Source: an uncultured Dokdonia sp. (lineage in GTDB: Bacteria > Bacteroidota > Bacteroidia > Flavobacteriales > Flavobacteriaceae). From it: 49,744 nt of DNA. The notes beneath the pieces were generated by a model. The model made no database searches and was not told where the DNA came from. It saw only the letters and a program-made list of their open reading frames with translations. Each line of letters opens with the position of its first letter. The stretch's first letter is position 1. This document shows, piece after piece, positions 1-49,744 of the stretch. The stretch covers positions 1 to 49,744 of the forward strand of contig NZ_CALEMI010000169.1 in assembly GCF_937910895.1 (NCBI RefSeq), written 5' to 3'. Made by a program: the position numbers and the translations under genes.

Positions 1-970
1 ACATTCGTAATCACTGGAGTACCTCCATCGGTATCATCATTCCCAATCACATCAATATTTACAGGAGCATCTTCATCCGTGCTCGCTACATCATCTACTA
101 AAACCACATCGGCAATCGCAGTGACGGTAATCACTACTGTAGCTGTTTCTGTTGTCGTACTACCATCGGCATTAGTCACTGTCACTGTATAGTCAAAGGT
201 ATCCGTACCGTTAAAGTCCGCATCTGGGGTATAGGTTACTGTACCATCTGCTTCAATAGTCACCGTTCCATTGGCTGGATCCGTCACCTGTGTTACTTCA
301 TTATTTACGCCTTCAAAAGTATCGTTTGCTAAGACATCCACATTCACTGAGGTATCCTCTGGTGTACTGTCTGCATCATCCACCACATCCGCAATTGGAT
401 TTACACTCACCACCACAGTCGCAGTATCGGTACTCGTCGATCCGTCAGGATTGGTGACCACTACCGTATAGTCAAAACTATCGGTACCATTAAAGTCTGG
501 ATTTGGAGTGTAAGTTAGCGTACCATCTGCCTCGATGGTGACTGTTCCATTGGCTGGATCCGTGACATTGGTAATCACTGGAGTCCCGCCATCGGTATCA
601 TCATTCCCAATCACATCAATATTTACAGGAGCATCTTCATCTGTACTGGCTACATCGTCTACTAAAACCACATCTGCGATTGGAGTTACGGTGATGACTA
701 CCGTAGCCGTTTCTGTATCAGTTGATCCATTTGCATTTGTTATAACTACTGTATAATCAAACGTATCGGTTCCGTTGAAATTAAGATCTGGGGTATAGGT
801 TAGCGTACCATCAGCATTGATCGTTACCGTTCCATTGACTGGGTCTGTTACTTCTGTAATAATATGTCCAGGAACAGTATCATAGGTTCCAGGGACAGTA
901 TCATTATCTAAAACAGCTACATTTATTGGAGTGTCTTCTGGGGTTGTATCTGTATCGTCTACAAGCGTAA
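1..970 (-). repeat. Tandem cadherin-like units, about 94 codons each, in a two-unit alternation
   Basis: The coding sequence repeats with a 564-base period: the same TCCCAATCAC string starts at 41 and at 605. The 564 bases hold two different 94-residue units. One carries [20 protein letters not shown], the other [19 protein letters not shown]. The array continues past the window start. Confidence 0.85.
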
Positions 971-3900
971 AACATGCTAGATTTTCAGTATCATCAAGAA
1001 AATCAAAAACACCATCACCATTTGTATCTGTAGGTTCAGTATATCCTGGCCCTCCATTTGCCGTGTCCGATATTACGAGTCCATTCTCGTCCACTACAGC
1101 AGGGGAGGTATTTCCAAGTTCTCCATCTTCGTCCGCTTTCGCGAAAGCGTCAATAAAACCAGCTTCTACAGTATCATTACAACCGTCATTATCTGAATCT
1201 GAATCTAAATAATCTGGAGTTCCGTCTCCATCTGTGTCTGGTGCGTCTATAAATACGTGACTAGGGTCATTATAAAGATTAATTCTACACTCATCAAATT
1301 GAATAGAATAAAAACGATCTACTTGTTGGTTTGTCCTTTTATTTGCTCCAATAGTAAAATTAAATGTATTGGTCTCTGTTTTTTGAAAGAATACTCTCCA
1401 AGGGTTTCCTGTATCAATAGGTTCTATAGGAGCACTACCGCTACCATCTGCTATGAACTGTACAATTCCTCCTGCTAATTGTTGGGCTATTACTCGTGTG
1501 GGATTCCCTATAGAATATCCACTAATATTTTGAACTCTATAAAACTCTCTGATTGAGCTTGTTTCTGGACCGCCATTAGAACCACTGTCAATGTCTTGTA
1601 TAAAACCACCGATTCTTTCTACTGTCGCGTTCGTTGTTGTATTATCTTCAACAAGTCTAAAGTTAAAGACCGCTGTTCTATCTCCAGTAGTATTTGCATT
1701 GTATCTTATAATAGGCTGGAAAGCTACTGTACCTCCTGATGTTTGATCGATATTTGTGACACGTGCTCCTGCACTAATTGATGTAAGTGTTACTAAGGCA
1801 TCTATAGTGTTTCCATTTATATCAACACCTACATTTTCAAAACGCCATATAGAACCTGCAAATCCTGCACCAGTAGGTGAAGATCCAGCTTGATAGGTTC
1901 CACCATTGAAGTCATAGTTAATACCTGTACATCCTATCCCTGTTGGGCCTACCCCTTCATAAAAGCCATATCCTTCTGTAACATCAGTGATCCCGTCATT
2001 ATCATCATCTCGATCTTCATTATTATTTACATCATCACCATCACTATCTTCATTAGAAGTACGATCTCTAAAATCTACATTACCGCCATCATTGAGGTCT
2101 CCTTGTGGAATACCTCCAACGATAGGACCGTCTGTATCTGGAAGATCTGCTGTATCATTGATTGTTCCATTAGGATCTGCATAATTAGGTGTTCCATCTA
2201 GTTCTGGTGTATCCGTTGTGTCTACAGCGTCATCGAGTCCGTCTCCATCTGTATCAGTTCCTGCTAAGATTAATCCAGCTTCTGCGGTATCGTTACCTCC
2301 TTGATTATCTGAATCTGTATCTAAATAATCTGGTTGATCTACGGTATCTGTGTTTACTGGAAAAATACCAAGCTCTTCGCCTTGCGCATTTACATACGTC
2401 ACTGGTAATCCAGTAGCGGTCACATTAGGAATACCATCCCCTGCAACGCTTCCGTCTGATCCGTCATCTAGAGGAGGTGTATATCCAAGAGTGGATTGTC
2501 CTTCATTATTATCTGGAATACCGTCGTTATCTGAATCTAGATCTAAATGGTTGGGAACCCCGTCATTATCTGCATCCATTGAAGCACAAATCCCATCTAC
2601 ACTAAGCGTACAGAAATCAGCATCTTGATAGTTAGGAATACCATCTAAATCATTATCTGCAGAAGGGTCTAAATTTGCACATATTCCATTTGCATTAAGC
2701 GTACAGAAATCAGGATCTCTATAATCTGGAACTCCGTCTGCATCTGTATCTGCCGTTAATTGTGCTTGTGTTAATGATTCTCTGATATCAAGAATTCCAT
2801 CATTATCATCATCAATATCGAATTCGTCTTCTACACCATCACCATCTGTATCAATATTATCTGGAGTCACTGTAATGACTACCGTAGCTGTCTCTGTTGA
2901 TGTACTACCGTCTGCATTGGTGACTGTTACTGTATAATCAAACGTATCTGTTCCATTAAAGTTTGGATCTGGTGTGTAGGTAACGGTTCCGTCAGGATTG
3001 ATAGTGACCGTTCCATTGGCTGGATCGGTTACATCGGTTACTTCATTATTTGCTCCTTCAAACGTATCATTGTTTAAAACATCTACATTGACTGGTATGT
3101 CTTCTGGAGTCGTCTCTGCATCATCAACCACATCTGCAATCGGTGCGACTGTTACTACTACCGTCGCTGTATCTGTACTGGTTGATCCGTCTGGACTGGT
3201 CACTACTACTGTATAGTCGAAACTATCCGTTCCGTTAAAGTCTGAATCTGGCGTGTAGGTCACTGTACCATCTACCTCGATGGTAACAGTTCCATTGGCT
3301 GGATCTGTTACCTCTGTTACTTCAGCAGTTGCTCCTGTAGTGTTATCGTTATCTAAAACATCGATATTTACTGGAGTATCTTCATCACCACTTGCAACAT
3401 CATCATTAATTATTGGTGTAATTAAAAAACCACTAGATTCTAATGTGATACATGCATTATTATCATGAGTGATAACCACAAAAAATTCTGTTCCTCCAAG
3501 ACCCGAAACATCACCTATAGCAAGTGTTGCAGTAGTAAAGTCTGTATAATTTGTATCTGTACCATCAATGAGTGTTCCGCCCGCATTGGGGTCTCCAATA
3601 TACCATTGGTAATTCACTCCACCATTTGCATTTCCAGGTGTCCCATAATCAGGCGTGCCTGTGGTATATCCTGTTGCGTCATCTCCTCTAGCGACAACAC
3701 TAAATGTAGTCCCGCCTGTCATTACTGATTGATCAGAAACCTCTGTTGTCACTACTACCTGCGTAGCTTGAGTGACATCGGCTGTTGTAGTTTGCTGTTG
3801 AGAAGCACCACCTGCATCTTCAGGAATTCCATTTGCGTCTACCTGTCCTTCGTCATTATCTGCAAGGTTGTTTGAACTTGTAAGATCTGATTGCTGAAAT

Positions 3901-5777
3901 GTTCCATTCGCTTCTACAGCATCAGGACATCCATCATTATCACTATCTGTGTCTAAATAATCTGGATCATCAGCACCGTCAGTGTTTAATAGCAAACAAT
4001 ACTTTAGATCAAATAAGCCTAAGGTCACATTTCCAGCATTATCAGAACCATCTGGCTCATCTTTTGCTGCTCTTATGGTTACGAATGTTACAGGTCCAGA
4101 AGTTATTACTCTCACCGCATTTGCAGGTGCATTACCTGTTCCATCTGTACTTACTACAGAATTTCCAAGAATAAAAGAGTCGGCATCATCTAGTGCATCA
4201 ATGTTTTCTATTCGTAATGCTCCATCTGAGGCAAAGTCTGAACGGTCTCCATTATCTAAACCTCCCCAAGAAAACTCAAGATTATAGACAGGTTCACTAA
4301 ATGTTAATGTATATAGCGCTGTTCTTCCAGTATCAAAATCTGAATCATCCAATCGTGATTGTAGCACTGTTCCTCCTGAAGCATCCTCAATTCCTCCATC
4401 CGTAGGCCAATTAGGTCCTACGCCTGCATTGACATCTGCATCTATTGTATTTTCTAACTCCCCAGTAAATGTTGCTGTTACCGCTGGAAGCGGCCCTGCT
4501 CCGTCAGGATCAAAGGTATACAAATTACCTTGTGATATTATCTCAGTATTATTTATAGTAAATGTCTGACCCAGAGCCACAGGATCTGGAGAGCAGTTTA
4601 GTTCGTCTGTATCTAAAATACCATCGTTATCATCATCTTGGTCTACATAGTCAAACACACCATCTCCGTCAGAATCTTCAACCACCGTAATTTCTAAAAG
4701 AGCTGTATTTGAAGAGGTGCCTAAATCGTCTTCAACCCTGAAATTTATATTTGCAGAACCCGTATAACCATTTGCTGGCGTATATGTTACGTTTCCAGAA
4801 GCATCTACTACATACGTTCCAATTCCAGGAACAACCAGTGGACTTCCTACTGTTCCTATATTTGTAGGATCATTTGGGTCTATTAAGGTAACACTTGATA
4901 CATCTAAATTTCCATCAGGATCTGAAGATCCTGTAAGCACATTAATAGGTGTGTTCCCTGTTGAGTTTATTTCAACAATATTTCCAAAATTATCTACAAC
5001 TACAGGTGGAGCATTAGTATTAACCACTGTTGGATTCCCGAAAACAACCTCTCCTAAAAAACCGATTGAAATTTGTCTTGTAGTAACTGGATCATTATTT
5101 ACTCTCCCTAATGTAAAGTTTATACTACTTGTATTTACATAATTTAATTTTACAACAGATCTTGTATTTGCAGCGTCTACTCCTGCATCTGTAATATTTG
5201 CACTATCAAATCTGATTGTCTGGGCTCCTGGAGTTCCAGCTGTTATAATGGTACCTGGAGGCGTCGCTCCTTCCAACTCATAACTAGCAGGTACTGTAAC
5301 GATTGCAAACTCTCCTGCATCCATATCAATAATCTCCATACTGTATGAATCTAAAGGAATAGGAATCGCATCTGCAAGATTAGGTTCCGAAGAATCTGCT
5401 ACAATAAATTGCATATTCCAAGTTACTGCTTCATCTGCTGTATCGTAAGTTATAGAAGGTTCAAATCTATTTACTATAGCTGTTGTTCCATCTACTGTAT
5501 TTACTGTAGGTGTTCCTGTAAAACTAACTAAAGTCACTAATGCGTCTACGTCAAGAATTCCTCCATTTACCGTTAAAGAAACATCAGAAAATCTATACAC
5601 AGATCCTGGCTGATTAAGTGTTCCCGAAACTAATACTTGGTTATTAGGGAAAATCGGAGTCTCTTGTGCAAAAAGGCTATTATTTGATGCAAACAGTATA
5701 GCAATAAAAAGCGCACTATACTTAAATAGTGTGTGTATGCTTTTTAAGATGATTGAGAATCGAGTATTGATTTTCAT
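1..5777 (-). CDS. Giant secreted adhesin-like protein with cadherin-like and TSP3-type repeats (3' end outside window)
   Basis: The minus strand is open from an ATG at 5777 to the window edge, giving 1925 codons with no stop; the frame read at both ends agrees. Residues 1-37 are a signal peptide ending SLFA, with Q38 probably first in the mature protein. Reading on: a beta-rich N-terminal region, an Ig/cadherin-like domain near residues 300-365, a calcium-binding TSP3-type stretch near 367-391 (DSDGDG and DDDNDG motifs), a jellyroll-like region, two cadherin-like (tandem-95 type) units near 790-970, a long TSP3 block to about 1280, a second jellyroll-like region, more TSP3 repeats, and at least three more cadherin-like units from about 1600 on. 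Such proteins in Bacteroidota are usually exported by the type IX system and bind surfaces or polysaccharide, but the C-terminal sorting domain would lie outside this window. Residues 1544-1548 (AFAKA) come from a dispersed palindrome. Function is inferred from architecture only. Confidence 0.9.
1134..1149. repeat. Dispersed palindrome, copy 1 (in giant CDS)
   Basis: CGCTTTCGCGAAAGCG, perfect over 16 bases. On the minus strand it is read as AFAKA inside a TSP3 repeat. Confidence 0.9.
2863..3420 (-). repeat. Second pair of cadherin-like units in the giant protein
   Basis: Two adjacent units of the same type as in 1-970 carry the shared core [11 protein letters not shown]. They are separated from the main array by about 1.9 kb encoding TSP3 and jellyroll-like regions. 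Confidence 0.8.
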
Positions 5778-5794
5778 ACGCTTCTTCTTTTTAC

Positions 5795-5811
5795 GCTTGA
5801 GTACATCAAGC
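5795..5811 (-). promoter_or_regulatory. Inverted repeat in the leader of the giant gene
   Basis: GCTTGA-GTACA-TCAAGC is a perfect 6-base inverted repeat with a 5-base centre, 18 bases upstream of the ATG. It could be an operator or a small leader hairpin; nothing identifies a ligand. Confidence 0.4.
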
Positions 5812-6527
5812 ATATATTATTTTGATGGTGAGTTGGTCTATTTATATATGTACGAAAAAAAACTTCTAATGGTTTTTTAAGTACATTGATTTTGATTTTT
5901 TGAACAAAAATAGTGGTATCGCACTGATTTATAGTGACAAAGAGGTTGCAAAAAGAGTAGAAAGGCATTATGCACCAACATAAAAAATGCATCATCATAT
6001 ATGATGTGCATTTTAAGTCTTCAACAATAGTTAACATTAAGACAAAGGTTGTCTTATTTGTTGCGGAGATTGTAGGTTTGATCATTGGTATATTAAAAAA
6101 ATTATGATTCTTTTATACAGTTTAGGGACTAAACAAAAGAATAAAATAATTTTACAGCTAAGATAAAACTTAGCGATTTAACTATTCTTTAAGATATAAC
6201 ATTTTCTTTAAAAATCGATGAAACGTATTAAATCATCGACAAGATACACAATTTTATTCACATAATTATTAACAATAACATTTTTTTTACGGTATTTCCG
6301 TAGCGGCTATGGATTTAGCTTTAAATATCAGGGAATTAGTACAAAAATGAAAAATACTAGTAAAAAGAGAAAAGCATATGTAAAATTTACTAGTAAAAAG
6401 TAGTTGAATACTTTTTAGAAAGAGATCTAGAAATTTGACAAAATTTAAAATTAGGCTGTTTCACGCATTGTTAAAATCAAAATAATAAATGGTAAATAAA
6501 ATTCTTAAAACGTGCTTAAAACGTTTT
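5812..6527. other. AT-rich non-coding stretch upstream of the giant gene
   Basis: I see no convincing gene here. A 103-codon frame on the minus strand has no recognisable family and overlaps the promoter region of the giant gene. A direct repeat TACTAGTAAAAAG occurs at 6355 and about 6389, the second within the palindrome TTACTAGTAA. Promoter signals for the giant gene probably lie here but are not clear. Confidence 0.5.
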
Positions 6528-6580
6528 AAAAAAAGCTACAACAACGAGCACTATAACAAAAAATGATAGTGCTTGTTGTT
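6528..6580 (-). terminator. Intrinsic terminator after rseP
   Basis: The arms are 6540-6554 and 6566-6580, a 15-base stem with one G-U pair and an 11-base loop. On the minus strand they are followed by a T-run at 6534-6528, which makes this a textbook rho-independent terminator. Confidence 0.85.
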
Positions 6581-6602
6581 TAAAATAATTTTTAGCTATT
6601 AC

Positions 6603-6620
6603 ACGCTTTCGCGAAAGCGT
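6603..6620. repeat. Dispersed palindrome, copy 2 (intergenic)
   Basis: ACGCTTTCGCGAAAGCGT, perfect over 18 bases, begins 9 bases after the rseP stop and lies before the separate terminator. Confidence 0.9.
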
Positions 6621-6628
6621 AGGGAGTT

Positions 6629-7939
6629 TTATTTGAATAAATTCCAGATATCGTTTCCAAAAATGACAAGCATTAACCCCATCACAATAATGAACCCTAT
6701 AATCTGACCACGTTCTAATGTTTTTTCTGAAGGTTTTTTCCCAGAAATCATTTCGTATAGTAAAAACATAACGTGTCCACCATCCAATGCAGGAATTGGT
6801 AGGATATTCACAAAGGCTAACCACACAGAAAACATGGCTGTAAATGACCAGAATTTTACCCAATCCCAAGTAGGAGACATCATTTCTACAATTCCTATAG
6901 GTCCTTTTACTTGTTTATATCCTTGTACCTCCTTATTGAAGATCAATTTAAACTGTCTCACTTGTTTGGTCAATGAGCTTATTGTACGATTCCAACCTTC
7001 GGGTATGGAAGCAAGTATTCCGTATTCATCTTTGACGAGTAATTCTTTAGTATCTGTAATGACTCCTACAGGCTGACCTTCTTTTATGAAAAACGTTTTT
7101 GTAAATGGTGACCCATTTCTTTCTAGCGTGATTGTTAAATTTTCATCTTTCGCATCAGCCAGCAAGTCTTCAAATTGTCCCCAATAGGTGACAGAATTCC
7201 CATTTATACCTACAATTCTATCGCCAATTTCTATTCCATGTTCAGTAGCTAGTGAATTAGGCGCTACTACTCCTATAACATTACTAGCTCTAGGTGAAAG
7301 GAAAGCTCCTTTTTTACTTTCTAATATGATCTTTTTTCCTTGGTCACTTATAGGAAAAGGAACCTCTTTTCCATCTCTGAGCACTACTGCATTATCTCCC
7401 AATAAAATATCAAATAAGATCCCATCTCCAAATTTCTGGACTTTCTTATCATCTATAGATAAAATTTGATCTCCGTTTTGAAAACCTAAAGCCTCTCCTT
7501 CTTCGGTAACTTCTATTCCATATTTGAGTCTGTCTGCAGGGATATACACATCCCCATTAACCACCAATAACGTACTAAAGATCACCCATGCCAATAAGAC
7601 ATTTACGGTCACCCCTCCTACCATCACAATAAGGCGTTGCCAAGCTGGCTTTGATCTAAATTCCCAAGGTTGCGCAGGTTGAGCCATTTGCTCTTTATCC
7701 ATACTTTCATCAATCATTCCTGCTATTTTTACATAGCCTCCTAATGGCAACCAACCCACACCGTAGACCGTATCGCCTATTTTCTTTTTGAATAGTGCAA
7801 ACTTTACGTCAAAAAACAAGAAAAACTTTTCGACTTTAATCCCAAACCAACGAGCTGGTAAGAAATGACCAAACTCATGTAAGATTACTAAAATAGAAAT
7901 GGCAAGGACAAATTGTGATATCTGTATAAATAGCTCCAT
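6629..7939 (-). CDS. rseP: RseP-type site-2 intramembrane zinc metalloprotease
   Basis: 436 residues, the usual length. HEFGH at residues 21-25, in the first membrane helix, is the zinc-binding catalytic motif. Two PDZ-like regions occupy the middle; the second contains NSLATEHGIEIGDRIVGING. The C-terminal membrane segments carry NILPIPALDGGH, the second conserved S2P motif. The family cuts membrane-embedded anti-sigma factors and signal-peptide remnants in the inner membrane. It is transcribed alone, with a TACTTTTG promoter element 33 bases upstream and a strong terminator after the stop. The dispersed palindrome sits between stop and terminator. The substrate here cannot be told. Confidence 0.93.
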   Translation of the reverse strand: MELFIQISQFVLAISILVILHEFGHFLPARWFGIKVEKFFLFFDVKFALFKKKIGDTVYGVGWLPLGGYVKIAGMIDESMDKEQMAQPAQPWEFRSKPAWQRLIVMVGGVTVNVLLAWVIFSTLLVVNGDVYIPADRLKYGIEVTEEGEALGFQNGDQILSIDDKKVQKFGDGILFDILLGDNAVVLRDGKEVPFPISDQGKKIILESKKGAFLSPRASNVIGVVAPNSLATEHGIEIGDRIVGINGNSVTYWGQFEDLLADAKDENLTITLERNGSPFTKTFFIKEGQPVGVITDTKELLVKDEYGILASIPEGWNRTISSLTKQVRQFKLIFNKEVQGYKQVKGPIGIVEMMSPTWDWVKFWSFTAMFSVWLAFVNILPIPALDGGHVMFLLYEMISGKKPSEKTLERGQIIGFIIVMGLMLVIFGNDIWNLFK

Positions 7940-7971
7940 GGCTGTTGTGGTGTGTCAAAATTTAAAACGCA

Positions 7972-7979
7972 CAAAAGTA
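7972..7979 (-). promoter_or_regulatory. Bacteroidota -7 element for rseP
   Basis: TACTTTTG on the minus strand matches TAnnTTTG, 33 bases upstream of the rseP ATG. No clear -33 TTG is seen. Confidence 0.55.
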
Positions 7980-8075
7980 ACCTTTTCGCACGGTTTAAGA
8001 AAGCAATTAGACCATTGTAGGTTTCTTTTCACTTTTTTTTAAGGGAAAAAAGAAGATCAACTCAATTTCCCGTTG

Positions 8076-8083
8076 TAATTTTG
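8076..8083 (+). promoter_or_regulatory. Bacteroidota -7 element for the SCO1 gene
   Basis: TAATTTTG matches TAnnTTTG, 14 bases before the ATG at 8098, implying a very short leader. Confidence 0.55.
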
Positions 8084-8097
8084 TAAAAACTACGTGT

Positions 8098-8769
8098 ATG
8101 CTCCGCTTTTTTGAACGCTATAAAGTCTTTGCTATTGTGATGACCGTTTTATCTATCATCATCATCACTATCATTTATAATCTTCTCAAAGTTCCAAAAA
8201 AGCTACCTATCTATCAACCCGAAATGGTAGACAGTACGCTTGTGGATAGCACTATTCAATATGTAAAAAAATACCATAAAATCGCTCCCTTTCAACTCAT
8301 TAATCAAAACGGAGATACGATTACACAAGAAGATTATAAAAATAAAATTTATGTGGCTGACTTCTTTTTTACCACCTGTCAGACGATTTGTCCTATCATG
8401 ACAGATCACATGGTACAGATTCAAAAAGAACTTAAAGAAGATAGCGACGTCTTATTATTATCGCATTCTGTTATTCCAGAATATGACACTCCTAAAATTT
8501 TAAAGGAGTATGCTATAAAAAAAGGAGTAGATGATACGCGATGGAATCTTGTTACAGGTTCTAGAAAAGAAATTTATACGCTTGCGCGAAAAAGCTATCT
8601 GGCGGTAAAAAATATTCCTGGAGAAGAAGATGCCATGGTGCATACAGAAAACTTTATGCTCATTGATAAAAAAAGCCAGATAAGAGGCTATTATGATGGC
8701 ACTGATCCTAAAGAAATAGAACGTCTTTTGGAAGAAATTGAAATTTTAAAACTCGAATACGAAGACTAA
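8098..8769 (+). CDS. SCO1/SenC family copper-binding thioredoxin-like protein
   Basis: 223 residues: one N-terminal membrane anchor (about 11-30), then a periplasm-facing thioredoxin-like domain. C94 and C98 form the CxxxCP copper/redox motif (CQTICP) and H182 in VHTENF is the third copper ligand expected in the family. SCO proteins deliver copper to, or reduce, the CuA site of cytochrome oxidase. It stands alone with its own promoter, and feoAB follows on the same strand after 130 bases. A string at 8577-8596 resembles a decayed copy of the dispersed palindrome but is not counted. Confidence 0.92.
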   Translation: MLRFFERYKVFAIVMTVLSIIIITIIYNLLKVPKKLPIYQPEMVDSTLVDSTIQYVKKYHKIAPFQLINQNGDTITQEDYKNKIYVADFFFTTCQTICPIMTDHMVQIQKELKEDSDVLLLSHSVIPEYDTPKILKEYAIKKGVDDTRWNLVTGSRKEIYTLARKSYLAVKNIPGEEDAMVHTENFMLIDKKSQIRGYYDGTDPKEIERLLEEIEILKLEYED

Positions 8770-8863
8770 GTAAGTTTAATTTAGTAAATACCTTATGAAT
8801 CTCTAAAGAGATAGCCCTTTTATTTTAACGAAAAAATCTCTTTTTCCTTTACTTAAAATGGTG

Positions 8864-8871
8864 TATTTTTG
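8864..8871 (+). promoter_or_regulatory. Bacteroidota -7 element for feoAB
   Basis: TATTTTTG matches TAnnTTTG, 28 bases before the feoA TTG start. I find no clear iron-regulator box around it. Confidence 0.55.
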
Positions 8872-8899
8872 TCTTGTTTAAATTTAATCTAAATAAACA

Positions 8900-9130
8900 T
8901 TGAAGAAAACAGTGGCTCATTTACAGAGAGGAGAAAAAGCTATCATTAAAGATATAGCTATAGATAAAGTCCCTCTTAAGCTATTAGAAATGGGCTGTCT
9001 TCCTGGCAACGAAGTACAACTTTTGCAACTTGCCCCCTTTTCAGATCCGATGTATATTAATGTAAATGGAAGTTATCTCGCTATACGAAAAGAGACTGCA
9101 TTACATATTTTAATAGAAACGCCATCTTAG
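8900..9130 (+). CDS. feoA: FeoA, ferrous iron uptake accessory protein
   Basis: 76 residues with the SH3-like FeoA core: LKLLEMGCLPGNEVQLL is the family's characteristic strand-turn, and the protein ends shortly after a conserved AIRKETA segment. FeoA is a small cytoplasmic partner that supports FeoB. The start is TTG at 8900; no ATG or GTG gives a better N-terminus, and the MKKTVAHLQRGEKAII reading fits homologues. It ends 4 bases before feoB, so the two are one operon. Confidence 0.9.
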   Translation: MKKTVAHLQRGEKAIIKDIAIDKVPLKLLEMGCLPGNEVQLLQLAPFSDPMYINVNGSYLAIRKETALHILIETPS

Positions 9131-9134
9131 TCTT

Positions 9135-11234
9135 ATGGCAAAGCAACTCAATGTAGCACTTATAGGAAATCCTAATACAGGAAAGACTTCGGTATTTAAT
9201 CATCTTACTGGGCTTAACCAACAAGTAGGGAATTATCCAGGGATTACCGTTGAAAAAAAAGAAGGAATCTGTAAATTAGACAGAGGTGTGAAAGCACATA
9301 TCTTAGATCTTCCAGGTACGTATAGTCTCAACGCTTCTTCTCTAGATGAAAATGTTGTTATTGAATTATTACTCAATAAAAACGATAAAGATTTCCCAGA
9401 TGTTGCTGTTGTGATCTCTGATGTAGAGAATTTAAAACGAAACTTACTTCTTTTTACACAAATAAAAGATTTGGGTATTCCTACGATTCTGGCTATCAAT
9501 ATGGCAGATCGGATGAAACGTAAAGCTATTAGTTTAGATATTCCAAAAATGGAAGCTCTCCTGAACACAAAAATTGCTTTAATAAGTAGTCGTAAAAAAC
9601 AAGGAATTGATTATCTCAAACAACTCATTACCGATCATAAAAATATTTCTACAAAGCCTTGTGTAAATGCGTCTGTGATTGCACCAGAATATTTTGACAG
9701 ATTACGCAAAGCATTTCCTAATCAGGACTTATACAAGTTATGGTTAGTGATTACTCAAGATGTTAATTTTGGAAAAGTAGAACGTAAAGAGATGAATACC
9801 ATTGCTTCCTTTAAAACAGAATCTGTGAGTAATCTTAAACGCTTACAGCAAAAGGAAACGATTATACGCTATAAATTTATTAATGAGGTTCTAAAAGAAA
9901 CGCTTACGATAGATATTGCAAACGCTAAAGATTTGCGCACACGCCTAGATCGCACACTTACTCATAAAGTCTGGGGATATGTGATTTTCTTTGCTGTACT
10001 GATGTTTATTTTTCAGGTGATTTATAATTGGTCACAATACCCAATGGACTTTATAGATGCTAGTTTTGCGTCGTTAAGTGAATGGGTAAAAAATACACTT
10101 CCTGCCGGAGCACTTACTAACCTACTCGCCGAAGGAATTATAGCAGGACTAGGCGGGATTGCTATTTTTATACCACAAATCGCCTTCTTGTTTTTATTTA
10201 TTTCCATTCTGGAAGAAAGTGGTTATATGAGTCGGGTGGTCTTTTTGATGGACAGGATTATGCGTCGTTTCGGACTTAGCGGAAAAAGTGTAGTCCCTTT
10301 GGTATCTGGAACTGCCTGTGCGATTCCCGCCATCATGGCGACACGTAATATAGAGAGTTGGAAGGAACGACTTATTACCATACTTGTTACTCCATTTACC
10401 ACTTGCTCTGCACGATTGCCTGTGTATCTTATTATTATTTCGCTGGTTATTCCTGATGAGAAATTTTTATTTTTTAATTTACAAGGACTCACCCTTATGC
10501 TTCTCTATCTTATAGGATTTGGAACTGCCATAGGTTCAGCTTGGATCCTTAATAAGGTATTAAAAATAAAAAGCAAGTCCTTTTTTGTGATAGAAATGCC
10601 CAACTACAAGCTTCCGTTATTAAAAAATGTTGCAATTAATGTTTTAGAAAAAACAAAGTCATTTGTCGTTGATGCTGGTAAAATCATACTCGCTATTTCC
10701 ATTGTGTTGTGGGTACTTGCCTCTTATGGTCCTACCAAAGAATTTTCAAATGCAGAAGCTATTGTAACGGCGCGTATGGATGAGGGCGCTTTCGCGAAAG
10801 CGGACTTAGAAAAACAAATTGCTTCCTTCCGATTAGAAAAAAGTTATATAGGACATCTTGGAAAGTTTATAGAACCCGCCGTAGAACCCTTAGGATATGA
10901 CTGGAAAATAGGGATTGCATTGATTACCTCTTTTGCTGCTAGAGAGGTTTTTGTGGGGACACTTGCTACTATATACAGTGTAGGAAATGATGAGGAAGAA
11001 ACTATTAAAATACGCATGGCAAACGAGACAAATGAGGTTACAGGGAAGCCTTTATTTAATTTTGCAAGCGGTATTTCGCTCTTATTATTCTATGCCTTTG
11101 CCATGCAGTGTATGAGCACCTTGGCTATTGTAAAACGAGAGACCAATACTTGGAAGTGGCCTATACTGCAATTGGGAGTTATGAGTGGTTTTGCGTATCT
11201 TGTTGCTTTAATAGCGTATCAAATCCTTAAGTAA
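9135..11234 (+). CDS. feoB: FeoB, GTP-driven ferrous iron transporter
   Basis: 699 residues. The N-terminal G domain has G1 GNPNTGKT at 11-18 and G3 DLPG at 58-61. A helical linker follows, then, from about residue 275, the polytopic membrane part with two Gate motifs; GTACAIPAIMATR lies in the first. It imports Fe(II) across the inner membrane. It follows feoA by 4 bases and is followed by a Cys-rich peptide, the usual feo arrangement. Residues 552-556 (AFAKA) lie in a loop between membrane segments and are encoded by a perfect copy of the dispersed palindrome. Confidence 0.95.
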   Translation: MAKQLNVALIGNPNTGKTSVFNHLTGLNQQVGNYPGITVEKKEGICKLDRGVKAHILDLPGTYSLNASSLDENVVIELLLNKNDKDFPDVAVVISDVENLKRNLLLFTQIKDLGIPTILAINMADRMKRKAISLDIPKMEALLNTKIALISSRKKQGIDYLKQLITDHKNISTKPCVNASVIAPEYFDRLRKAFPNQDLYKLWLVITQDVNFGKVERKEMNTIASFKTESVSNLKRLQQKETIIRYKFINEVLKETLTIDIANAKDLRTRLDRTLTHKVWGYVIFFAVLMFIFQVIYNWSQYPMDFIDASFASLSEWVKNTLPAGALTNLLAEGIIAGLGGIAIFIPQIAFLFLFISILEESGYMSRVVFLMDRIMRRFGLSGKSVVPLVSGTACAIPAIMATRNIESWKERLITILVTPFTTCSARLPVYLIIISLVIPDEKFLFFNLQGLTLMLLYLIGFGTAIGSAWILNKVLKIKSKSFFVIEMPNYKLPLLKNVAINVLEKTKSFVVDAGKIILAISIVLWVLASYGPTKEFSNAEAIVTARMDEGAFAKADLEKQIASFRLEKSYIGHLGKFIEPAVEPLGYDWKIGIALITSFAAREVFVGTLATIYSVGNDEEETIKIRMANETNEVTGKPLFNFASGISLLLFYAFAMQCMSTLAIVKRETNTWKWPILQLGVMSGFAYLVALIAYQILK
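10787..10802. repeat. Dispersed palindrome, copy 3 (in feoB)
   Basis: CGCTTTCGCGAAAGCG, perfect over 16 bases, read as AFAKA in feoB residues 552-556. Confidence 0.9.
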
Positions 11235-11289
11235 AGAAAGATATTTAGCTACGACTGACTAGTGGAGCGTATTTATTAAATTATAGTAT

Positions 11290-11433
11290 ATGGATCAATT
11301 TCAAAACATACTTGTCTTTTCTATCTTTTTGATAGCTGTGGGATATTTGATCACAAAATTTGTATGGACACCTTCGTTCTTAAAAAGAAAGTCTAAAGAT
11401 GGTTGTGGGGATGGCAATTGTGGTTGTCACTAG
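11290..11433 (+). CDS. FeoB-associated Cys-rich membrane peptide
   Basis: 47 residues, below the usual ORF cut-off. It begins MDQFQNILVF, has one hydrophobic segment (about 7-25), and ends in a Cys/Gly tail, KDGCGDGNCGCH. This matches the small Cys-rich proteins often encoded after feoB; a metal-binding role for the tail is inferred. It starts 55 bases after feoB and its TAG touches the ATG of the next frame. Confidence 0.75.
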   Translation: MDQFQNILVFSIFLIAVGYLITKFVWTPSFLKRKSKDGCGDGNCGCH

Positions 11434-11664
11434 ATGGGACTTCTCTTTGTTCTTATAGGGTATATACTTGACTTTAAAAACGACAAAGAAAACTTTCTAA
11501 AAGAGTTTGCTGTAGGATGTGCTTATTTTGGCGGGAATTTTATACTAGCACTTATTCTTAAGTTTCTATTTGGAATTCCTTTTCTCTACTGTATTTTTGG
11601 ATTTGCCATAGAAATTGTACTTCTGTTTTCTATTAAAGCCTACGTGCAAAGCAAAGGTTCATAA
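11434..11664 (+). CDS. Small membrane protein of unknown function
   Basis: 76 residues, largely hydrophobic with two likely membrane segments (about 1-11 and 33-67) separated by a charged stretch (DFKNDKENF). The ATG directly abuts the stop of the FeoB-associated peptide, suggesting coupled translation at the end of the feo operon. I recognise no family. The 3' end meets that of the convergent secreted-protein gene 4 bases away. Being AT-rich and hydrophobic, it could be a chance frame. Confidence 0.5.
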   Translation: MGLLFVLIGYILDFKNDKENFLKEFAVGCAYFGGNFILALILKFLFGIPFLYCIFGFAIEIVLLFSIKAYVQSKGS

Positions 11665-11667
11665 AAT

Positions 11668-12072
11668 CTACCCTCTTATTTCTAAATAATATACGCGATC
11701 GGATATTGCCATACTTGTGTTAGGGTATGGAGAAAGTCGAACTGCTTTTATAACAGAAGTTTTTGAGGTGTATAAAACAACATCTTTTCCTAAAGCGTCA
11801 AAAATAAATTCTTTCTCTATAGGTGCTTTCCCTTTTTCTTTGATACGTACTTTGATTTTTGCTTGCCCAGCCCATACACAGTCTACATCTTTAGGACATC
11901 TAGAATCTTCAAGTACTTCAAGAAAGGTAACTTCGACTGTATTTATTTTTTGATGCATTCCTATTCCTAATTTAAATACTAAAGCATCCGCTGAAGTTGT
12001 AGGGGAAGTATTTTGTGCTTTCGCGAAAGCGCAAAAACAAATAATAGCTAAAAAAATATGCAAAGATTTCAT
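11668..12072 (-). CDS. Small secreted protein with a DSRCP...CVWAG motif
   Basis: 134 residues with a signal peptide (about 1-19), then a beta-rich domain carrying EDSRCPKDVDCVWAGQAKI. This two-Cys motif marks a conserved family of unknown function found in Bacteroidota and elsewhere. The predicted signal peptidase site (AKA before Q20) is built from the dispersed palindrome, which encodes AFAKA here. The gene converges with the feo operon and lies 48 bases upstream of the 3' end of the metal ABC operon in map order, so it may be a separate unit. Its function is unknown to me. Confidence 0.8.
   Translation of the reverse strand: MKSLHIFLAIICFCAFAKAQNTSPTTSADALVFKLGIGMHQKINTVEVTFLEVLEDSRCPKDVDCVWAGQAKIKVRIKEKGKAPIEKEFIFDALGKDVVLYTSKTSVIKAVRLSPYPNTSMAISDRVYYLEIRG
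12016..12031. repeat. Dispersed palindrome, copy 4 (in secreted-protein gene)
   Basis: TGCTTTCGCGAAAGCG; the core GCTTTCGCGAAAGC is perfect over 14 bases. On the minus strand it encodes AFAKA at the signal-peptide cleavage site. Confidence 0.9.
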
Positions 12073-12119
12073 AAAGTTGTTTATAGTATATATGACAAAA
12101 AGGATACCAAATTATAGTA

Positions 12120-13280
12120 TTAGCCTCTAAAGAGAAAGAAATCGTCTTTCATATATTCTATTTTATCATCCTTGTTGGTAACAATATACTCTAGTGCTAG
12201 GTCTGTAAATTCTTTTCCTTTAGGAGTCAATGTAACGATATTATTTGTGACCGTAATCATATTATTTTTTTGAGCTAAATCTACTACCGTTTGAGAACGT
12301 ACTTTTTGCCAGTTGATGTGTTCATTCAAGTGATTGATGTGTCGCTCACTCTTTTCTGTATGATTGTTAAGGTGTAATAAAAAGGTGAGTAAGGACACTT
12401 CGGTACGTTGTTGACGCTGTCTGTACATCACTGCAATTAATCCTTTACGAGGCGCGAAGAGATAAACCATTAAAAACACGATACCGAGTACCGTTGTCAT
12501 AGATCCAGAAATAGAGGCGTCTAATAGGTGTGCAACCCAATATCCTGCTATGGCAGAACTCACTCCAAACACTACGGATAATACTAACATCTTCTTTAAA
12601 TCTGATGTCAATAAATATGCTGTCGCTGCTGGAGCAATCATCAATGCCACGACAAGTACAGCGCCTACCGCATCAAAAGCACCTACAACAGTTACTGATG
12701 ATATGGACATTAACCCATAGTGTAAAACAACAGGTGAAAATCCTAATGCAGATGAAAGTCCTGCATCAAACGTACTTACTTTTAATTCTTTAAAAAAGGC
12801 GATTAATAATCCTATAGTAATCGTGAGAATCCCACCCATGACCCATAAGGATTTTGGTCCTACGTCTATCTCTGCTATTAAAAGACGATCAAAAGGAGCA
12901 AAGGCTAGTTCTCCTAATAAAACTGCATCTACATCTAGGTGGATATCATTGGCATTTTTAGCAATTAAAATAACACCGATACTAAATAAGGCTGGAAATA
13001 CCAATCCGATGGCAGTATCTTCTTTGACCAATCCTGTTTTTTGGATCCCTTCTACCAAAACCACTGTAATGACTCCAGTAATGGCAGCCAATAAAATAAG
13101 CCAAGGGGAATTTAAATCTTCTGTTAGAAAAAATCCTATCACAATCCCTGGCAATATAGAATGGCTGATGGCATCACTAATTAATGCCATTTTACGAAGT
13201 ACCAAAAATACGCCTGGTATCGCACATGCCATGGCAACTACTGCTGCAATTAGTTGTATTTCTATTTGTGGTGTTGACAT
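12120..13280 (-). CDS. Metal ABC transporter permease (ZnuB/MntB family) with C-terminal winged-helix-like tail
   Basis: 386 residues. The first ~270 form the multi-helix ABC-3 family permease (LRKMALISDAISHSILPGI is a family-typical segment). About 100 further residues are soluble and end in QKNNMITVTNNIVTLTPKGK, which looks like a winged-helix 'wing' as in DtxR/MarR proteins. The ATG overlaps the stop of the upstream permease by one base (TAATG), indicating coupled translation. With the second permease, the ATPase and the binding protein it completes a Mn/Zn/Fe importer. The tail is unlike classic ZnuB and could be a cytosolic metal-sensing or regulatory part; that is inference. Confidence 0.88.
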   Translation of the reverse strand: MSTPQIEIQLIAAVVAMACAIPGVFLVLRKMALISDAISHSILPGIVIGFFLTEDLNSPWLILLAAITGVITVVLVEGIQKTGLVKEDTAIGLVFPALFSIGVILIAKNANDIHLDVDAVLLGELAFAPFDRLLIAEIDVGPKSLWVMGGILTITIGLLIAFFKELKVSTFDAGLSSALGFSPVVLHYGLMSISSVTVVGAFDAVGAVLVVALMIAPAATAYLLTSDLKKMLVLSVVFGVSSAIAGYWVAHLLDASISGSMTTVLGIVFLMVYLFAPRKGLIAVMYRQRQQRTEVSLLTFLLHLNNHTEKSERHINHLNEHINWQKVRSQTVVDLAQKNNMITVTNNIVTLTPKGKEFTDLALEYIVTNKDDKIEYMKDDFFLFRG

Positions 13281-14389
13281 TATTGTTTGTATAAATTTTC
13301 GGCGGCGTTATACCCATCTTGTGTAAGTGACCATTCTTGGCCTTGTACTTTTACCCAGTTTTTTTCTTCCATTTCTTTAAGTGATGTTTTGGCAAATCCT
13401 TGGAAGTTGTTTAGTATTTTGATGGCATGCGGATGTGATATATCTTCATGGGTTTTTGCAATATCAAACATAAATTGTAATGTTTTCTGAAGTTTTAAAT
13501 CTCTTCTGTTTTGCCAAAACCGAACTTGCTTAAAGAGTACTCCTCTTCCTGGAGAAAATATAAATGAAAACAGCACAAACACCGAAGCCACCAAGACAAT
13601 AACTGGTCCTGTTGAGAGGTTGTTTTGACTCGCACTAATGGCGGTTCCCAATACGCCTGAAAATGCTCCAAAAACAGCAGCAAGAAGAATCATCACGCTG
13701 AGTCTATTTGTCCACTGTCTTGCGGCGGCGGCTGGCGCTAATAGCATCGCACTCATTAAGACCACACCCACGGTTTGAAGTCCTAAGACAATCGCGAGTA
13801 CAATAAAAAAAGTAATAAGTATGTCTATAAATCGGGTGTTAAATCCTAAGGTTTTTGTGTAATCTGCATCAAAAAGTAAGATTTTAAACTCTTTCCAAAA
13901 AAGCAATAATACAACCAAGCAAATTCCTGTTACAATTGCCATCAAGGTAACATCTTTCTCTACTAAGGTTGCTGCTTGTCCAAACAAATATTTGTCTAAT
14001 CCTGCTTGATTTGCATTGGGTTGTTTTTGAATAAATGTGAGTAATAACATTCCAAATCCAAAAAACAATGATAATACCAATCCTAAAGCGGTATCACTTT
14101 TAAGATGTGTTTTGGTGATGATCCCTCGTATCCAAAAAGTTCCTATGAGTCCGCTTACGAGGGCTCCTAATAAAAGTAAATTGGTATCCTTTGTTCCCGT
14201 AATCATAAACGCGAGTGCAATACCGGGTAATGCTGCATGAGAAATCGCATCTCCTAAAAGGCTTTGCTTACGGAGTACCGCAAAGCTTCCTAACATCCCA
14301 CAAATTGCCCCAAGAATAGCGGTGCCTAACGTAATGGTACGTAGGGTATAATCTGAAAATACTAAACTAAAATATTCTTTGAGGTCCAT
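13280..14389 (-). CDS. Metal ABC transporter permease (first of two) with C-terminal winged-helix-like tail
   Basis: 369 residues, about nine membrane helices of the ABC-3 type (LRKQSLLGDAISHAALPGIA), then a soluble tail from about residue 285 ending VKVQGQEWSLTQDGYNAAE, again wing-like. It is paralogous to the next permease in the operon; the two probably form a heterodimer in the inner membrane. It begins 35 bases after the end of the damaged four-helix-bundle gene, which separates it from the ATPase gene. Confidence 0.88.
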   Translation of the reverse strand: MDLKEYFSLVFSDYTLRTITLGTAILGAICGMLGSFAVLRKQSLLGDAISHAALPGIALAFMITGTKDTNLLLLGALVSGLIGTFWIRGIITKTHLKSDTALGLVLSLFFGFGMLLLTFIQKQPNANQAGLDKYLFGQAATLVEKDVTLMAIVTGICLVVLLLFWKEFKILLFDADYTKTLGFNTRFIDILITFFIVLAIVLGLQTVGVVLMSAMLLAPAAAARQWTNRLSVMILLAAVFGAFSGVLGTAISASQNNLSTGPVIVLVASVFVLFSFIFSPGRGVLFKQVRFWQNRRDLKLQKTLQFMFDIAKTHEDISHPHAIKILNNFQGFAKTSLKEMEEKNWVKVQGQEWSLTQDGYNAAENLYKQ

Positions 14390-14392
14390 TGT

Positions 14393-14434
14393 TTTTTTAG
14401 CTGTTGGCTGTTAGTCTTTAGCTGTTAGCTATTT
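14393..14434. repeat. TTAGCT-rich repeat, downstream side of the four-helix-bundle insertion
   Basis: TTTTTTAGCTGTTGG, TTAGTCTTTAGC and TTAGCTATTT occur in a short run at and just past the 3' end of the damaged gene. A similar TTTTTTAGCT run lies on the other side at 14811. Confidence 0.55.
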
Positions 14435-14797
14435 GTTTTTATAAATTTTTTAATTCCCTGAATCATTTTTGCTAATTCTTGAAGGTCTGCACGTGATACA
14501 TCATCTTGCTCTTTGGTAATGTATGATTGCCTTTTAGCAACAGTTGAACAAACGACACATTCTTTTAAAGAATTTAATGCAATATTTAAATATCGATTAA
14601 ATTGTGCATCTGAACTTCCTTGACCTTCTCCTATAATTTAATGATATAGACAGAGCTGCTCTTTTATATTGAGAGCTAAGACCATATAATTCTTCTTTGG
14701 GAAAATCTTTTACCAAAAGATATACTTGATCCACAAAGTCTAGTGATTTTTGGTATACACTAAGTTTTTCAAAATTAAAAGTTACTTCATCTGCCAT
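14425..14797 (-). pseudogene. Frameshifted four-helix-bundle protein (23S rRNA intervening-sequence protein family)
   Basis: The intact start gives MADEVTFNFEKLSVYQKSL and reads through AALSISLN, then runs into a stop after 66 codons. Shifting by one base near 14634-14638 (an extra T in AAATTATAGG) restores IGEGQGSSDAQFNRYLNIAL and continues to a TAA at 14425, giving a full-length protein of about 123 residues. This is the small S23/IVP-like four-helix-bundle family, found inside some 23S rRNA genes and scattered near short repeats in Bacteroidota. Here it sits between the ATPase and permease genes of a metal ABC operon. A sequencing error or programmed slippage could also explain the single-base shift. 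Confidence 0.8.
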
Positions 14798-14810
14798 ATT
14801 TTAATACTGT

Positions 14811-14852
14811 TTTTTTAGCTAAGTGCTAAAAGCTAATAGCTTTAAAACTATT
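14811..14852. repeat. TTAGCT-rich repeat, upstream side of the four-helix-bundle insertion
   Basis: TTTTTTAGCTAAGTGC, AAAAGCTAATAGCTTT and ACTATTT resemble the run at 14393-14434. The end of the repeat reaches the last codons of the ATPase gene. Confidence 0.5.
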
Positions 14853-15588
14853 TATTCACCGCCACTTTATAGTTAATCCCATACGTCTTTGTTAAATTAT
14901 CATCATTAAAAATATCTTTAACAGGACCTGTTGCTATTTTCTTAACATTTAAAAAAGTGACCCAATCAAAATACTCAGGGACGGTTTGTAAATCGTGATG
15001 CACTACGATAACGGTTTTACCCGCTTTACGGAGTTCTTTTAATATATTGATAATAGCAATTTCTGTGGTAGCATCTACTCCTTGGAAAGGTTCGTCCATA
15101 AAATAGATCGCGGCATCTTGCACTAAGGCTCTCGCCAGAAAGACACGCTGTTGCTGCCCACCACTCAACTGACTTATTTGTCTGTTTTTAAAAGGAAGCA
15201 TTCCTACTTTCTCTAAGGCTTCTAGTGATGCTTTTTTTTCTTTTTGTCCAGGACGTTTTATCCATCCTAATTTCCCATACGTTCCCATCATCACAACATC
15301 TAGCGCTGTGGTAGGAAAATCCCAATCTACACTTCCTTTTTGAGGTACATAGGCCACGAGTTTGCGTTGTTTTTCATAAGGTTTATCATAAATGGTCACA
15401 CTTCCCGCAATAGGTTCTATAATTCCTAATATGGCTTTAATCAATGTGGATTTCCCTGCGCCATTAGGTCCTACAATAGCCATCAAGACGCTTTCAGGAA
15501 TTGTTAAATCAATATCCCACAACACAGGTTTGTAATTATAAGCAACTGTTAGGTCATCTACGCGAACTGCTATTTTCCTATCTTCCAT
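14848..15588 (-). CDS. Metal ABC transporter ATP-binding protein
   Basis: 246 residues with all ABC motifs in order: Walker [10 protein letters not shown] (about 40-48), Q-loop, signature LSGGQQQR (about 140-147), Walker B AIYFMDEP and the switch histidine in VVHHDL. It powers the importer made with the two permeases downstream and the lipoprotein upstream (7-base gap). It is normal in length and sequence. Its gene end is separated from the permease genes by the damaged four-helix-bundle gene. Confidence 0.95.
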
Positions 15589-15595
15589 ACTCCTT

Positions 15596-16513
15596 TTATT
15601 TAAGCGAGTTTACGATCGTATTTACATTATACCTAAACATACCTATATACGTTCCCTCTTCAGTTCCTGCATCTCCTAAAGCATCACTATATAACGAGCC
15701 ACCTATCACCACTTCGTGATCTTTTGCTTTTACAGCGGCTTGTAATGCTTCTATGGTTCGTCTTGGTACGGAGCTTTCTACAAAAATGGCTTTTACATCA
15801 TTATCAATAATAAATTGAGAGAGTCGCTGTACATCTTGTACTCCTGCTTCTGTTGCCGTTGATAATCCTTGTAAACCAACTACGTTAAAATCATAGCTTT
15901 TTCCAAAGTAATTAAACGCATCATGCGCCGTTACCAAAATTCGTTTTTCCTTAGGTAGGGTTTCAATGATGGCTTTTACTTCCGTATCCAGTGACGTGAG
16001 TTGGGCAAGATAGGCGTTACCATTTGCTTTAAATTGTTCTGCTTGTTGGGGTAGCTTTCGCGAAAGCGTACTCACAACAACTCCTACAAACTCTTTAAAA
16101 TACTGGATATTGAACCATACATGCGGATCGTAATTTGATGCAAAATAATCAGAACCAATGAGTGTTGATTTGTCCAATTGTTCTCCTAAAGCTACTTGAG
16201 TTTTTGTAGCAGATCCCATCTTTTCAAATACCTCGACGAGCTTTCCTTCCAGATGTAACCCGTTATAAAAAATAATATCTGCATTAGAAAGTTTTGTGAC
16301 ATCACCTGCACTCGCTTTGTATAGATGCGGGTCTACCCCTGCCCCCATAAGCCCTTGTATATCTATCAAATCACCTCCTACGTTTTTGACAAGATCAGTG
16401 ATCATAGAAGTGGTCGTGACGACTTGTAATCTTTTATTTTTGGAAGCTGTTTCGTTTTTACAACTTATCACGCTTAAAGCGAAAAGAAATATGAGAATCT
16501 GTTTTATGTTCAT
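15596..16513 (-). CDS. Metal ABC transporter substrate-binding lipoprotein (ZnuA/TroA/MntA family)
   Basis: 305 residues. A lipoprotein signal ends VISC with C18 as the lipid-bearing residue. By position H63, H131, H197 and D277 are the likely metal ligands. A histidine in the third place (TAHDAFNYF) resembles zinc-type and TroA proteins rather than the Glu-containing manganese type, so zinc and manganese both remain possible. It captures metal in the periplasm for the permease/ATPase genes downstream, 7 bases away. Residues around 148-153 (STLSRK) carry a dispersed palindrome copy, and the signal peptide contains a relative of the second palindrome family. Confidence 0.92.
16053..16068. repeat. 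Dispersed palindrome, copy 5 (in metal-binding lipoprotein gene)
   Basis: AGCTTTCGCGAAAGCG; the core is perfect over 14 bases, with one outer mismatch. On the minus strand it is read as TLSRK. Confidence 0.9.
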
Positions 16514-16517
16514 AAAT

Positions 16518-17312
16518 TTATTTTTTGTCTATTCTGAAACTCACACCCGCACTGAGCAAAAAGTCTTGTCCTTCTGTAATACTTTGTCCTATAGTGGCAT
16601 CTAGCTGAATAAGTGGTGCAATGGCATACGTGAGACCTGCATCCCAAAAATGATTAGCACTACTATCTTCTGGCAAATCCCCATAGAGCTCTACATAAGC
16701 ACCTAATTTATCTGTAATTGAATATCCGTAAGAGAGGGTGTAGATATACGCAAACTCAGCAGACTCACCACCTAATTGCCCTCCTAGATTATAAGCAATT
16801 CCGGAACGTTCACTCAAGGTATGGTTAAACGCAAATCTAAAATCGGCTGCTGTAAATGCAGGTTTGAAGTCAGCACTTGCTGTAAAAGGAAGAAAAATAT
16901 GTCCTATCAACCCCATTTCTGGAAACCATCCCTTTTCTTGTGCAATAGCGATTTTTGCTCCAAATAATAAGGGTGACAGTCCACTCTGTACATTATCTAA
17001 CTTATTACCATTTACCGAGCGTTGAACTTCTTCAAAATTCCACCCTACTCTCAACTCTAAATTTTTAAGAATCCCATAGCGTAATAGGGCTGTATTATAT
17101 CCAAAAACTTCTTCTTTCACTCCGTTCTCTTCAAAGGAAGTTGTAAACGCTCCTGTCTCAACTTGTAAACTACCTACAGGAACAACCGTAGGTGATTCAG
17201 TAGCATCTGGGCGATCTGTTACAAGATCAGGTATAGAAGTTGTTTGTGTCTCTTGAGCGGTTACCTTAAAACTTAGCCCTAAAAGGCAGATTATGATGAT
17301 TGACTTTTTCAA
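16518..17312 (-). CDS. Outer-membrane beta-barrel 'transporter' (phenol MetA-degradation-like family)
   Basis: 265 residues from a TTG at 17312, one base after the dtxR stop. That start gives a clean signal peptide (MKKSIIIICLLGLSFKVTAQ), whereas an ATG at 17357 would add 15 residues inside dtxR. The mature part begins near DLVTDRPDATESP and alternates polar and hydrophobic residues to an aromatic-poor end, as expected for a barrel of this family. Its place between the regulator and the metal-binding lipoprotein suggests a role at the outer membrane in the same metal import, but no substrate is shown. Confidence 0.82.
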   Translation of the reverse strand: MKKSIIIICLLGLSFKVTAQETQTTSIPDLVTDRPDATESPTVVPVGSLQVETGAFTTSFEENGVKEEVFGYNTALLRYGILKNLELRVGWNFEEVQRSVNGNKLDNVQSGLSPLLFGAKIAIAQEKGWFPEMGLIGHIFLPFTASADFKPAFTAADFRFAFNHTLSERSGIAYNLGGQLGGESAEFAYIYTLSYGYSITDKLGAYVELYGDLPEDSSANHFWDAGLTYAIAPLIQLDATIGQSITEGQDFLLSAGVSFRIDKK

Positions 17313-17313
17313 A

Positions 17314-17982
17314 TTATTGATTTTTATGTAAAACTTGGATATATAAATTTTCAGCAATTTTTTTTGAAATAAAAAATTGTTCTTCTTTAACTTGAATAAT
17401 CATAGAGCCGTCAAAAAATTCTATTCCTAGCACTTTTATTTTTGACCCAATGGCAATTTTACGCTTATCTAGATACTGCAAAAATTCTCCACTAGTCTCT
17501 CGAACGCCCACCAGAATTCCTTGCTGGTTTTTACTCATATCTGAAAGTACTTTCTTTTCTGTTTTCTTAATGTTTCCGTCTTTATCGGGTATAGGATCTC
17601 CGTGCGGGTCGTAGTCTGGGTGGTCTAAAAATTTGTCGAGACGTGTAATTAATTCTTCAGACTGAATATGCTCTAACTGCTCTGCAATCTCATGAACTTC
17701 ATCCCATTGAAAGTTGAGTTTTTCTACTAAAAAAACTTCCCAAAGCCTATGTTTACGCACTACGGCGACGGCGACGGCGACACCTTCTTTTGTAAGTGAG
17801 GTTCCTTTATATCTACGATAGGCAACGAGCTCTTTATCTGCGAGACGTTGTATCATATCTGTGGCAGATGATGCTTTGGTGTTCATCATTTGGGCAATGG
17901 CATTGGTGGCAATAGCTCCTTTTTGTTCCTGCTCTAAATGAAAGATACATTTAAGATAATTTTCTTCTGCTCTCGTATACAT
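17314..17982 (-). CDS. DtxR/MntR-family metal-dependent transcriptional regulator
   Basis: 222 residues. N-terminal winged helix (MYTRAEENYLKCIFHLEQ... with MNTKASSATDMIQRLADKEL as the recognition region), a dimerization/metal-binding middle (KHRLWEVFL, HEIAEQLEHIQSEEL, DKFLDHPDYDPHGDPIP), and a C-terminal FeoA/SH3-like domain (about 140-215). Proteins of this family repress metal importers when Mn or Fe is bound. It is the first gene of the metal ABC operon, so self-regulation of the whole unit is likely. An 18-base inverted repeat lies 43 bases upstream. Whether the metal is Mn, Fe or Zn is not decided by sequence. Confidence 0.92.
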   Translation of the reverse strand: MYTRAEENYLKCIFHLEQEQKGAIATNAIAQMMNTKASSATDMIQRLADKELVAYRRYKGTSLTKEGVAVAVAVVRKHRLWEVFLVEKLNFQWDEVHEIAEQLEHIQSEELITRLDKFLDHPDYDPHGDPIPDKDGNIKKTEKKVLSDMSKNQQGILVGVRETSGEFLQYLDKRKIAIGSKIKVLGIEFFDGSMIIQVKEEQFFISKKIAENLYIQVLHKNQ

Positions 17983-17986
17983 ACGG

Positions 17987-17994
17987 CAAAAGTA
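17987..17994 (-). promoter_or_regulatory. Bacteroidota -7 element for the metal-uptake operon
   Basis: TACTTTTG on the minus strand ends 4 bases before the regulator's ATG, so the transcript may be nearly leaderless. Confidence 0.55.
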
Positions 17995-18024
17995 AATTAA
18001 TTATGTTGGGTTATAAAAAACTTA

Positions 18025-18042
18025 TTTTAGTTGAGACTAAAA
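18025..18042 (-). promoter_or_regulatory. Candidate operator of the DtxR/MntR-type regulator
   Basis: TTTTAGT-TGAG-ACTAAAA is a perfect 7-base inverted repeat with a 4-base centre, resembling DtxR/MntR boxes in size and AT-rich arms. It lies about 30 bases upstream of the -7 element in the 69-base gap between recX and the regulator. Confidence 0.6.
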
Positions 18043-18051
18043 ATAGAATTA

Positions 18052-18531
18052 TTACGGAACTAATTCCTTTGCTTTTTCATACACCCAATCTCCTTCCCAG
18101 CCTCTATAAAGTAAATAATCGGCTAGTTTTTTTCTTTTCTTGTATTTGTCTTTTTCTTTGGAAAGTTGCTGTATACGCTTTCGCGAAAGCGTATTAAACG
18201 TGCTTATATACTCTTCTTCAGAGATTTCTAACAGCGCTGTTTTAATATTATAAGCAGAAATCTGTCGCTGTTTTAATTCTCTTACAATGCGTTGTTTTCC
18301 CCAAGATTTATGATTGAACTTTCCACGCACATAGGCTTTTGCAAAGCGTTCTTCGTTTAAAAAATTATGTTCGATCAGATGTCCTATCACGATATCTATC
18401 GCATCGGGTATCATACGCATTTCTAAGAGCTTTTTGCGTACTTCTTGATGACAACGGTCTTGGTAGACACAATAACGCTCTAGGGCACGTTTTGCCTCTT
18501 CTATGGTGTATGTTTTTATGGGTTTTAACAC
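18052..18531 (-). CDS. recX: RecX-family regulatory protein
   Basis: 159 residues with the three-helix tandem repeats of RecX: EEAKRALERYCVYQDRCHQEV, then IEHNFLNEERFAKAYVRGKFNHKSWGKQRI (split here for length, residues about 53-82), then DYLLYRGWEGDWVYE near the end. RecX binds RecA filaments and modulates recombination. Residues 114-119 (TLSRKR) are encoded by the longest perfect copy of the dispersed palindrome, 22 bases. The gene lies between rng and the metal-uptake operon, all on the same strand, and is separated from rng by a terminator. Confidence 0.9.
   Translation of the reverse strand: MLKPIKTYTIEEAKRALERYCVYQDRCHQEVRKKLLEMRMIPDAIDIVIGHLIEHNFLNEERFAKAYVRGKFNHKSWGKQRIVRELKQRQISAYNIKTALLEISEEEYISTFNTLSRKRIQQLSKEKDKYKKRKKLADYLLYRGWEGDWVYEKAKELVP
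18173..18194. repeat. Dispersed palindrome, copy 6 (in recX), longest copy
   Basis: TACGCTTTCGCGAAAGCGTA with one further matching pair at each end, a 22-base perfect palindrome read as TLSRKR. Confidence 0.92.
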
Positions 18532-18580
18532 GGGATAAAGTTACTATTTACTTTCCTATTACAGCTTCATTTTTAAGCAC

Positions 18581-18613
18581 AAAAAAACCCCGTTCCTTTT
18601 CAGGAACGGGGTT
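18581..18613 (-). terminator. Intrinsic terminator after rng
   Basis: ACCCCGTTCC at 18587-18596 pairs with GGAACGGGGT at 18603-18612 around a 6-base loop. On the minus strand a T-run (18587-18581) follows, 8 bases past the rng stop. Confidence 0.9.
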
Positions 18614-18620
18614 TTAAATT

Positions 18621-20165
18621 CTATATTTTAATTTCCTCACCACTTTTATCTGTAAAGCGGTATTCAAGATACGTGTAAGCGTCTCTGGGTATAATTTTTA
18701 CCCATTTTTTGTGTTCTAAAAACCATTTAGAACGAATAGATGGAAATCCTTTGGTTAGGAAAGCTGCAACAAATGGGTGCGCATGAAGCGTCACTTTACT
18801 TTTGCCACTTTTAAGAATTTTGTCAAGTTTACCTTCTAATTTTTGCACCATAACAATAGGTGCTTCTATCTCTCCGTCAGTTCCATTTGGATCTTCTTCT
18901 CGGGTTTTGATATTCATTTCTGGTCGTACTCGCTGCCTGGTGATTTGAATTAAACCAAATTTACTAGGCGGTAATATTTTGTGTTTTGCGCGATCATCTT
19001 TCATCTCTTCTTTAAGATGATTAAAGAGTTTCCTACGATTGTCTGCATTGTTCATGTCTATAAAATCGACAACAATAATTCCTCCCATATCTCGGAGACT
19101 TAACTGTCGTGCCATTTCTGAAGCGGCGATCATATTTACTTCCAGCGCAGTATCTTCTTGATTCTTTGCTTTATTTGATCTGTTACCACTATTTACATCA
19201 ACAACATGTAGGGCTTCTGTATGTTCTATAACAAGATATGCTCCTTTACTCATTGATACGGTTTTTCCGAAAGATGTTTTAATCTGTCTTTCTATTCCGA
19301 ATTTTTCAAAAATTGGAGTTGGACTCTTGTATAGTTTTACGATACTCTCTTTTTTAGGAGCGATCTCGCTTACGTAGTCTTTTATTTGATAATAAAGCGT
19401 TTCATCATCTACGGTTATTCCCGTAAAGCTATCATTAAAGATATCTCTGAGTATAGAAGATGCTCGGTTCATTTCACCAAGTATCTTACTAGGATGATGT
19501 GCGCCTTGAATTTTTTTACTCATGGTAGCCCATTTGTCTACCAAATTTTGTAGGTCTTTGTCTAGTTCGGCGACCATTACTCCTTGTGCAACTGTGCGTA
19601 CTATCACACCAAATCCTTTAGGACGTATGCTTTGTACTAATCGTTTAAGACGTGCTTTTTCTTCATTGCTTTCTATCTTTTGTGAAATAGAAATTCTATC
19701 AGAAAAAGGCACGAGAACAATATATCTACCAGCTATAGAAAGCTCACTGCTTATTCTAGGACCTTTTGTAGAAATAGGTTCTTTGGCGATTTGTACTAAT
19801 ACACTTTGTTTTTGTTTTAAGACATCGGTAATTTTACCGTTTTTGTCTATGTCTTTTTCAAAAGGAAAGTTGTTTAAAGAATAATCTTTTAATTTACCTG
19901 TGCTTACACGTTTTATGTAACTTAGAAGTGTAGGAAGTTTTGGACCTAAATCATGATAATGCAAAAAAGCATCTTTTTCATAACCTACATTAACAAATGC
20001 AGCATTTAATCCAGAAACTGTTTTTCTAATATTTGCAATATAAATATCACCAACATTAAATTTATTTCCGTCTTCTTCTTTGTGAAGTTCTATAAGTCTT
20101 CCATCTTTTAATAAGGCAAAATCAACTGCCGAGGAACTAGATCTAATAACTAATTCTTTATTCAC
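18621..20165 (-). CDS. rng: Ribonuclease E/G family protein
   Basis: 514 residues from a GTG start at 20165. An S1-like RNA-binding region near the N-terminus (KFNVGDIYIANIRKTVSGLNAAFVNVGYEKDAFLH) carries the family's insertion. The catalytic core has VVDVNSGNRS and VVDFIDM, whose aspartates coordinate the metal in RNase E/G. It lacks the long C-terminal scaffold of RNase E, so it is RNase G-like in length. The role is 5'-end-dependent cleavage in rRNA maturation and mRNA decay. Strong terminator directly after the stop. (The quoted strings are consecutive motifs; the first spans residues about 35-70.). Confidence 0.93.
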   Translation of the reverse strand: MNKELVIRSSSSAVDFALLKDGRLIELHKEEDGNKFNVGDIYIANIRKTVSGLNAAFVNVGYEKDAFLHYHDLGPKLPTLLSYIKRVSTGKLKDYSLNNFPFEKDIDKNGKITDVLKQKQSVLVQIAKEPISTKGPRISSELSIAGRYIVLVPFSDRISISQKIESNEEKARLKRLVQSIRPKGFGVIVRTVAQGVMVAELDKDLQNLVDKWATMSKKIQGAHHPSKILGEMNRASSILRDIFNDSFTGITVDDETLYYQIKDYVSEIAPKKESIVKLYKSPTPIFEKFGIERQIKTSFGKTVSMSKGAYLVIEHTEALHVVDVNSGNRSNKAKNQEDTALEVNMIAASEMARQLSLRDMGGIIVVDFIDMNNADNRRKLFNHLKEEMKDDRAKHKILPPSKFGLIQITRQRVRPEMNIKTREEDPNGTDGEIEAPIVMVQKLEGKLDKILKSGKSKVTLHAHPFVAAFLTKGFPSIRSKWFLEHKKWVKIIPRDAYTYLEYRFTDKSGEEIKI

Positions 20166-20498
20166 TCTTTAGTAATTTTTATCCATCACGCTATATGCGT
20201 AACAAATGGATTATACAATAATTTATCACAGGTGTGCTAACGTATACGTATGTATACAAAATGTAATAAATACGGTGTAACGTAAAGTCCTCAAGGTGTA
20301 AGGCTTTTGTGTTACGATGTCAAAGAACTATGAATTATACATAGGTTATCACCATCCAAAAAAGATGAACTTAAGAAAGACAATCACTTTATAGTTTTTA
20401 TATCATAGCTAATGCCATGCAAAATTAAGTGAAGCCATTTTATGCACACGTATTTAAAAATCTACATAAATAGATTACGAATGGTATATGTATAATTC
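20166..20498. other. Non-coding stretch upstream of rng
   Basis: About 330 bases with no supportable gene. It holds GTATAC-GTAT-GTATAC near 20239-20254, an inverted repeat of unknown meaning, and must contain the rng promoter, which I could not place with confidence. Confidence 0.4.
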
Positions 20499-20533
20499 AA
20501 AAGAAAAAGTAGTCTAAGACTACTTTTTCTTTT
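20499..20533 (-). terminator. Terminator whose stem overlaps the end of a coding sequence
   Basis: The arms 20499-20515 and 20517-20533 are perfectly complementary over 17 bases. The right arm is the last codons and part of the stop of the small basic gene; on the minus strand the left arm ends in a T-rich stretch. Confidence 0.8.
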
Positions 20534-20612
20534 TGTGACGGTTTGCTCTACGTCTTTTTTTACGTTTGTGCGTTGCTACCTTGTGTCTTTTTCTTTTTTT
20601 ACCACTTGGCAT
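20520..20612 (-). CDS. 30-residue Arg/Lys-rich ribosome-type peptide
   Basis: ATG at 20612, TAG at 20520. The peptide starts MPSGKKRKRHKVATHKRKKR and continues RRANRHKKKK. The same kind of tiny basic protein is widespread in Bacteroidota. I believe it is the Bacteroidota-specific small 50S protein sometimes called bL38, but I cannot verify the name here. Two thirds of the residues are basic, consistent with binding rRNA. It lies just after the HU-family gene (29-base gap) on the same strand, and its final four codons double as half of a terminator stem. Confidence 0.8.
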   Translation of the reverse strand: MPSGKKRKRHKVATHKRKKRRRANRHKKKK

Positions 20613-20641
20613 AAAATGATTCTTTTAATAAGTTATTTAAA

Positions 20642-20929
20642 TTATACTGCAACGTTCGTCTTTACACCTTCTACAAATACTTTTGCAGGTTTGAACGCAG
20701 GTATGTTATGCGCTGGAATTTTGATAGTCGTATTCTTAGAAATGTTTCTACCAGTTTTTTCAGCTCTTGTCTTGATAATAAAGCTACCAAATCCTCTTAA
20801 ATAAACGTTGTCTCCACCTTCTAAAGAGGTTTTAACTTCACTCATAAATGATTCGATAGTTGCTTGTACGTCATTCTTTTCGATACCTAGTTTTTCAGAT
20901 ACCTTTGCTACAATATCAGCTTTTGTCAT
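20642..20929 (-). CDS. HU/IHF-family DNA-binding protein
   Basis: 95 residues, normal for the family. MTKADIVAKVSEKLGI starts the helical dimerization part; VYLRGFGSFIIKTRAEKTGR and PAHNIPAFKPAKVF form the DNA-embracing arm with its conserved proline. It bends and compacts DNA in the nucleoid. It is divergent from mutY with 130 bases between, and probably co-transcribed with the 30-residue basic peptide downstream. Confidence 0.94.
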   Translation of the reverse strand: MTKADIVAKVSEKLGIEKNDVQATIESFMSEVKTSLEGGDNVYLRGFGSFIIKTRAEKTGRNISKNTTIKIPAHNIPAFKPAKVFVEGVKTNVAV

Positions 20930-21059
20930 TTTAATAATTGTTTAGGGGTTAAACTTTTCAAGTTCGCAAATATAAGCATTATAAATTCAAACTTTCAAGC
21001 ATAATCTTTTAAATTATAAGAAGATAAGTATATAAATTAGCAAAAACCTTTATTTTCAA

Positions 21060-22100
21060 TTGAATATATCTAATAAACTCATATCGTGGTATCTAGAAAA
21101 CAAGCGTGAAATGCCTTGGAGAAAAACCACAGATCCTTATCGTATTTGGCTATCAGAGATCATTCTTCAACAAACTAGAGTAGCGCAAGGTTTGCCCTAT
21201 TATTTAAAGTTTACAGAGGCATTTCCCACCGTAAAAGATCTAGCAAATGCTTCTGAAGAAGAAGTTTTGAAATTATGGCAAGGATTAGGCTATTATTCTC
21301 GTGGCAGAAATTTACACACAGCTGCAAAGTACATTGTAGAAGATCTTAATGGAGTTTTCCCAAACACGTATAAAGAGTTATTAAAATTAAAAGGTGTTGG
21401 TGATTATACAGCTAGTGCCATAGCCAGTATCAGTTTTCAGGAGCCTACTGCTGTGGTAGATGGTAATGTGTACAGAGTGTTGTCTCGCCTTTTTGGTATT
21501 GACACTCCTATTAATAGCACACAAGGCATTAAAGAGTTTAAGGAACTTGCTCAAGAACTTATTGACAAAGACCAACCAGCAAACTTTAATCAAGCTATTA
21601 TGGAATTTGGAGCCATACAATGTAAGCCTCAAAATCCGTATTGTTTACATTGTGTTTTTAATGACTCTTGTGTGGCTTTACAAAAAAATAAAATTGACAC
21701 ACTTCCTGTAAAACTCAAAAAAACAAAAGTTAAAAATCGGTATTTACATTATTTGGTGTTCAGATCTACAGATCATAAAACAATCATACAGCGTCGTACA
21801 GGAAAAGGAATTTGGGAAGGGCTGTATCAATTTCCATTAATTGAAGGGGAGTTTGACGGTGTACGCTTTCGCGAAAGCGAACCCTTTCTAAAAGAAACAG
21901 CTTCTTACACGATAAAAAATGCGTCTCAATATAATGAAACGCCTATTGTGCATAAATTATCTCATCAACATTTGCATACTATATTTTGGATTATCGATGT
22001 AGAACAACTTCAAGAAGATGCGATTGAAATTACAACCCTGAGATCCTATCCAGTTCCTGTGCTTATTTCTAATTTTATAGAAGAAATAGGTTTAATCTAG
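21060..22100 (+). CDS. mutY: MutY, A/G-specific adenine DNA glycosylase
   Basis: 346 residues from a TTG start at 21060; the next Met (residue 18) would cut into the conserved N-terminal fold. E33 (WLSEIILQQT) and D134 (VDGNVYRV) are the expected catalytic residues, with the helix-hairpin-helix at LKGVGDYTASA. C188, C195, C198 and C204 form the 4Fe-4S ligand set (spacing C-x6-C-x2-C-x5-C). The C-terminal Nudix-like domain recognises 8-oxoG. It removes A opposite 8-oxoG. Residues 269-273 (RFRES) come from the dispersed palindrome and lie in the C-terminal domain. In flavobacteria mutY usually sits directly before ssb-gldE-gldD, as nearly here. Confidence 0.95.
   Translation: MNISNKLISWYLENKREMPWRKTTDPYRIWLSEIILQQTRVAQGLPYYLKFTEAFPTVKDLANASEEEVLKLWQGLGYYSRGRNLHTAAKYIVEDLNGVFPNTYKELLKLKGVGDYTASAIASISFQEPTAVVDGNVYRVLSRLFGIDTPINSTQGIKEFKELAQELIDKDQPANFNQAIMEFGAIQCKPQNPYCLHCVFNDSCVALQKNKIDTLPVKLKKTKVKNRYLHYLVFRSTDHKTIIQRRTGKGIWEGLYQFPLIEGEFDGVRFRESEPFLKETASYTIKNASQYNETPIVHKLSHQHLHTIFWIIDVEQLQEDAIEITTLRSYPVPVLISNFIEEIGLI
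21864..21879. repeat. Dispersed palindrome, copy 7 (in mutY)
   Basis: CGCTTTCGCGAAAGCG, perfect over 16 bases, read as RFRES (mutY residues 269-273). Confidence 0.9.
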
Positions 22101-22964
22101 GATCGTTTTAATCTGTTTTCTGTATGCTGATGGGTTTTGACCTGTAAATGCTTTAAACCTTTTATTAAAATGTGAGAAATTATTAAATCCACTTTCAAAA
22201 CATACTTCTGTGATACTAATGGCATGTTCTGAGAGCAACTTAGATGCGTGTACCAAACGATATTCATTTACAAACTGAGTAAATGTTTTATTGGTAATCT
22301 TTTTAAAATAACGGCAAAAAGAAGGAACGGTCATGTGCGTTAATGCTGCTATTTCTTCTAAGGTAATCTCTTCTTTAAAATGAGTCTTTACATGATTAAA
22401 GACTAAATTGATACGGTCATTATCCTGTACATTGGATAATAAGGCAAAGCCATCTGCATTTAAAATTCTAAACTCTTTTGTAATCGCAAGCCTATTAAGG
22501 ATACTCAAGTAAGAAACTAATCGCTCAAAATCGGTTTCATGTTCCATTTCTTCCATGAGAGCCCCTACCTCTGTCTTGGTGTCTCCAGAAAACACGATAC
22601 CTCGTTTTGAAACTTGTAAAAGCTTTTTAATAGGAGCCATTTCCGGAATATCAAAAAAGTCATCTCCAAGAAAGTTAGCTTTCATTTGTATCACAGTTTC
22701 AAACTTGTTGTTTGTTTGATGGTCTGTAAAACCACAATGTGGGAGATTACTCCCTACTAGTATTAATGTTCCCCAAGTATAATAAGAAAGATTACTCCCT
22801 ACTAACCGCCTGCCCGTTCCCCCATTCACATAGACAAGTTCTAACTCAGGGTGGTAATGCCATACCGTATTATCATTTCTATTTTCCTTGTCAAATTTTT
22901 GATAGGTAAACGAATTGCCAAAATTGGGAGTGATAGTTTCTAATGTAGGTTTTTGTAAAAGCAT
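22092..22964 (-). CDS. AraC-family transcriptional regulator
   Basis: 290 residues: an N-terminal cupin-like sensor region (VWHYHPELELVYVNGGTGRR and SNLPHCG) and a C-terminal double helix-turn-helix (about 190-290), with ITLEEIAALTHMTVPSFCRY and the signature SITEVCFESGFNNFSHFNKR. It most likely senses a small molecule or sugar. Its 3' end overlaps the mutY 3' end by 9 bases in convergent orientation. It interrupts the usual mutY-ssb-gldE-gldD order, so it was probably inserted here. No target can be named. Confidence 0.9.
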   Translation of the reverse strand: MLLQKPTLETITPNFGNSFTYQKFDKENRNDNTVWHYHPELELVYVNGGTGRRLVGSNLSYYTWGTLILVGSNLPHCGFTDHQTNNKFETVIQMKANFLGDDFFDIPEMAPIKKLLQVSKRGIVFSGDTKTEVGALMEEMEHETDFERLVSYLSILNRLAITKEFRILNADGFALLSNVQDNDRINLVFNHVKTHFKEEITLEEIAALTHMTVPSFCRYFKKITNKTFTQFVNEYRLVHASKLLSEHAISITEVCFESGFNNFSHFNKRFKAFTGQNPSAYRKQIKTILD

Positions 22965-23132
22965 GTCGGGGGTTTTTCTGGTTAAAGTTAAAAACGCTTC
23001 TGGTTATAAATCGTTAGAAATTTACCGTAAATCTATGCTAAATTAACATAAATGATATTCAGGTGTAATATTGAAGTTAATTTAGAACATTAATCTGAAC
23101 ATATTGTAATAGCAACTAACGTATTCTGAGTG

Positions 23133-23140
23133 TATGTTTG
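23133..23140 (+). promoter_or_regulatory. Bacteroidota -7 element for the small secreted protein
   Basis: TATGTTTG matches TAnnTTTG, 42 bases before the ATG at 23183. Confidence 0.5.
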
Positions 23141-23182
23141 TATCATAATTATTTAGTTATCAATCTTTAAAATCGAAATAGT

Positions 23183-23542
23183 ATGAAAACCACATTAAAA
23201 TCAGTATTGCTTCTTGTGCTTTTAACAACAAGTGTGTATGTAAATGCAACAGGATCTGAAACATTTATAGATGAGAAAAAACCAATTACATCAACTATTG
23301 ATAGTGATATGGTTATCCGTAAGAAAGATGAGAAAGTTTCTATAAATCTTTTAAACTTGGACTTAAATCCCGTAGAAATTATTATTAGAGATGGCTTAGG
23401 ACGCATCGTTTTTTTTGAAACAATCAATAACGATCAGACCATTCAGAAATCATTTAATTTTACAAAAGCATACAAGGGAAGTTATAGTATTAAAGTAAAA
23501 GATGGATCTACTACTTATAATAAAGAGATAGAGATTATCTAA
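23183..23542 (+). CDS. Small secreted protein, sorting-domain-like beta fold
   Basis: 119 residues. A clear signal peptide (MKTTLKSVLLLVLLTTSVYV, cleavage near NA-TG) is followed by a beta-rich domain. The section DGLGRIVFFETINNDQTIQK, later YKGSYSIKVKDG, resembles the beta-sandwich of T9SS C-terminal domains and of short stand-alone proteins of that type common in flavobacteria. No catalytic residues are visible. It is monocistronic between araC (divergent) and ssb. The function is unknown. Confidence 0.8.
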   Translation: MKTTLKSVLLLVLLTTSVYVNATGSETFIDEKKPITSTIDSDMVIRKKDEKVSINLLNLDLNPVEIIIRDGLGRIVFFETINNDQTIQKSFNFTKAYKGSYSIKVKDGSTTYNKEIEII

Positions 23543-23735
23543 ACACCTCTCTCCGCTTTACCGCATTTAACTTGCTTAGTTTTGTAAGATCTCTTTTAGA
23601 TAATTCTATAAGGGATCTTCCTTTTTGGTTTTAAATGAAGTGAACTTTTATAAAACACTTCTTTGCCATAGAACTAAAAGTCTTTTAATATCTATTCTTA
23701 TCTTTACGTTTATAGATTACAGCCTAATATTTTCT

Positions 23736-23743
23736 TATATTTG
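23736..23743 (+). promoter_or_regulatory. Bacteroidota -7 element for ssb-gldE-gldD
   Basis: TATATTTG ends 6 bases before the ssb ATG, so the operon transcript probably starts at or very near the start codon. Confidence 0.6.
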
Positions 23744-23748
23744 ACACT

Positions 23749-24201
23749 ATGGCAGGAACAGTTAATAAGGTAATTCTAATAGGACATACAGGAGACGAAG
23801 TAAAAATGCATTACTTTGAAGGAGGTAATAGTATAGGGCGTTTCCCGCTGGCTACCAATGAAGAATATACCAATCGAACTACTGGAGAACGGGTGAGTAA
23901 TACGGAGTGGCATAACATCGTTGTTCGAAATAAAGCTGCCGAAATATGTGAAAAGTATCTCAAAAAAGGAGATAAGGTATATATAGAAGGTCGTTTAAAA
24001 ACGCGCAAATGGACTGATGACAAAGGTATGGAGCGTTACAGTACTGAAATACAATGTATAGATTTTACGTTTCTCACGCCTAAAGGAGAAGGCCAACAAC
24101 CTAATAACACTTCTACACCGTCAGCACAGCCTACGCAAACACCTCAACCTACACCATCACAGACGAGTTCTGCTGAAGATGTAGATGATCTCCCATTTTA
24201 A
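23749..24201 (+). CDS. ssb: Single-stranded DNA-binding protein
   Basis: 150 residues: an OB fold (MAGTVNKVILIGHTGDEVKM ... SNTEWHNIVV ... KKGDKVYIEGRLKTRKW), a Pro/Gln/Thr-rich linker, and the acidic tip DDLPF that binds partner proteins in replication and repair. It is the first gene of an apparent operon with gldE and gldD, the known flavobacterial arrangement. Confidence 0.96.
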   Translation: MAGTVNKVILIGHTGDEVKMHYFEGGNSIGRFPLATNEEYTNRTTGERVSNTEWHNIVVRNKAAEICEKYLKKGDKVYIEGRLKTRKWTDDKGMERYSTEIQCIDFTFLTPKGEGQQPNNTSTPSAQPTQTPQPTPSQTSSAEDVDDLPF

Positions 24202-24228
24202 AACTACGTATAACGAATTTAAAGACGA

Positions 24229-25557
24229 TTGGATCCTGACCCCGAACCCTTATCCTTATTTATAGTATTAGCTTTTAACAGTACTATTCTCATAAGCAGT
24301 ATCTTACTGATACTACTCCTTGCATGCTCTGCACTCATAAGTGGTGCTGAAGTTGCTTTTTTTTCACTAACACTTACAGACTTAAAAGAGCAGGAAGCAG
24401 CAGACCAAGAAAATCCTAGATTAAAAATGGTCGTAAGGTTATTACAAAAACCAAAAAAACTATTAGCGACCATATTAGTAGCAAATAATACAATAAATAT
24501 TGCGATTGTATTGCTTTTTGCGAGTCTTGGAGAGATTTTATTTAAGGATGTACAAGCTACAATCTTTGGAGCTCCTGTAAAATTTATCATAGAAATCGTT
24601 ATTGTTACCTTTTTGATTTTACTCTTTGGCGAGATTTTACCTAAAATCTATGCGAGTCGTAATAACAAAAAATTTGCGAGCCTTATGGCATTCCCGCTTA
24701 GGTTTTTGGATATTATCTTCACTCCTTTGAGCGGTCCTATGCGGTTTATTACATTACAAATACACAAAAAGCTTGGAGATCAAAAATCAAGTTTCAATAT
24801 AGATCAGCTTTCTCAAGCGCTTGAGCTGACAACCGACGGAGATACCACCAAAGAAGAGCAAAAAATATTACAAGGTATTGTTGCTTTTGGGAATACAGAC
24901 ACCAAACAAGTGATGCGTCCTCGTATGGATGTATTTGCACTTAACAAAGAAGATGCTTATACTTCTATATTACACCAGATAACCACCAAAGGATATTCTC
25001 GTATTCCCGTATATGATGAGAGTGTAGATAGCGTTATTGGTATTTTATATGTAAAAGATTTACTCCCACATCTATCAGATAAAAATTTTGATTGGACATC
25101 TTTACTAAGAGAGCCTAATTTTGTTCCTGAAAACAAAAAACTAGATGATTTACTTGCCGAGTTTAAAGAAAAGAAAAATCATCTTGCCATTGTCGTAGAT
25201 GAATACGGAGGTACTAGTGGTATTATTACCTTAGAAGATATAATTGAAGAAATTGTAGGAGACATTAGTGACGAGTTTGATGATGAAGATATTATTTACA
25301 CCAAAATGGATGATTACAATTATGTTTTTGATGGAAAAACATCTTTAAAAGATTTTTACCGTATTATACATCTAGGAGATGATAGTGTATTTGAAACTCA
25401 AAAAGGAGAGGCTGAAACAATTGCTGGTTTTATCCTAGAGGTATCAGGAGGTTTTCCTAAAAAAAATGAAGTAATAAAATACGACAGATATACGTTTACA
25501 GTTGAAGCTATAGACAAAAAGCGCATTAAACAAATTAAATTTACCATTCAGCCTTGA
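24229..25557 (+). CDS. gldE: GldE, gliding-motility CNNM/CBS-domain membrane protein
   Basis: 442 residues from TTG at 24229 (MDPDPEPLSLF). An N-terminal CNNM-type membrane domain (about 10-180), two CBS domains (QVMRPRMDVFAL and LAIVVDEYGGTSGIITLEDI are typical), and a C-terminal CorC/HlyC domain. The family resembles magnesium/cobalt efflux proteins. In Flavobacterium, GldE overlaps in function with GldD and supports gliding and type IX secretion. The gene overlaps gldD by 4 bases and follows ssb by 27 bases. Confidence 0.93.
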   Translation: MDPDPEPLSLFIVLAFNSTILISSILLILLLACSALISGAEVAFFSLTLTDLKEQEAADQENPRLKMVVRLLQKPKKLLATILVANNTINIAIVLLFASLGEILFKDVQATIFGAPVKFIIEIVIVTFLILLFGEILPKIYASRNNKKFASLMAFPLRFLDIIFTPLSGPMRFITLQIHKKLGDQKSSFNIDQLSQALELTTDGDTTKEEQKILQGIVAFGNTDTKQVMRPRMDVFALNKEDAYTSILHQITTKGYSRIPVYDESVDSVIGILYVKDLLPHLSDKNFDWTSLLREPNFVPENKKLDDLLAEFKEKKNHLAIVVDEYGGTSGIITLEDIIEEIVGDISDEFDDEDIIYTKMDDYNYVFDGKTSLKDFYRIIHLGDDSVFETQKGEAETIAGFILEVSGGFPKKNEVIKYDRYTFTVEAIDKKRIKQIKFTIQP

Positions 25558-26120
25558 CCCTACGTTCTCACTTCTATATACTACTCTGTTGCACACTTTT
25601 TATTTCTTGTGGTGATGATGTTTTGCCTAAACCTGAAGCTTTTTTGAGTCTTACGTATCCCAAACCAAACTACGTTACTACCACTACAGATTGTGATTAT
25701 AGTTTTGAAAAAAATGATATAAGTACTGCCTACTTTAAAGATGATTGTTCTGCTACCATCAATTATCCAGAACTTGATGGCACTTTATTTCTAACCTATA
25801 GAAAAGTAGACAATAATATAAATGCTTTATTAAGAGATGCTCAAAAACTCACGTATGAACATGTCATAAAAGCCGATGATATTATTGAAGAGAAGTATAT
25901 TAATAAAGAGCAAGACGTATACGGGATGTTTTACGATGTACGTGGTAATGCCGCTTCTCAATCTCAATTTTATGTAACCGATAGTACACAACATTTTATC
26001 ACGGGTTCTATTTATTTTAATGCAAAACCAAACTACGACAGTATTTATCCTGCTGCCGTCTATCTTAAAAACGATATCCGTCATCTTATGGAAACTATTT
26101 CTTGGAAGAATAAAGATTAG
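25554..26120 (+). CDS. gldD: GldD, gliding-motility lipoprotein
   Basis: 188 residues from a TTG that overlaps the gldE stop (TTGA), implying coupled translation. The N-terminus is a lipoprotein signal ending LFISCGDD. Then comes the GldD body, starting LPKPEAFLSLTYPKPNY, with paired cysteines near residues 43 and 58. GldD is essential for gliding and T9SS function in Flavobacterium johnsoniae. The dispersed palindrome begins at the base after its stop codon. Confidence 0.93.
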   Translation: MTLRSHFYILLCCTLFISCGDDVLPKPEAFLSLTYPKPNYVTTTTDCDYSFEKNDISTAYFKDDCSATINYPELDGTLFLTYRKVDNNINALLRDAQKLTYEHVIKADDIIEEKYINKEQDVYGMFYDVRGNAASQSQFYVTDSTQHFITGSIYFNAKPNYDSIYPAAVYLKNDIRHLMETISWKNKD

Positions 26121-26140
26121 TACGCTTTCGCGAAAGCATA
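26121..26140. repeat. Dispersed palindrome, copy 8 (intergenic)
   Basis: TACGCTTTCGCGAAAGCATA; one outer mismatch. It begins immediately after the gldD TAG and could act as a transcript 3' hairpin, though no T-run follows. Confidence 0.9.
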
Positions 26141-26276
26141 CCCACGAGCAAAATCAAGCTTAAAGACCATAATCATGTTACCCACCGCTTTCTTGACTCA
26201 CAAGGCATTGCGTCTAATTACCCTGAACAATCAACTTTTAAAGTCATAAACTCGTAAACTTACCAACGAATTGCCC

Positions 26277-26284
26277 TAACTTTG
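26277..26284 (+). promoter_or_regulatory. Bacteroidota -7 element for the EamA permease gene
   Basis: TAACTTTG matches TAnnTTTG, 18 bases before the ATG at 26303. Confidence 0.55.
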
Positions 26285-26302
26285 CGTACCTAAAATTTTG
26301 CA

Positions 26303-27187
26303 ATGCAAAACAGTACGTTAAAATGGATTTACCTTGTTGTTTTATCCATTATTTGGGGGAGTTCTTTTATACTTATAAAAAAGGGGCTTGTAGGCCTCGC
26401 CCCTATCCAACTCGGTGCTTTACGAATTTTATTTACTGCATTTTTCTTATTACTGATAGGTTGGAAAAGTGTACGTACCATCAAAAAACAAGAATGGAAA
26501 TGGATTCTTATTTCTGGTATTTTAGGTACTGGACTTCCCGTATTTCTGTTTGCCTACGCTGAAACAGAAATAGATAGTGCTATTGCTGCTATACTCAACT
26601 CTAGTGTTCCTTTACTTACCCTTTTATTGGGCTTGGTTCTATTCGGCACTACATTCTTAAAACATCAATTAGTAGGGGTTTTAGTAGGATTAAGTGGCGC
26701 TACAGCGCTTATCCTTATAGGAGCAAGTATCAATCCTGATCAGAATTACTGGTATGCTTTACTCGTTGTATGTGCAAGTGTGATGTATGCTCTCAATGTC
26801 AATATTATTAAACGCTATATGCAGGATATTTCTGCGATTGCGATTGCTACGGGAAACTTTATTTTTCTAATCCCGCCTGCTGTTATTTTATTGATGTATT
26901 CAGATTTTTTTAATACAGTTACATTGAACACTCCTGAAGTACAAGTCTCTATAGGTTACATTGTGATACTCGCCCTTTTTGGAACGGCTATGGCGAAAGT
27001 GATGTTTAATAAATTAGTACAAATAAGCAATCCTGTATTTGCCTCATCCGTTACCTACCTAATGCCCATCATCTCCGTCTCATGGGGATTACTAGATGGT
27101 GAGAAATTTACAATTTGGCAATTTGTTGCTTCGCTTATTATTATAGGAGGTGTATATCTTGTAAATAAAAGAAGAAAAGCTATATAA
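26303..27187 (+). CDS. EamA-family (drug/metabolite superfamily) permease
   Basis: 294 residues, ten predicted membrane helices in two EamA halves: the first starts YLVVLSIIWGSSFILIKKGL, the second near YWYALLVVCASVMYALNVNI. It ends VYLVNKRRKAI, the positive cytosolic tail. Members export amino acids or other metabolites from the cytoplasm; the substrate is not predictable. Its last 30 codons and the hairpin after the stop are repeated in tandem downstream (27101-27616). Confidence 0.92.
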   Translation: MQNSTLKWIYLVVLSIIWGSSFILIKKGLVGLAPIQLGALRILFTAFFLLLIGWKSVRTIKKQEWKWILISGILGTGLPVFLFAYAETEIDSAIAAILNSSVPLLTLLLGLVLFGTTFLKHQLVGVLVGLSGATALILIGASINPDQNYWYALLVVCASVMYALNVNIIKRYMQDISAIAIATGNFIFLIPPAVILLMYSDFFNTVTLNTPEVQVSIGYIVILALFGTAMAKVMFNKLVQISNPVFASSVTYLMPIISVSWGLLDGEKFTIWQFVASLIIIGGVYLVNKRRKAI

Positions 27188-27203
27188 TTAGAAAGGGGTG
27201 GTT

Positions 27204-27249
27204 GTGTATTTTATTTTGGATATTTTTTTAATTCAAAATAAGAATACAC
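27204..27249 (+). terminator. Hairpin after EamA gene, tandem copy 1
   Basis: GTGTATTTTATTTTG pairs with CAAAATAAGAATACAC across a 15-base loop. The tail after it is TTTCCG rather than a long T-run, so termination is likely but not certain. Confidence 0.6.
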
Positions 27250-27370
27250 TTTCCGTAAAAACCCACTAGAAAAATTTACGCTTTACAATTTCTTGCTTCA
27301 CTCATTATTATTGGTGGTGTGTATCTGGTGAATAAAAGAAAAAAAATTACCTAGTTTAAACGGGGTGGTT

Positions 27371-27414
27371 GTATTTTTTATTTTGAAAATTTTTCAATTC
27401 AAAATAAAAAATAC
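27371..27414 (+). terminator. Hairpin, tandem copy 2
   Basis: GTATTTTTTATTTTG and CAAAATAAAAAATAC are perfectly complementary over 15 bases, although both arms differ from copy 1. Confidence 0.6.
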
Positions 27415-27537
27415 TTTCCGTTACACTCTAATAAGAAAAATTTACAATGACACAGTTATTTGCTTCATTAGTCATTATAGGTGATGTGTATCTGGTGAAT
27501 AAAAGAAGGAAAGCTCTATAATTAAACGGGGGTGGTT

Positions 27538-27581
27538 GTGTATTTTATTTTGGATATTTTTTGACCCAAAATAAAATACAC
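27538..27581 (+). terminator. Hairpin, tandem copy 3
   Basis: GTGTATTTTATTTTGG and CCAAAATAAAATACAC are perfectly complementary over 16 bases. Beyond the tandem array (27617-27816) I see only AT-rich non-coding sequence with a weak AAATTTTTG/CAAAAATTT inverted repeat. Confidence 0.6.
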
Positions 27582-27816
27582 TTTCCGTAAAAATAACTTG
27601 AAAAATTTAGTCTTTTTAATTCCCAAATTTTTGTTTCCCCAACCCAGAAGGGAGCAAAAATTTTAAATATTCTAACTAAAGAATTATGAATCATTAGTGT
27701 CTTAGGAGGGGATAAAGAAAGTATATTTATTTACTTAGCTGTCGTGTGACTAACAATCAAGTCTTACGCTTATGTCTAAAGGCGAAGCGGTCTTATGTCT
27801 AGGTCAGAGACGACTA

Positions 27817-28449
27817 TCATTTAATTTCAATTTTCTTACCTAAAAATTTAGGCTCTACCCCGAACAATATATCCAAAAACACTTTTGTTCTTGCTAGGTA
27901 TTCCCGAAGCTGTACTTTGATTCCATAACGACCAGAAACATCGGTTGCATTAAAACCAATAGCTTCTATGCCATTTTTTCCAGCAAGGTAAATCGCACGT
28001 TCGTTATGAAATTCTTGAGAGATAATCGTAATTTTTTCTTGTCCAAATATTTCTTTGGCTCGTATCACAGAATCTAGTGTTCTAAATCCCGCATAGTCTA
28101 GGAATATTTTATGCTCAGGAATGCCTTTTTCTATAAGCTCATTTTTGAAATCTGTTGGCTCATCATAAGACGAAGTACTATTATCTCCACTTACCAAGAC
28201 AAAGTCAATTTTACCTGCTTTATATAAGGCTACCGTTGCTTCAATCCTATACTTAAAATATAAATTGATTCGACCATTTTGTAGCATTTTTGAAGTTCCT
28301 AATACTAAACCCACCTTGTTTTTTTCAATAGTAGAAACTTTATCATAGGTTTTACCATGTGCAAAGGACTCTATAGCGTAGTTAGAAACTACTACAACAC
28401 TTAATGATATACCTATGAATACAAAGAGGATTTTTACTTTTTTACGCAT
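27817..28449 (-). CDS. SanA/ElyC/YdcF-like (DUF218) membrane-anchored protein
   Basis: 210 residues from the ATG at 28449 (MRKKVKILFVFIGISLSVVV, one membrane anchor); an ATG 33 bases upstream is possible but adds an untypical N-terminus. The DUF218 domain follows: GLVLGTSKMLQNGRIN, FVLVSGDNSTSSYDEPTDF, DYAGFRTLDSVIRAKEIF and ISQEFHNERAIYLA are the family's landmarks. E. coli SanA affects envelope barrier function; the chemistry is not established. The gene is divergent from the 47-residue protein. Confidence 0.88.
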   Translation of the reverse strand: MRKKVKILFVFIGISLSVVVVSNYAIESFAHGKTYDKVSTIEKNKVGLVLGTSKMLQNGRINLYFKYRIEATVALYKAGKIDFVLVSGDNSTSSYDEPTDFKNELIEKGIPEHKIFLDYAGFRTLDSVIRAKEIFGQEKITIISQEFHNERAIYLAGKNGIEAIGFNATDVSGRYGIKVQLREYLARTKVFLDILFGVEPKFLGKKIEIK

Positions 28450-28533
28450 AGAACCTACATGACTTTTTCTAAAAATAATCAATTTAAAAACAGTTTCATC
28501 AGATCGTACCTTCTTATTATTTACTTTTACTAT

Positions 28534-28677
28534 ATGACTTTTTACAAAATTTTAGCTAAACTAAATAAGGCTGTCCTCCCATCGTTTTCTAAAAAAGGAC
28601 TCGATCTAGCCAAAGCAAAAAAATGGCAACTTGCCCTTATTGGGTATCGTGCTTGGGTGACAAAAAGAGCACTATAG
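28534..28677 (+). CDS. Conserved flavobacterial 47-residue basic protein
   Basis: The ATG at 28534 gives MTFYKILAKLNKAVLPSFSK, then a Lys-rich region to WVTKRAL. This layout (LNKAxLPSFSKKGLDL ... KWQLALIGYRAWVTKRAL) recurs in short flavobacterial proteins, some labelled, I think wrongly, as SsrA-binding protein. An in-frame upstream ATG exists at 28459 but that extension has no family look. It ends at a hairpin shared with the convergent pckA gene. The function is unknown. Confidence 0.65.
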   Translation: MTFYKILAKLNKAVLPSFSKKGLDLAKAKKWQLALIGYRAWVTKRAL

Positions 28678-28683
28678 AAAACA

Positions 28684-28711
28684 AAAAGCGATTGCATACA
28701 CAACCGCTTTT
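28684..28711. terminator. Hairpin between the 47-residue gene and pckA
   Basis: AAAAGCGATTG pairs with CAACCGCTTTT with one A-C mismatch. A/T-rich ends on both strands suit a bidirectional terminator for convergent genes. Confidence 0.65.
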
Positions 28712-28745
28712 ATAAGATTCTCTTTTTATTTTAAATAATCAACGT

Positions 28746-30359
28746 CTATCCTAGTGGTGGTTGTCCGTTCATAATTTCTTCACTAGCATACGATTCAAAT
28801 TTTTTAAAGTTTTCTTTGAATGATTTTGCTAGTTTATGTGCTGTTGTGTAGTATCCTTCGTCATTTTTCCAAGTAGCGCGAGGAGATAACACTTCTGTAG
28901 GTACGCCTGGGCATGTACGCGGTTGTGCGACTCCAAATACAGAATGGATATGATAATTCTCTGGAGTCACTTCAGACGGTAACTCTCCGTTCATCGCGGC
29001 AGAGATCATCGCTCTTGTGTATTTGAGCTTCATACGAGATCCAACGCCGTAAGGACCTCCGGTCCAACCTGTATTTACCAACCATACATTCACTCCTGCT
29101 TCTTGCATTTTCTTGCTTAACATATCTGCGTATTTTGTAGGATGTAAAGGCATAAAAGGAGCTCCAAAACAAGCAGAAAAAGAAGGTTGTGGTTCTGTAA
29201 CCCCTGCTTCAGTTCCAGCAACTTTGGCAGTATACCCACTTATAAAGTGATAGGCTGCTTGTCCAGGTGTTAATTTTGAGATGGGAGGCAGTACGCCAAA
29301 AGCATCTGCCGTTAGGAAGAATATATTCTTAGGATTCTTTGCCAATGATGGCACTTTGATATTATTGATGTGATCAATAGGATAACTTACACGCGTATTT
29401 TGAGTAATGGATGTATTTGCAAAATCAACGTTCCCATCCTCATCCATAATGACGTTTTCCAAAATAGCTCCTGGCTTTATCGCATTATAAATATCAGGTT
29501 CATTTTCGGCAGAAAGATTAATCACTTTTGCATAACATCCTCCTTCAAAATTGAAGATCGTATTTTCTGCAGTCCAACCATGCTCGTCATCTCCTATCAA
29601 TTTACGATTAGGATCTGCAGAGAGTGTTGTTTTTCCAGTTCCAGAAAGCCCAAAAAAGATAGCTGTTTCTCCGTTTTCACCTACATTGGCCGAGCAATGC
29701 ATCGGTAAGGTATTTTTTTCTACAGGAAGGATAAAGTTTAATGCAGAAAAAATCCCTTTTTTGATTTCTCCTGTATATCCTGTCCCACCGATTATAATTG
29801 TTTTTTCTGTAAAACTTAATATAGCAAAATTAGATTGACGTGTCCCATCTACTTCTGGATCTGCAAGAAATCCAGGAGCATTGAGAATCGTCCATTCTGG
29901 CGTAAAGTTTTCAAGCTCTTTCTCTGTAGGTCTCAAAAACATATTATAGGCAAACATATTTGACCAAGGATACTCGTTAATCACGCGTATATTCAATCTA
30001 TATTTATCATCTGCACAGGCATAACTATCTCTTACATAAAGTTCTTTGTCAGAAAGATAGTCTGTCACTTTTGTTTTTAATTTCGCGAAAGCGTCAGCCT
30101 CAAAAGGAATATTAATAGATCCCCACCATACTAAATCTTTGGTCTTATCATCTTTTACAATAAAGCGATCCAGAGGTGAACGCCCAGTAAATTTACCAGT
30201 ATTGACCGCAAGTGCTCCGCTAGAAGCTGTTTTTCCCATAGTATTCTTTACAGAAATATCATGCAATTCTTGAGGTTCTAGTTGGTAATGAGCGATTGCA
30301 TTGTCAATTCCGTAGGGTTTTAACGAAATCGTTTTCGTAACTGAAGTGTAAGAAGCCAT
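28746..30359 (-). CDS. pckA: Phosphoenolpyruvate carboxykinase (ATP)
   Basis: 537 residues from the ATG at 30359 (MASYTSVTKTISLKPYGID); an upstream ATG at 30395 lies within the promoter and is rejected. GGTGYTGEIKKGIFS is the PEPCK signature and GLSGTGKT at 237-244 the kinase P-loop, followed by the metal-binding IGDDEHGW. It converts oxaloacetate and ATP to PEP and CO2, the first step of gluconeogenesis. Residues 90-94 (AFAKL) overlap a partial copy of the dispersed palindrome. It has its own promoter and a hairpin after the stop. Confidence 0.96.
   Translation of the reverse strand: MASYTSVTKTISLKPYGIDNAIAHYQLEPQELHDISVKNTMGKTASSGALAVNTGKFTGRSPLDRFIVKDDKTKDLVWWGSINIPFEADAFAKLKTKVTDYLSDKELYVRDSYACADDKYRLNIRVINEYPWSNMFAYNMFLRPTEKELENFTPEWTILNAPGFLADPEVDGTRQSNFAILSFTEKTIIIGGTGYTGEIKKGIFSALNFILPVEKNTLPMHCSANVGENGETAIFFGLSGTGKTTLSADPNRKLIGDDEHGWTAENTIFNFEGGCYAKVINLSAENEPDIYNAIKPGAILENVIMDEDGNVDFANTSITQNTRVSYPIDHINNIKVPSLAKNPKNIFFLTADAFGVLPPISKLTPGQAAYHFISGYTAKVAGTEAGVTEPQPSFSACFGAPFMPLHPTKYADMLSKKMQEAGVNVWLVNTGWTGGPYGVGSRMKLKYTRAMISAAMNGELPSEVTPENYHIHSVFGVAQPRTCPGVPTEVLSPRATWKNDEGYYTTAHKLAKSFKENFKKFESYASEEIMNGQPPLG
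30081..30093. repeat. Dispersed palindrome, copy 9 (partial, in pckA)
   Basis: TTTCGCGAAAGCG; the right half is complete and the left arm lacks the outer GC. Read as AFAK on the minus strand. Because the natural PckA sequence has a helix here, chance cannot be fully excluded. Confidence 0.7.
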
Positions 30360-30392
30360 AAAAATGGTATTTGTTGTGTTGTTTTTAGAGTA

Positions 30393-30400
30393 CAAAGGTA
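30393..30400 (-). promoter_or_regulatory. Bacteroidota -7 element for pckA
   Basis: TACCTTTG on the minus strand, a full TAnnTTTG match, 34 bases upstream of the chosen ATG. Confidence 0.6.
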
Positions 30401-30438
30401 AAAAATACCTTAGAGTTAGCCCTATTTTTATGTTATTT

Positions 30439-30822
30439 CTATTTCTTCATTTGGAAGAATTTAACAATAAGGACTCCCCAAGCCGTTATTAGCAAGGCTC
30501 CTCCTATAGGGGTTACAAATCCAATCGTTGTAAAATCAAAACCTGTGAGTACGTTTGTCGCAAGACCATAGATGGATCCCGAAAATAATATAACGCCTAC
30601 GAGAATAAGAATGTGAAGCACTTTTTTTGTTTTTTCGCTTAAAGCGAAAGAAGCCACCAACAGCATCAATAATGCGTGATATATCTGATATTTTACGGCT
30701 GTTTCAAAAGTAGCAATAGCATCGGCATCTACCAATTTTTCAAGTCCGTGCGCTCCAAAGGCTCCAATCACTACTCCTAAAAATCCTAAAATACTTCCTG
30801 TTATTAAAAGTCGTTTGTTCAT
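30439..30822 (-). CDS. DUF423 family small membrane protein
   Basis: 127 residues from the ATG at 30822 (MNKRLLITGSILGFLGVVIG); the open frame extends 16 codons further up but those have no membrane-protein start character. Four membrane helices; GAFGAHGLEKL and KYQIYHALLMLL are the conserved DUF423 motifs. The function of the family is unknown. The segment SFALSEK (30633-30649) is encoded by a different 17-base palindrome, TTTCGCTT-A-AAGCGAAA on the plus strand. Confidence 0.88.
   Translation of the reverse strand: MNKRLLITGSILGFLGVVIGAFGAHGLEKLVDADAIATFETAVKYQIYHALLMLLVASFALSEKTKKVLHILILVGVILFSGSIYGLATNVLTGFDFTTIGFVTPIGGALLITAWGVLIVKFFQMKK
30633..30649. repeat. Second palindrome type, copy in DUF423 gene
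   Basis: TTTCGCTT-A-AAGCGAAA, 8-base perfect arms. Relatives: a perfect intergenic one at 47206-47226 and a decayed one at 16471-16486. Confidence 0.65.
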
Positions 30823-30886
30823 AAAATTACTTGTTATATAAGTAAGCAAATAACTACATTCGTACTCCACAAATTTACAACCAAAT

Positions 30887-32263
30887 ATGTCTACAAGAAC
30901 AATTTTAGTAATAGGAGCTGGAAAATCAGCCTCTCAATTAATAAATTATTTACTCGATAAAGCTGCTACAGAAAACTTAGAGATCATTGTGGGTGATATT
31001 TCTATAGAAAATGCGCAAAAATTAGTAGGTAATCATCCTAAAGGAAAAGCGATGATACTCGATGTTTTTAACAAAGAGCAACGTGAAAAATCCATTCAAG
31101 ACGCAACAATTGTGATCTCTATGCTTCCTGCACGGTTTCATATAGAAGTGGCTCGTGATTGTATTACCTATAATAAATCTATGGTCACTGCTTCTTATAT
31201 CTCTGAAGAAATGGAAGCGCTAGATAAAGCTGCTAAAGAAAAAGGGCTCATTTTTATGAATGAGATAGGTCTTGATCCAGGTATTGACCACATGAGCGCG
31301 ATGCAAGTCATAGATCGCATACGTGATAAGGGTGGTAAAATGATTCTTTTTGAAAGTTTTACAGGAGGTCTTGTAGCACCAGAAAGTGATACTAATCTAT
31401 GGAATTACAAGTTCACTTGGAATCCGCGCAACGTCGTACTTGCAGGACAAGGAGGCGCTGCAGAGTTTATTCAAGAAGGTGCTTATAAATATATTCCGTA
31501 CCAACGCCTTTTCAGACGTACAGAGTTTCTAGAAATAGAAGGCTATGGTCGTTTTGAGGGGTACGCAAACAGAAATTCATTAAAATATAGATCCATATAC
31601 GGCTTGGACAATATTGCTACGTTGTATCGTGGTACGATTCGTCGAGTAGGATTTTCTAAGGCATGGCATATTTTTGTCATGATGGGTATGACAGATGATA
31701 GTTATACACTTCAAGAAACCGAGAATATGAGTTATCGAAGTTTTTTAAATCTATTTCTTCCCTACTCTCCTACAGATTCTGTTGAGTTAAAACTACGTCA
31801 CTCACTTAAAATAGATCAAGATGATCTCTTATGGGATAAACTTGTTGAACTAGATATTTTTAATCCTGACAAAAAACTAGGAATTAAAAATGCAACTCCT
31901 GCAAAATGCTTACAACGTATCTTAGAAGATAAGTGGACTCTTGAACCAGAAGACAAGGACATGATTGTGATGTATCACAAATTTGGTTATGAACTCAATG
32001 GAGAACGCAAACAAATAGATGCGACCATGGTAAATATTGGGAACGATCAGGTAGAAACAGCAATGGCTAGAACGGTAGGACTTCCTGTAGCTATGGCAAC
32101 ACTGCGGATTCTAAATGGAGACATTACGACTCCTGGAGTACAACTTCCTATCAGAAAAGAAGTATATGCACCTATTCTTAAAGAGTTAGAAGAATATGGT
32201 ATTACTTTTAAAGAATACGACGTTCCTTATTTAGGATACAATCCTAATAATGTAGGGGGATAA
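30887..32263 (+). CDS. Saccharopine dehydrogenase-like NAD(P)-binding enzyme
   Basis: 458 residues. A Rossmann fold at the N-terminus (ILVIGAGKSASQLINYLLDK) and, after it, the dimerization/substrate domain (NEIGLDPGIDHMSAMQVIDR is characteristic of saccharopine reductase/dehydrogenase). The family links lysine and glutamate/alpha-aminoadipate semialdehyde via saccharopine. In Bacteroidota the exact substrate of this common homologue is not certain to me. It is divergent from the DUF423 gene with a 64-base gap. Confidence 0.9.
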   Translation: MSTRTILVIGAGKSASQLINYLLDKAATENLEIIVGDISIENAQKLVGNHPKGKAMILDVFNKEQREKSIQDATIVISMLPARFHIEVARDCITYNKSMVTASYISEEMEALDKAAKEKGLIFMNEIGLDPGIDHMSAMQVIDRIRDKGGKMILFESFTGGLVAPESDTNLWNYKFTWNPRNVVLAGQGGAAEFIQEGAYKYIPYQRLFRRTEFLEIEGYGRFEGYANRNSLKYRSIYGLDNIATLYRGTIRRVGFSKAWHIFVMMGMTDDSYTLQETENMSYRSFLNLFLPYSPTDSVELKLRHSLKIDQDDLLWDKLVELDIFNPDKKLGIKNATPAKCLQRILEDKWTLEPEDKDMIVMYHKFGYELNGERKQIDATMVNIGNDQVETAMARTVGLPVAMATLRILNGDITTPGVQLPIRKEVYAPILKELEEYGITFKEYDVPYLGYNPNNVGG

Positions 32264-32341
32264 ATCTCATCGAGATCTCAACTCGTTCCTTTATGTTTTA
32301 AAAAAAGTTTTAGTACTTTAAGATCCTAAAATTGCTTTTGT

Positions 32342-34090
32342 ATGAAAAGAGTCGTATTCATTTTTATTCTTATTGTTCAGCAAGGTTTTAGTCAGATCGA
32401 ATTTAGAAATGATGAGTCACTACTTTTTGATCAGCAAACAGTATATGGCACTAGTGTACTAGGTCCTAGCATTTCTTTCTTTGATTTTGATCAGGATGGA
32501 TGGGATGATATTACAGTGCCAGCATCAGCTACGCGTGATTTTCGGTTTTTTAAAAACGTCGAAGGAACTTTTGAAGAAATAAATTTAGGGATTTCAAGCA
32601 ATAACATTCAAGCAAGACATGTCATTTGGGTCGATTTTGATAATGATGGAGATTACGACTTTTTTGCTACTAGTGATTTAGGACATCTTTGGTTATATAG
32701 AAATGAAGGAGATGCTAGCTTTACAGATATCACAGACACATCAGGACTTCCCAGCGTTACTTTTCCTTACTGGGGGTCTTCTTGGGGAGACTATAATAAC
32801 GATGGTCATTTAGATGTTTTTATTAGCGTCAGAGATGCAAATCAGGAACAAGGAAATTTGCTTTTTCAAGGGAATGGAGATGGAACTTTTATAAACACAA
32901 CACTTGAGGCAGGAATAGATACAGCGGGCTATATTACTTTTTGTTCTTCCTTTTTCGATTATGATAACGATGGAGATCAAGATATCTATACCGCAAATGA
33001 TAAGTGTACTACTCCAAACACCCTTTATAGGAATAATGGAGATGGTACCTTTACAGATGTAAGTATAGAAAGTAACACAAACCTGTATATGAGCGCGATG
33101 TCTACCACAGTCGATGATTTTAATAATGATGGTTGGTTAGACATCTATGTCACCAATTTCTACCCTCCTTTTGAAGAAGATGTTACCGTAGGAAATGCCT
33201 ATTTAATCAATAATGGCGATGGTACTTTTAGCAACATTGCTTTAGATAACGGAACTCGATTTGACAGCATTGGCTGGGGTGCTGTATGCTTAGATGTCAT
33301 CAATAACACTCACAAAGATCTGTATGTAAGTGCTAGTGTAAATGGTGTTGACGGCAGATTATCATCAGCGCTTTACATAAATGATGGTTTAGGTAATTAT
33401 ACTATTGCCACAAATACGGGTATCGAAAATGACGATTTTATAAGCTACTCAAACGCCATCGGTGATATTCAGAATGATGGGCTACAAGACATCGTGGTCA
33501 TTAATGCCAATAGTGAACCTATCTCCTTATGGAATAATACAAGCACAACAGACAACAATTGGCTCAAAATAAAACTAGATGGAACCACCAGTAATCGAAT
33601 GGGAATCGGCTCCAGAATAAAAGTAGGTATTGGAGACAACGTATATTATGGATATACACTTTGTGGAGAAGGCTATATGAATCAGAACAGTAGTGCTGAG
33701 TTCTTTGGTTTAGGAGACGCCACGGCTGTTGATTATATTGAAGTTACCTGGTTAAGCGGTATGATTGATCGTTTAGAAAATATAGATTCCAATCAAACCA
33801 TTACGATCCTAGAAGGATCTAGCCCTCTAAACATCGAAGAGTTTGTCTCTAACGATCTCATGGTGTATCCAAATCCTGCAACAAACACCATTCATTTTAC
33901 CTATTTAGGAAATGAGCAGCTAGTAGATATCCGTATAATTGATATCCACGGAAAAATAATCAAAACGCAACGTATTCTTAATACAAATCAAGAACACACT
34001 ATGGATCTTTCAAATCTTGCAGCAGGCGTTTATTTCTTATCTATAAAGGATCGTGACAGAAACATTGTCAAAAAAATTATTTTGCTGTAA
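32342..34090 (+). CDS. FG-GAP/VCBS-repeat secreted protein with T9SS type A sorting domain (CRTAC1-like)
   Basis: 582 residues. Signal peptide (MKRVVFIFILIVQQGFSQ), then six or seven FG-GAP repeats of a beta-propeller with calcium motifs such as DFDQDGWDD, DFDNDGDYD and DYNNDGHLD, an ASPIC/UnbV region (TLCGEGYMNQNSSAEFFGLG), and a C-terminal T9SS sorting domain from about residue 500 (VYPNPATNTIHF ... GVYFLSIKDRDRNIVKKIIL). It is exported to the surface; the ligand is unknown. A paralogue of near-identical layout is at 39394-41148. Confidence 0.92.
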   Translation: MKRVVFIFILIVQQGFSQIEFRNDESLLFDQQTVYGTSVLGPSISFFDFDQDGWDDITVPASATRDFRFFKNVEGTFEEINLGISSNNIQARHVIWVDFDNDGDYDFFATSDLGHLWLYRNEGDASFTDITDTSGLPSVTFPYWGSSWGDYNNDGHLDVFISVRDANQEQGNLLFQGNGDGTFINTTLEAGIDTAGYITFCSSFFDYDNDGDQDIYTANDKCTTPNTLYRNNGDGTFTDVSIESNTNLYMSAMSTTVDDFNNDGWLDIYVTNFYPPFEEDVTVGNAYLINNGDGTFSNIALDNGTRFDSIGWGAVCLDVINNTHKDLYVSASVNGVDGRLSSALYINDGLGNYTIATNTGIENDDFISYSNAIGDIQNDGLQDIVVINANSEPISLWNNTSTTDNNWLKIKLDGTTSNRMGIGSRIKVGIGDNVYYGYTLCGEGYMNQNSSAEFFGLGDATAVDYIEVTWLSGMIDRLENIDSNQTITILEGSSPLNIEEFVSNDLMVYPNPATNTIHFTYLGNEQLVDIRIIDIHGKIIKTQRILNTNQEHTMDLSNLAAGVYFLSIKDRDRNIVKKIILL

Positions 34091-34265
34091 AAGACGTTAA
34101 AACTCGAGATAAGAATTGAATTCCCACCAAAATCGAGATTCGTTAACAAATTATTTTGAATGCTTCTTTCAGACTGTTTAAAACAGCATTTTGCTAATAA
34201 AAAGCGCATATTTATCTCTATAATTTTATTAATTACATTCCAGATTTAGTAGCTTGCAATTCTAT

Positions 34266-36359
34266 ATGATTGCAGAAAAAGACACCTTACATACGCTTCT
34301 AAAAACCCATTTTGGGTATGATCACTTTCGTGAAAACCAATTGGAGATTATTCAAGATATCATTTCAGGAAAAGATACCTTAGTCATCATGCCAACTGGA
34401 GGCGGAAAATCCATGTGTTTTCAGCTTCCTGCATTGGCGTTGCCAGGTACCGCTCTCGTGATATCACCGCTTATTGCATTAATGAAAGATCAAGTAGATG
34501 CATTGAAAGCAAACGGTATCAAAGCGGCCTATTATAATAGTACACAATCGCAAGAAGAAATAGAAAAAGTAATTCAGGACCTACAAAAAGACGAACTGGA
34601 TCTTATTTATGTAGCACCAGAAAGCTTGTCATTACTTGACAATGTTTTACAAGAAGCACATATCAGCTTAATTGCTATAGATGAGGCACATTGTATTTCA
34701 TCTTGGGGACATGATTTTAGACCTGCCTACACCCAACTAGGCTATCTTAAAAAACGATATCCTTCAACGCCTTTGGTTGCACTAACCGCAACAGCAGACA
34801 CCTCTACACAAGATGATATTGCTGAGCAACTTTCTATACCAAACGCAAAACGGTATGTTGCCTCTTTTGATAGACCTAACCTATTTCTGGATGTACGACC
34901 TGGTCAAAACAGAATAAAACAAATTCTTTCTTTTTTGGATAGACGTCCTTTTGAGAGTGGTATTGTTTATTGTCTGAGCAGAAAAAGCACAGAGCAACTT
35001 GCTCAAAAATTACGAGATGCAAATCATCCTGCTACTGCATATCATGCAGGAATTAATTCCGAAGAACGCGCACAAATACAGGAAGACTTCATCAATGACA
35101 AAACACCTATCATAGTCGCGACAATAGCCTTTGGGATGGGTATTGACAAGAGCAATGTACGCTGGGTCATCCATTATAATATGCCTAAAAACATAGAAGG
35201 CTATTATCAAGAAATTGGTCGCGCAGGCAGAGACGGACTCCCTTCACACACGCTCCTATTTTACAGTTATGCAGATACCATACAGTTGCGTAAGTTTATA
35301 GAAAACAGCGCAAATATCGAATACCAAACGGCAAAATTAGACCGGATGCAACAATATGCAGAAGCTTTAAGTTGTCGGCGAAAAGTATTGTTGAATTACT
35401 TTGGAGAATTTCTCTTAGAAGACTGTGGGAATTGTGACATCTGTAAAAACACCCCTGAATATTTTGATGGTACTGTCATCGCACAAAAAGTACTTTCAGG
35501 GATTGCTCGATTAAAAGAGCAAGAACCTTTAGGAATGGTCATAGATGTCCTTCGAGGTTCTCAGAATGCCGCCGTATATGACAAAGGGTATCAACATATC
35601 AAAACCTTCGGCGCTGCTAAAGATATTGCCTGGAAAGATTTACAACAGTATATCATTCAAATAATTAATCAGGGGTTGTTGGAAATACGCTTTCGCGAAA
35701 GCGGAAGACTCCTTCTTACCCCACTGGCAAATGATGTCTTATTTAACGGATACAACGTACAATTGGCAAATCTCGTCCAGCCCATTGTTGAAATTCCCAA
35801 AGAACGTAAACCTAAAAAACCAAAAGGCACCTTATTTGAAAAACTTCGTGAGTTGCGTAATGAACTTGCCCGTGACGAAAACGTGCCTGCTTACATTATT
35901 TTTAGTGACGCCAGTTTGAAAGATATGGAAGATCAAGAACCCACGACAGAAGCTGAGTTTCTTGCGATAAGTGGTGTAGGACAAGCAAAACTTGAAAAAT
36001 ATGCTTCTGATTTTCTAAACGTAATCAAGGCTCATATCGCCAAACCAAAAAAACAAAAAGTTGGCAAAACTCACGAAGAAACACGCTCCTACATTGAACA
36101 AGGACTCTCTATAGAAGAGATTGCCGAAGCTCGAAATCTTACCCTAAGCACTATATATAATCACATATTAAAATTACGTGAGGACGGTATGGAGATAGAT
36201 TTTGACCCATTTATCACGACACAGGAAATCGATCAAATCAATAAGGCACAAAACGAAGTAGAAGATGCTACGAGTTTAAAATCATTTTTTACCTACTTTG
36301 AAGAGCAAATGCCCTATTGGAAAATCAAAATGGGGTTATACCTATTAAAAGACAAATAA
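34266..36359 (+). CDS. recQ: ATP-dependent DNA helicase RecQ
   Basis: 697 residues from the ATG at 34266 (a TTG 12 bases upstream is possible). Walker A TGGGKS at 44-49, DEAH at 139-142, zinc-binding CGNCDIC around 390-396, RQC winged helix, HRDC ([20 protein letters not shown]), and a C-terminal helix-turn-helix ([20 protein letters not shown]). It unwinds DNA 3' to 5' in recombination and repair. R475-S479 (RFRES), in the RQC domain, are encoded by the dispersed palindrome. From memory of E. coli RecQ the length of this loop looks unchanged, so the site seems substituted rather than inserted. Confidence 0.95.
35688..35703. repeat. Dispersed palindrome, copy 10 (in recQ)
   Basis: CGCTTTCGCGAAAGCG, perfect over 16 bases, read as RFRES (recQ residues 475-479). 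Confidence 0.9.
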
Positions 36360-36395
36360 CTTGATTTGCTTTCAAAAATAACTTGAGGCTTAGTT

Positions 36396-36411
36396 CGCTT
36401 TCGCGAAAGCG
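36396..36411. repeat. Dispersed palindrome, copy 11 (intergenic)
   Basis: CGCTTTCGCGAAAGCG, perfect over 16 bases, 37 bases after the recQ stop. Confidence 0.9.
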
Positions 36412-36592
36412 TATATTACAAGAAATTAAGAATACCCACTATGCTCTGGTCATCCTATATTATTTTACTTTTGCTGTTCTTTTAATTACATACATAGCAA
36501 ATAGATGGAAATTCCTACTACCATAAGCGTATTGACAGTCAACAAAACACCTTATTAAGGTTGCTTAATGAGTTCTAAGAAATTTCAAATAA

Positions 36593-36766
36593 AAACTTAA
36601 TCAGATTCTGTTTGTCTTGATAAGACTCGCTATTCACGTATTAGAGTCCAATATCAATTATCTAATCCTTGGTATTATTACAATTATTATCGTAATATTA
36701 GCAAGATTTATTTCTATCCTTGAGCAAGGATTAAATATAGGAACCCTTGCAAAAAAATATACTTAA
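36593..36766 (+). pseudogene. Possible remnant of a DUF2975-like membrane protein
   Basis: An open stretch of 58 codons without a proper start reads LILGIITIIIVILARFISIL, then EQGLNIGTLAKKYT and a TAA. The hydrophobic helix followed by a short EQ...LAKKYT tail resembles the C-terminus of DUF2975 proteins. Upstream, 36412-36592 has hydrophobic fragments broken by stops. It may be the tail of a decayed gene; the match is weak and from memory. Confidence 0.3.
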
Positions 36767-36771
36767 TTTAT

Positions 36772-37665
36772 ATGCTTCTAGATTTTAAAAAATCGATCTT
36801 TATCTTACTGTTTATGAGCGGTTTTGTTCATGCGCAAATTTCAGAATTAGCACGTATAGAATATGTGGGCTTACCTGAAAGAGCAGAAAAGACAGGAACG
36901 TCTTTTAATAGATTTAGAGGGAGTGCTAACTATCCTATAAAGTTAAGGGAAGACACTTATTTTGTGGTAGGGGCAGATTTTAGTTATATCGATTTTAATA
37001 TAGATCAAGATCTTGTTGGTTTTGATGCCAATAGATTAGATCGCTTTCAGTTATTAGATATTAATTTAGGATATACCACTAAGATTAACAAAGATTGGCG
37101 TATAGCAGTTCAAATACAACCCGGTTTTAGTACCAATGGAACCGTAAAGGAATTATCCATAAGAGATAACGGACTCATCTCTGGAGGTTTGTTTTTTTTA
37201 AACGATAAGAAAAAAGAGGAAATACCTCGTCAGCTTATTTTAGGAATTTCCGTTTCTGCTAATGGAGGATTTCCAATCTTACCCTTTATAAGCTACTATC
37301 GTAAGTTTCATTCAAATTGGTCTTATAAATTAGGAGTTCCTAAAATGAATATCCAATACCATATCTCCGAAAAGAATAGATTAAAATTTATTGTTAGATT
37401 AGATGGCTTTAGAACTAATTTACAGAGAGATGTTTTTGTTGAAGGTGAAGATGGACCTCAAAAAGTTAATTTCTTAAGACAACGTTTGGTCCTTGGAGGA
37501 CTTCGGTACGAGTACAAGTTCACAAAGAATTTAGAATATTACATTAACGGGAGTTATGTGATTGATAATTCTATAGAGTTTAGAGGTGATTCTCAAAATA
37601 CCATTTTAGAATTGCCAGAAGAAAATAATTTCTATTTAAAAACTGGGATTCGATTTAAACTATAA
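36772..37665 (+). CDS. DUF6268-like outer-membrane beta-barrel protein
   Basis: 297 residues with a signal peptide (about 1-21, ...GFVHA before Q). The rest alternates aromatic and polar residues in short strands (ISYYRKFHSNWSYKLGVPKM, FLRQRLVLGGLRYEYKF) and ends FYLKTGIRFKL, a typical outer-membrane barrel closing strand. It matches the DUF6268 type of barrel as I recall it; no transport substrate is known. It follows the gap that holds the decayed fragment. Confidence 0.82.
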   Translation: MLLDFKKSIFILLFMSGFVHAQISELARIEYVGLPERAEKTGTSFNRFRGSANYPIKLREDTYFVVGADFSYIDFNIDQDLVGFDANRLDRFQLLDINLGYTTKINKDWRIAVQIQPGFSTNGTVKELSIRDNGLISGGLFFLNDKKKEEIPRQLILGISVSANGGFPILPFISYYRKFHSNWSYKLGVPKMNIQYHISEKNRLKFIVRLDGFRTNLQRDVFVEGEDGPQKVNFLRQRLVLGGLRYEYKFTKNLEYYINGSYVIDNSIEFRGDSQNTILELPEENNFYLKTGIRFKL

Positions 37666-37869
37666 CAGTAAAATTGAGGTTATTTTTTTGTTTTCCAAAG
37701 CAAGCTTTAAGGTAATTAGACTCCCATCTAAAATTGGGACAAACCCTAGATCCCGCTGAAAAGCGAGACTAGTTCAACTAGCCATTTTAAATTTGTTGTT
37801 TTACAACTTTTGAAAACGGCATTTTATTCATAAACTACATTTCATTCTTTTTCCGTAGTTTTAATACCG

Positions 37870-39312
37870 ATGAATACATTTACACTTTCTAGAAAAATAG
37901 GGTTTCTCACAGGACCTATACTTTGTATTATTCTCCTTGCGATCCCTTTTACGATCGTGACTCCAGAAATAGATCGTGTGATCGCCATTGCAGCGTGGAT
38001 GATTATCTGGTGGATTACAGAAGCTGTTTCTATTTCGGTAACCGCGTTAATTCCACTGGCTTTATTTCCGTTATTAGGTATCGGAGATATAAAAAGTGTC
38101 GCAAGTAATTATGCAAACCCTATTGTGTATTTATTCTTTGGAGGATTTGTAATTGCGCTTGCCTTAGAAAAAGTACAACTGCATAAACGTATTGCGCTCT
38201 CTATTCTTAAAATCACAGGGACCAAAGCCAATGGTATTGTTTTAGGATTTATGATTGCTACTGCTCTCATGAGTATGTGGATTTCAAATACCGCGAGTAC
38301 CGTTGTGATGCTGCCCATTGCCGTTTCTGTGATTCAGCTACTTATAAACGACGCTGATGGTTTTACAAAAAATGATAAGAACTTTGCACTTTCCATTATG
38401 TTAGGCATTGCCTTTGCAGCAAACATTGGTGGGATGTCTACATTGATTGGAACACCTCCTAACTCTGTGATGCTTGCCTTTTTAAATGAAAATTACAACA
38501 TTGATATCGGTTTTTTCCAATGGATGCAAATGGGCGTTCCTTTTGCTATTGTCATGTTGGCGATCACCTATTTCTGTATCACCCGTATTTTTTTTCCCAA
38601 TCGGCTAGGAAAAATAGGAGGTTCTGGAGTTATTATTCAAAACGAACTTAAAAAGTTAGGCAAAATGAGTCGTGGCGAAAAAATCGTACTTGTCATTTTT
38701 TTATGTACTGCGCTGGCATGGATGCTCCGTAGCCAACTCAACACTTTATTGCCAGACATCATACTCACCGACACTACCATCAGTGTCATTGCGGCATTGG
38801 CTATGTTTACCATACCCTTAGATTTAAAAACTGGTAAATTTCCTTTAGATTGGAGAGATACGTCCCGATTACCTTGGGGAATCTTAATCCTTTTTGGTGG
38901 CGGACTCGCCCTTGCATCAGGTCTTAAAGATGCAGGGTTTATTGCCATGATTGGCGATTATATTTCTGGACAAACCGACTGGAGTATGTGGGTGGTGACT
39001 GCTGTCCTTATTTTCTTGATGCTCTTTATGACTGAGTTAATGAGTAATGTGGCACTGGTCACTATATTGGTCCCATTAGTTGTTGGAATTGCCATTGGAA
39101 TGGATGTTCCCATTTTACAAATGGTCATTCCTGTGACTTTAGCCTCTAGCTGTGCCTTTATGCTTCCTATGGCAACACCTCCCAATGCTATTGTTTTTGC
39201 CAGTGGTCACGTGCGTGTAGATCAAATGGCACGTGTTGGGATTGTATTAAATTTAATTTCTGTAGGGTTGCTATTTGCCGTTGCCTATTGGATTGTGCCG
39301 TTGTTGTTTTAA
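37870..39312 (+). CDS. SLC13/DASS family sodium-coupled carboxylate transporter
   Basis: 480 residues, about 11 membrane helices. The SNT signature appears as WISNTASTVVMLPIA (first repeat, near residue 138) and as MSNVALVTILVPL in the second repeat, where V replaces the usual T. GMSTLIGTPPNSVMLAF and MLPMATPPNAIVFASGHV are the conserved hairpin ends. The family imports di- or tricarboxylates or sulfate with Na+. The Thr to Val change near the second sodium site could affect ion coupling. It ends 18 bases before a split copy of the dispersed palindrome. Confidence 0.92.
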   Translation: MNTFTLSRKIGFLTGPILCIILLAIPFTIVTPEIDRVIAIAAWMIIWWITEAVSISVTALIPLALFPLLGIGDIKSVASNYANPIVYLFFGGFVIALALEKVQLHKRIALSILKITGTKANGIVLGFMIATALMSMWISNTASTVVMLPIAVSVIQLLINDADGFTKNDKNFALSIMLGIAFAANIGGMSTLIGTPPNSVMLAFLNENYNIDIGFFQWMQMGVPFAIVMLAITYFCITRIFFPNRLGKIGGSGVIIQNELKKLGKMSRGEKIVLVIFLCTALAWMLRSQLNTLLPDIILTDTTISVIAALAMFTIPLDLKTGKFPLDWRDTSRLPWGILILFGGGLALASGLKDAGFIAMIGDYISGQTDWSMWVVTAVLIFLMLFMTELMSNVALVTILVPLVVGIAIGMDVPILQMVIPVTLASSCAFMLPMATPPNAIVFASGHVRVDQMARVGIVLNLISVGLLFAVAYWIVPLLF

Positions 39313-39329
39313 AGGAGTATAAATGAGAG

Positions 39330-39381
39330 TATGCTTTCGTACTTCGGCTAGCTCAGTATAAACTTCACTTTCGTGAAATCG
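39330..39381. repeat. Split palindrome copy A
   Basis: TATGCTTTCG (left half) and TCGTGAAATCGCA (decayed right half) enclose about 30 bases containing ACTTCGGCTAGCTCAGTATA and AACTTCACT. The inner part is nearly identical to that of copy B at 41203. Confidence 0.75.
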
Positions 39382-39393
39382 CAAGCGAACAAA

Positions 39394-41148
39394 CTACCTC
39401 TTTATAAACTTGATATGTCTTGATCCGTTTTCAGAATTGAATCGTGCAACATACACTCCCACGGCTAATTGAGAAAGATCTAATTTCATCGTTGAATTTT
39501 CTATGGGTTTAATTTGAAGAACTTTGCCTGACAGGTCTGCTATTTGCAACGTTCCATTTATATAGTTTTGAATCCCCGAAATCTGTATTTCTGAATGACT
39601 CGGATTAGGATATAGTACTATTTTTTCTTGATCTATCTCTTCAAGTCCAAGTTGAGGATCTCCTTCTATTACCGTAAGGGTCGAATTAATCTGTGGGTTT
39701 GTAATCACATCTACAATCCCGCTTAACCAGTATATGTTGATAAAGTCTACTTCTGTAGCCTCGCCGATCCCAAAAAACTCATACGACGAATTTTGCCCTA
39801 AATACCCTTCTCCACAAAGCGTGTAGTTGTATTGTTTCTCACTATTGACAGAGATTTCTATAAAAGACCCGATTCCTTGTCGGTTGCTTTCTGTACCTTC
39901 TAATTTAATTTTAATCCAATTGTTCGCCGTAACCGTTTCATTTTGCCATAAAAATACATTATCAGGCAAGCAATTTAACACCGCAATTTCATACTTCCCA
40001 TCATTATCTACATCTCCAATCGCATTACTGTAACTAATGGAAATATCCTCATCAAAACCTATATCATCAGGGATTGTATATAATCCGTTACCAATGTTGT
40101 TGTAATAGGCGGCACTCAACTGACCCGAGTCTGGATTATTGATGCTCGCACTTACATATAAATCTAAATCTGTATCAAGATCTGCATCCAAAAACACCGA
40201 ACTCCATGCAAAGGACTGAAACAAAGTGCCATTATTGGGTGCTACATTCGTAAAGGTACCATCGCCATTGTTCCTCAAAAAAGCATTTCCTTGTTGACTA
40301 TTGGTTACATAAATATCTAACCAACCATCACGGTTATAATCGCCTATAGTGGTAGACATCGCATCGATGGCAAGATCGGCATTAGCAGCTTCGGCTACGT
40401 TTGTAAAAGTCCCATCTTGATTATTATGATAGAGAATATTTTTATTTTGGATCTTATCATTTGAGACATAAATATCTTGCCACCCATCCTTATCATAATC
40501 AATCCACGCACTACAAAAAGAAAGGTCGTTTTCTTGAATGAGTTGGGCTTCTACAGACACATCGGTAAATGTTCCATCGCCATTATTTTTATAGAGAATA
40601 TTAAACTGTGTATCACTATCAAAAAACCGAGACGCCACAAATACATCCAAAAAGCTATCGTTATTATAATCTCCCCAAGAAGCCCCAAATGATTGATGTC
40701 CAGGATTGGACAACCCTGCTGCTACAGTAGTATTTACAAAGGTAAGGTCACCTACATTCTCGTACAATCTATTATCTCCCGTTGGCTGATTACTGGTAGC
40801 AAAAAAATCATAATCGCCGTCGTTATCAATATCAACCCACTGCACCGACTTGGTTTGAAAAAGTTCGTCATTGATGCCTGGCAAATTGATTAACTCAAAA
40901 ATACCGTTGTTATTTTTATAGAATCGCACGGGCAATCCCTCAGCAGAAGATACAGTCAGATCATCCCAACCGTCATTATCAAAATCAAAAAAGGAAATTC
41001 CGCCTCCATAGGTTTCGTTTTGGTCTTGACCCCACGAACTATTAGACAACCCTACTTCTTGGCTTTTCTCACTGAAAAAAACCTGCGCTTCAGAGACCAC
41101 AGATATGAATAGGTAAAAAAAACAGAGAAGACACTTCAAATTTCTCAC
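39394..41148 (-). CDS. FG-GAP/VCBS-repeat secreted protein with T9SS type A sorting domain, second paralogue
   Basis: 584 residues with the same plan as the protein at 32342-34090: signal peptide, FG-GAP propeller repeats (DFDNDGWDD, DIDNDGDYD, DYNNDSFLD, DYDKDGWQD), the segment TLCGEGYLGQNSSYEFFGIG, and a C-terminal sorting domain (VLYPNPSHSEIQI ... GVYVARFNSENGSRHIKFIK). The two are clear paralogues but not recent duplicates. It is exported to the surface by the type IX system; the ligand is unknown. Split palindrome copies lie on both sides (39330 and 41203). Confidence 0.92.
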   Translation of the reverse strand: MRNLKCLLCFFYLFISVVSEAQVFFSEKSQEVGLSNSSWGQDQNETYGGGISFFDFDNDGWDDLTVSSAEGLPVRFYKNNNGIFELINLPGINDELFQTKSVQWVDIDNDGDYDFFATSNQPTGDNRLYENVGDLTFVNTTVAAGLSNPGHQSFGASWGDYNNDSFLDVFVASRFFDSDTQFNILYKNNGDGTFTDVSVEAQLIQENDLSFCSAWIDYDKDGWQDIYVSNDKIQNKNILYHNNQDGTFTNVAEAANADLAIDAMSTTIGDYNRDGWLDIYVTNSQQGNAFLRNNGDGTFTNVAPNNGTLFQSFAWSSVFLDADLDTDLDLYVSASINNPDSGQLSAAYYNNIGNGLYTIPDDIGFDEDISISYSNAIGDVDNDGKYEIAVLNCLPDNVFLWQNETVTANNWIKIKLEGTESNRQGIGSFIEISVNSEKQYNYTLCGEGYLGQNSSYEFFGIGEATEVDFINIYWLSGIVDVITNPQINSTLTVIEGDPQLGLEEIDQEKIVLYPNPSHSEIQISGIQNYINGTLQIADLSGKVLQIKPIENSTMKLDLSQLAVGVYVARFNSENGSRHIKFIKR

Positions 41149-41202
41149 AGGATATGATGAATTAATGACTGTATAAATATAATCATTGTGAAGATAAAAG
41201 TG

Positions 41203-41255
41203 TACGCTTTCGTACTTCGTCTAGCTCAGTATAAACTTCACTTGCGTGAAAGCGT
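41203..41255. repeat. Split palindrome copy B
   Basis: TACGCTTTCG and GCGTGAAAGCGT enclose about 30 bases with CTTCGTCTAGCTCAGTATAA and ACTTCACTT. The arms ACGCTTTC and GAAAGCGT remain complementary. Confidence 0.8.
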
Positions 41256-41402
41256 GAAAAGTACACACGTCATTTGAGTGAAAACGTATAATTACTGTAC
41301 TTCCAGCCCAAATTCTATCTTTTTAAAACCCATTGACACTTCTTTTACATTTTTTTGACATCTTAGTGAAAAAGTCCCCGTAGTTTTATCAAAACACTAC
41401 CA

Positions 41403-42029
41403 ATGAGAAAACGATCTTTTTTTAAACACTTAGGCAGCAACAACAAAGCACTTATAGTAGTACTCATCCTATGTTCTGTTGTTACGTTTGGTCAAAACCA
41501 TGATAAAGTTCACTTAATAGATCTTGATAGCACATGGGGAAAAGAAGTTTTCCCATTCCCAATTCGTTTTGCACAAAACATCAATTATGAAGGTGTTGAA
41601 GAAGCGCGATTTCCTCCAGAAGGATGGTCTGACGAAAACCATCAGAATTTCTGGTCGTATGCATTTGCTTGGGACATCAACCTGAATAAAAAAATAACCG
41701 AAGCAGAGCTCGCGTCAGATATAGAAAAATACTTTGATGGGCTTGTCGGAGACGAATTTATTAAAGGCCGAGAAACGTATAAAGCATCTGCTGTATTTAT
41801 TGAAGTAGAAGGTGATGAGATGTATTCTGTTTTTAAAGGAAAAATTAAAACCTTTGATCGATTTACAACCAAAGAATTAATCACGTTGTATGTCTTGGTA
41901 GAAAGCCATTATTGTAAAAAAGAAGGAAGATCGATACTACTCTTTCGGTTTTCTCCCAAGAGGTTTACACATGAGGTTTGGAAAACCTTAGAAAATGTAA
42001 AGCTTAAAGAAGGGGTGTGTGATGAGTAA
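41403..42029 (+). CDS. Secreted protein of unknown function
   Basis: 208 residues. The N-terminus is a signal peptide (KALIVVLILCSVVTFGQ, cleavage before N32 or so). The mature part is Trp/Phe-rich early (WGKEVFPFPIRFAQNINYEG, GWSDENHQNFWSYAFAWDIN) and has a C-terminal pair of cysteines. I recognise no family; similar proteins of this size occur singly in flavobacteria. It is monocistronic and divergent from the FG-GAP gene. The 500 bases after it contain only repeat sequence. Confidence 0.75.
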   Translation: MRKRSFFKHLGSNNKALIVVLILCSVVTFGQNHDKVHLIDLDSTWGKEVFPFPIRFAQNINYEGVEEARFPPEGWSDENHQNFWSYAFAWDINLNKKITEAELASDIEKYFDGLVGDEFIKGRETYKASAVFIEVEGDEMYSVFKGKIKTFDRFTTKELITLYVLVESHYCKKEGRSILLFRFSPKRFTHEVWKTLENVKLKEGVCDE

Positions 42030-42355
42030 TTTAATTCAAAGCGTAGTAACATTAAATCCGTACGCTTAATCTCAGTTTTTATAATGTACACTTATATTTT
42101 TCTTATAGGCGCTATTGCAGATGATTGACTGCATTATCAAATGACACTCTTATGTTCTTTTATTATCTAGAAACTAATGACAATTTATATAACACTAGAA
42201 AACACAAGCAGAGAACTAAATATACAGGAATGTAAATGATGTATTTCATAAGATGGCTTTAGTAGTAAGATGTCATCTTATTCATTTGGTTGCGTACAAA
42301 TGCCAATTTTTTTAACATTTCTTGTAAAATTGACAAGATTGTTATTCTAAGTTTT

Positions 42356-42508
42356 CCCTCATTTCCGTTTCTCTCAAGGGGAGAAAGGCTTTGCTTTTTT
42401 TGGATCAAAAGCATAAAACATTTTGATAAAAATAATAAAAAAAAACAGCTCCTCACCTCAGCGAGGAGAGGTGACTGTATCGAGGCACGAGATACAGACG
42501 GAGAGGAG
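42356..42508. repeat. Left arm of an inverted-repeat frame around the TPR gene
   Basis: Three modules in order: M1 at 42356-42393 (CCCTCATTTCCGTTTCTC ...), M3 near 42447-42460 (CAGCTCCTCACCTCA), M2 at 42488-42508 (CGAGATACAGACGGAGAGG, then AG). The same modules recur inverted and in mirrored order after the TPR gene's start (44728-45079). The rest of 42030-42532 is non-coding. Confidence 0.75.
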
Positions 42509-42532
42509 AGATAATTATTAGTAAGTTAAAAA

Positions 42533-44614
42533 CTATCCTTTCTTCCAATGATCATCGATCATTTTTAAGAATTGTTGAGCTATAGGTATGTCTGGATATT
42601 TTAGTAAAAGTACTTTAGCTTTTTTTAAATCATCAGGACTCTTCTGAAATGAAACAACTCCAATAATCAATGTTCTAGCATAGTTGATTTCATAAACCTC
42701 TGGATTTTCCTGAACAAGAGTCTTATAGATTTTTCTAGACTCTACATAATAATCTAAAGCTAACTGAAATTCAGTTGTTATTGAAAGTAAATAGGCTAAA
42801 TTACTTAATGTATTAGCAACTTGTGGTAAATATGCGGATGGGTTCTCTTTAGCAAGTTCTCTTGTTATTTCTAAAGATTTAATATGATTTTCTTGAGCTA
42901 ATGAAAATTTATTAATATCTGAGTATAAAATGGCTAGATTGTTCAAACTCTTAGCTACATCTATCAAATATGTTTGAGGATTCTCCTCTGCAAGATTTTT
43001 CCATATCGCTAAGGTCTCCTCATATTCCTGTAAAGCTATTGGAAATTCATTCATCGCCGAATGTAAATTAGCTTGATTATTTAATGTTCCTGAAACATAA
43101 GGCAAAAACCTGCGAGGATTTTCTAAAGCAAGATTTCTATATATTGACAAAGATTCATCATACTTTTCTAAAGCTAACGTGTATTCATCTCTTCTTGAAT
43201 GTATAAGAGCTTGATTATTCAACATCAATGCAATATTAGATAAATACTTCTGCGGATTCTCTTTAGCTAATTTTCTTTGTATTGTTAAAGCTTGTTCATA
43301 TTCTTCTAATGCTAACACATATTCATACATATTCGAATGTAAATTAGCTAGATTATTCAAAGTCAATGAAACATAAGGTAAATAAATAAGAGAATCGCTT
43401 TCTAAAAGATTTTTATATATCGCTAAAGCTTCTTCATATCTATTTAAAGCCAATAAATATTCACTATTAGCTGAATTTAATAGACCTAAATTATTTAAAG
43501 TACCAGCTACGTTAGATAAATATTGTTTTGGGTTTTCTTCAGCAAGATGTCTTCGAATCATTAATGCCTCTTCATACTTTACTCGTGCTATTGCAAACTC
43601 ATTTTTGTCTATATACAAACTTGCTTGGTTATTAAGTGTATCTGAAATATCAGATAAATATAAGTGAGGATACTTACCTTCAATGTTCTTATATATTATT
43701 AGAGCTATTTCATATTGATCTATAGCGTCATTTAAAAAATTAAACTCTTGCAAAAAATATCCAAACTTAAAATGATTATTTGCAGAAGGCTCTAATACAA
43801 TTAAATCTTTATAAAATTGTATAGCTTCTTCATACGCAAATATGGCTTTAGAAGAATCTATTAACTCTTGTAATAGTTCTATTTTATCCTCTTTTTCTTT
43901 TTGCTTGTAGGCTTCATAAATCGCAGTTAAAGATTTAGGTTTCCGTTGTTGTACTGCTTCTTTAATCTTTTCTAAAATGGTTGCCAAATACGTATTCCCT
44001 TGAGATTTCAACTCTTCAATTTCTTGTGTTAACTCATCGGTTCGCTCATAAATCTTTTTTGTGGCTAATAATAGAACTTCTTTCATTTCTGGATCAATCA
44101 CTCTTTCAGCATACCAATGTTGTATAGTAGTTCCTGCCTCTTCTTTTCCTTCCTTAAAGTCAATTTTATCTAACCAATCTCCTATATCTCTGGCGTCTAT
44201 ATTTCCTTTTTTAATTTCTTCCTGTATTTCAGAAAGCTGTTCTTTAATCGTAGATAATTCTATAACAATTTCGTCGTGTCTTTCTTGGTCAACGATTAAT
44301 CGCAAATAATCATGCGCTTGGGACTGCTCCACTAGCCGTTTTTCAAAATACCTTAAAAAATCAAGCGTATCTGGTTTTACAATCTTTTTAGTGATGATAT
44401 CTCTTTGCTCAATATGTGATTGTAGCAGTGATCTAAGTTCGCGTTCTTTTTGCACTCTTATCTCTTCATTTACAGACCAATCTTTAAGTGCTTTATCAAA
44501 AGCTACTTTTATTTGCTTGTCAACACCTTGTGCGCGAAACTTTTTGATAGCAGGATAGATTTCTAACGCAACACCCGCAGCAATACTAATTGCAAAAGAA
44601 GACAATGGTTCCAT
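42533..44614 (-). CDS. TPR-repeat protein with helical N-terminal region
   Basis: 693 residues. It begins MEPLSSFAISIAAGVALEIY, a hydrophobic helix, then a charged coiled-coil-prone region to about 250, then seven full TPR-like units of exactly 46 residues plus a partial one (about 290-640), each built around [YD]EEAL-I---L--ENP--YL--VA-TLNNLA. TPR arrays bind other proteins. No catalytic domain, signal peptide or NTPase is seen. The N-terminus looks superficially like those of some NLR-type immune receptors, but that is a resemblance only. The gene is flanked by mirrored inverted repeats and has no operon partner. Confidence 0.88.
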   Translation of the reverse strand: MEPLSSFAISIAAGVALEIYPAIKKFRAQGVDKQIKVAFDKALKDWSVNEEIRVQKERELRSLLQSHIEQRDIITKKIVKPDTLDFLRYFEKRLVEQSQAHDYLRLIVDQERHDEIVIELSTIKEQLSEIQEEIKKGNIDARDIGDWLDKIDFKEGKEEAGTTIQHWYAERVIDPEMKEVLLLATKKIYERTDELTQEIEELKSQGNTYLATILEKIKEAVQQRKPKSLTAIYEAYKQKEKEDKIELLQELIDSSKAIFAYEEAIQFYKDLIVLEPSANNHFKFGYFLQEFNFLNDAIDQYEIALIIYKNIEGKYPHLYLSDISDTLNNQASLYIDKNEFAIARVKYEEALMIRRHLAEENPKQYLSNVAGTLNNLGLLNSANSEYLLALNRYEEALAIYKNLLESDSLIYLPYVSLTLNNLANLHSNMYEYVLALEEYEQALTIQRKLAKENPQKYLSNIALMLNNQALIHSRRDEYTLALEKYDESLSIYRNLALENPRRFLPYVSGTLNNQANLHSAMNEFPIALQEYEETLAIWKNLAEENPQTYLIDVAKSLNNLAILYSDINKFSLAQENHIKSLEITRELAKENPSAYLPQVANTLSNLAYLLSITTEFQLALDYYVESRKIYKTLVQENPEVYEINYARTLIIGVVSFQKSPDDLKKAKVLLLKYPDIPIAQQFLKMIDDHWKKG

Positions 44615-44727
44615 ATACTTATTTGATGGTTTTCATAAAACGTTAATATACAGCTATAATAGTCATTAAAAAAAGGGTTTTGTTACGTTGGTAGTTTCGT
44701 TTGTGTTTTTTGTTAGAAACAAACATG

Positions 44728-45079
44728 CTCCCCTCCGTCTGTATCTCGTTGTAAACACTTCGACAAGCTCAGTGTGACATTTGTGGTGTTTATTTAAGTG
44801 AGGAGGAGCTTTTTATTTTTAGGATATAACAACTTTTAAAGTATTAAAGCTAGGTGGCTGAGTGATTTCGAAGAATGAGAAATTGTACCGAAGCCCCGAG
44901 TTCAAAACTGTTACATCAAAAAATAGAGTAACACTCTATTTTAGAGTACTACTCTATTTCTAGTGAATATGAGTTTGAACCTGTTGAAGGATCAAGAGAT
45001 GACTATTGGTGGTAGTACTAGGCTACTTTGAATCAAAAAACAAAGGCTTTTCTCCCTCTGGGAGAAACGGGAATGAGGG
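44728..45079. repeat. Right arm of the inverted-repeat frame around the TPR gene
   Basis: M2' at 44728-44748 (CTCCCCTCCGTCTGTATCTC, then G; 20 of 21 match M2), M3' near 44796-44822 (GTGAGGAGGAGCTTTTTATT), M1' at 45041-45079 (CAAAGGCTTTTCTCCCTCTG ...). Between them is CTTCGACAAGCTCAGTGTGA (44757-44777), a repeat seen in many flavobacterial genomes. There is no gene in 44615-45115. Confidence 0.75.
44922..44956. repeat. Two adjacent short hairpins with TAGAGT...ACTCTA
   Basis: AATAGAGT-AAC-ACTCTATT (44922-44940) is followed directly by TAGAGT-ACT-ACTCTA (44942-44956). Both have 3-base centres. They lie in non-coding sequence between the TPR gene and the two-component pair. Confidence 0.6.
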
Positions 45080-45115
45080 AAATAAGAATTCCCCTCTCGG
45101 GGGTTAGGGAGCCTG

Positions 45116-45823
45116 CTAGGGGGCTTTTTTTAGTATGGAGAGTGCCTCCTCCTTATACTTCCCCCCAATAGGAATTTCTATGTTTCCGATTTCAATATCT
45201 TGTTGCGTAAACGCCGTGATATGATCACGGTTGACGATGTAGGACCGGTGTACGCGGATAAAAGAAGTATCGGGAAGTTGGTCTATAAAATGACTAATCC
45301 GTTCTTTAATGACAAGCGTTTCTGTGGTCGTATGAATCTTCAAATAGTCTTTGATACTTTCTATATACCTAACTTCTTCTAAGATGACTTTGACATGCTT
45401 TTTATTCACGTGAACAAAGATATGTGTGGGTACGGTGGTAACTTCTTGACTTAGAGTTTCCACAACTTTTGGAGTTACCACTTGCAATCGACTCACAGCT
45501 TTGAAAAAACGCTCAAACGTAATGGGTTTTAAGAGATAATCTTGGGCTTGCAATTCGTAACTCTCGACCGCATACTCGCGATAGGCGGTGGTAAAAATGA
45601 CCTTAGGTGGATGCTGTAATGATTTTAAAAAATCAATCCCAGTGAGCTTTGGCATTTGGATATCTAGAAATAGCACATCTACTTGATTTTTAGATAAAAA
45701 ATCTGCTGCCAATAGCGCGTTTTTAAACGATGCTCGATGCTCCAAAAAAGGAACATCAGCAATATGCTGCTCAAGTAAAGAGCGTGCTAAAGGTTCGTCA
45801 TCTACTACTATACAAGTCATCAT
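45116..45823 (-). CDS. LytTR-family response regulator
   Basis: 235 residues from the ATG at 45823, whose ATGA overlaps the kinase stop. Receiver domain: acidic pair D8-D9, phosphoacceptor D54 (LFLDIQMP), and a conserved K in DYLLKPI. The C-terminal LytTR DNA-binding domain (about 125-230) has HVNKKHVKVILEEVRYIES and FIRVHRSYIVNRDHI. It acts with the sensor kinase upstream. The 3' end runs into a repeat-like GC-rich sequence (CCCCTCTCGGGGGTTAGGGA) common in Bacteroidota. Confidence 0.93.
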   Translation of the reverse strand: MMTCIVVDDEPLARSLLEQHIADVPFLEHRASFKNALLAADFLSKNQVDVLFLDIQMPKLTGIDFLKSLQHPPKVIFTTAYREYAVESYELQAQDYLLKPITFERFFKAVSRLQVVTPKVVETLSQEVTTVPTHIFVHVNKKHVKVILEEVRYIESIKDYLKIHTTTETLVIKERISHFIDQLPDTSFIRVHRSYIVNRDHITAFTQQDIEIGNIEIPIGGKYKEEALSILKKAP

Positions 45824-46887
45824 CGAGTGCGTTCTGTATGGATCCGTAAAGCTACACAATACCATCCATTTTCATCACTCACTTGGTATGAATAATCGGT
45901 ATATAACAATTCCAACTGCTTCTTTATATTGGAAATTCCTATGCCTTTGGTATAGGCTGTATTATCTGTTTGTGATTCAATCGTCTTGGTATTTTTTACG
46001 GTAAAATAGAGCTGTGAACCTTCTTGTTTTAAATGGATATGAATCTTTGGAATCTCGGTACTGCCGCTCGCTCCGTGTTTAAATGCATTCTCTAGAATAG
46101 ATAACAAGATGAGGGGTCCTATTTGTGTTTCGAAGTTTCTGGGGTACGCTTTCGCGAAAGCAATCTCAATATCATCGCCATACCGTAAACGTTCCAATAC
46201 AATATAATTTTCCAACAAGGTGACTTCCTTTTTCAAAGGCACAAGTTTATCATTGCATTGGTATAACATGTAATCCAACATCGCCGAAAGTGTCGCTACC
46301 GTCTCTGGCGCTTTATCTGATTTCTGAAGCGTGAGCGCATATAAATTATTGAGTGTATTAAATAAAAAATGTGGATGGATCTGTGCTTTTAACGCGCCCA
46401 ACTCGGCTTTATTCTTGTCGCGTTCTAGTTGAAGTAATGCTTTTTCGTTTTTGTTTTTCTGGGTAATCATACGATCTATTGTCATCGCAAGGGTTGCCAT
46501 CAATAACGGAATCAAATATCCATCCAATAGAAATTCCCAATCACTAAAAATCTGTACGAATGATTCTTGCTCAAACGGACGTTCTCTAAAAATAGGTTCA
46601 TACACATACACCGTAAATACCCGATCTAACGCACTTGCTACGTAAAATAACACCACTGTAAAAACCCCAAATAATAGATATTTCTTATTTCTATAGTAAT
46701 ATTGCAATAATACATTATTGAAAATATAGGCAACGATGAGATATGCTGGAAGGTGTTTTAAGTTTTGCGCAAAAATGGACCAAAAGGATTGTGAATTTCC
46801 TTCTTGAAAAAACTGAATCAATGCAAAACTGAAGAGTAAGACTCCCCAGAATAGGATGTGGTTTTTATGTGATTTTTTTTTGTTCAA
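45820..46887 (-). CDS. LytS/YehU-family sensor histidine kinase
   Basis: 355 residues: four membrane helices (about 10-140), then a His-kinase domain of the LytS type with LKAQIHPHFLFNTLNNL (H173 is the phosphorylation site) and an ATPase region with ILENAFKHGAS and GIGISNIKKQLELLY. No extracellular sensor domain is present, so it probably senses within the membrane. It is coupled to the LytTR regulator by a 4-base overlap. Residues 243-247 (AFAKA) are from the dispersed palindrome. Confidence 0.93.
   Translation of the reverse strand: MNKKKSHKNHILFWGVLLFSFALIQFFQEGNSQSFWSIFAQNLKHLPAYLIVAYIFNNVLLQYYYRNKKYLLFGVFTVVLFYVASALDRVFTVYVYEPIFRERPFEQESFVQIFSDWEFLLDGYLIPLLMATLAMTIDRMITQKNKNEKALLQLERDKNKAELGALKAQIHPHFLFNTLNNLYALTLQKSDKAPETVATLSAMLDYMLYQCNDKLVPLKKEVTLLENYIVLERLRYGDDIEIAFAKAYPRNFETQIGPLILLSILENAFKHGASGSTEIPKIHIHLKQEGSQLYFTVKNTKTIESQTDNTAYTKGIGISNIKKQLELLYTDYSYQVSDENGWYCVALRIHTERTR
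46148..46161. repeat. Dispersed palindrome, copy 12 (in histidine kinase gene)
   Basis: GCTTTCGCGAAAGC, 14-base core, read as AFAKA; left flank TAC is also conserved. Confidence 0.9.
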
Positions 46888-47403
46888 CTTTAGTGTATTA
46901 TTATTTTCAATTTTATTCTTTTCTTTTTTTCATTGCCAAAAAAAAGAAACAAAAAAGTCTAGGCTTACGAAAGGTTGTCTAAATTTATTGTTCTATCCCT
47001 GAATTTCCGAAACTCGCTACGCTCAGACAGTCTGAAATTCTACGGGATATTCACTTCAAATTTTACGACAAATTTTCGAGAGCCAAAAAAATCAAAGTAT
47101 AATAACTATTATTTTATTTTTTAGCTTTCTTTTTCTCTAGTATAGTAAAAAATTCTCGTTAAAAATTTTTGAAGCCTTGGAGAAAATTTAGAGAATTTTT
47201 TACGGTTTTTCGCTTCAAGCGAAAAAATACCTAAGAAATCAAAGATTCATAAGTTCCAAAATTTAAAATAGAAACCACACGCATAAAAAGTGTCTTTTCT
47301 TTTGGTTCGTTTTCTTTGGACAAGCAAAGAAAATGAACAATCACCATATGCTTATATCGATACTAAATCTTACTATTCTTATTTTCATATTCAATTCAAG
47401 TTA
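46888..47403. other. Non-coding stretch with several inverted repeats
   Basis: About 515 bases without a gene. 47145-47157 (GTAAAAAATTCTC) pairs perfectly with 47191-47203 (GAGAATTTTTTAC). 47206-47226 is TTTTTCGCTT-C-AAGCGAAAAA, a copy of the second palindrome type. ACTCGCTACGCTCAGACAGT near 47024-47045 is a repeat-like string common in Bacteroidota. Confidence 0.6.
47206..47226. repeat. Second palindrome type, intergenic copy
   Basis: TTTTTCGCTT-C-AAGCGAAAAA, 10-base perfect arms around a single base. Confidence 0.65.
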
Positions 47404-47919
47404 TTAATCCAACACCGTAGGTTGTATCCCCGCAACGGTAATGCCGTGGCGCGTTAAAGTTTCTGTTTTCTTTTGATTTCCAGTAATCATTACAATCGAC
47501 TTGACTTCCAATTGTTTTAAAATTTTTGCCGCTGCCGAAAAATCGCGGTTATCTTTATGAAAACCGACCGCTTCATACGCTTCGGCTTGTGGCATACCTT
47601 CTTTTTTAAGTGGTAATGTATTGAGTAAGGCATAATGTCCGTTGCCTTTTCCTTCTTGTTCCAACCAAATCACAATCCCTTTCCCTGCTCGTTCTATCAA
47701 TTGTTGAGAGATTTCCATTTGCTCGCGACAATCACATTCTACACTATTAAAATGATGTGCAAAAATGCAGGATGAGTGTACGCGACATAACACCGCTTCT
47801 CCATTTTTTACATCACCCATCACCAGCGCATGCGACTCTTTGATTCCGTCATAAAAGAGGATTTCTCTGTATGTTCCGTATTTGGTTTTGATGGTTCCTT
47901 CGGCGAGTTGTACAATCAT
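47404..47919 (-). CDS. GTP cyclohydrolase II-like protein (RibA family)
   Basis: 171 residues. CRVHSSC followed by 10 residues and then CDC matches the RibA zinc site (three Cys). EQEGKGNGHYALLNTLPL corresponds to the QEGRGIGL catalytic region, but differs at several positions. The family opens GTP to begin riboflavin synthesis. It is shorter than E. coli RibA (about 196) and has a histidine-rich linker between the zinc cysteines. It may be a stand-alone paralogue rather than the main riboflavin enzyme; no other rib gene is nearby. Confidence 0.82.
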   Translation of the reverse strand: MIVQLAEGTIKTKYGTYREILFYDGIKESHALVMGDVKNGEAVLCRVHSSCIFAHHFNSVECDCREQMEISQQLIERAGKGIVIWLEQEGKGNGHYALLNTLPLKKEGMPQAEAYEAVGFHKDNRDFSAAAKILKQLEVKSIVMITGNQKKTETLTRHGITVAGIQPTVLD

Positions 47920-48130
47920 AATGATTAAAAATAGCTGTTATTTAGTGTAAAATTACAGCTATTCGACCAGATCAGATCTATCGTCGACTAAAAAGCCCTT
48001 GCCGAAGACGAGTCTTTTTATCTACGCATACGCACTCTCTATTTCTTTCAATCGCTCATTGGTCTATTTTTCAAAATCTACATGTCAATTTAAAGCACTT
48101 TTACGGTATCAATTCAACAAACGAATCGCC

Positions 48131-49441
48131 ATGAAAAAATTTAAACTCAATAAAATCGGTCGCCGTTTCTGGAGAACTGTCTGTGTTTTATTTGGACTTT
48201 TAGTCATTTGGAATATCTACTATTTTTCTACGTTTACACGCTTTCGCGAAAGCGCACCCATCACCACCACCGTAAGTCATCCTGATTACAAAAACCCAAT
48301 AGCAGAAGCCACTACCGTACTTGCCGCTATAGGGGAAGACAAAAAACTACCCTCGTTTTCTGTAGCGGTTGGACATCACGGAAAGGTTATTTGGTCGGCT
48401 GCGGTTGGGTATCAAGATATAGATGCAGGCATTGCCGCGACTCCCAAAACACAATACCGTATTGGAAGCACCTCAAAAGCTGTCACAACCACAGGAATTG
48501 CTCGTGCGGTGGATGCTCATAGAATACAGTTAGAGGTAATCATCGGAGATACGATTGTGAATTGGACAAAAAAGAAATGGGATTTTAGTATGCAACAACT
48601 CTTGAGTCATACGGCTGGTGTTGGTAATTATGAAGATTTTGGGATAGCTTCCGCGAAATATACCATGTGTAATTGTCATGAGTTTACAACTGCCTCAGAA
48701 GGATTAACCGTGTTTGACCCGTATGATTTGATTTTTGAACCTGGGACTTCATTTGCATATTCGACATTTGATATTAATCTTGCGAGTGTGGTTTTGGAAC
48801 AGGCTGTTGGTACTCCTTTTCTGGAGTATATGGAAGCAAACATATTTCAGCCTTTAGGAATGAAGGACACATACGGCGATCACAACCGCCCAAAAACAGA
48901 AGACTTTGCTACCTTTTACGAAACTAGAAATGAGTATTACCGAGAGTTTCGAAGTTTTGAGCAAGTGTACGATATCAACTTAAGCTATAAATGGGCTGGC
49001 GGTGGGTTTATCTCCACTCCTACAGATCTTGTCAAGATGGGAAATGCCTATCTTAAAGATGATTCTTTTATCAGTCACGACACCAAAAGAAAATTCTGGA
49101 CACCTATGAAATTAGACAACGGCGAGGTCAACGAACAACTCTATGCTTTAGGATGGCGCTCATATTTGGACTATACAAACCCCAATCTCCTAGACGGCAA
49201 AACCCCTGTATGGATGGTACATCATGGAGGCGTGAGTAAAGGATCTCAAAATTTCTTAATCCTTTTTCCGAATTATGACCTTGTGATCGATGCCTCTATC
49301 AACACGAATGTAGCTGACTTTGGAATCTTCTCTGATGAAGTGTATAAAATTGCAAATGTCTTCTTGAAAACTATAGAAAAGAAGGAGAAGGTACTTTACA
49401 GAGAAATCAAACTTAGTATTGAAGAAGCATCTGTTAAGTAA
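48131..49441 (+). CDS. Membrane-anchored serine hydrolase (beta-lactamase/class C PBP family)
   Basis: 436 residues from the ATG at 48131; a longer open frame begins at 47999 but its start has no membrane-protein character. One membrane anchor (about 15-33), then the serine hydrolase domain: S113-T-S-K116 is the SxxK nucleophile motif; AYSTFDINLASVVLEQ is in the place of the YxN motif with T for N; HHGGVSKGS gives the HxG motif. It hydrolyses or transfers an acyl/peptide group in the periplasm; the substrate is unknown. R37-S41 (RFRES), just after the anchor, come from the dispersed palindrome. Confidence 0.9.
   Translation: MKKFKLNKIGRRFWRTVCVLFGLLVIWNIYYFSTFTRFRESAPITTTVSHPDYKNPIAEATTVLAAIGEDKKLPSFSVAVGHHGKVIWSAAVGYQDIDAGIAATPKTQYRIGSTSKAVTTTGIARAVDAHRIQLEVIIGDTIVNWTKKKWDFSMQQLLSHTAGVGNYEDFGIASAKYTMCNCHEFTTASEGLTVFDPYDLIFEPGTSFAYSTFDINLASVVLEQAVGTPFLEYMEANIFQPLGMKDTYGDHNRPKTEDFATFYETRNEYYREFRSFEQVYDINLSYKWAGGGFISTPTDLVKMGNAYLKDDSFISHDTKRKFWTPMKLDNGEVNEQLYALGWRSYLDYTNPNLLDGKTPVWMVHHGGVSKGSQNFLILFPNYDLVIDASINTNVADFGIFSDEVYKIANVFLKTIEKKEKVLYREIKLSIEEASVK
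48239..48254. repeat. Dispersed palindrome, copy 13 (in serine hydrolase gene)
   Basis: CGCTTTCGCGAAAGCG, perfect over 16 bases, read as RFRES. Confidence 0.9.
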
Positions 49442-49604
49442 ACTATCTCAGGGAAAACCCACGAGGGATTTTAAGGAAAGAAACCATTTAGTTTTAAGAC
49501 AAGCCTCGGAGCATTTAAATCTCGATTATCGAGTAAAACCCGTACAAATACGGTTCATTTTTAGAAGGTTTATAACTATTTTGGCTCTATAAAAACAACC
49601 CTCC

Positions 49605-49744
49605 ATGAAAATAACCATTACAAACAAATCTGCAATCACTGACGCGAAAAAAATTTTCCTTCTATTAACAGGAAACAGTTTTAAGGGTAGTGGCATTACG
49701 GTAGGAAAATCAACGCCTTTATCATCATTAACAAACAACTCTTT
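49605..49744 (+). CDS. Start of an unidentified gene (3' end outside window)
   Basis: The ATG at 49605 opens 46 codons to the window edge (MKITITNKSAITDAKKIFLL ...). It has no signal peptide and no recognised motif in the part visible. A 163-base gap separates it from the serine hydrolase. Whether it is a real gene cannot be settled here. Confidence 0.4.
   Translation, partial: MKITITNKSAITDAKKIFLLLTGNSFKGSGITVGKSTPLSSLTNNS

What the first reader, a model, noticed from the sequence alone, without database searches (positions are those of the whole stretch)
1134..48254. Dispersed 14-22 base palindrome (core GCTTTCGCGAAAGC), 13 copies in 50 kb
Seen directly at 1134, 6603, 10787, 12016, 16053, 18173, 21864, 26121, 30081 (partial), 35688, 36396, 46148 and 48239. 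A given 14-mer is expected about 0.0002 times in a window this size even at equal base use, so this is strong enrichment. Copies are spread evenly over unrelated genes on both strands. I know of no name for this element. Candidate roles are a binding site for a nucleoid or chromosome-segregation protein, a DNA-uptake-like signal, or a HIP1-style highly iterated palindrome. A palindromic mobile element is the main alternative.
Basis: partly seen in the sequence, partly recalled or inferred. Interest (0 to 1): 0.88.

Follow-up and report, generated by a model that had tools for sequence, protein, structure and literature searches.

The report
Evenly spaced palindrome marking Dokdonia genomes
A marine bacterium and its relatives carry the same palindromic DNA word hundreds of times, spaced more evenly than chance, probably as a self-recognition mark for DNA uptake or as a chromosome-wide binding site.

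Summary
In detail: 12 exact GCTTTCGCGAAAGC copies plus one half-decayed copy in the window, 878 in the 4.81-Mb genome, 979 with up to one mismatch. The host is Dokdonia (Flavobacteriaceae). All 17 other Dokdonia genomes searched carry 369-905 copies; of 397 family genomes, 6 carry hundreds, from Dokdonia and two more genera. Copies lie in and between genes and repel each other: 3 of 215 intervals are under 1 kb, 44 expected. Sites largely persist at orthologous positions. It is not a mobile element or a terminator, and two methylase families tested do not regularly accompany it. Best reading: a palindromic DNA-uptake-type signal kept by recombination drive (0.4). Rivals: a chromosome-organising site (0.28) or an orientation-free Chi (0.12). 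The protein that reads it is not identified, and 7 of 10 carriers tested lack a type-IV-pilus motor, which counts against a classical uptake signal. My literature searches found no description.

The parts
1135..1148 (.). exact copy, inside a giant minus-strand ORF (3..5813, at least 1937 aa, open at the window edge)
6605..6618 (.). exact copy, 10 bp past the stop of rseP (6629-7939, -)
10788..10801 (.). exact copy inside feoB (9135-11234, +)
12017..12030 (.). exact copy inside a 134-aa ORF without Pfam match (11668-12072, -)
16054..16067 (.). exact copy inside a ZnuA-like metal-binding protein gene (15596-16513, -)
18177..18190 (.). exact copy inside recX (18052-18531, -); exact at the orthologous place in 4 other Dokdonia loci that could be aligned, absent in 3 Leeuwenhoekiella loci
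21865..21878 (.). exact copy in mutY (21060-22100, +), read as RFRES; 19 of the 20 mutY loci found in 22 carrier genomes have one exact copy at this place
26124..26137 (.). exact copy, 3 bp past the gldD stop (25554-26120, +)
30079..30092 (.). two-mismatch copy with one intact half, inside the PEP carboxykinase ORF (28746-30395, -)
35689..35702 (.). exact copy inside recQ (34254-36359, +)
36397..36410 (.). exact copy, 37 bp past the recQ stop
46148..46161 (.). exact copy inside a histidine-kinase-domain ORF (45820-46887, -)
48240..48253 (.). exact copy inside an ORF of the serine beta-lactamase family PF00144 (47999-49441, +)

Best explanation
The palindrome is the core of a dyad-symmetric element of about 50 bp that marks a lineage's own DNA, most likely a DNA-uptake-type signal. 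A surface or periplasmic receptor would prefer fragments carrying the element. Homologous recombination of the preferred DNA would then restore and spread exact copies by molecular drive. A second copy within one fragment length adds nothing, so copies come to lie about 4 kb apart with short distances excluded. Copies arise and decay by point mutation. SHOWN: copy number, extended symmetric motif, excluded short distances, positional conservation, high exact-to-near-match ratio, restriction to three genera in the sample. INFERRED: an uptake receptor, the drive, and loss of the system in Leeuwenhoekiella.
For: Spacing: 3 of 215 intervals under 1 kb against 44 expected, CV 0.65. In a single-contig genome, 20 stretches of 20 kb have variance/mean 0.29 (P 0.001). 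PMC1939737 (passages) says Karlin et al. saw significant even spacing of the uptake sequences it treats. Sites lie in genes and are enriched between them: 30 of 86 outside ORFs against 8.6% expected. Of 54 non-exact aligned cells between species, 29 are one to three substitutions; PMC7811141 section 8 says uptake sequences evolve by point mutation. Arms add about 5.6 bits a side (my sum over) to a core of at most 28 bits, against 12.8-13.4 bits needed to mark that many places; such excess suits a drive better than a regulator. Copy number rises by only 46 per extra Mb among the 13 genomes at least 90% complete (slope P 0.26), as if mostly core DNA carries it. ComEC is in 18 of 18 genomes and DprA in 12 of 12, in the host as two partial matches. 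Riemerella columbina prefers its own DNA in transformation (PMC7965970 section 16); the abstract calls its relative R. anatipestifer a member of Flavobacteriaceae.
Against: No uptake sequence known to me is a perfect palindrome; PMC1939737 states that those it treats are not, and also that they are less evenly spaced than chromosome-compacting sequences should be, so very even spacing speaks as much for an organising site. The pilus/secretion ATPase family PF00437 is over cut-off in only 3 of 10 carriers tested, the host among the three. ComEC and DprA are also in the two Leeuwenhoekiella genomes that lack the mark, so they do not discriminate. Flavobacterium johnsoniae was not competent in the same study (abstract), and a paper search on Dokdonia with natural competence found nothing. 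Protein identity around in-gene sites is not lower than the gene mean (0.804 against 0.801, 47 cases), whereas uptake sequences are said to avoid constrained coding parts. Three site-free contigs of the host gave no phage or plasmid hallmark among ten proteins. In two more distant Dokdonia genomes position is less conserved: of 11 in-gene sites of G012 placed in an orthologue, 5 are at the same place, 3 elsewhere in the gene, 3 absent.
Confidence: 0.4

Rival explanations
1. Chromosome-organising site: a dimeric cytoplasmic protein binds the dyad about every 4 kb and condenses, segregates or supercoils the chromosome, or docks a topoisomerase. Selection ignores or removes redundant close copies.
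For: Perfect dyad symmetry with long symmetric arms; similar density in 20 stretches around one chromosome, with no visible trend; 33 of 36 aligned sites exact between G008 and G016 at 82% flank identity; PMC1939737 regards very even spacing as the mark of compaction sequences.
Against: Copy number hardly follows genome size (13 genomes, not significant). The mark is absent from 317 of 397 family genomes and at hundreds of copies in only 6. The information content is far above what is needed. No binding protein was identified or searched for.
Confidence: 0.28
2. Orientation-free Chi-like site: an AddAB/RecBCD-type enzyme reads the word on either strand and switches to recombination there. The G-poor arm lies 3' of the core on each strand, the side where context is recalled to matter for E. 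coli Chi.
For: Strand-specific 3' arm with a 3-nt rhythm on both strands; density near one per 4 kb, close to that recalled for Chi in E. coli.
Against: Known Chi sites (recalled) are 5-8 nt and directional; this core is 14 nt plus arms. AddAB/RecBCD was not searched for. The density and context comparisons are recalled, not tested.
Confidence: 0.12
3. HIP1-style palindrome tied to a DNA methyltransferase acting on the core.
For: Highly iterated palindrome in genes and between them, restricted to few genera.
Against: PF00145 found in 7 of 16 carriers tested and PF01555 over cut-off in 2 of 16. TCGCGA is not among the 14 most enriched 6-mers once the full word is masked. Other methylase families were not tested.
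Confidence: 0.06
4. Palindromic mobile element (REP/MITE-like).
For: Many exact copies, also on mobile-looking metal-resistance islands of other genera; 21 of 54 non-exact aligned cells are gaps.
Against: Six gap cases inspected: three hold the intact site (an artefact of my masking), three differ by untidy indels larger or smaller than the element. No common flank beyond the arms; copies in frame in genes; short-range exclusion.
Confidence: 0.02

Closest known systems
DNA uptake sequences (Haemophilus USS, Neisseria DUS)
   Same: Many near-exact copies, even spacing, in genes and enriched between genes, extended flanks (recalled for USS), evolution by point mutation, presence in a few related genera.
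   Different: Perfect palindrome with two symmetric arms; host not known to be competent; type-IV-pilus motor missing in 7 of 10 carriers tested.
HIP1 (GCGATCGC) of cyanobacteria
   Same: Highly iterated perfect palindrome, clade-restricted.
   Different: Longer, with arms and excluded short distances; the two methylase families tested are not shared by carriers.
parS / Noc-binding / MatP sites
   Same: Dyad sites of 13-20 bp for chromosome proteins (recalled); the TTTC..GAAA halves recall parS.
   Different: Half-site spacing two bp shorter than parS (recalled sequence); hundreds of copies in all parts of the chromosome sampled.
Chi
   Same: Density near one per 4-5 kb; 3' context (both recalled for E. 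coli).
   Different: Not directional, much longer.

Membership tests
DNA uptake sequence | Strong genomic over-representation of an exact word | tested here: met
   878 exact, 979 with up to 1 mismatch
DNA uptake sequence | More even spacing than random | tested here: met
   on CV alone 4 of 8 samples have P below 0.01 and 4 have 0.05-0.24
DNA uptake sequence | Evolves by point mutation, not insertion | tested here: met
   29 of 54 non-exact cells are 1-3 substitutions, 21 gaps, 4 other; six gaps inspected, none a clean insertion
DNA uptake sequence | Under-represented in newly acquired DNA | tested here: inconclusive
   Count barely rises with genome size in 13 genomes, slope P 0.26; 8 sites in 39 kb accessory against 171 in 681 kb conserved DNA; 3 site-free contigs without mobile hallmarks in ten proteins
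DNA uptake sequence | Avoids constrained coding positions | tested here: not met
   Local identity 0.804, gene 0.801, 47 cases, P 0.26; yet intergenic enrichment is present
DNA uptake sequence | Type-IV-pilus-type uptake machine in carriers | tested here: not met
   PF00437 over cut-off in 3 of 10 carriers
DNA uptake sequence | Promotes uptake in a transformation assay | not testable with these tools
   experiment
HIP1 | Highly iterated perfect palindrome | tested here: met
HIP1 | Accompanied by a conserved methyltransferase on the core | tested here: inconclusive
   two families tested, neither shared by the carriers; others not tested
Palindromic mobile element | Insertion with clean empty sites | tested here: not met
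   six gap cases inspected, none clean; three of them in fact hold the intact site
Intrinsic terminator | Sits at gene ends, convergent pairs favoured | tested here: not met
   56 of 86 inside ORFs; 3 of 30 outside sites convergent
parS/Noc-type site | Bound by a ParB-family protein | not tested
   no search made
Chi | Attenuates a RecBCD/AddAB enzyme | not testable with these tools
   experiment; presence of the enzyme not searched

The most novel reading that the evidence does not exclude
A new kind of genomic ruler: a perfectly palindromic dyad of about 50 bp, read by a dedicated symmetric protein, held at roughly 3-5 kb intervals around the whole chromosome for folding, supercoiling or bidirectional recombination control, old enough to be shared by separate Flavobacteriaceae genera and lost in others such as Leeuwenhoekiella.
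Probability: 0.4. Interest if true: 0.9.

Novelty: new variant of a known kind. Interest (0 to 1): 0.74.

Why it matters
I know of no uptake sequence or evenly spaced chromosome mark in Bacteroidota (recalled; my paper searches are in the full report). This element gives a precise, high-copy bait for finding the protein behind either. If it is an uptake signal, it extends sequence-specific transformation to a phylum where the uptake machine is little known. If it is an architectural or Chi-like site, it makes the question of what sets a kilobase-scale ruler on a bacterial chromosome directly testable. The exact word on metal-resistance islands in other genera may also serve as a tag of where those islands resided.

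Tried and rejected
Mobile element, terminator and HIP1-methylase readings: see rivals and membership rows. A gradient along the chromosome: none seen in 20 stretches of one genome. Long site-free gaps as acquired DNA: mostly not. Of 18 gaps over 8 kb in four 200-kb regions, 3 are more than a quarter accessory, and the two largest coincide with giant genes of 5560 and 4344 aa. Phages and plasmids: 11 phage records and 3 plasmid records with weak chance-like matches. In IMG/VR, 3 stretches have the 18-mer. These say nothing firm, because I do not know how many Dokdonia viruses the collections hold. Raised relic density in Leeuwenhoekiella: not shown (7.1 per 100 kb with up to 3 mismatches against 5.4 in 70 other loci; one of its four loci overlaps another). 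Only mutY and the genome counts (9 and 6 exact copies) hint at relics. Other genus-specific words in non-carriers: no equally strong word in eight groups of 22-172 kb.

The site-conservation counts understate conservation. My masking of the core with N made BLAST open gaps; in 3 of 6 such cases inspected the site is intact. The size-count regression used the host and 12 of the 17 other Dokdonia genomes; the five under 90% complete were dropped.
Full report
OBSERVATION. The 14-mer occurs 12 times exactly in the window and once with two mismatches, with no one-mismatch copy; shuffles give 0.09. The genome holding the window (4,809,286 bases, 169 contigs) has 878 exact copies and 0 of the reversed control, and 979 with up to one mismatch, so exact copies outnumber one-mismatch forms about nine to one. 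The ratio varies: 86 to 19 in 380 kb of G012, 180 to 15 in 600 kb of G016 and 14 to 5 in five named Dokdonia loci. In three samples where this word has 52-86 copies, no other 14-nt palindrome exceeds 3.

HOST AND DISTRIBUTION. All 17 other genomes of the genus carry 369-905 exact copies. That call also covered 18 genomes of other genera in the family (2 with a match: 578 and 6 copies) and 23 of the same order (0). In 397 family genomes, 80 have any copy. Six have hundreds: Dokdonia (878, 857), genus g11 (578, 664, 609) and genus g210 (408). The other 74 have 1-19. In 149 genomes of the class, 10 besides the host have 1-4. Genera g11 and g210 are unnamed in the collection. A named MAG (L048, 21.5 kb) with 1 exact and 3 one-mismatch copies is probably another carrier. 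A MutY tree puts g210 near Leeuwenhoekiella and g11 far from Dokdonia (one gene, midpoint root, some long branches), so carriers do not form one clade on it. Leeuwenhoekiella (g164, identified by MutY) has 9 and 6 copies.

ANATOMY. Pooling the samples from Dokdonia, g11 and g210, 117 intergenic and, separately, 214 in-gene sites (near-duplicates removed) show the same outward flank on both sides: G at +1 (0.90 and 0.85), T at +2, A at +3, then about 15 positions where G is 0.01-0.16 (background 0.15 and 0.18) and T is low at +4, +7 and +10. The A-or-C excess at +4, +7, +10, +13 recurs in g11 alone (62 sites: 0.82 against 0.64 and 0.72 in the other phases), in two Dokdonia samples, and in g210 on only 8 sites. 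The element is therefore about 50 bp with dyad symmetry, and the same reader is likely at work in Dokdonia and g11. A minority class keeps one intact half and loses the outer GC of the other, as at window 30079.

PLACEMENT. In 380 kb of G012 (MutY identical to D. sinensis), 86 sites split into 56 inside ORFs and 30 outside, where 8.6% outside is expected; 3 of the 30 lie between convergent genes. Seven other samples lean the same way, strongly in five and slightly in the window (3 against 2.0) and g210 (3 against 1.2). The gene calls are my own ORF picks, not a trained gene finder. Inside the genes of G012 all three frames are used (34 AFAK, 14 LSRK, 8 FRES). In the window, sites fall in recX, mutY and recQ among others. 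In G000, G011 and G016 a site lies 74 bases before the ComEC domain match (listed places); the other genomes could not be checked from the listings.

SPACING. In the 380-kb stretch CV is 0.66 against 0.98 for random placement, and 0 of 85 intervals are below 500 bp (9 expected). Over a non-overlapping set of 215 intervals 3 are below 1 kb, 44 expected. By sample, the CV test gave P below 0.01 in 4 of 8 and P 0.05-0.24 in 4 of 8 (G009, G016, the window, g210); intervals under 1 kb number 0-2 in each. Twenty stretches spread over a single-contig 3.29-Mb genome give 6.4 sites per 20 kb, variance/mean 0.29, range 3-9, with no visible trend (P 0.001).

CONSERVATION. In four syntenic 200-kb regions, 27-44 of 31-46 aligned sites are exact in both genomes of a pair at 77-93% flank identity, a lower bound. 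Across larger distances it is looser: of 56 in-gene sites of G012, 17 had a match in the other Dokdonia DNA held and 11 could be placed: 5 at the same position, 3 elsewhere in the gene, 3 without a site. For mutY, 22 carrier genomes were searched; in two incomplete ones (G005, G007) only a distant paralogue was found. The other 20 each carry one exact site; 19 sit at the same place, while one (G010) has it about 240 bp further on, just past the gene's end. L. palythoae has a one-mismatch copy there and two other Leeuwenhoekiella have 4 and 3 mismatches. I read these as relics; protein constraint or convergence cannot be excluded. Of 28 in-gene sites of g11, 9 had a match and 6 could be placed in a Dokdonia orthologue: 2 at the same base to within 1 bp (one of them at 32% protein identity), 2 elsewhere in the gene, 2 without a site.

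MECHANISM. Three functions fit a repelled, conserved, high-information mark: uptake signal, chromosome-organising site, bidirectional Chi. I favour the uptake type because even spacing, intergenic excess, substitution turnover and restriction to a few genera occur together in uptake sequences, and because the information far exceeds what marking needs. The palindrome, the missing pilus motor in 7 of 10 carriers and the lack of avoidance of conserved protein parts speak against it, so the margin is modest. ComEC is present in all 18 genomes tested and DprA in all 12, carriers or not.

LITERATURE. Searches for the core (none; 10 papers, by the listing none on this element), Dokdonia with palindrome (5 papers, each naming Dokdonia once, not opened), flavobacteria with uptake sequence and natural transformation (2 papers), uptake signal with Bacteroidetes and palindrome (55 papers, 15 listed), Dokdonia with natural competence (none) and highly iterated palindromes with flavobacteria (none) gave no description. 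PMC7965970 (section 16 and passages), PMC7811141 (section 8 and passages) and PMC1939737 (passages) were opened. PMC4390886 (HIP1) was searched for five terms and has none of Bacteroidetes, Flavobacteri or TCGCGA. The library lacks most subscription journals, so prior description is possible.

Noticed in passing
L339 (G118), L340-L341 (G127), L342 (G376), L343 (G254), L038 (G029): Related islands (74-95% identical pieces) in five non-carrier genera hold 3-5 exact copies in 20-40 kb. The G118 stretch has heavy-metal P-type ATPase, RND efflux, outer-membrane efflux and multicopper oxidase genes; the G127 stretch a CusB-like one. A 933-bp site pair recurs in G118, G127, G141 and G254. They look like elements that came from a carrier lineage.
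   Followed up: partly
L203, L220, L225 (IMGVR_UViG_3300039191_000362) and L233 (IMGVR_UViG_2617271332_000001): Two viral contigs of 38-40 kb hold at least three exact 14-mers each; possibly viruses or proviruses of a carrier.
   Followed up: no
L138 / L141 (G230:C1:1346198-1347230): mutY of G230 is found as two overlapping pieces in different frames, with one exact palindrome in the gene; a real frameshift or a sequencing error.
   Followed up: no
L312:2502-19181 and L335:2646-15677: Giant genes (5560 and 4344 aa) fill the longest site-free gaps of the G009 and G016 regions.
   Followed up: no
window 3-5813 (-): Open-ended giant ORF of at least 1937 aa at the window edge.
   Followed up: no
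Algibacter, Hyunsoonleella and Tamlana loci among L049-L111: Palindrome ATAAACGTTTAT occurs 4-5 times per group where 0.03-0.06 is expected; may be one orthologous place repeated or a second clade-specific word.
   Followed up: no
G012 380-kb stretch: Repeated word AGTTGGAAGTTG and relatives enriched after masking the palindrome, perhaps a short tandem array.
   Followed up: no
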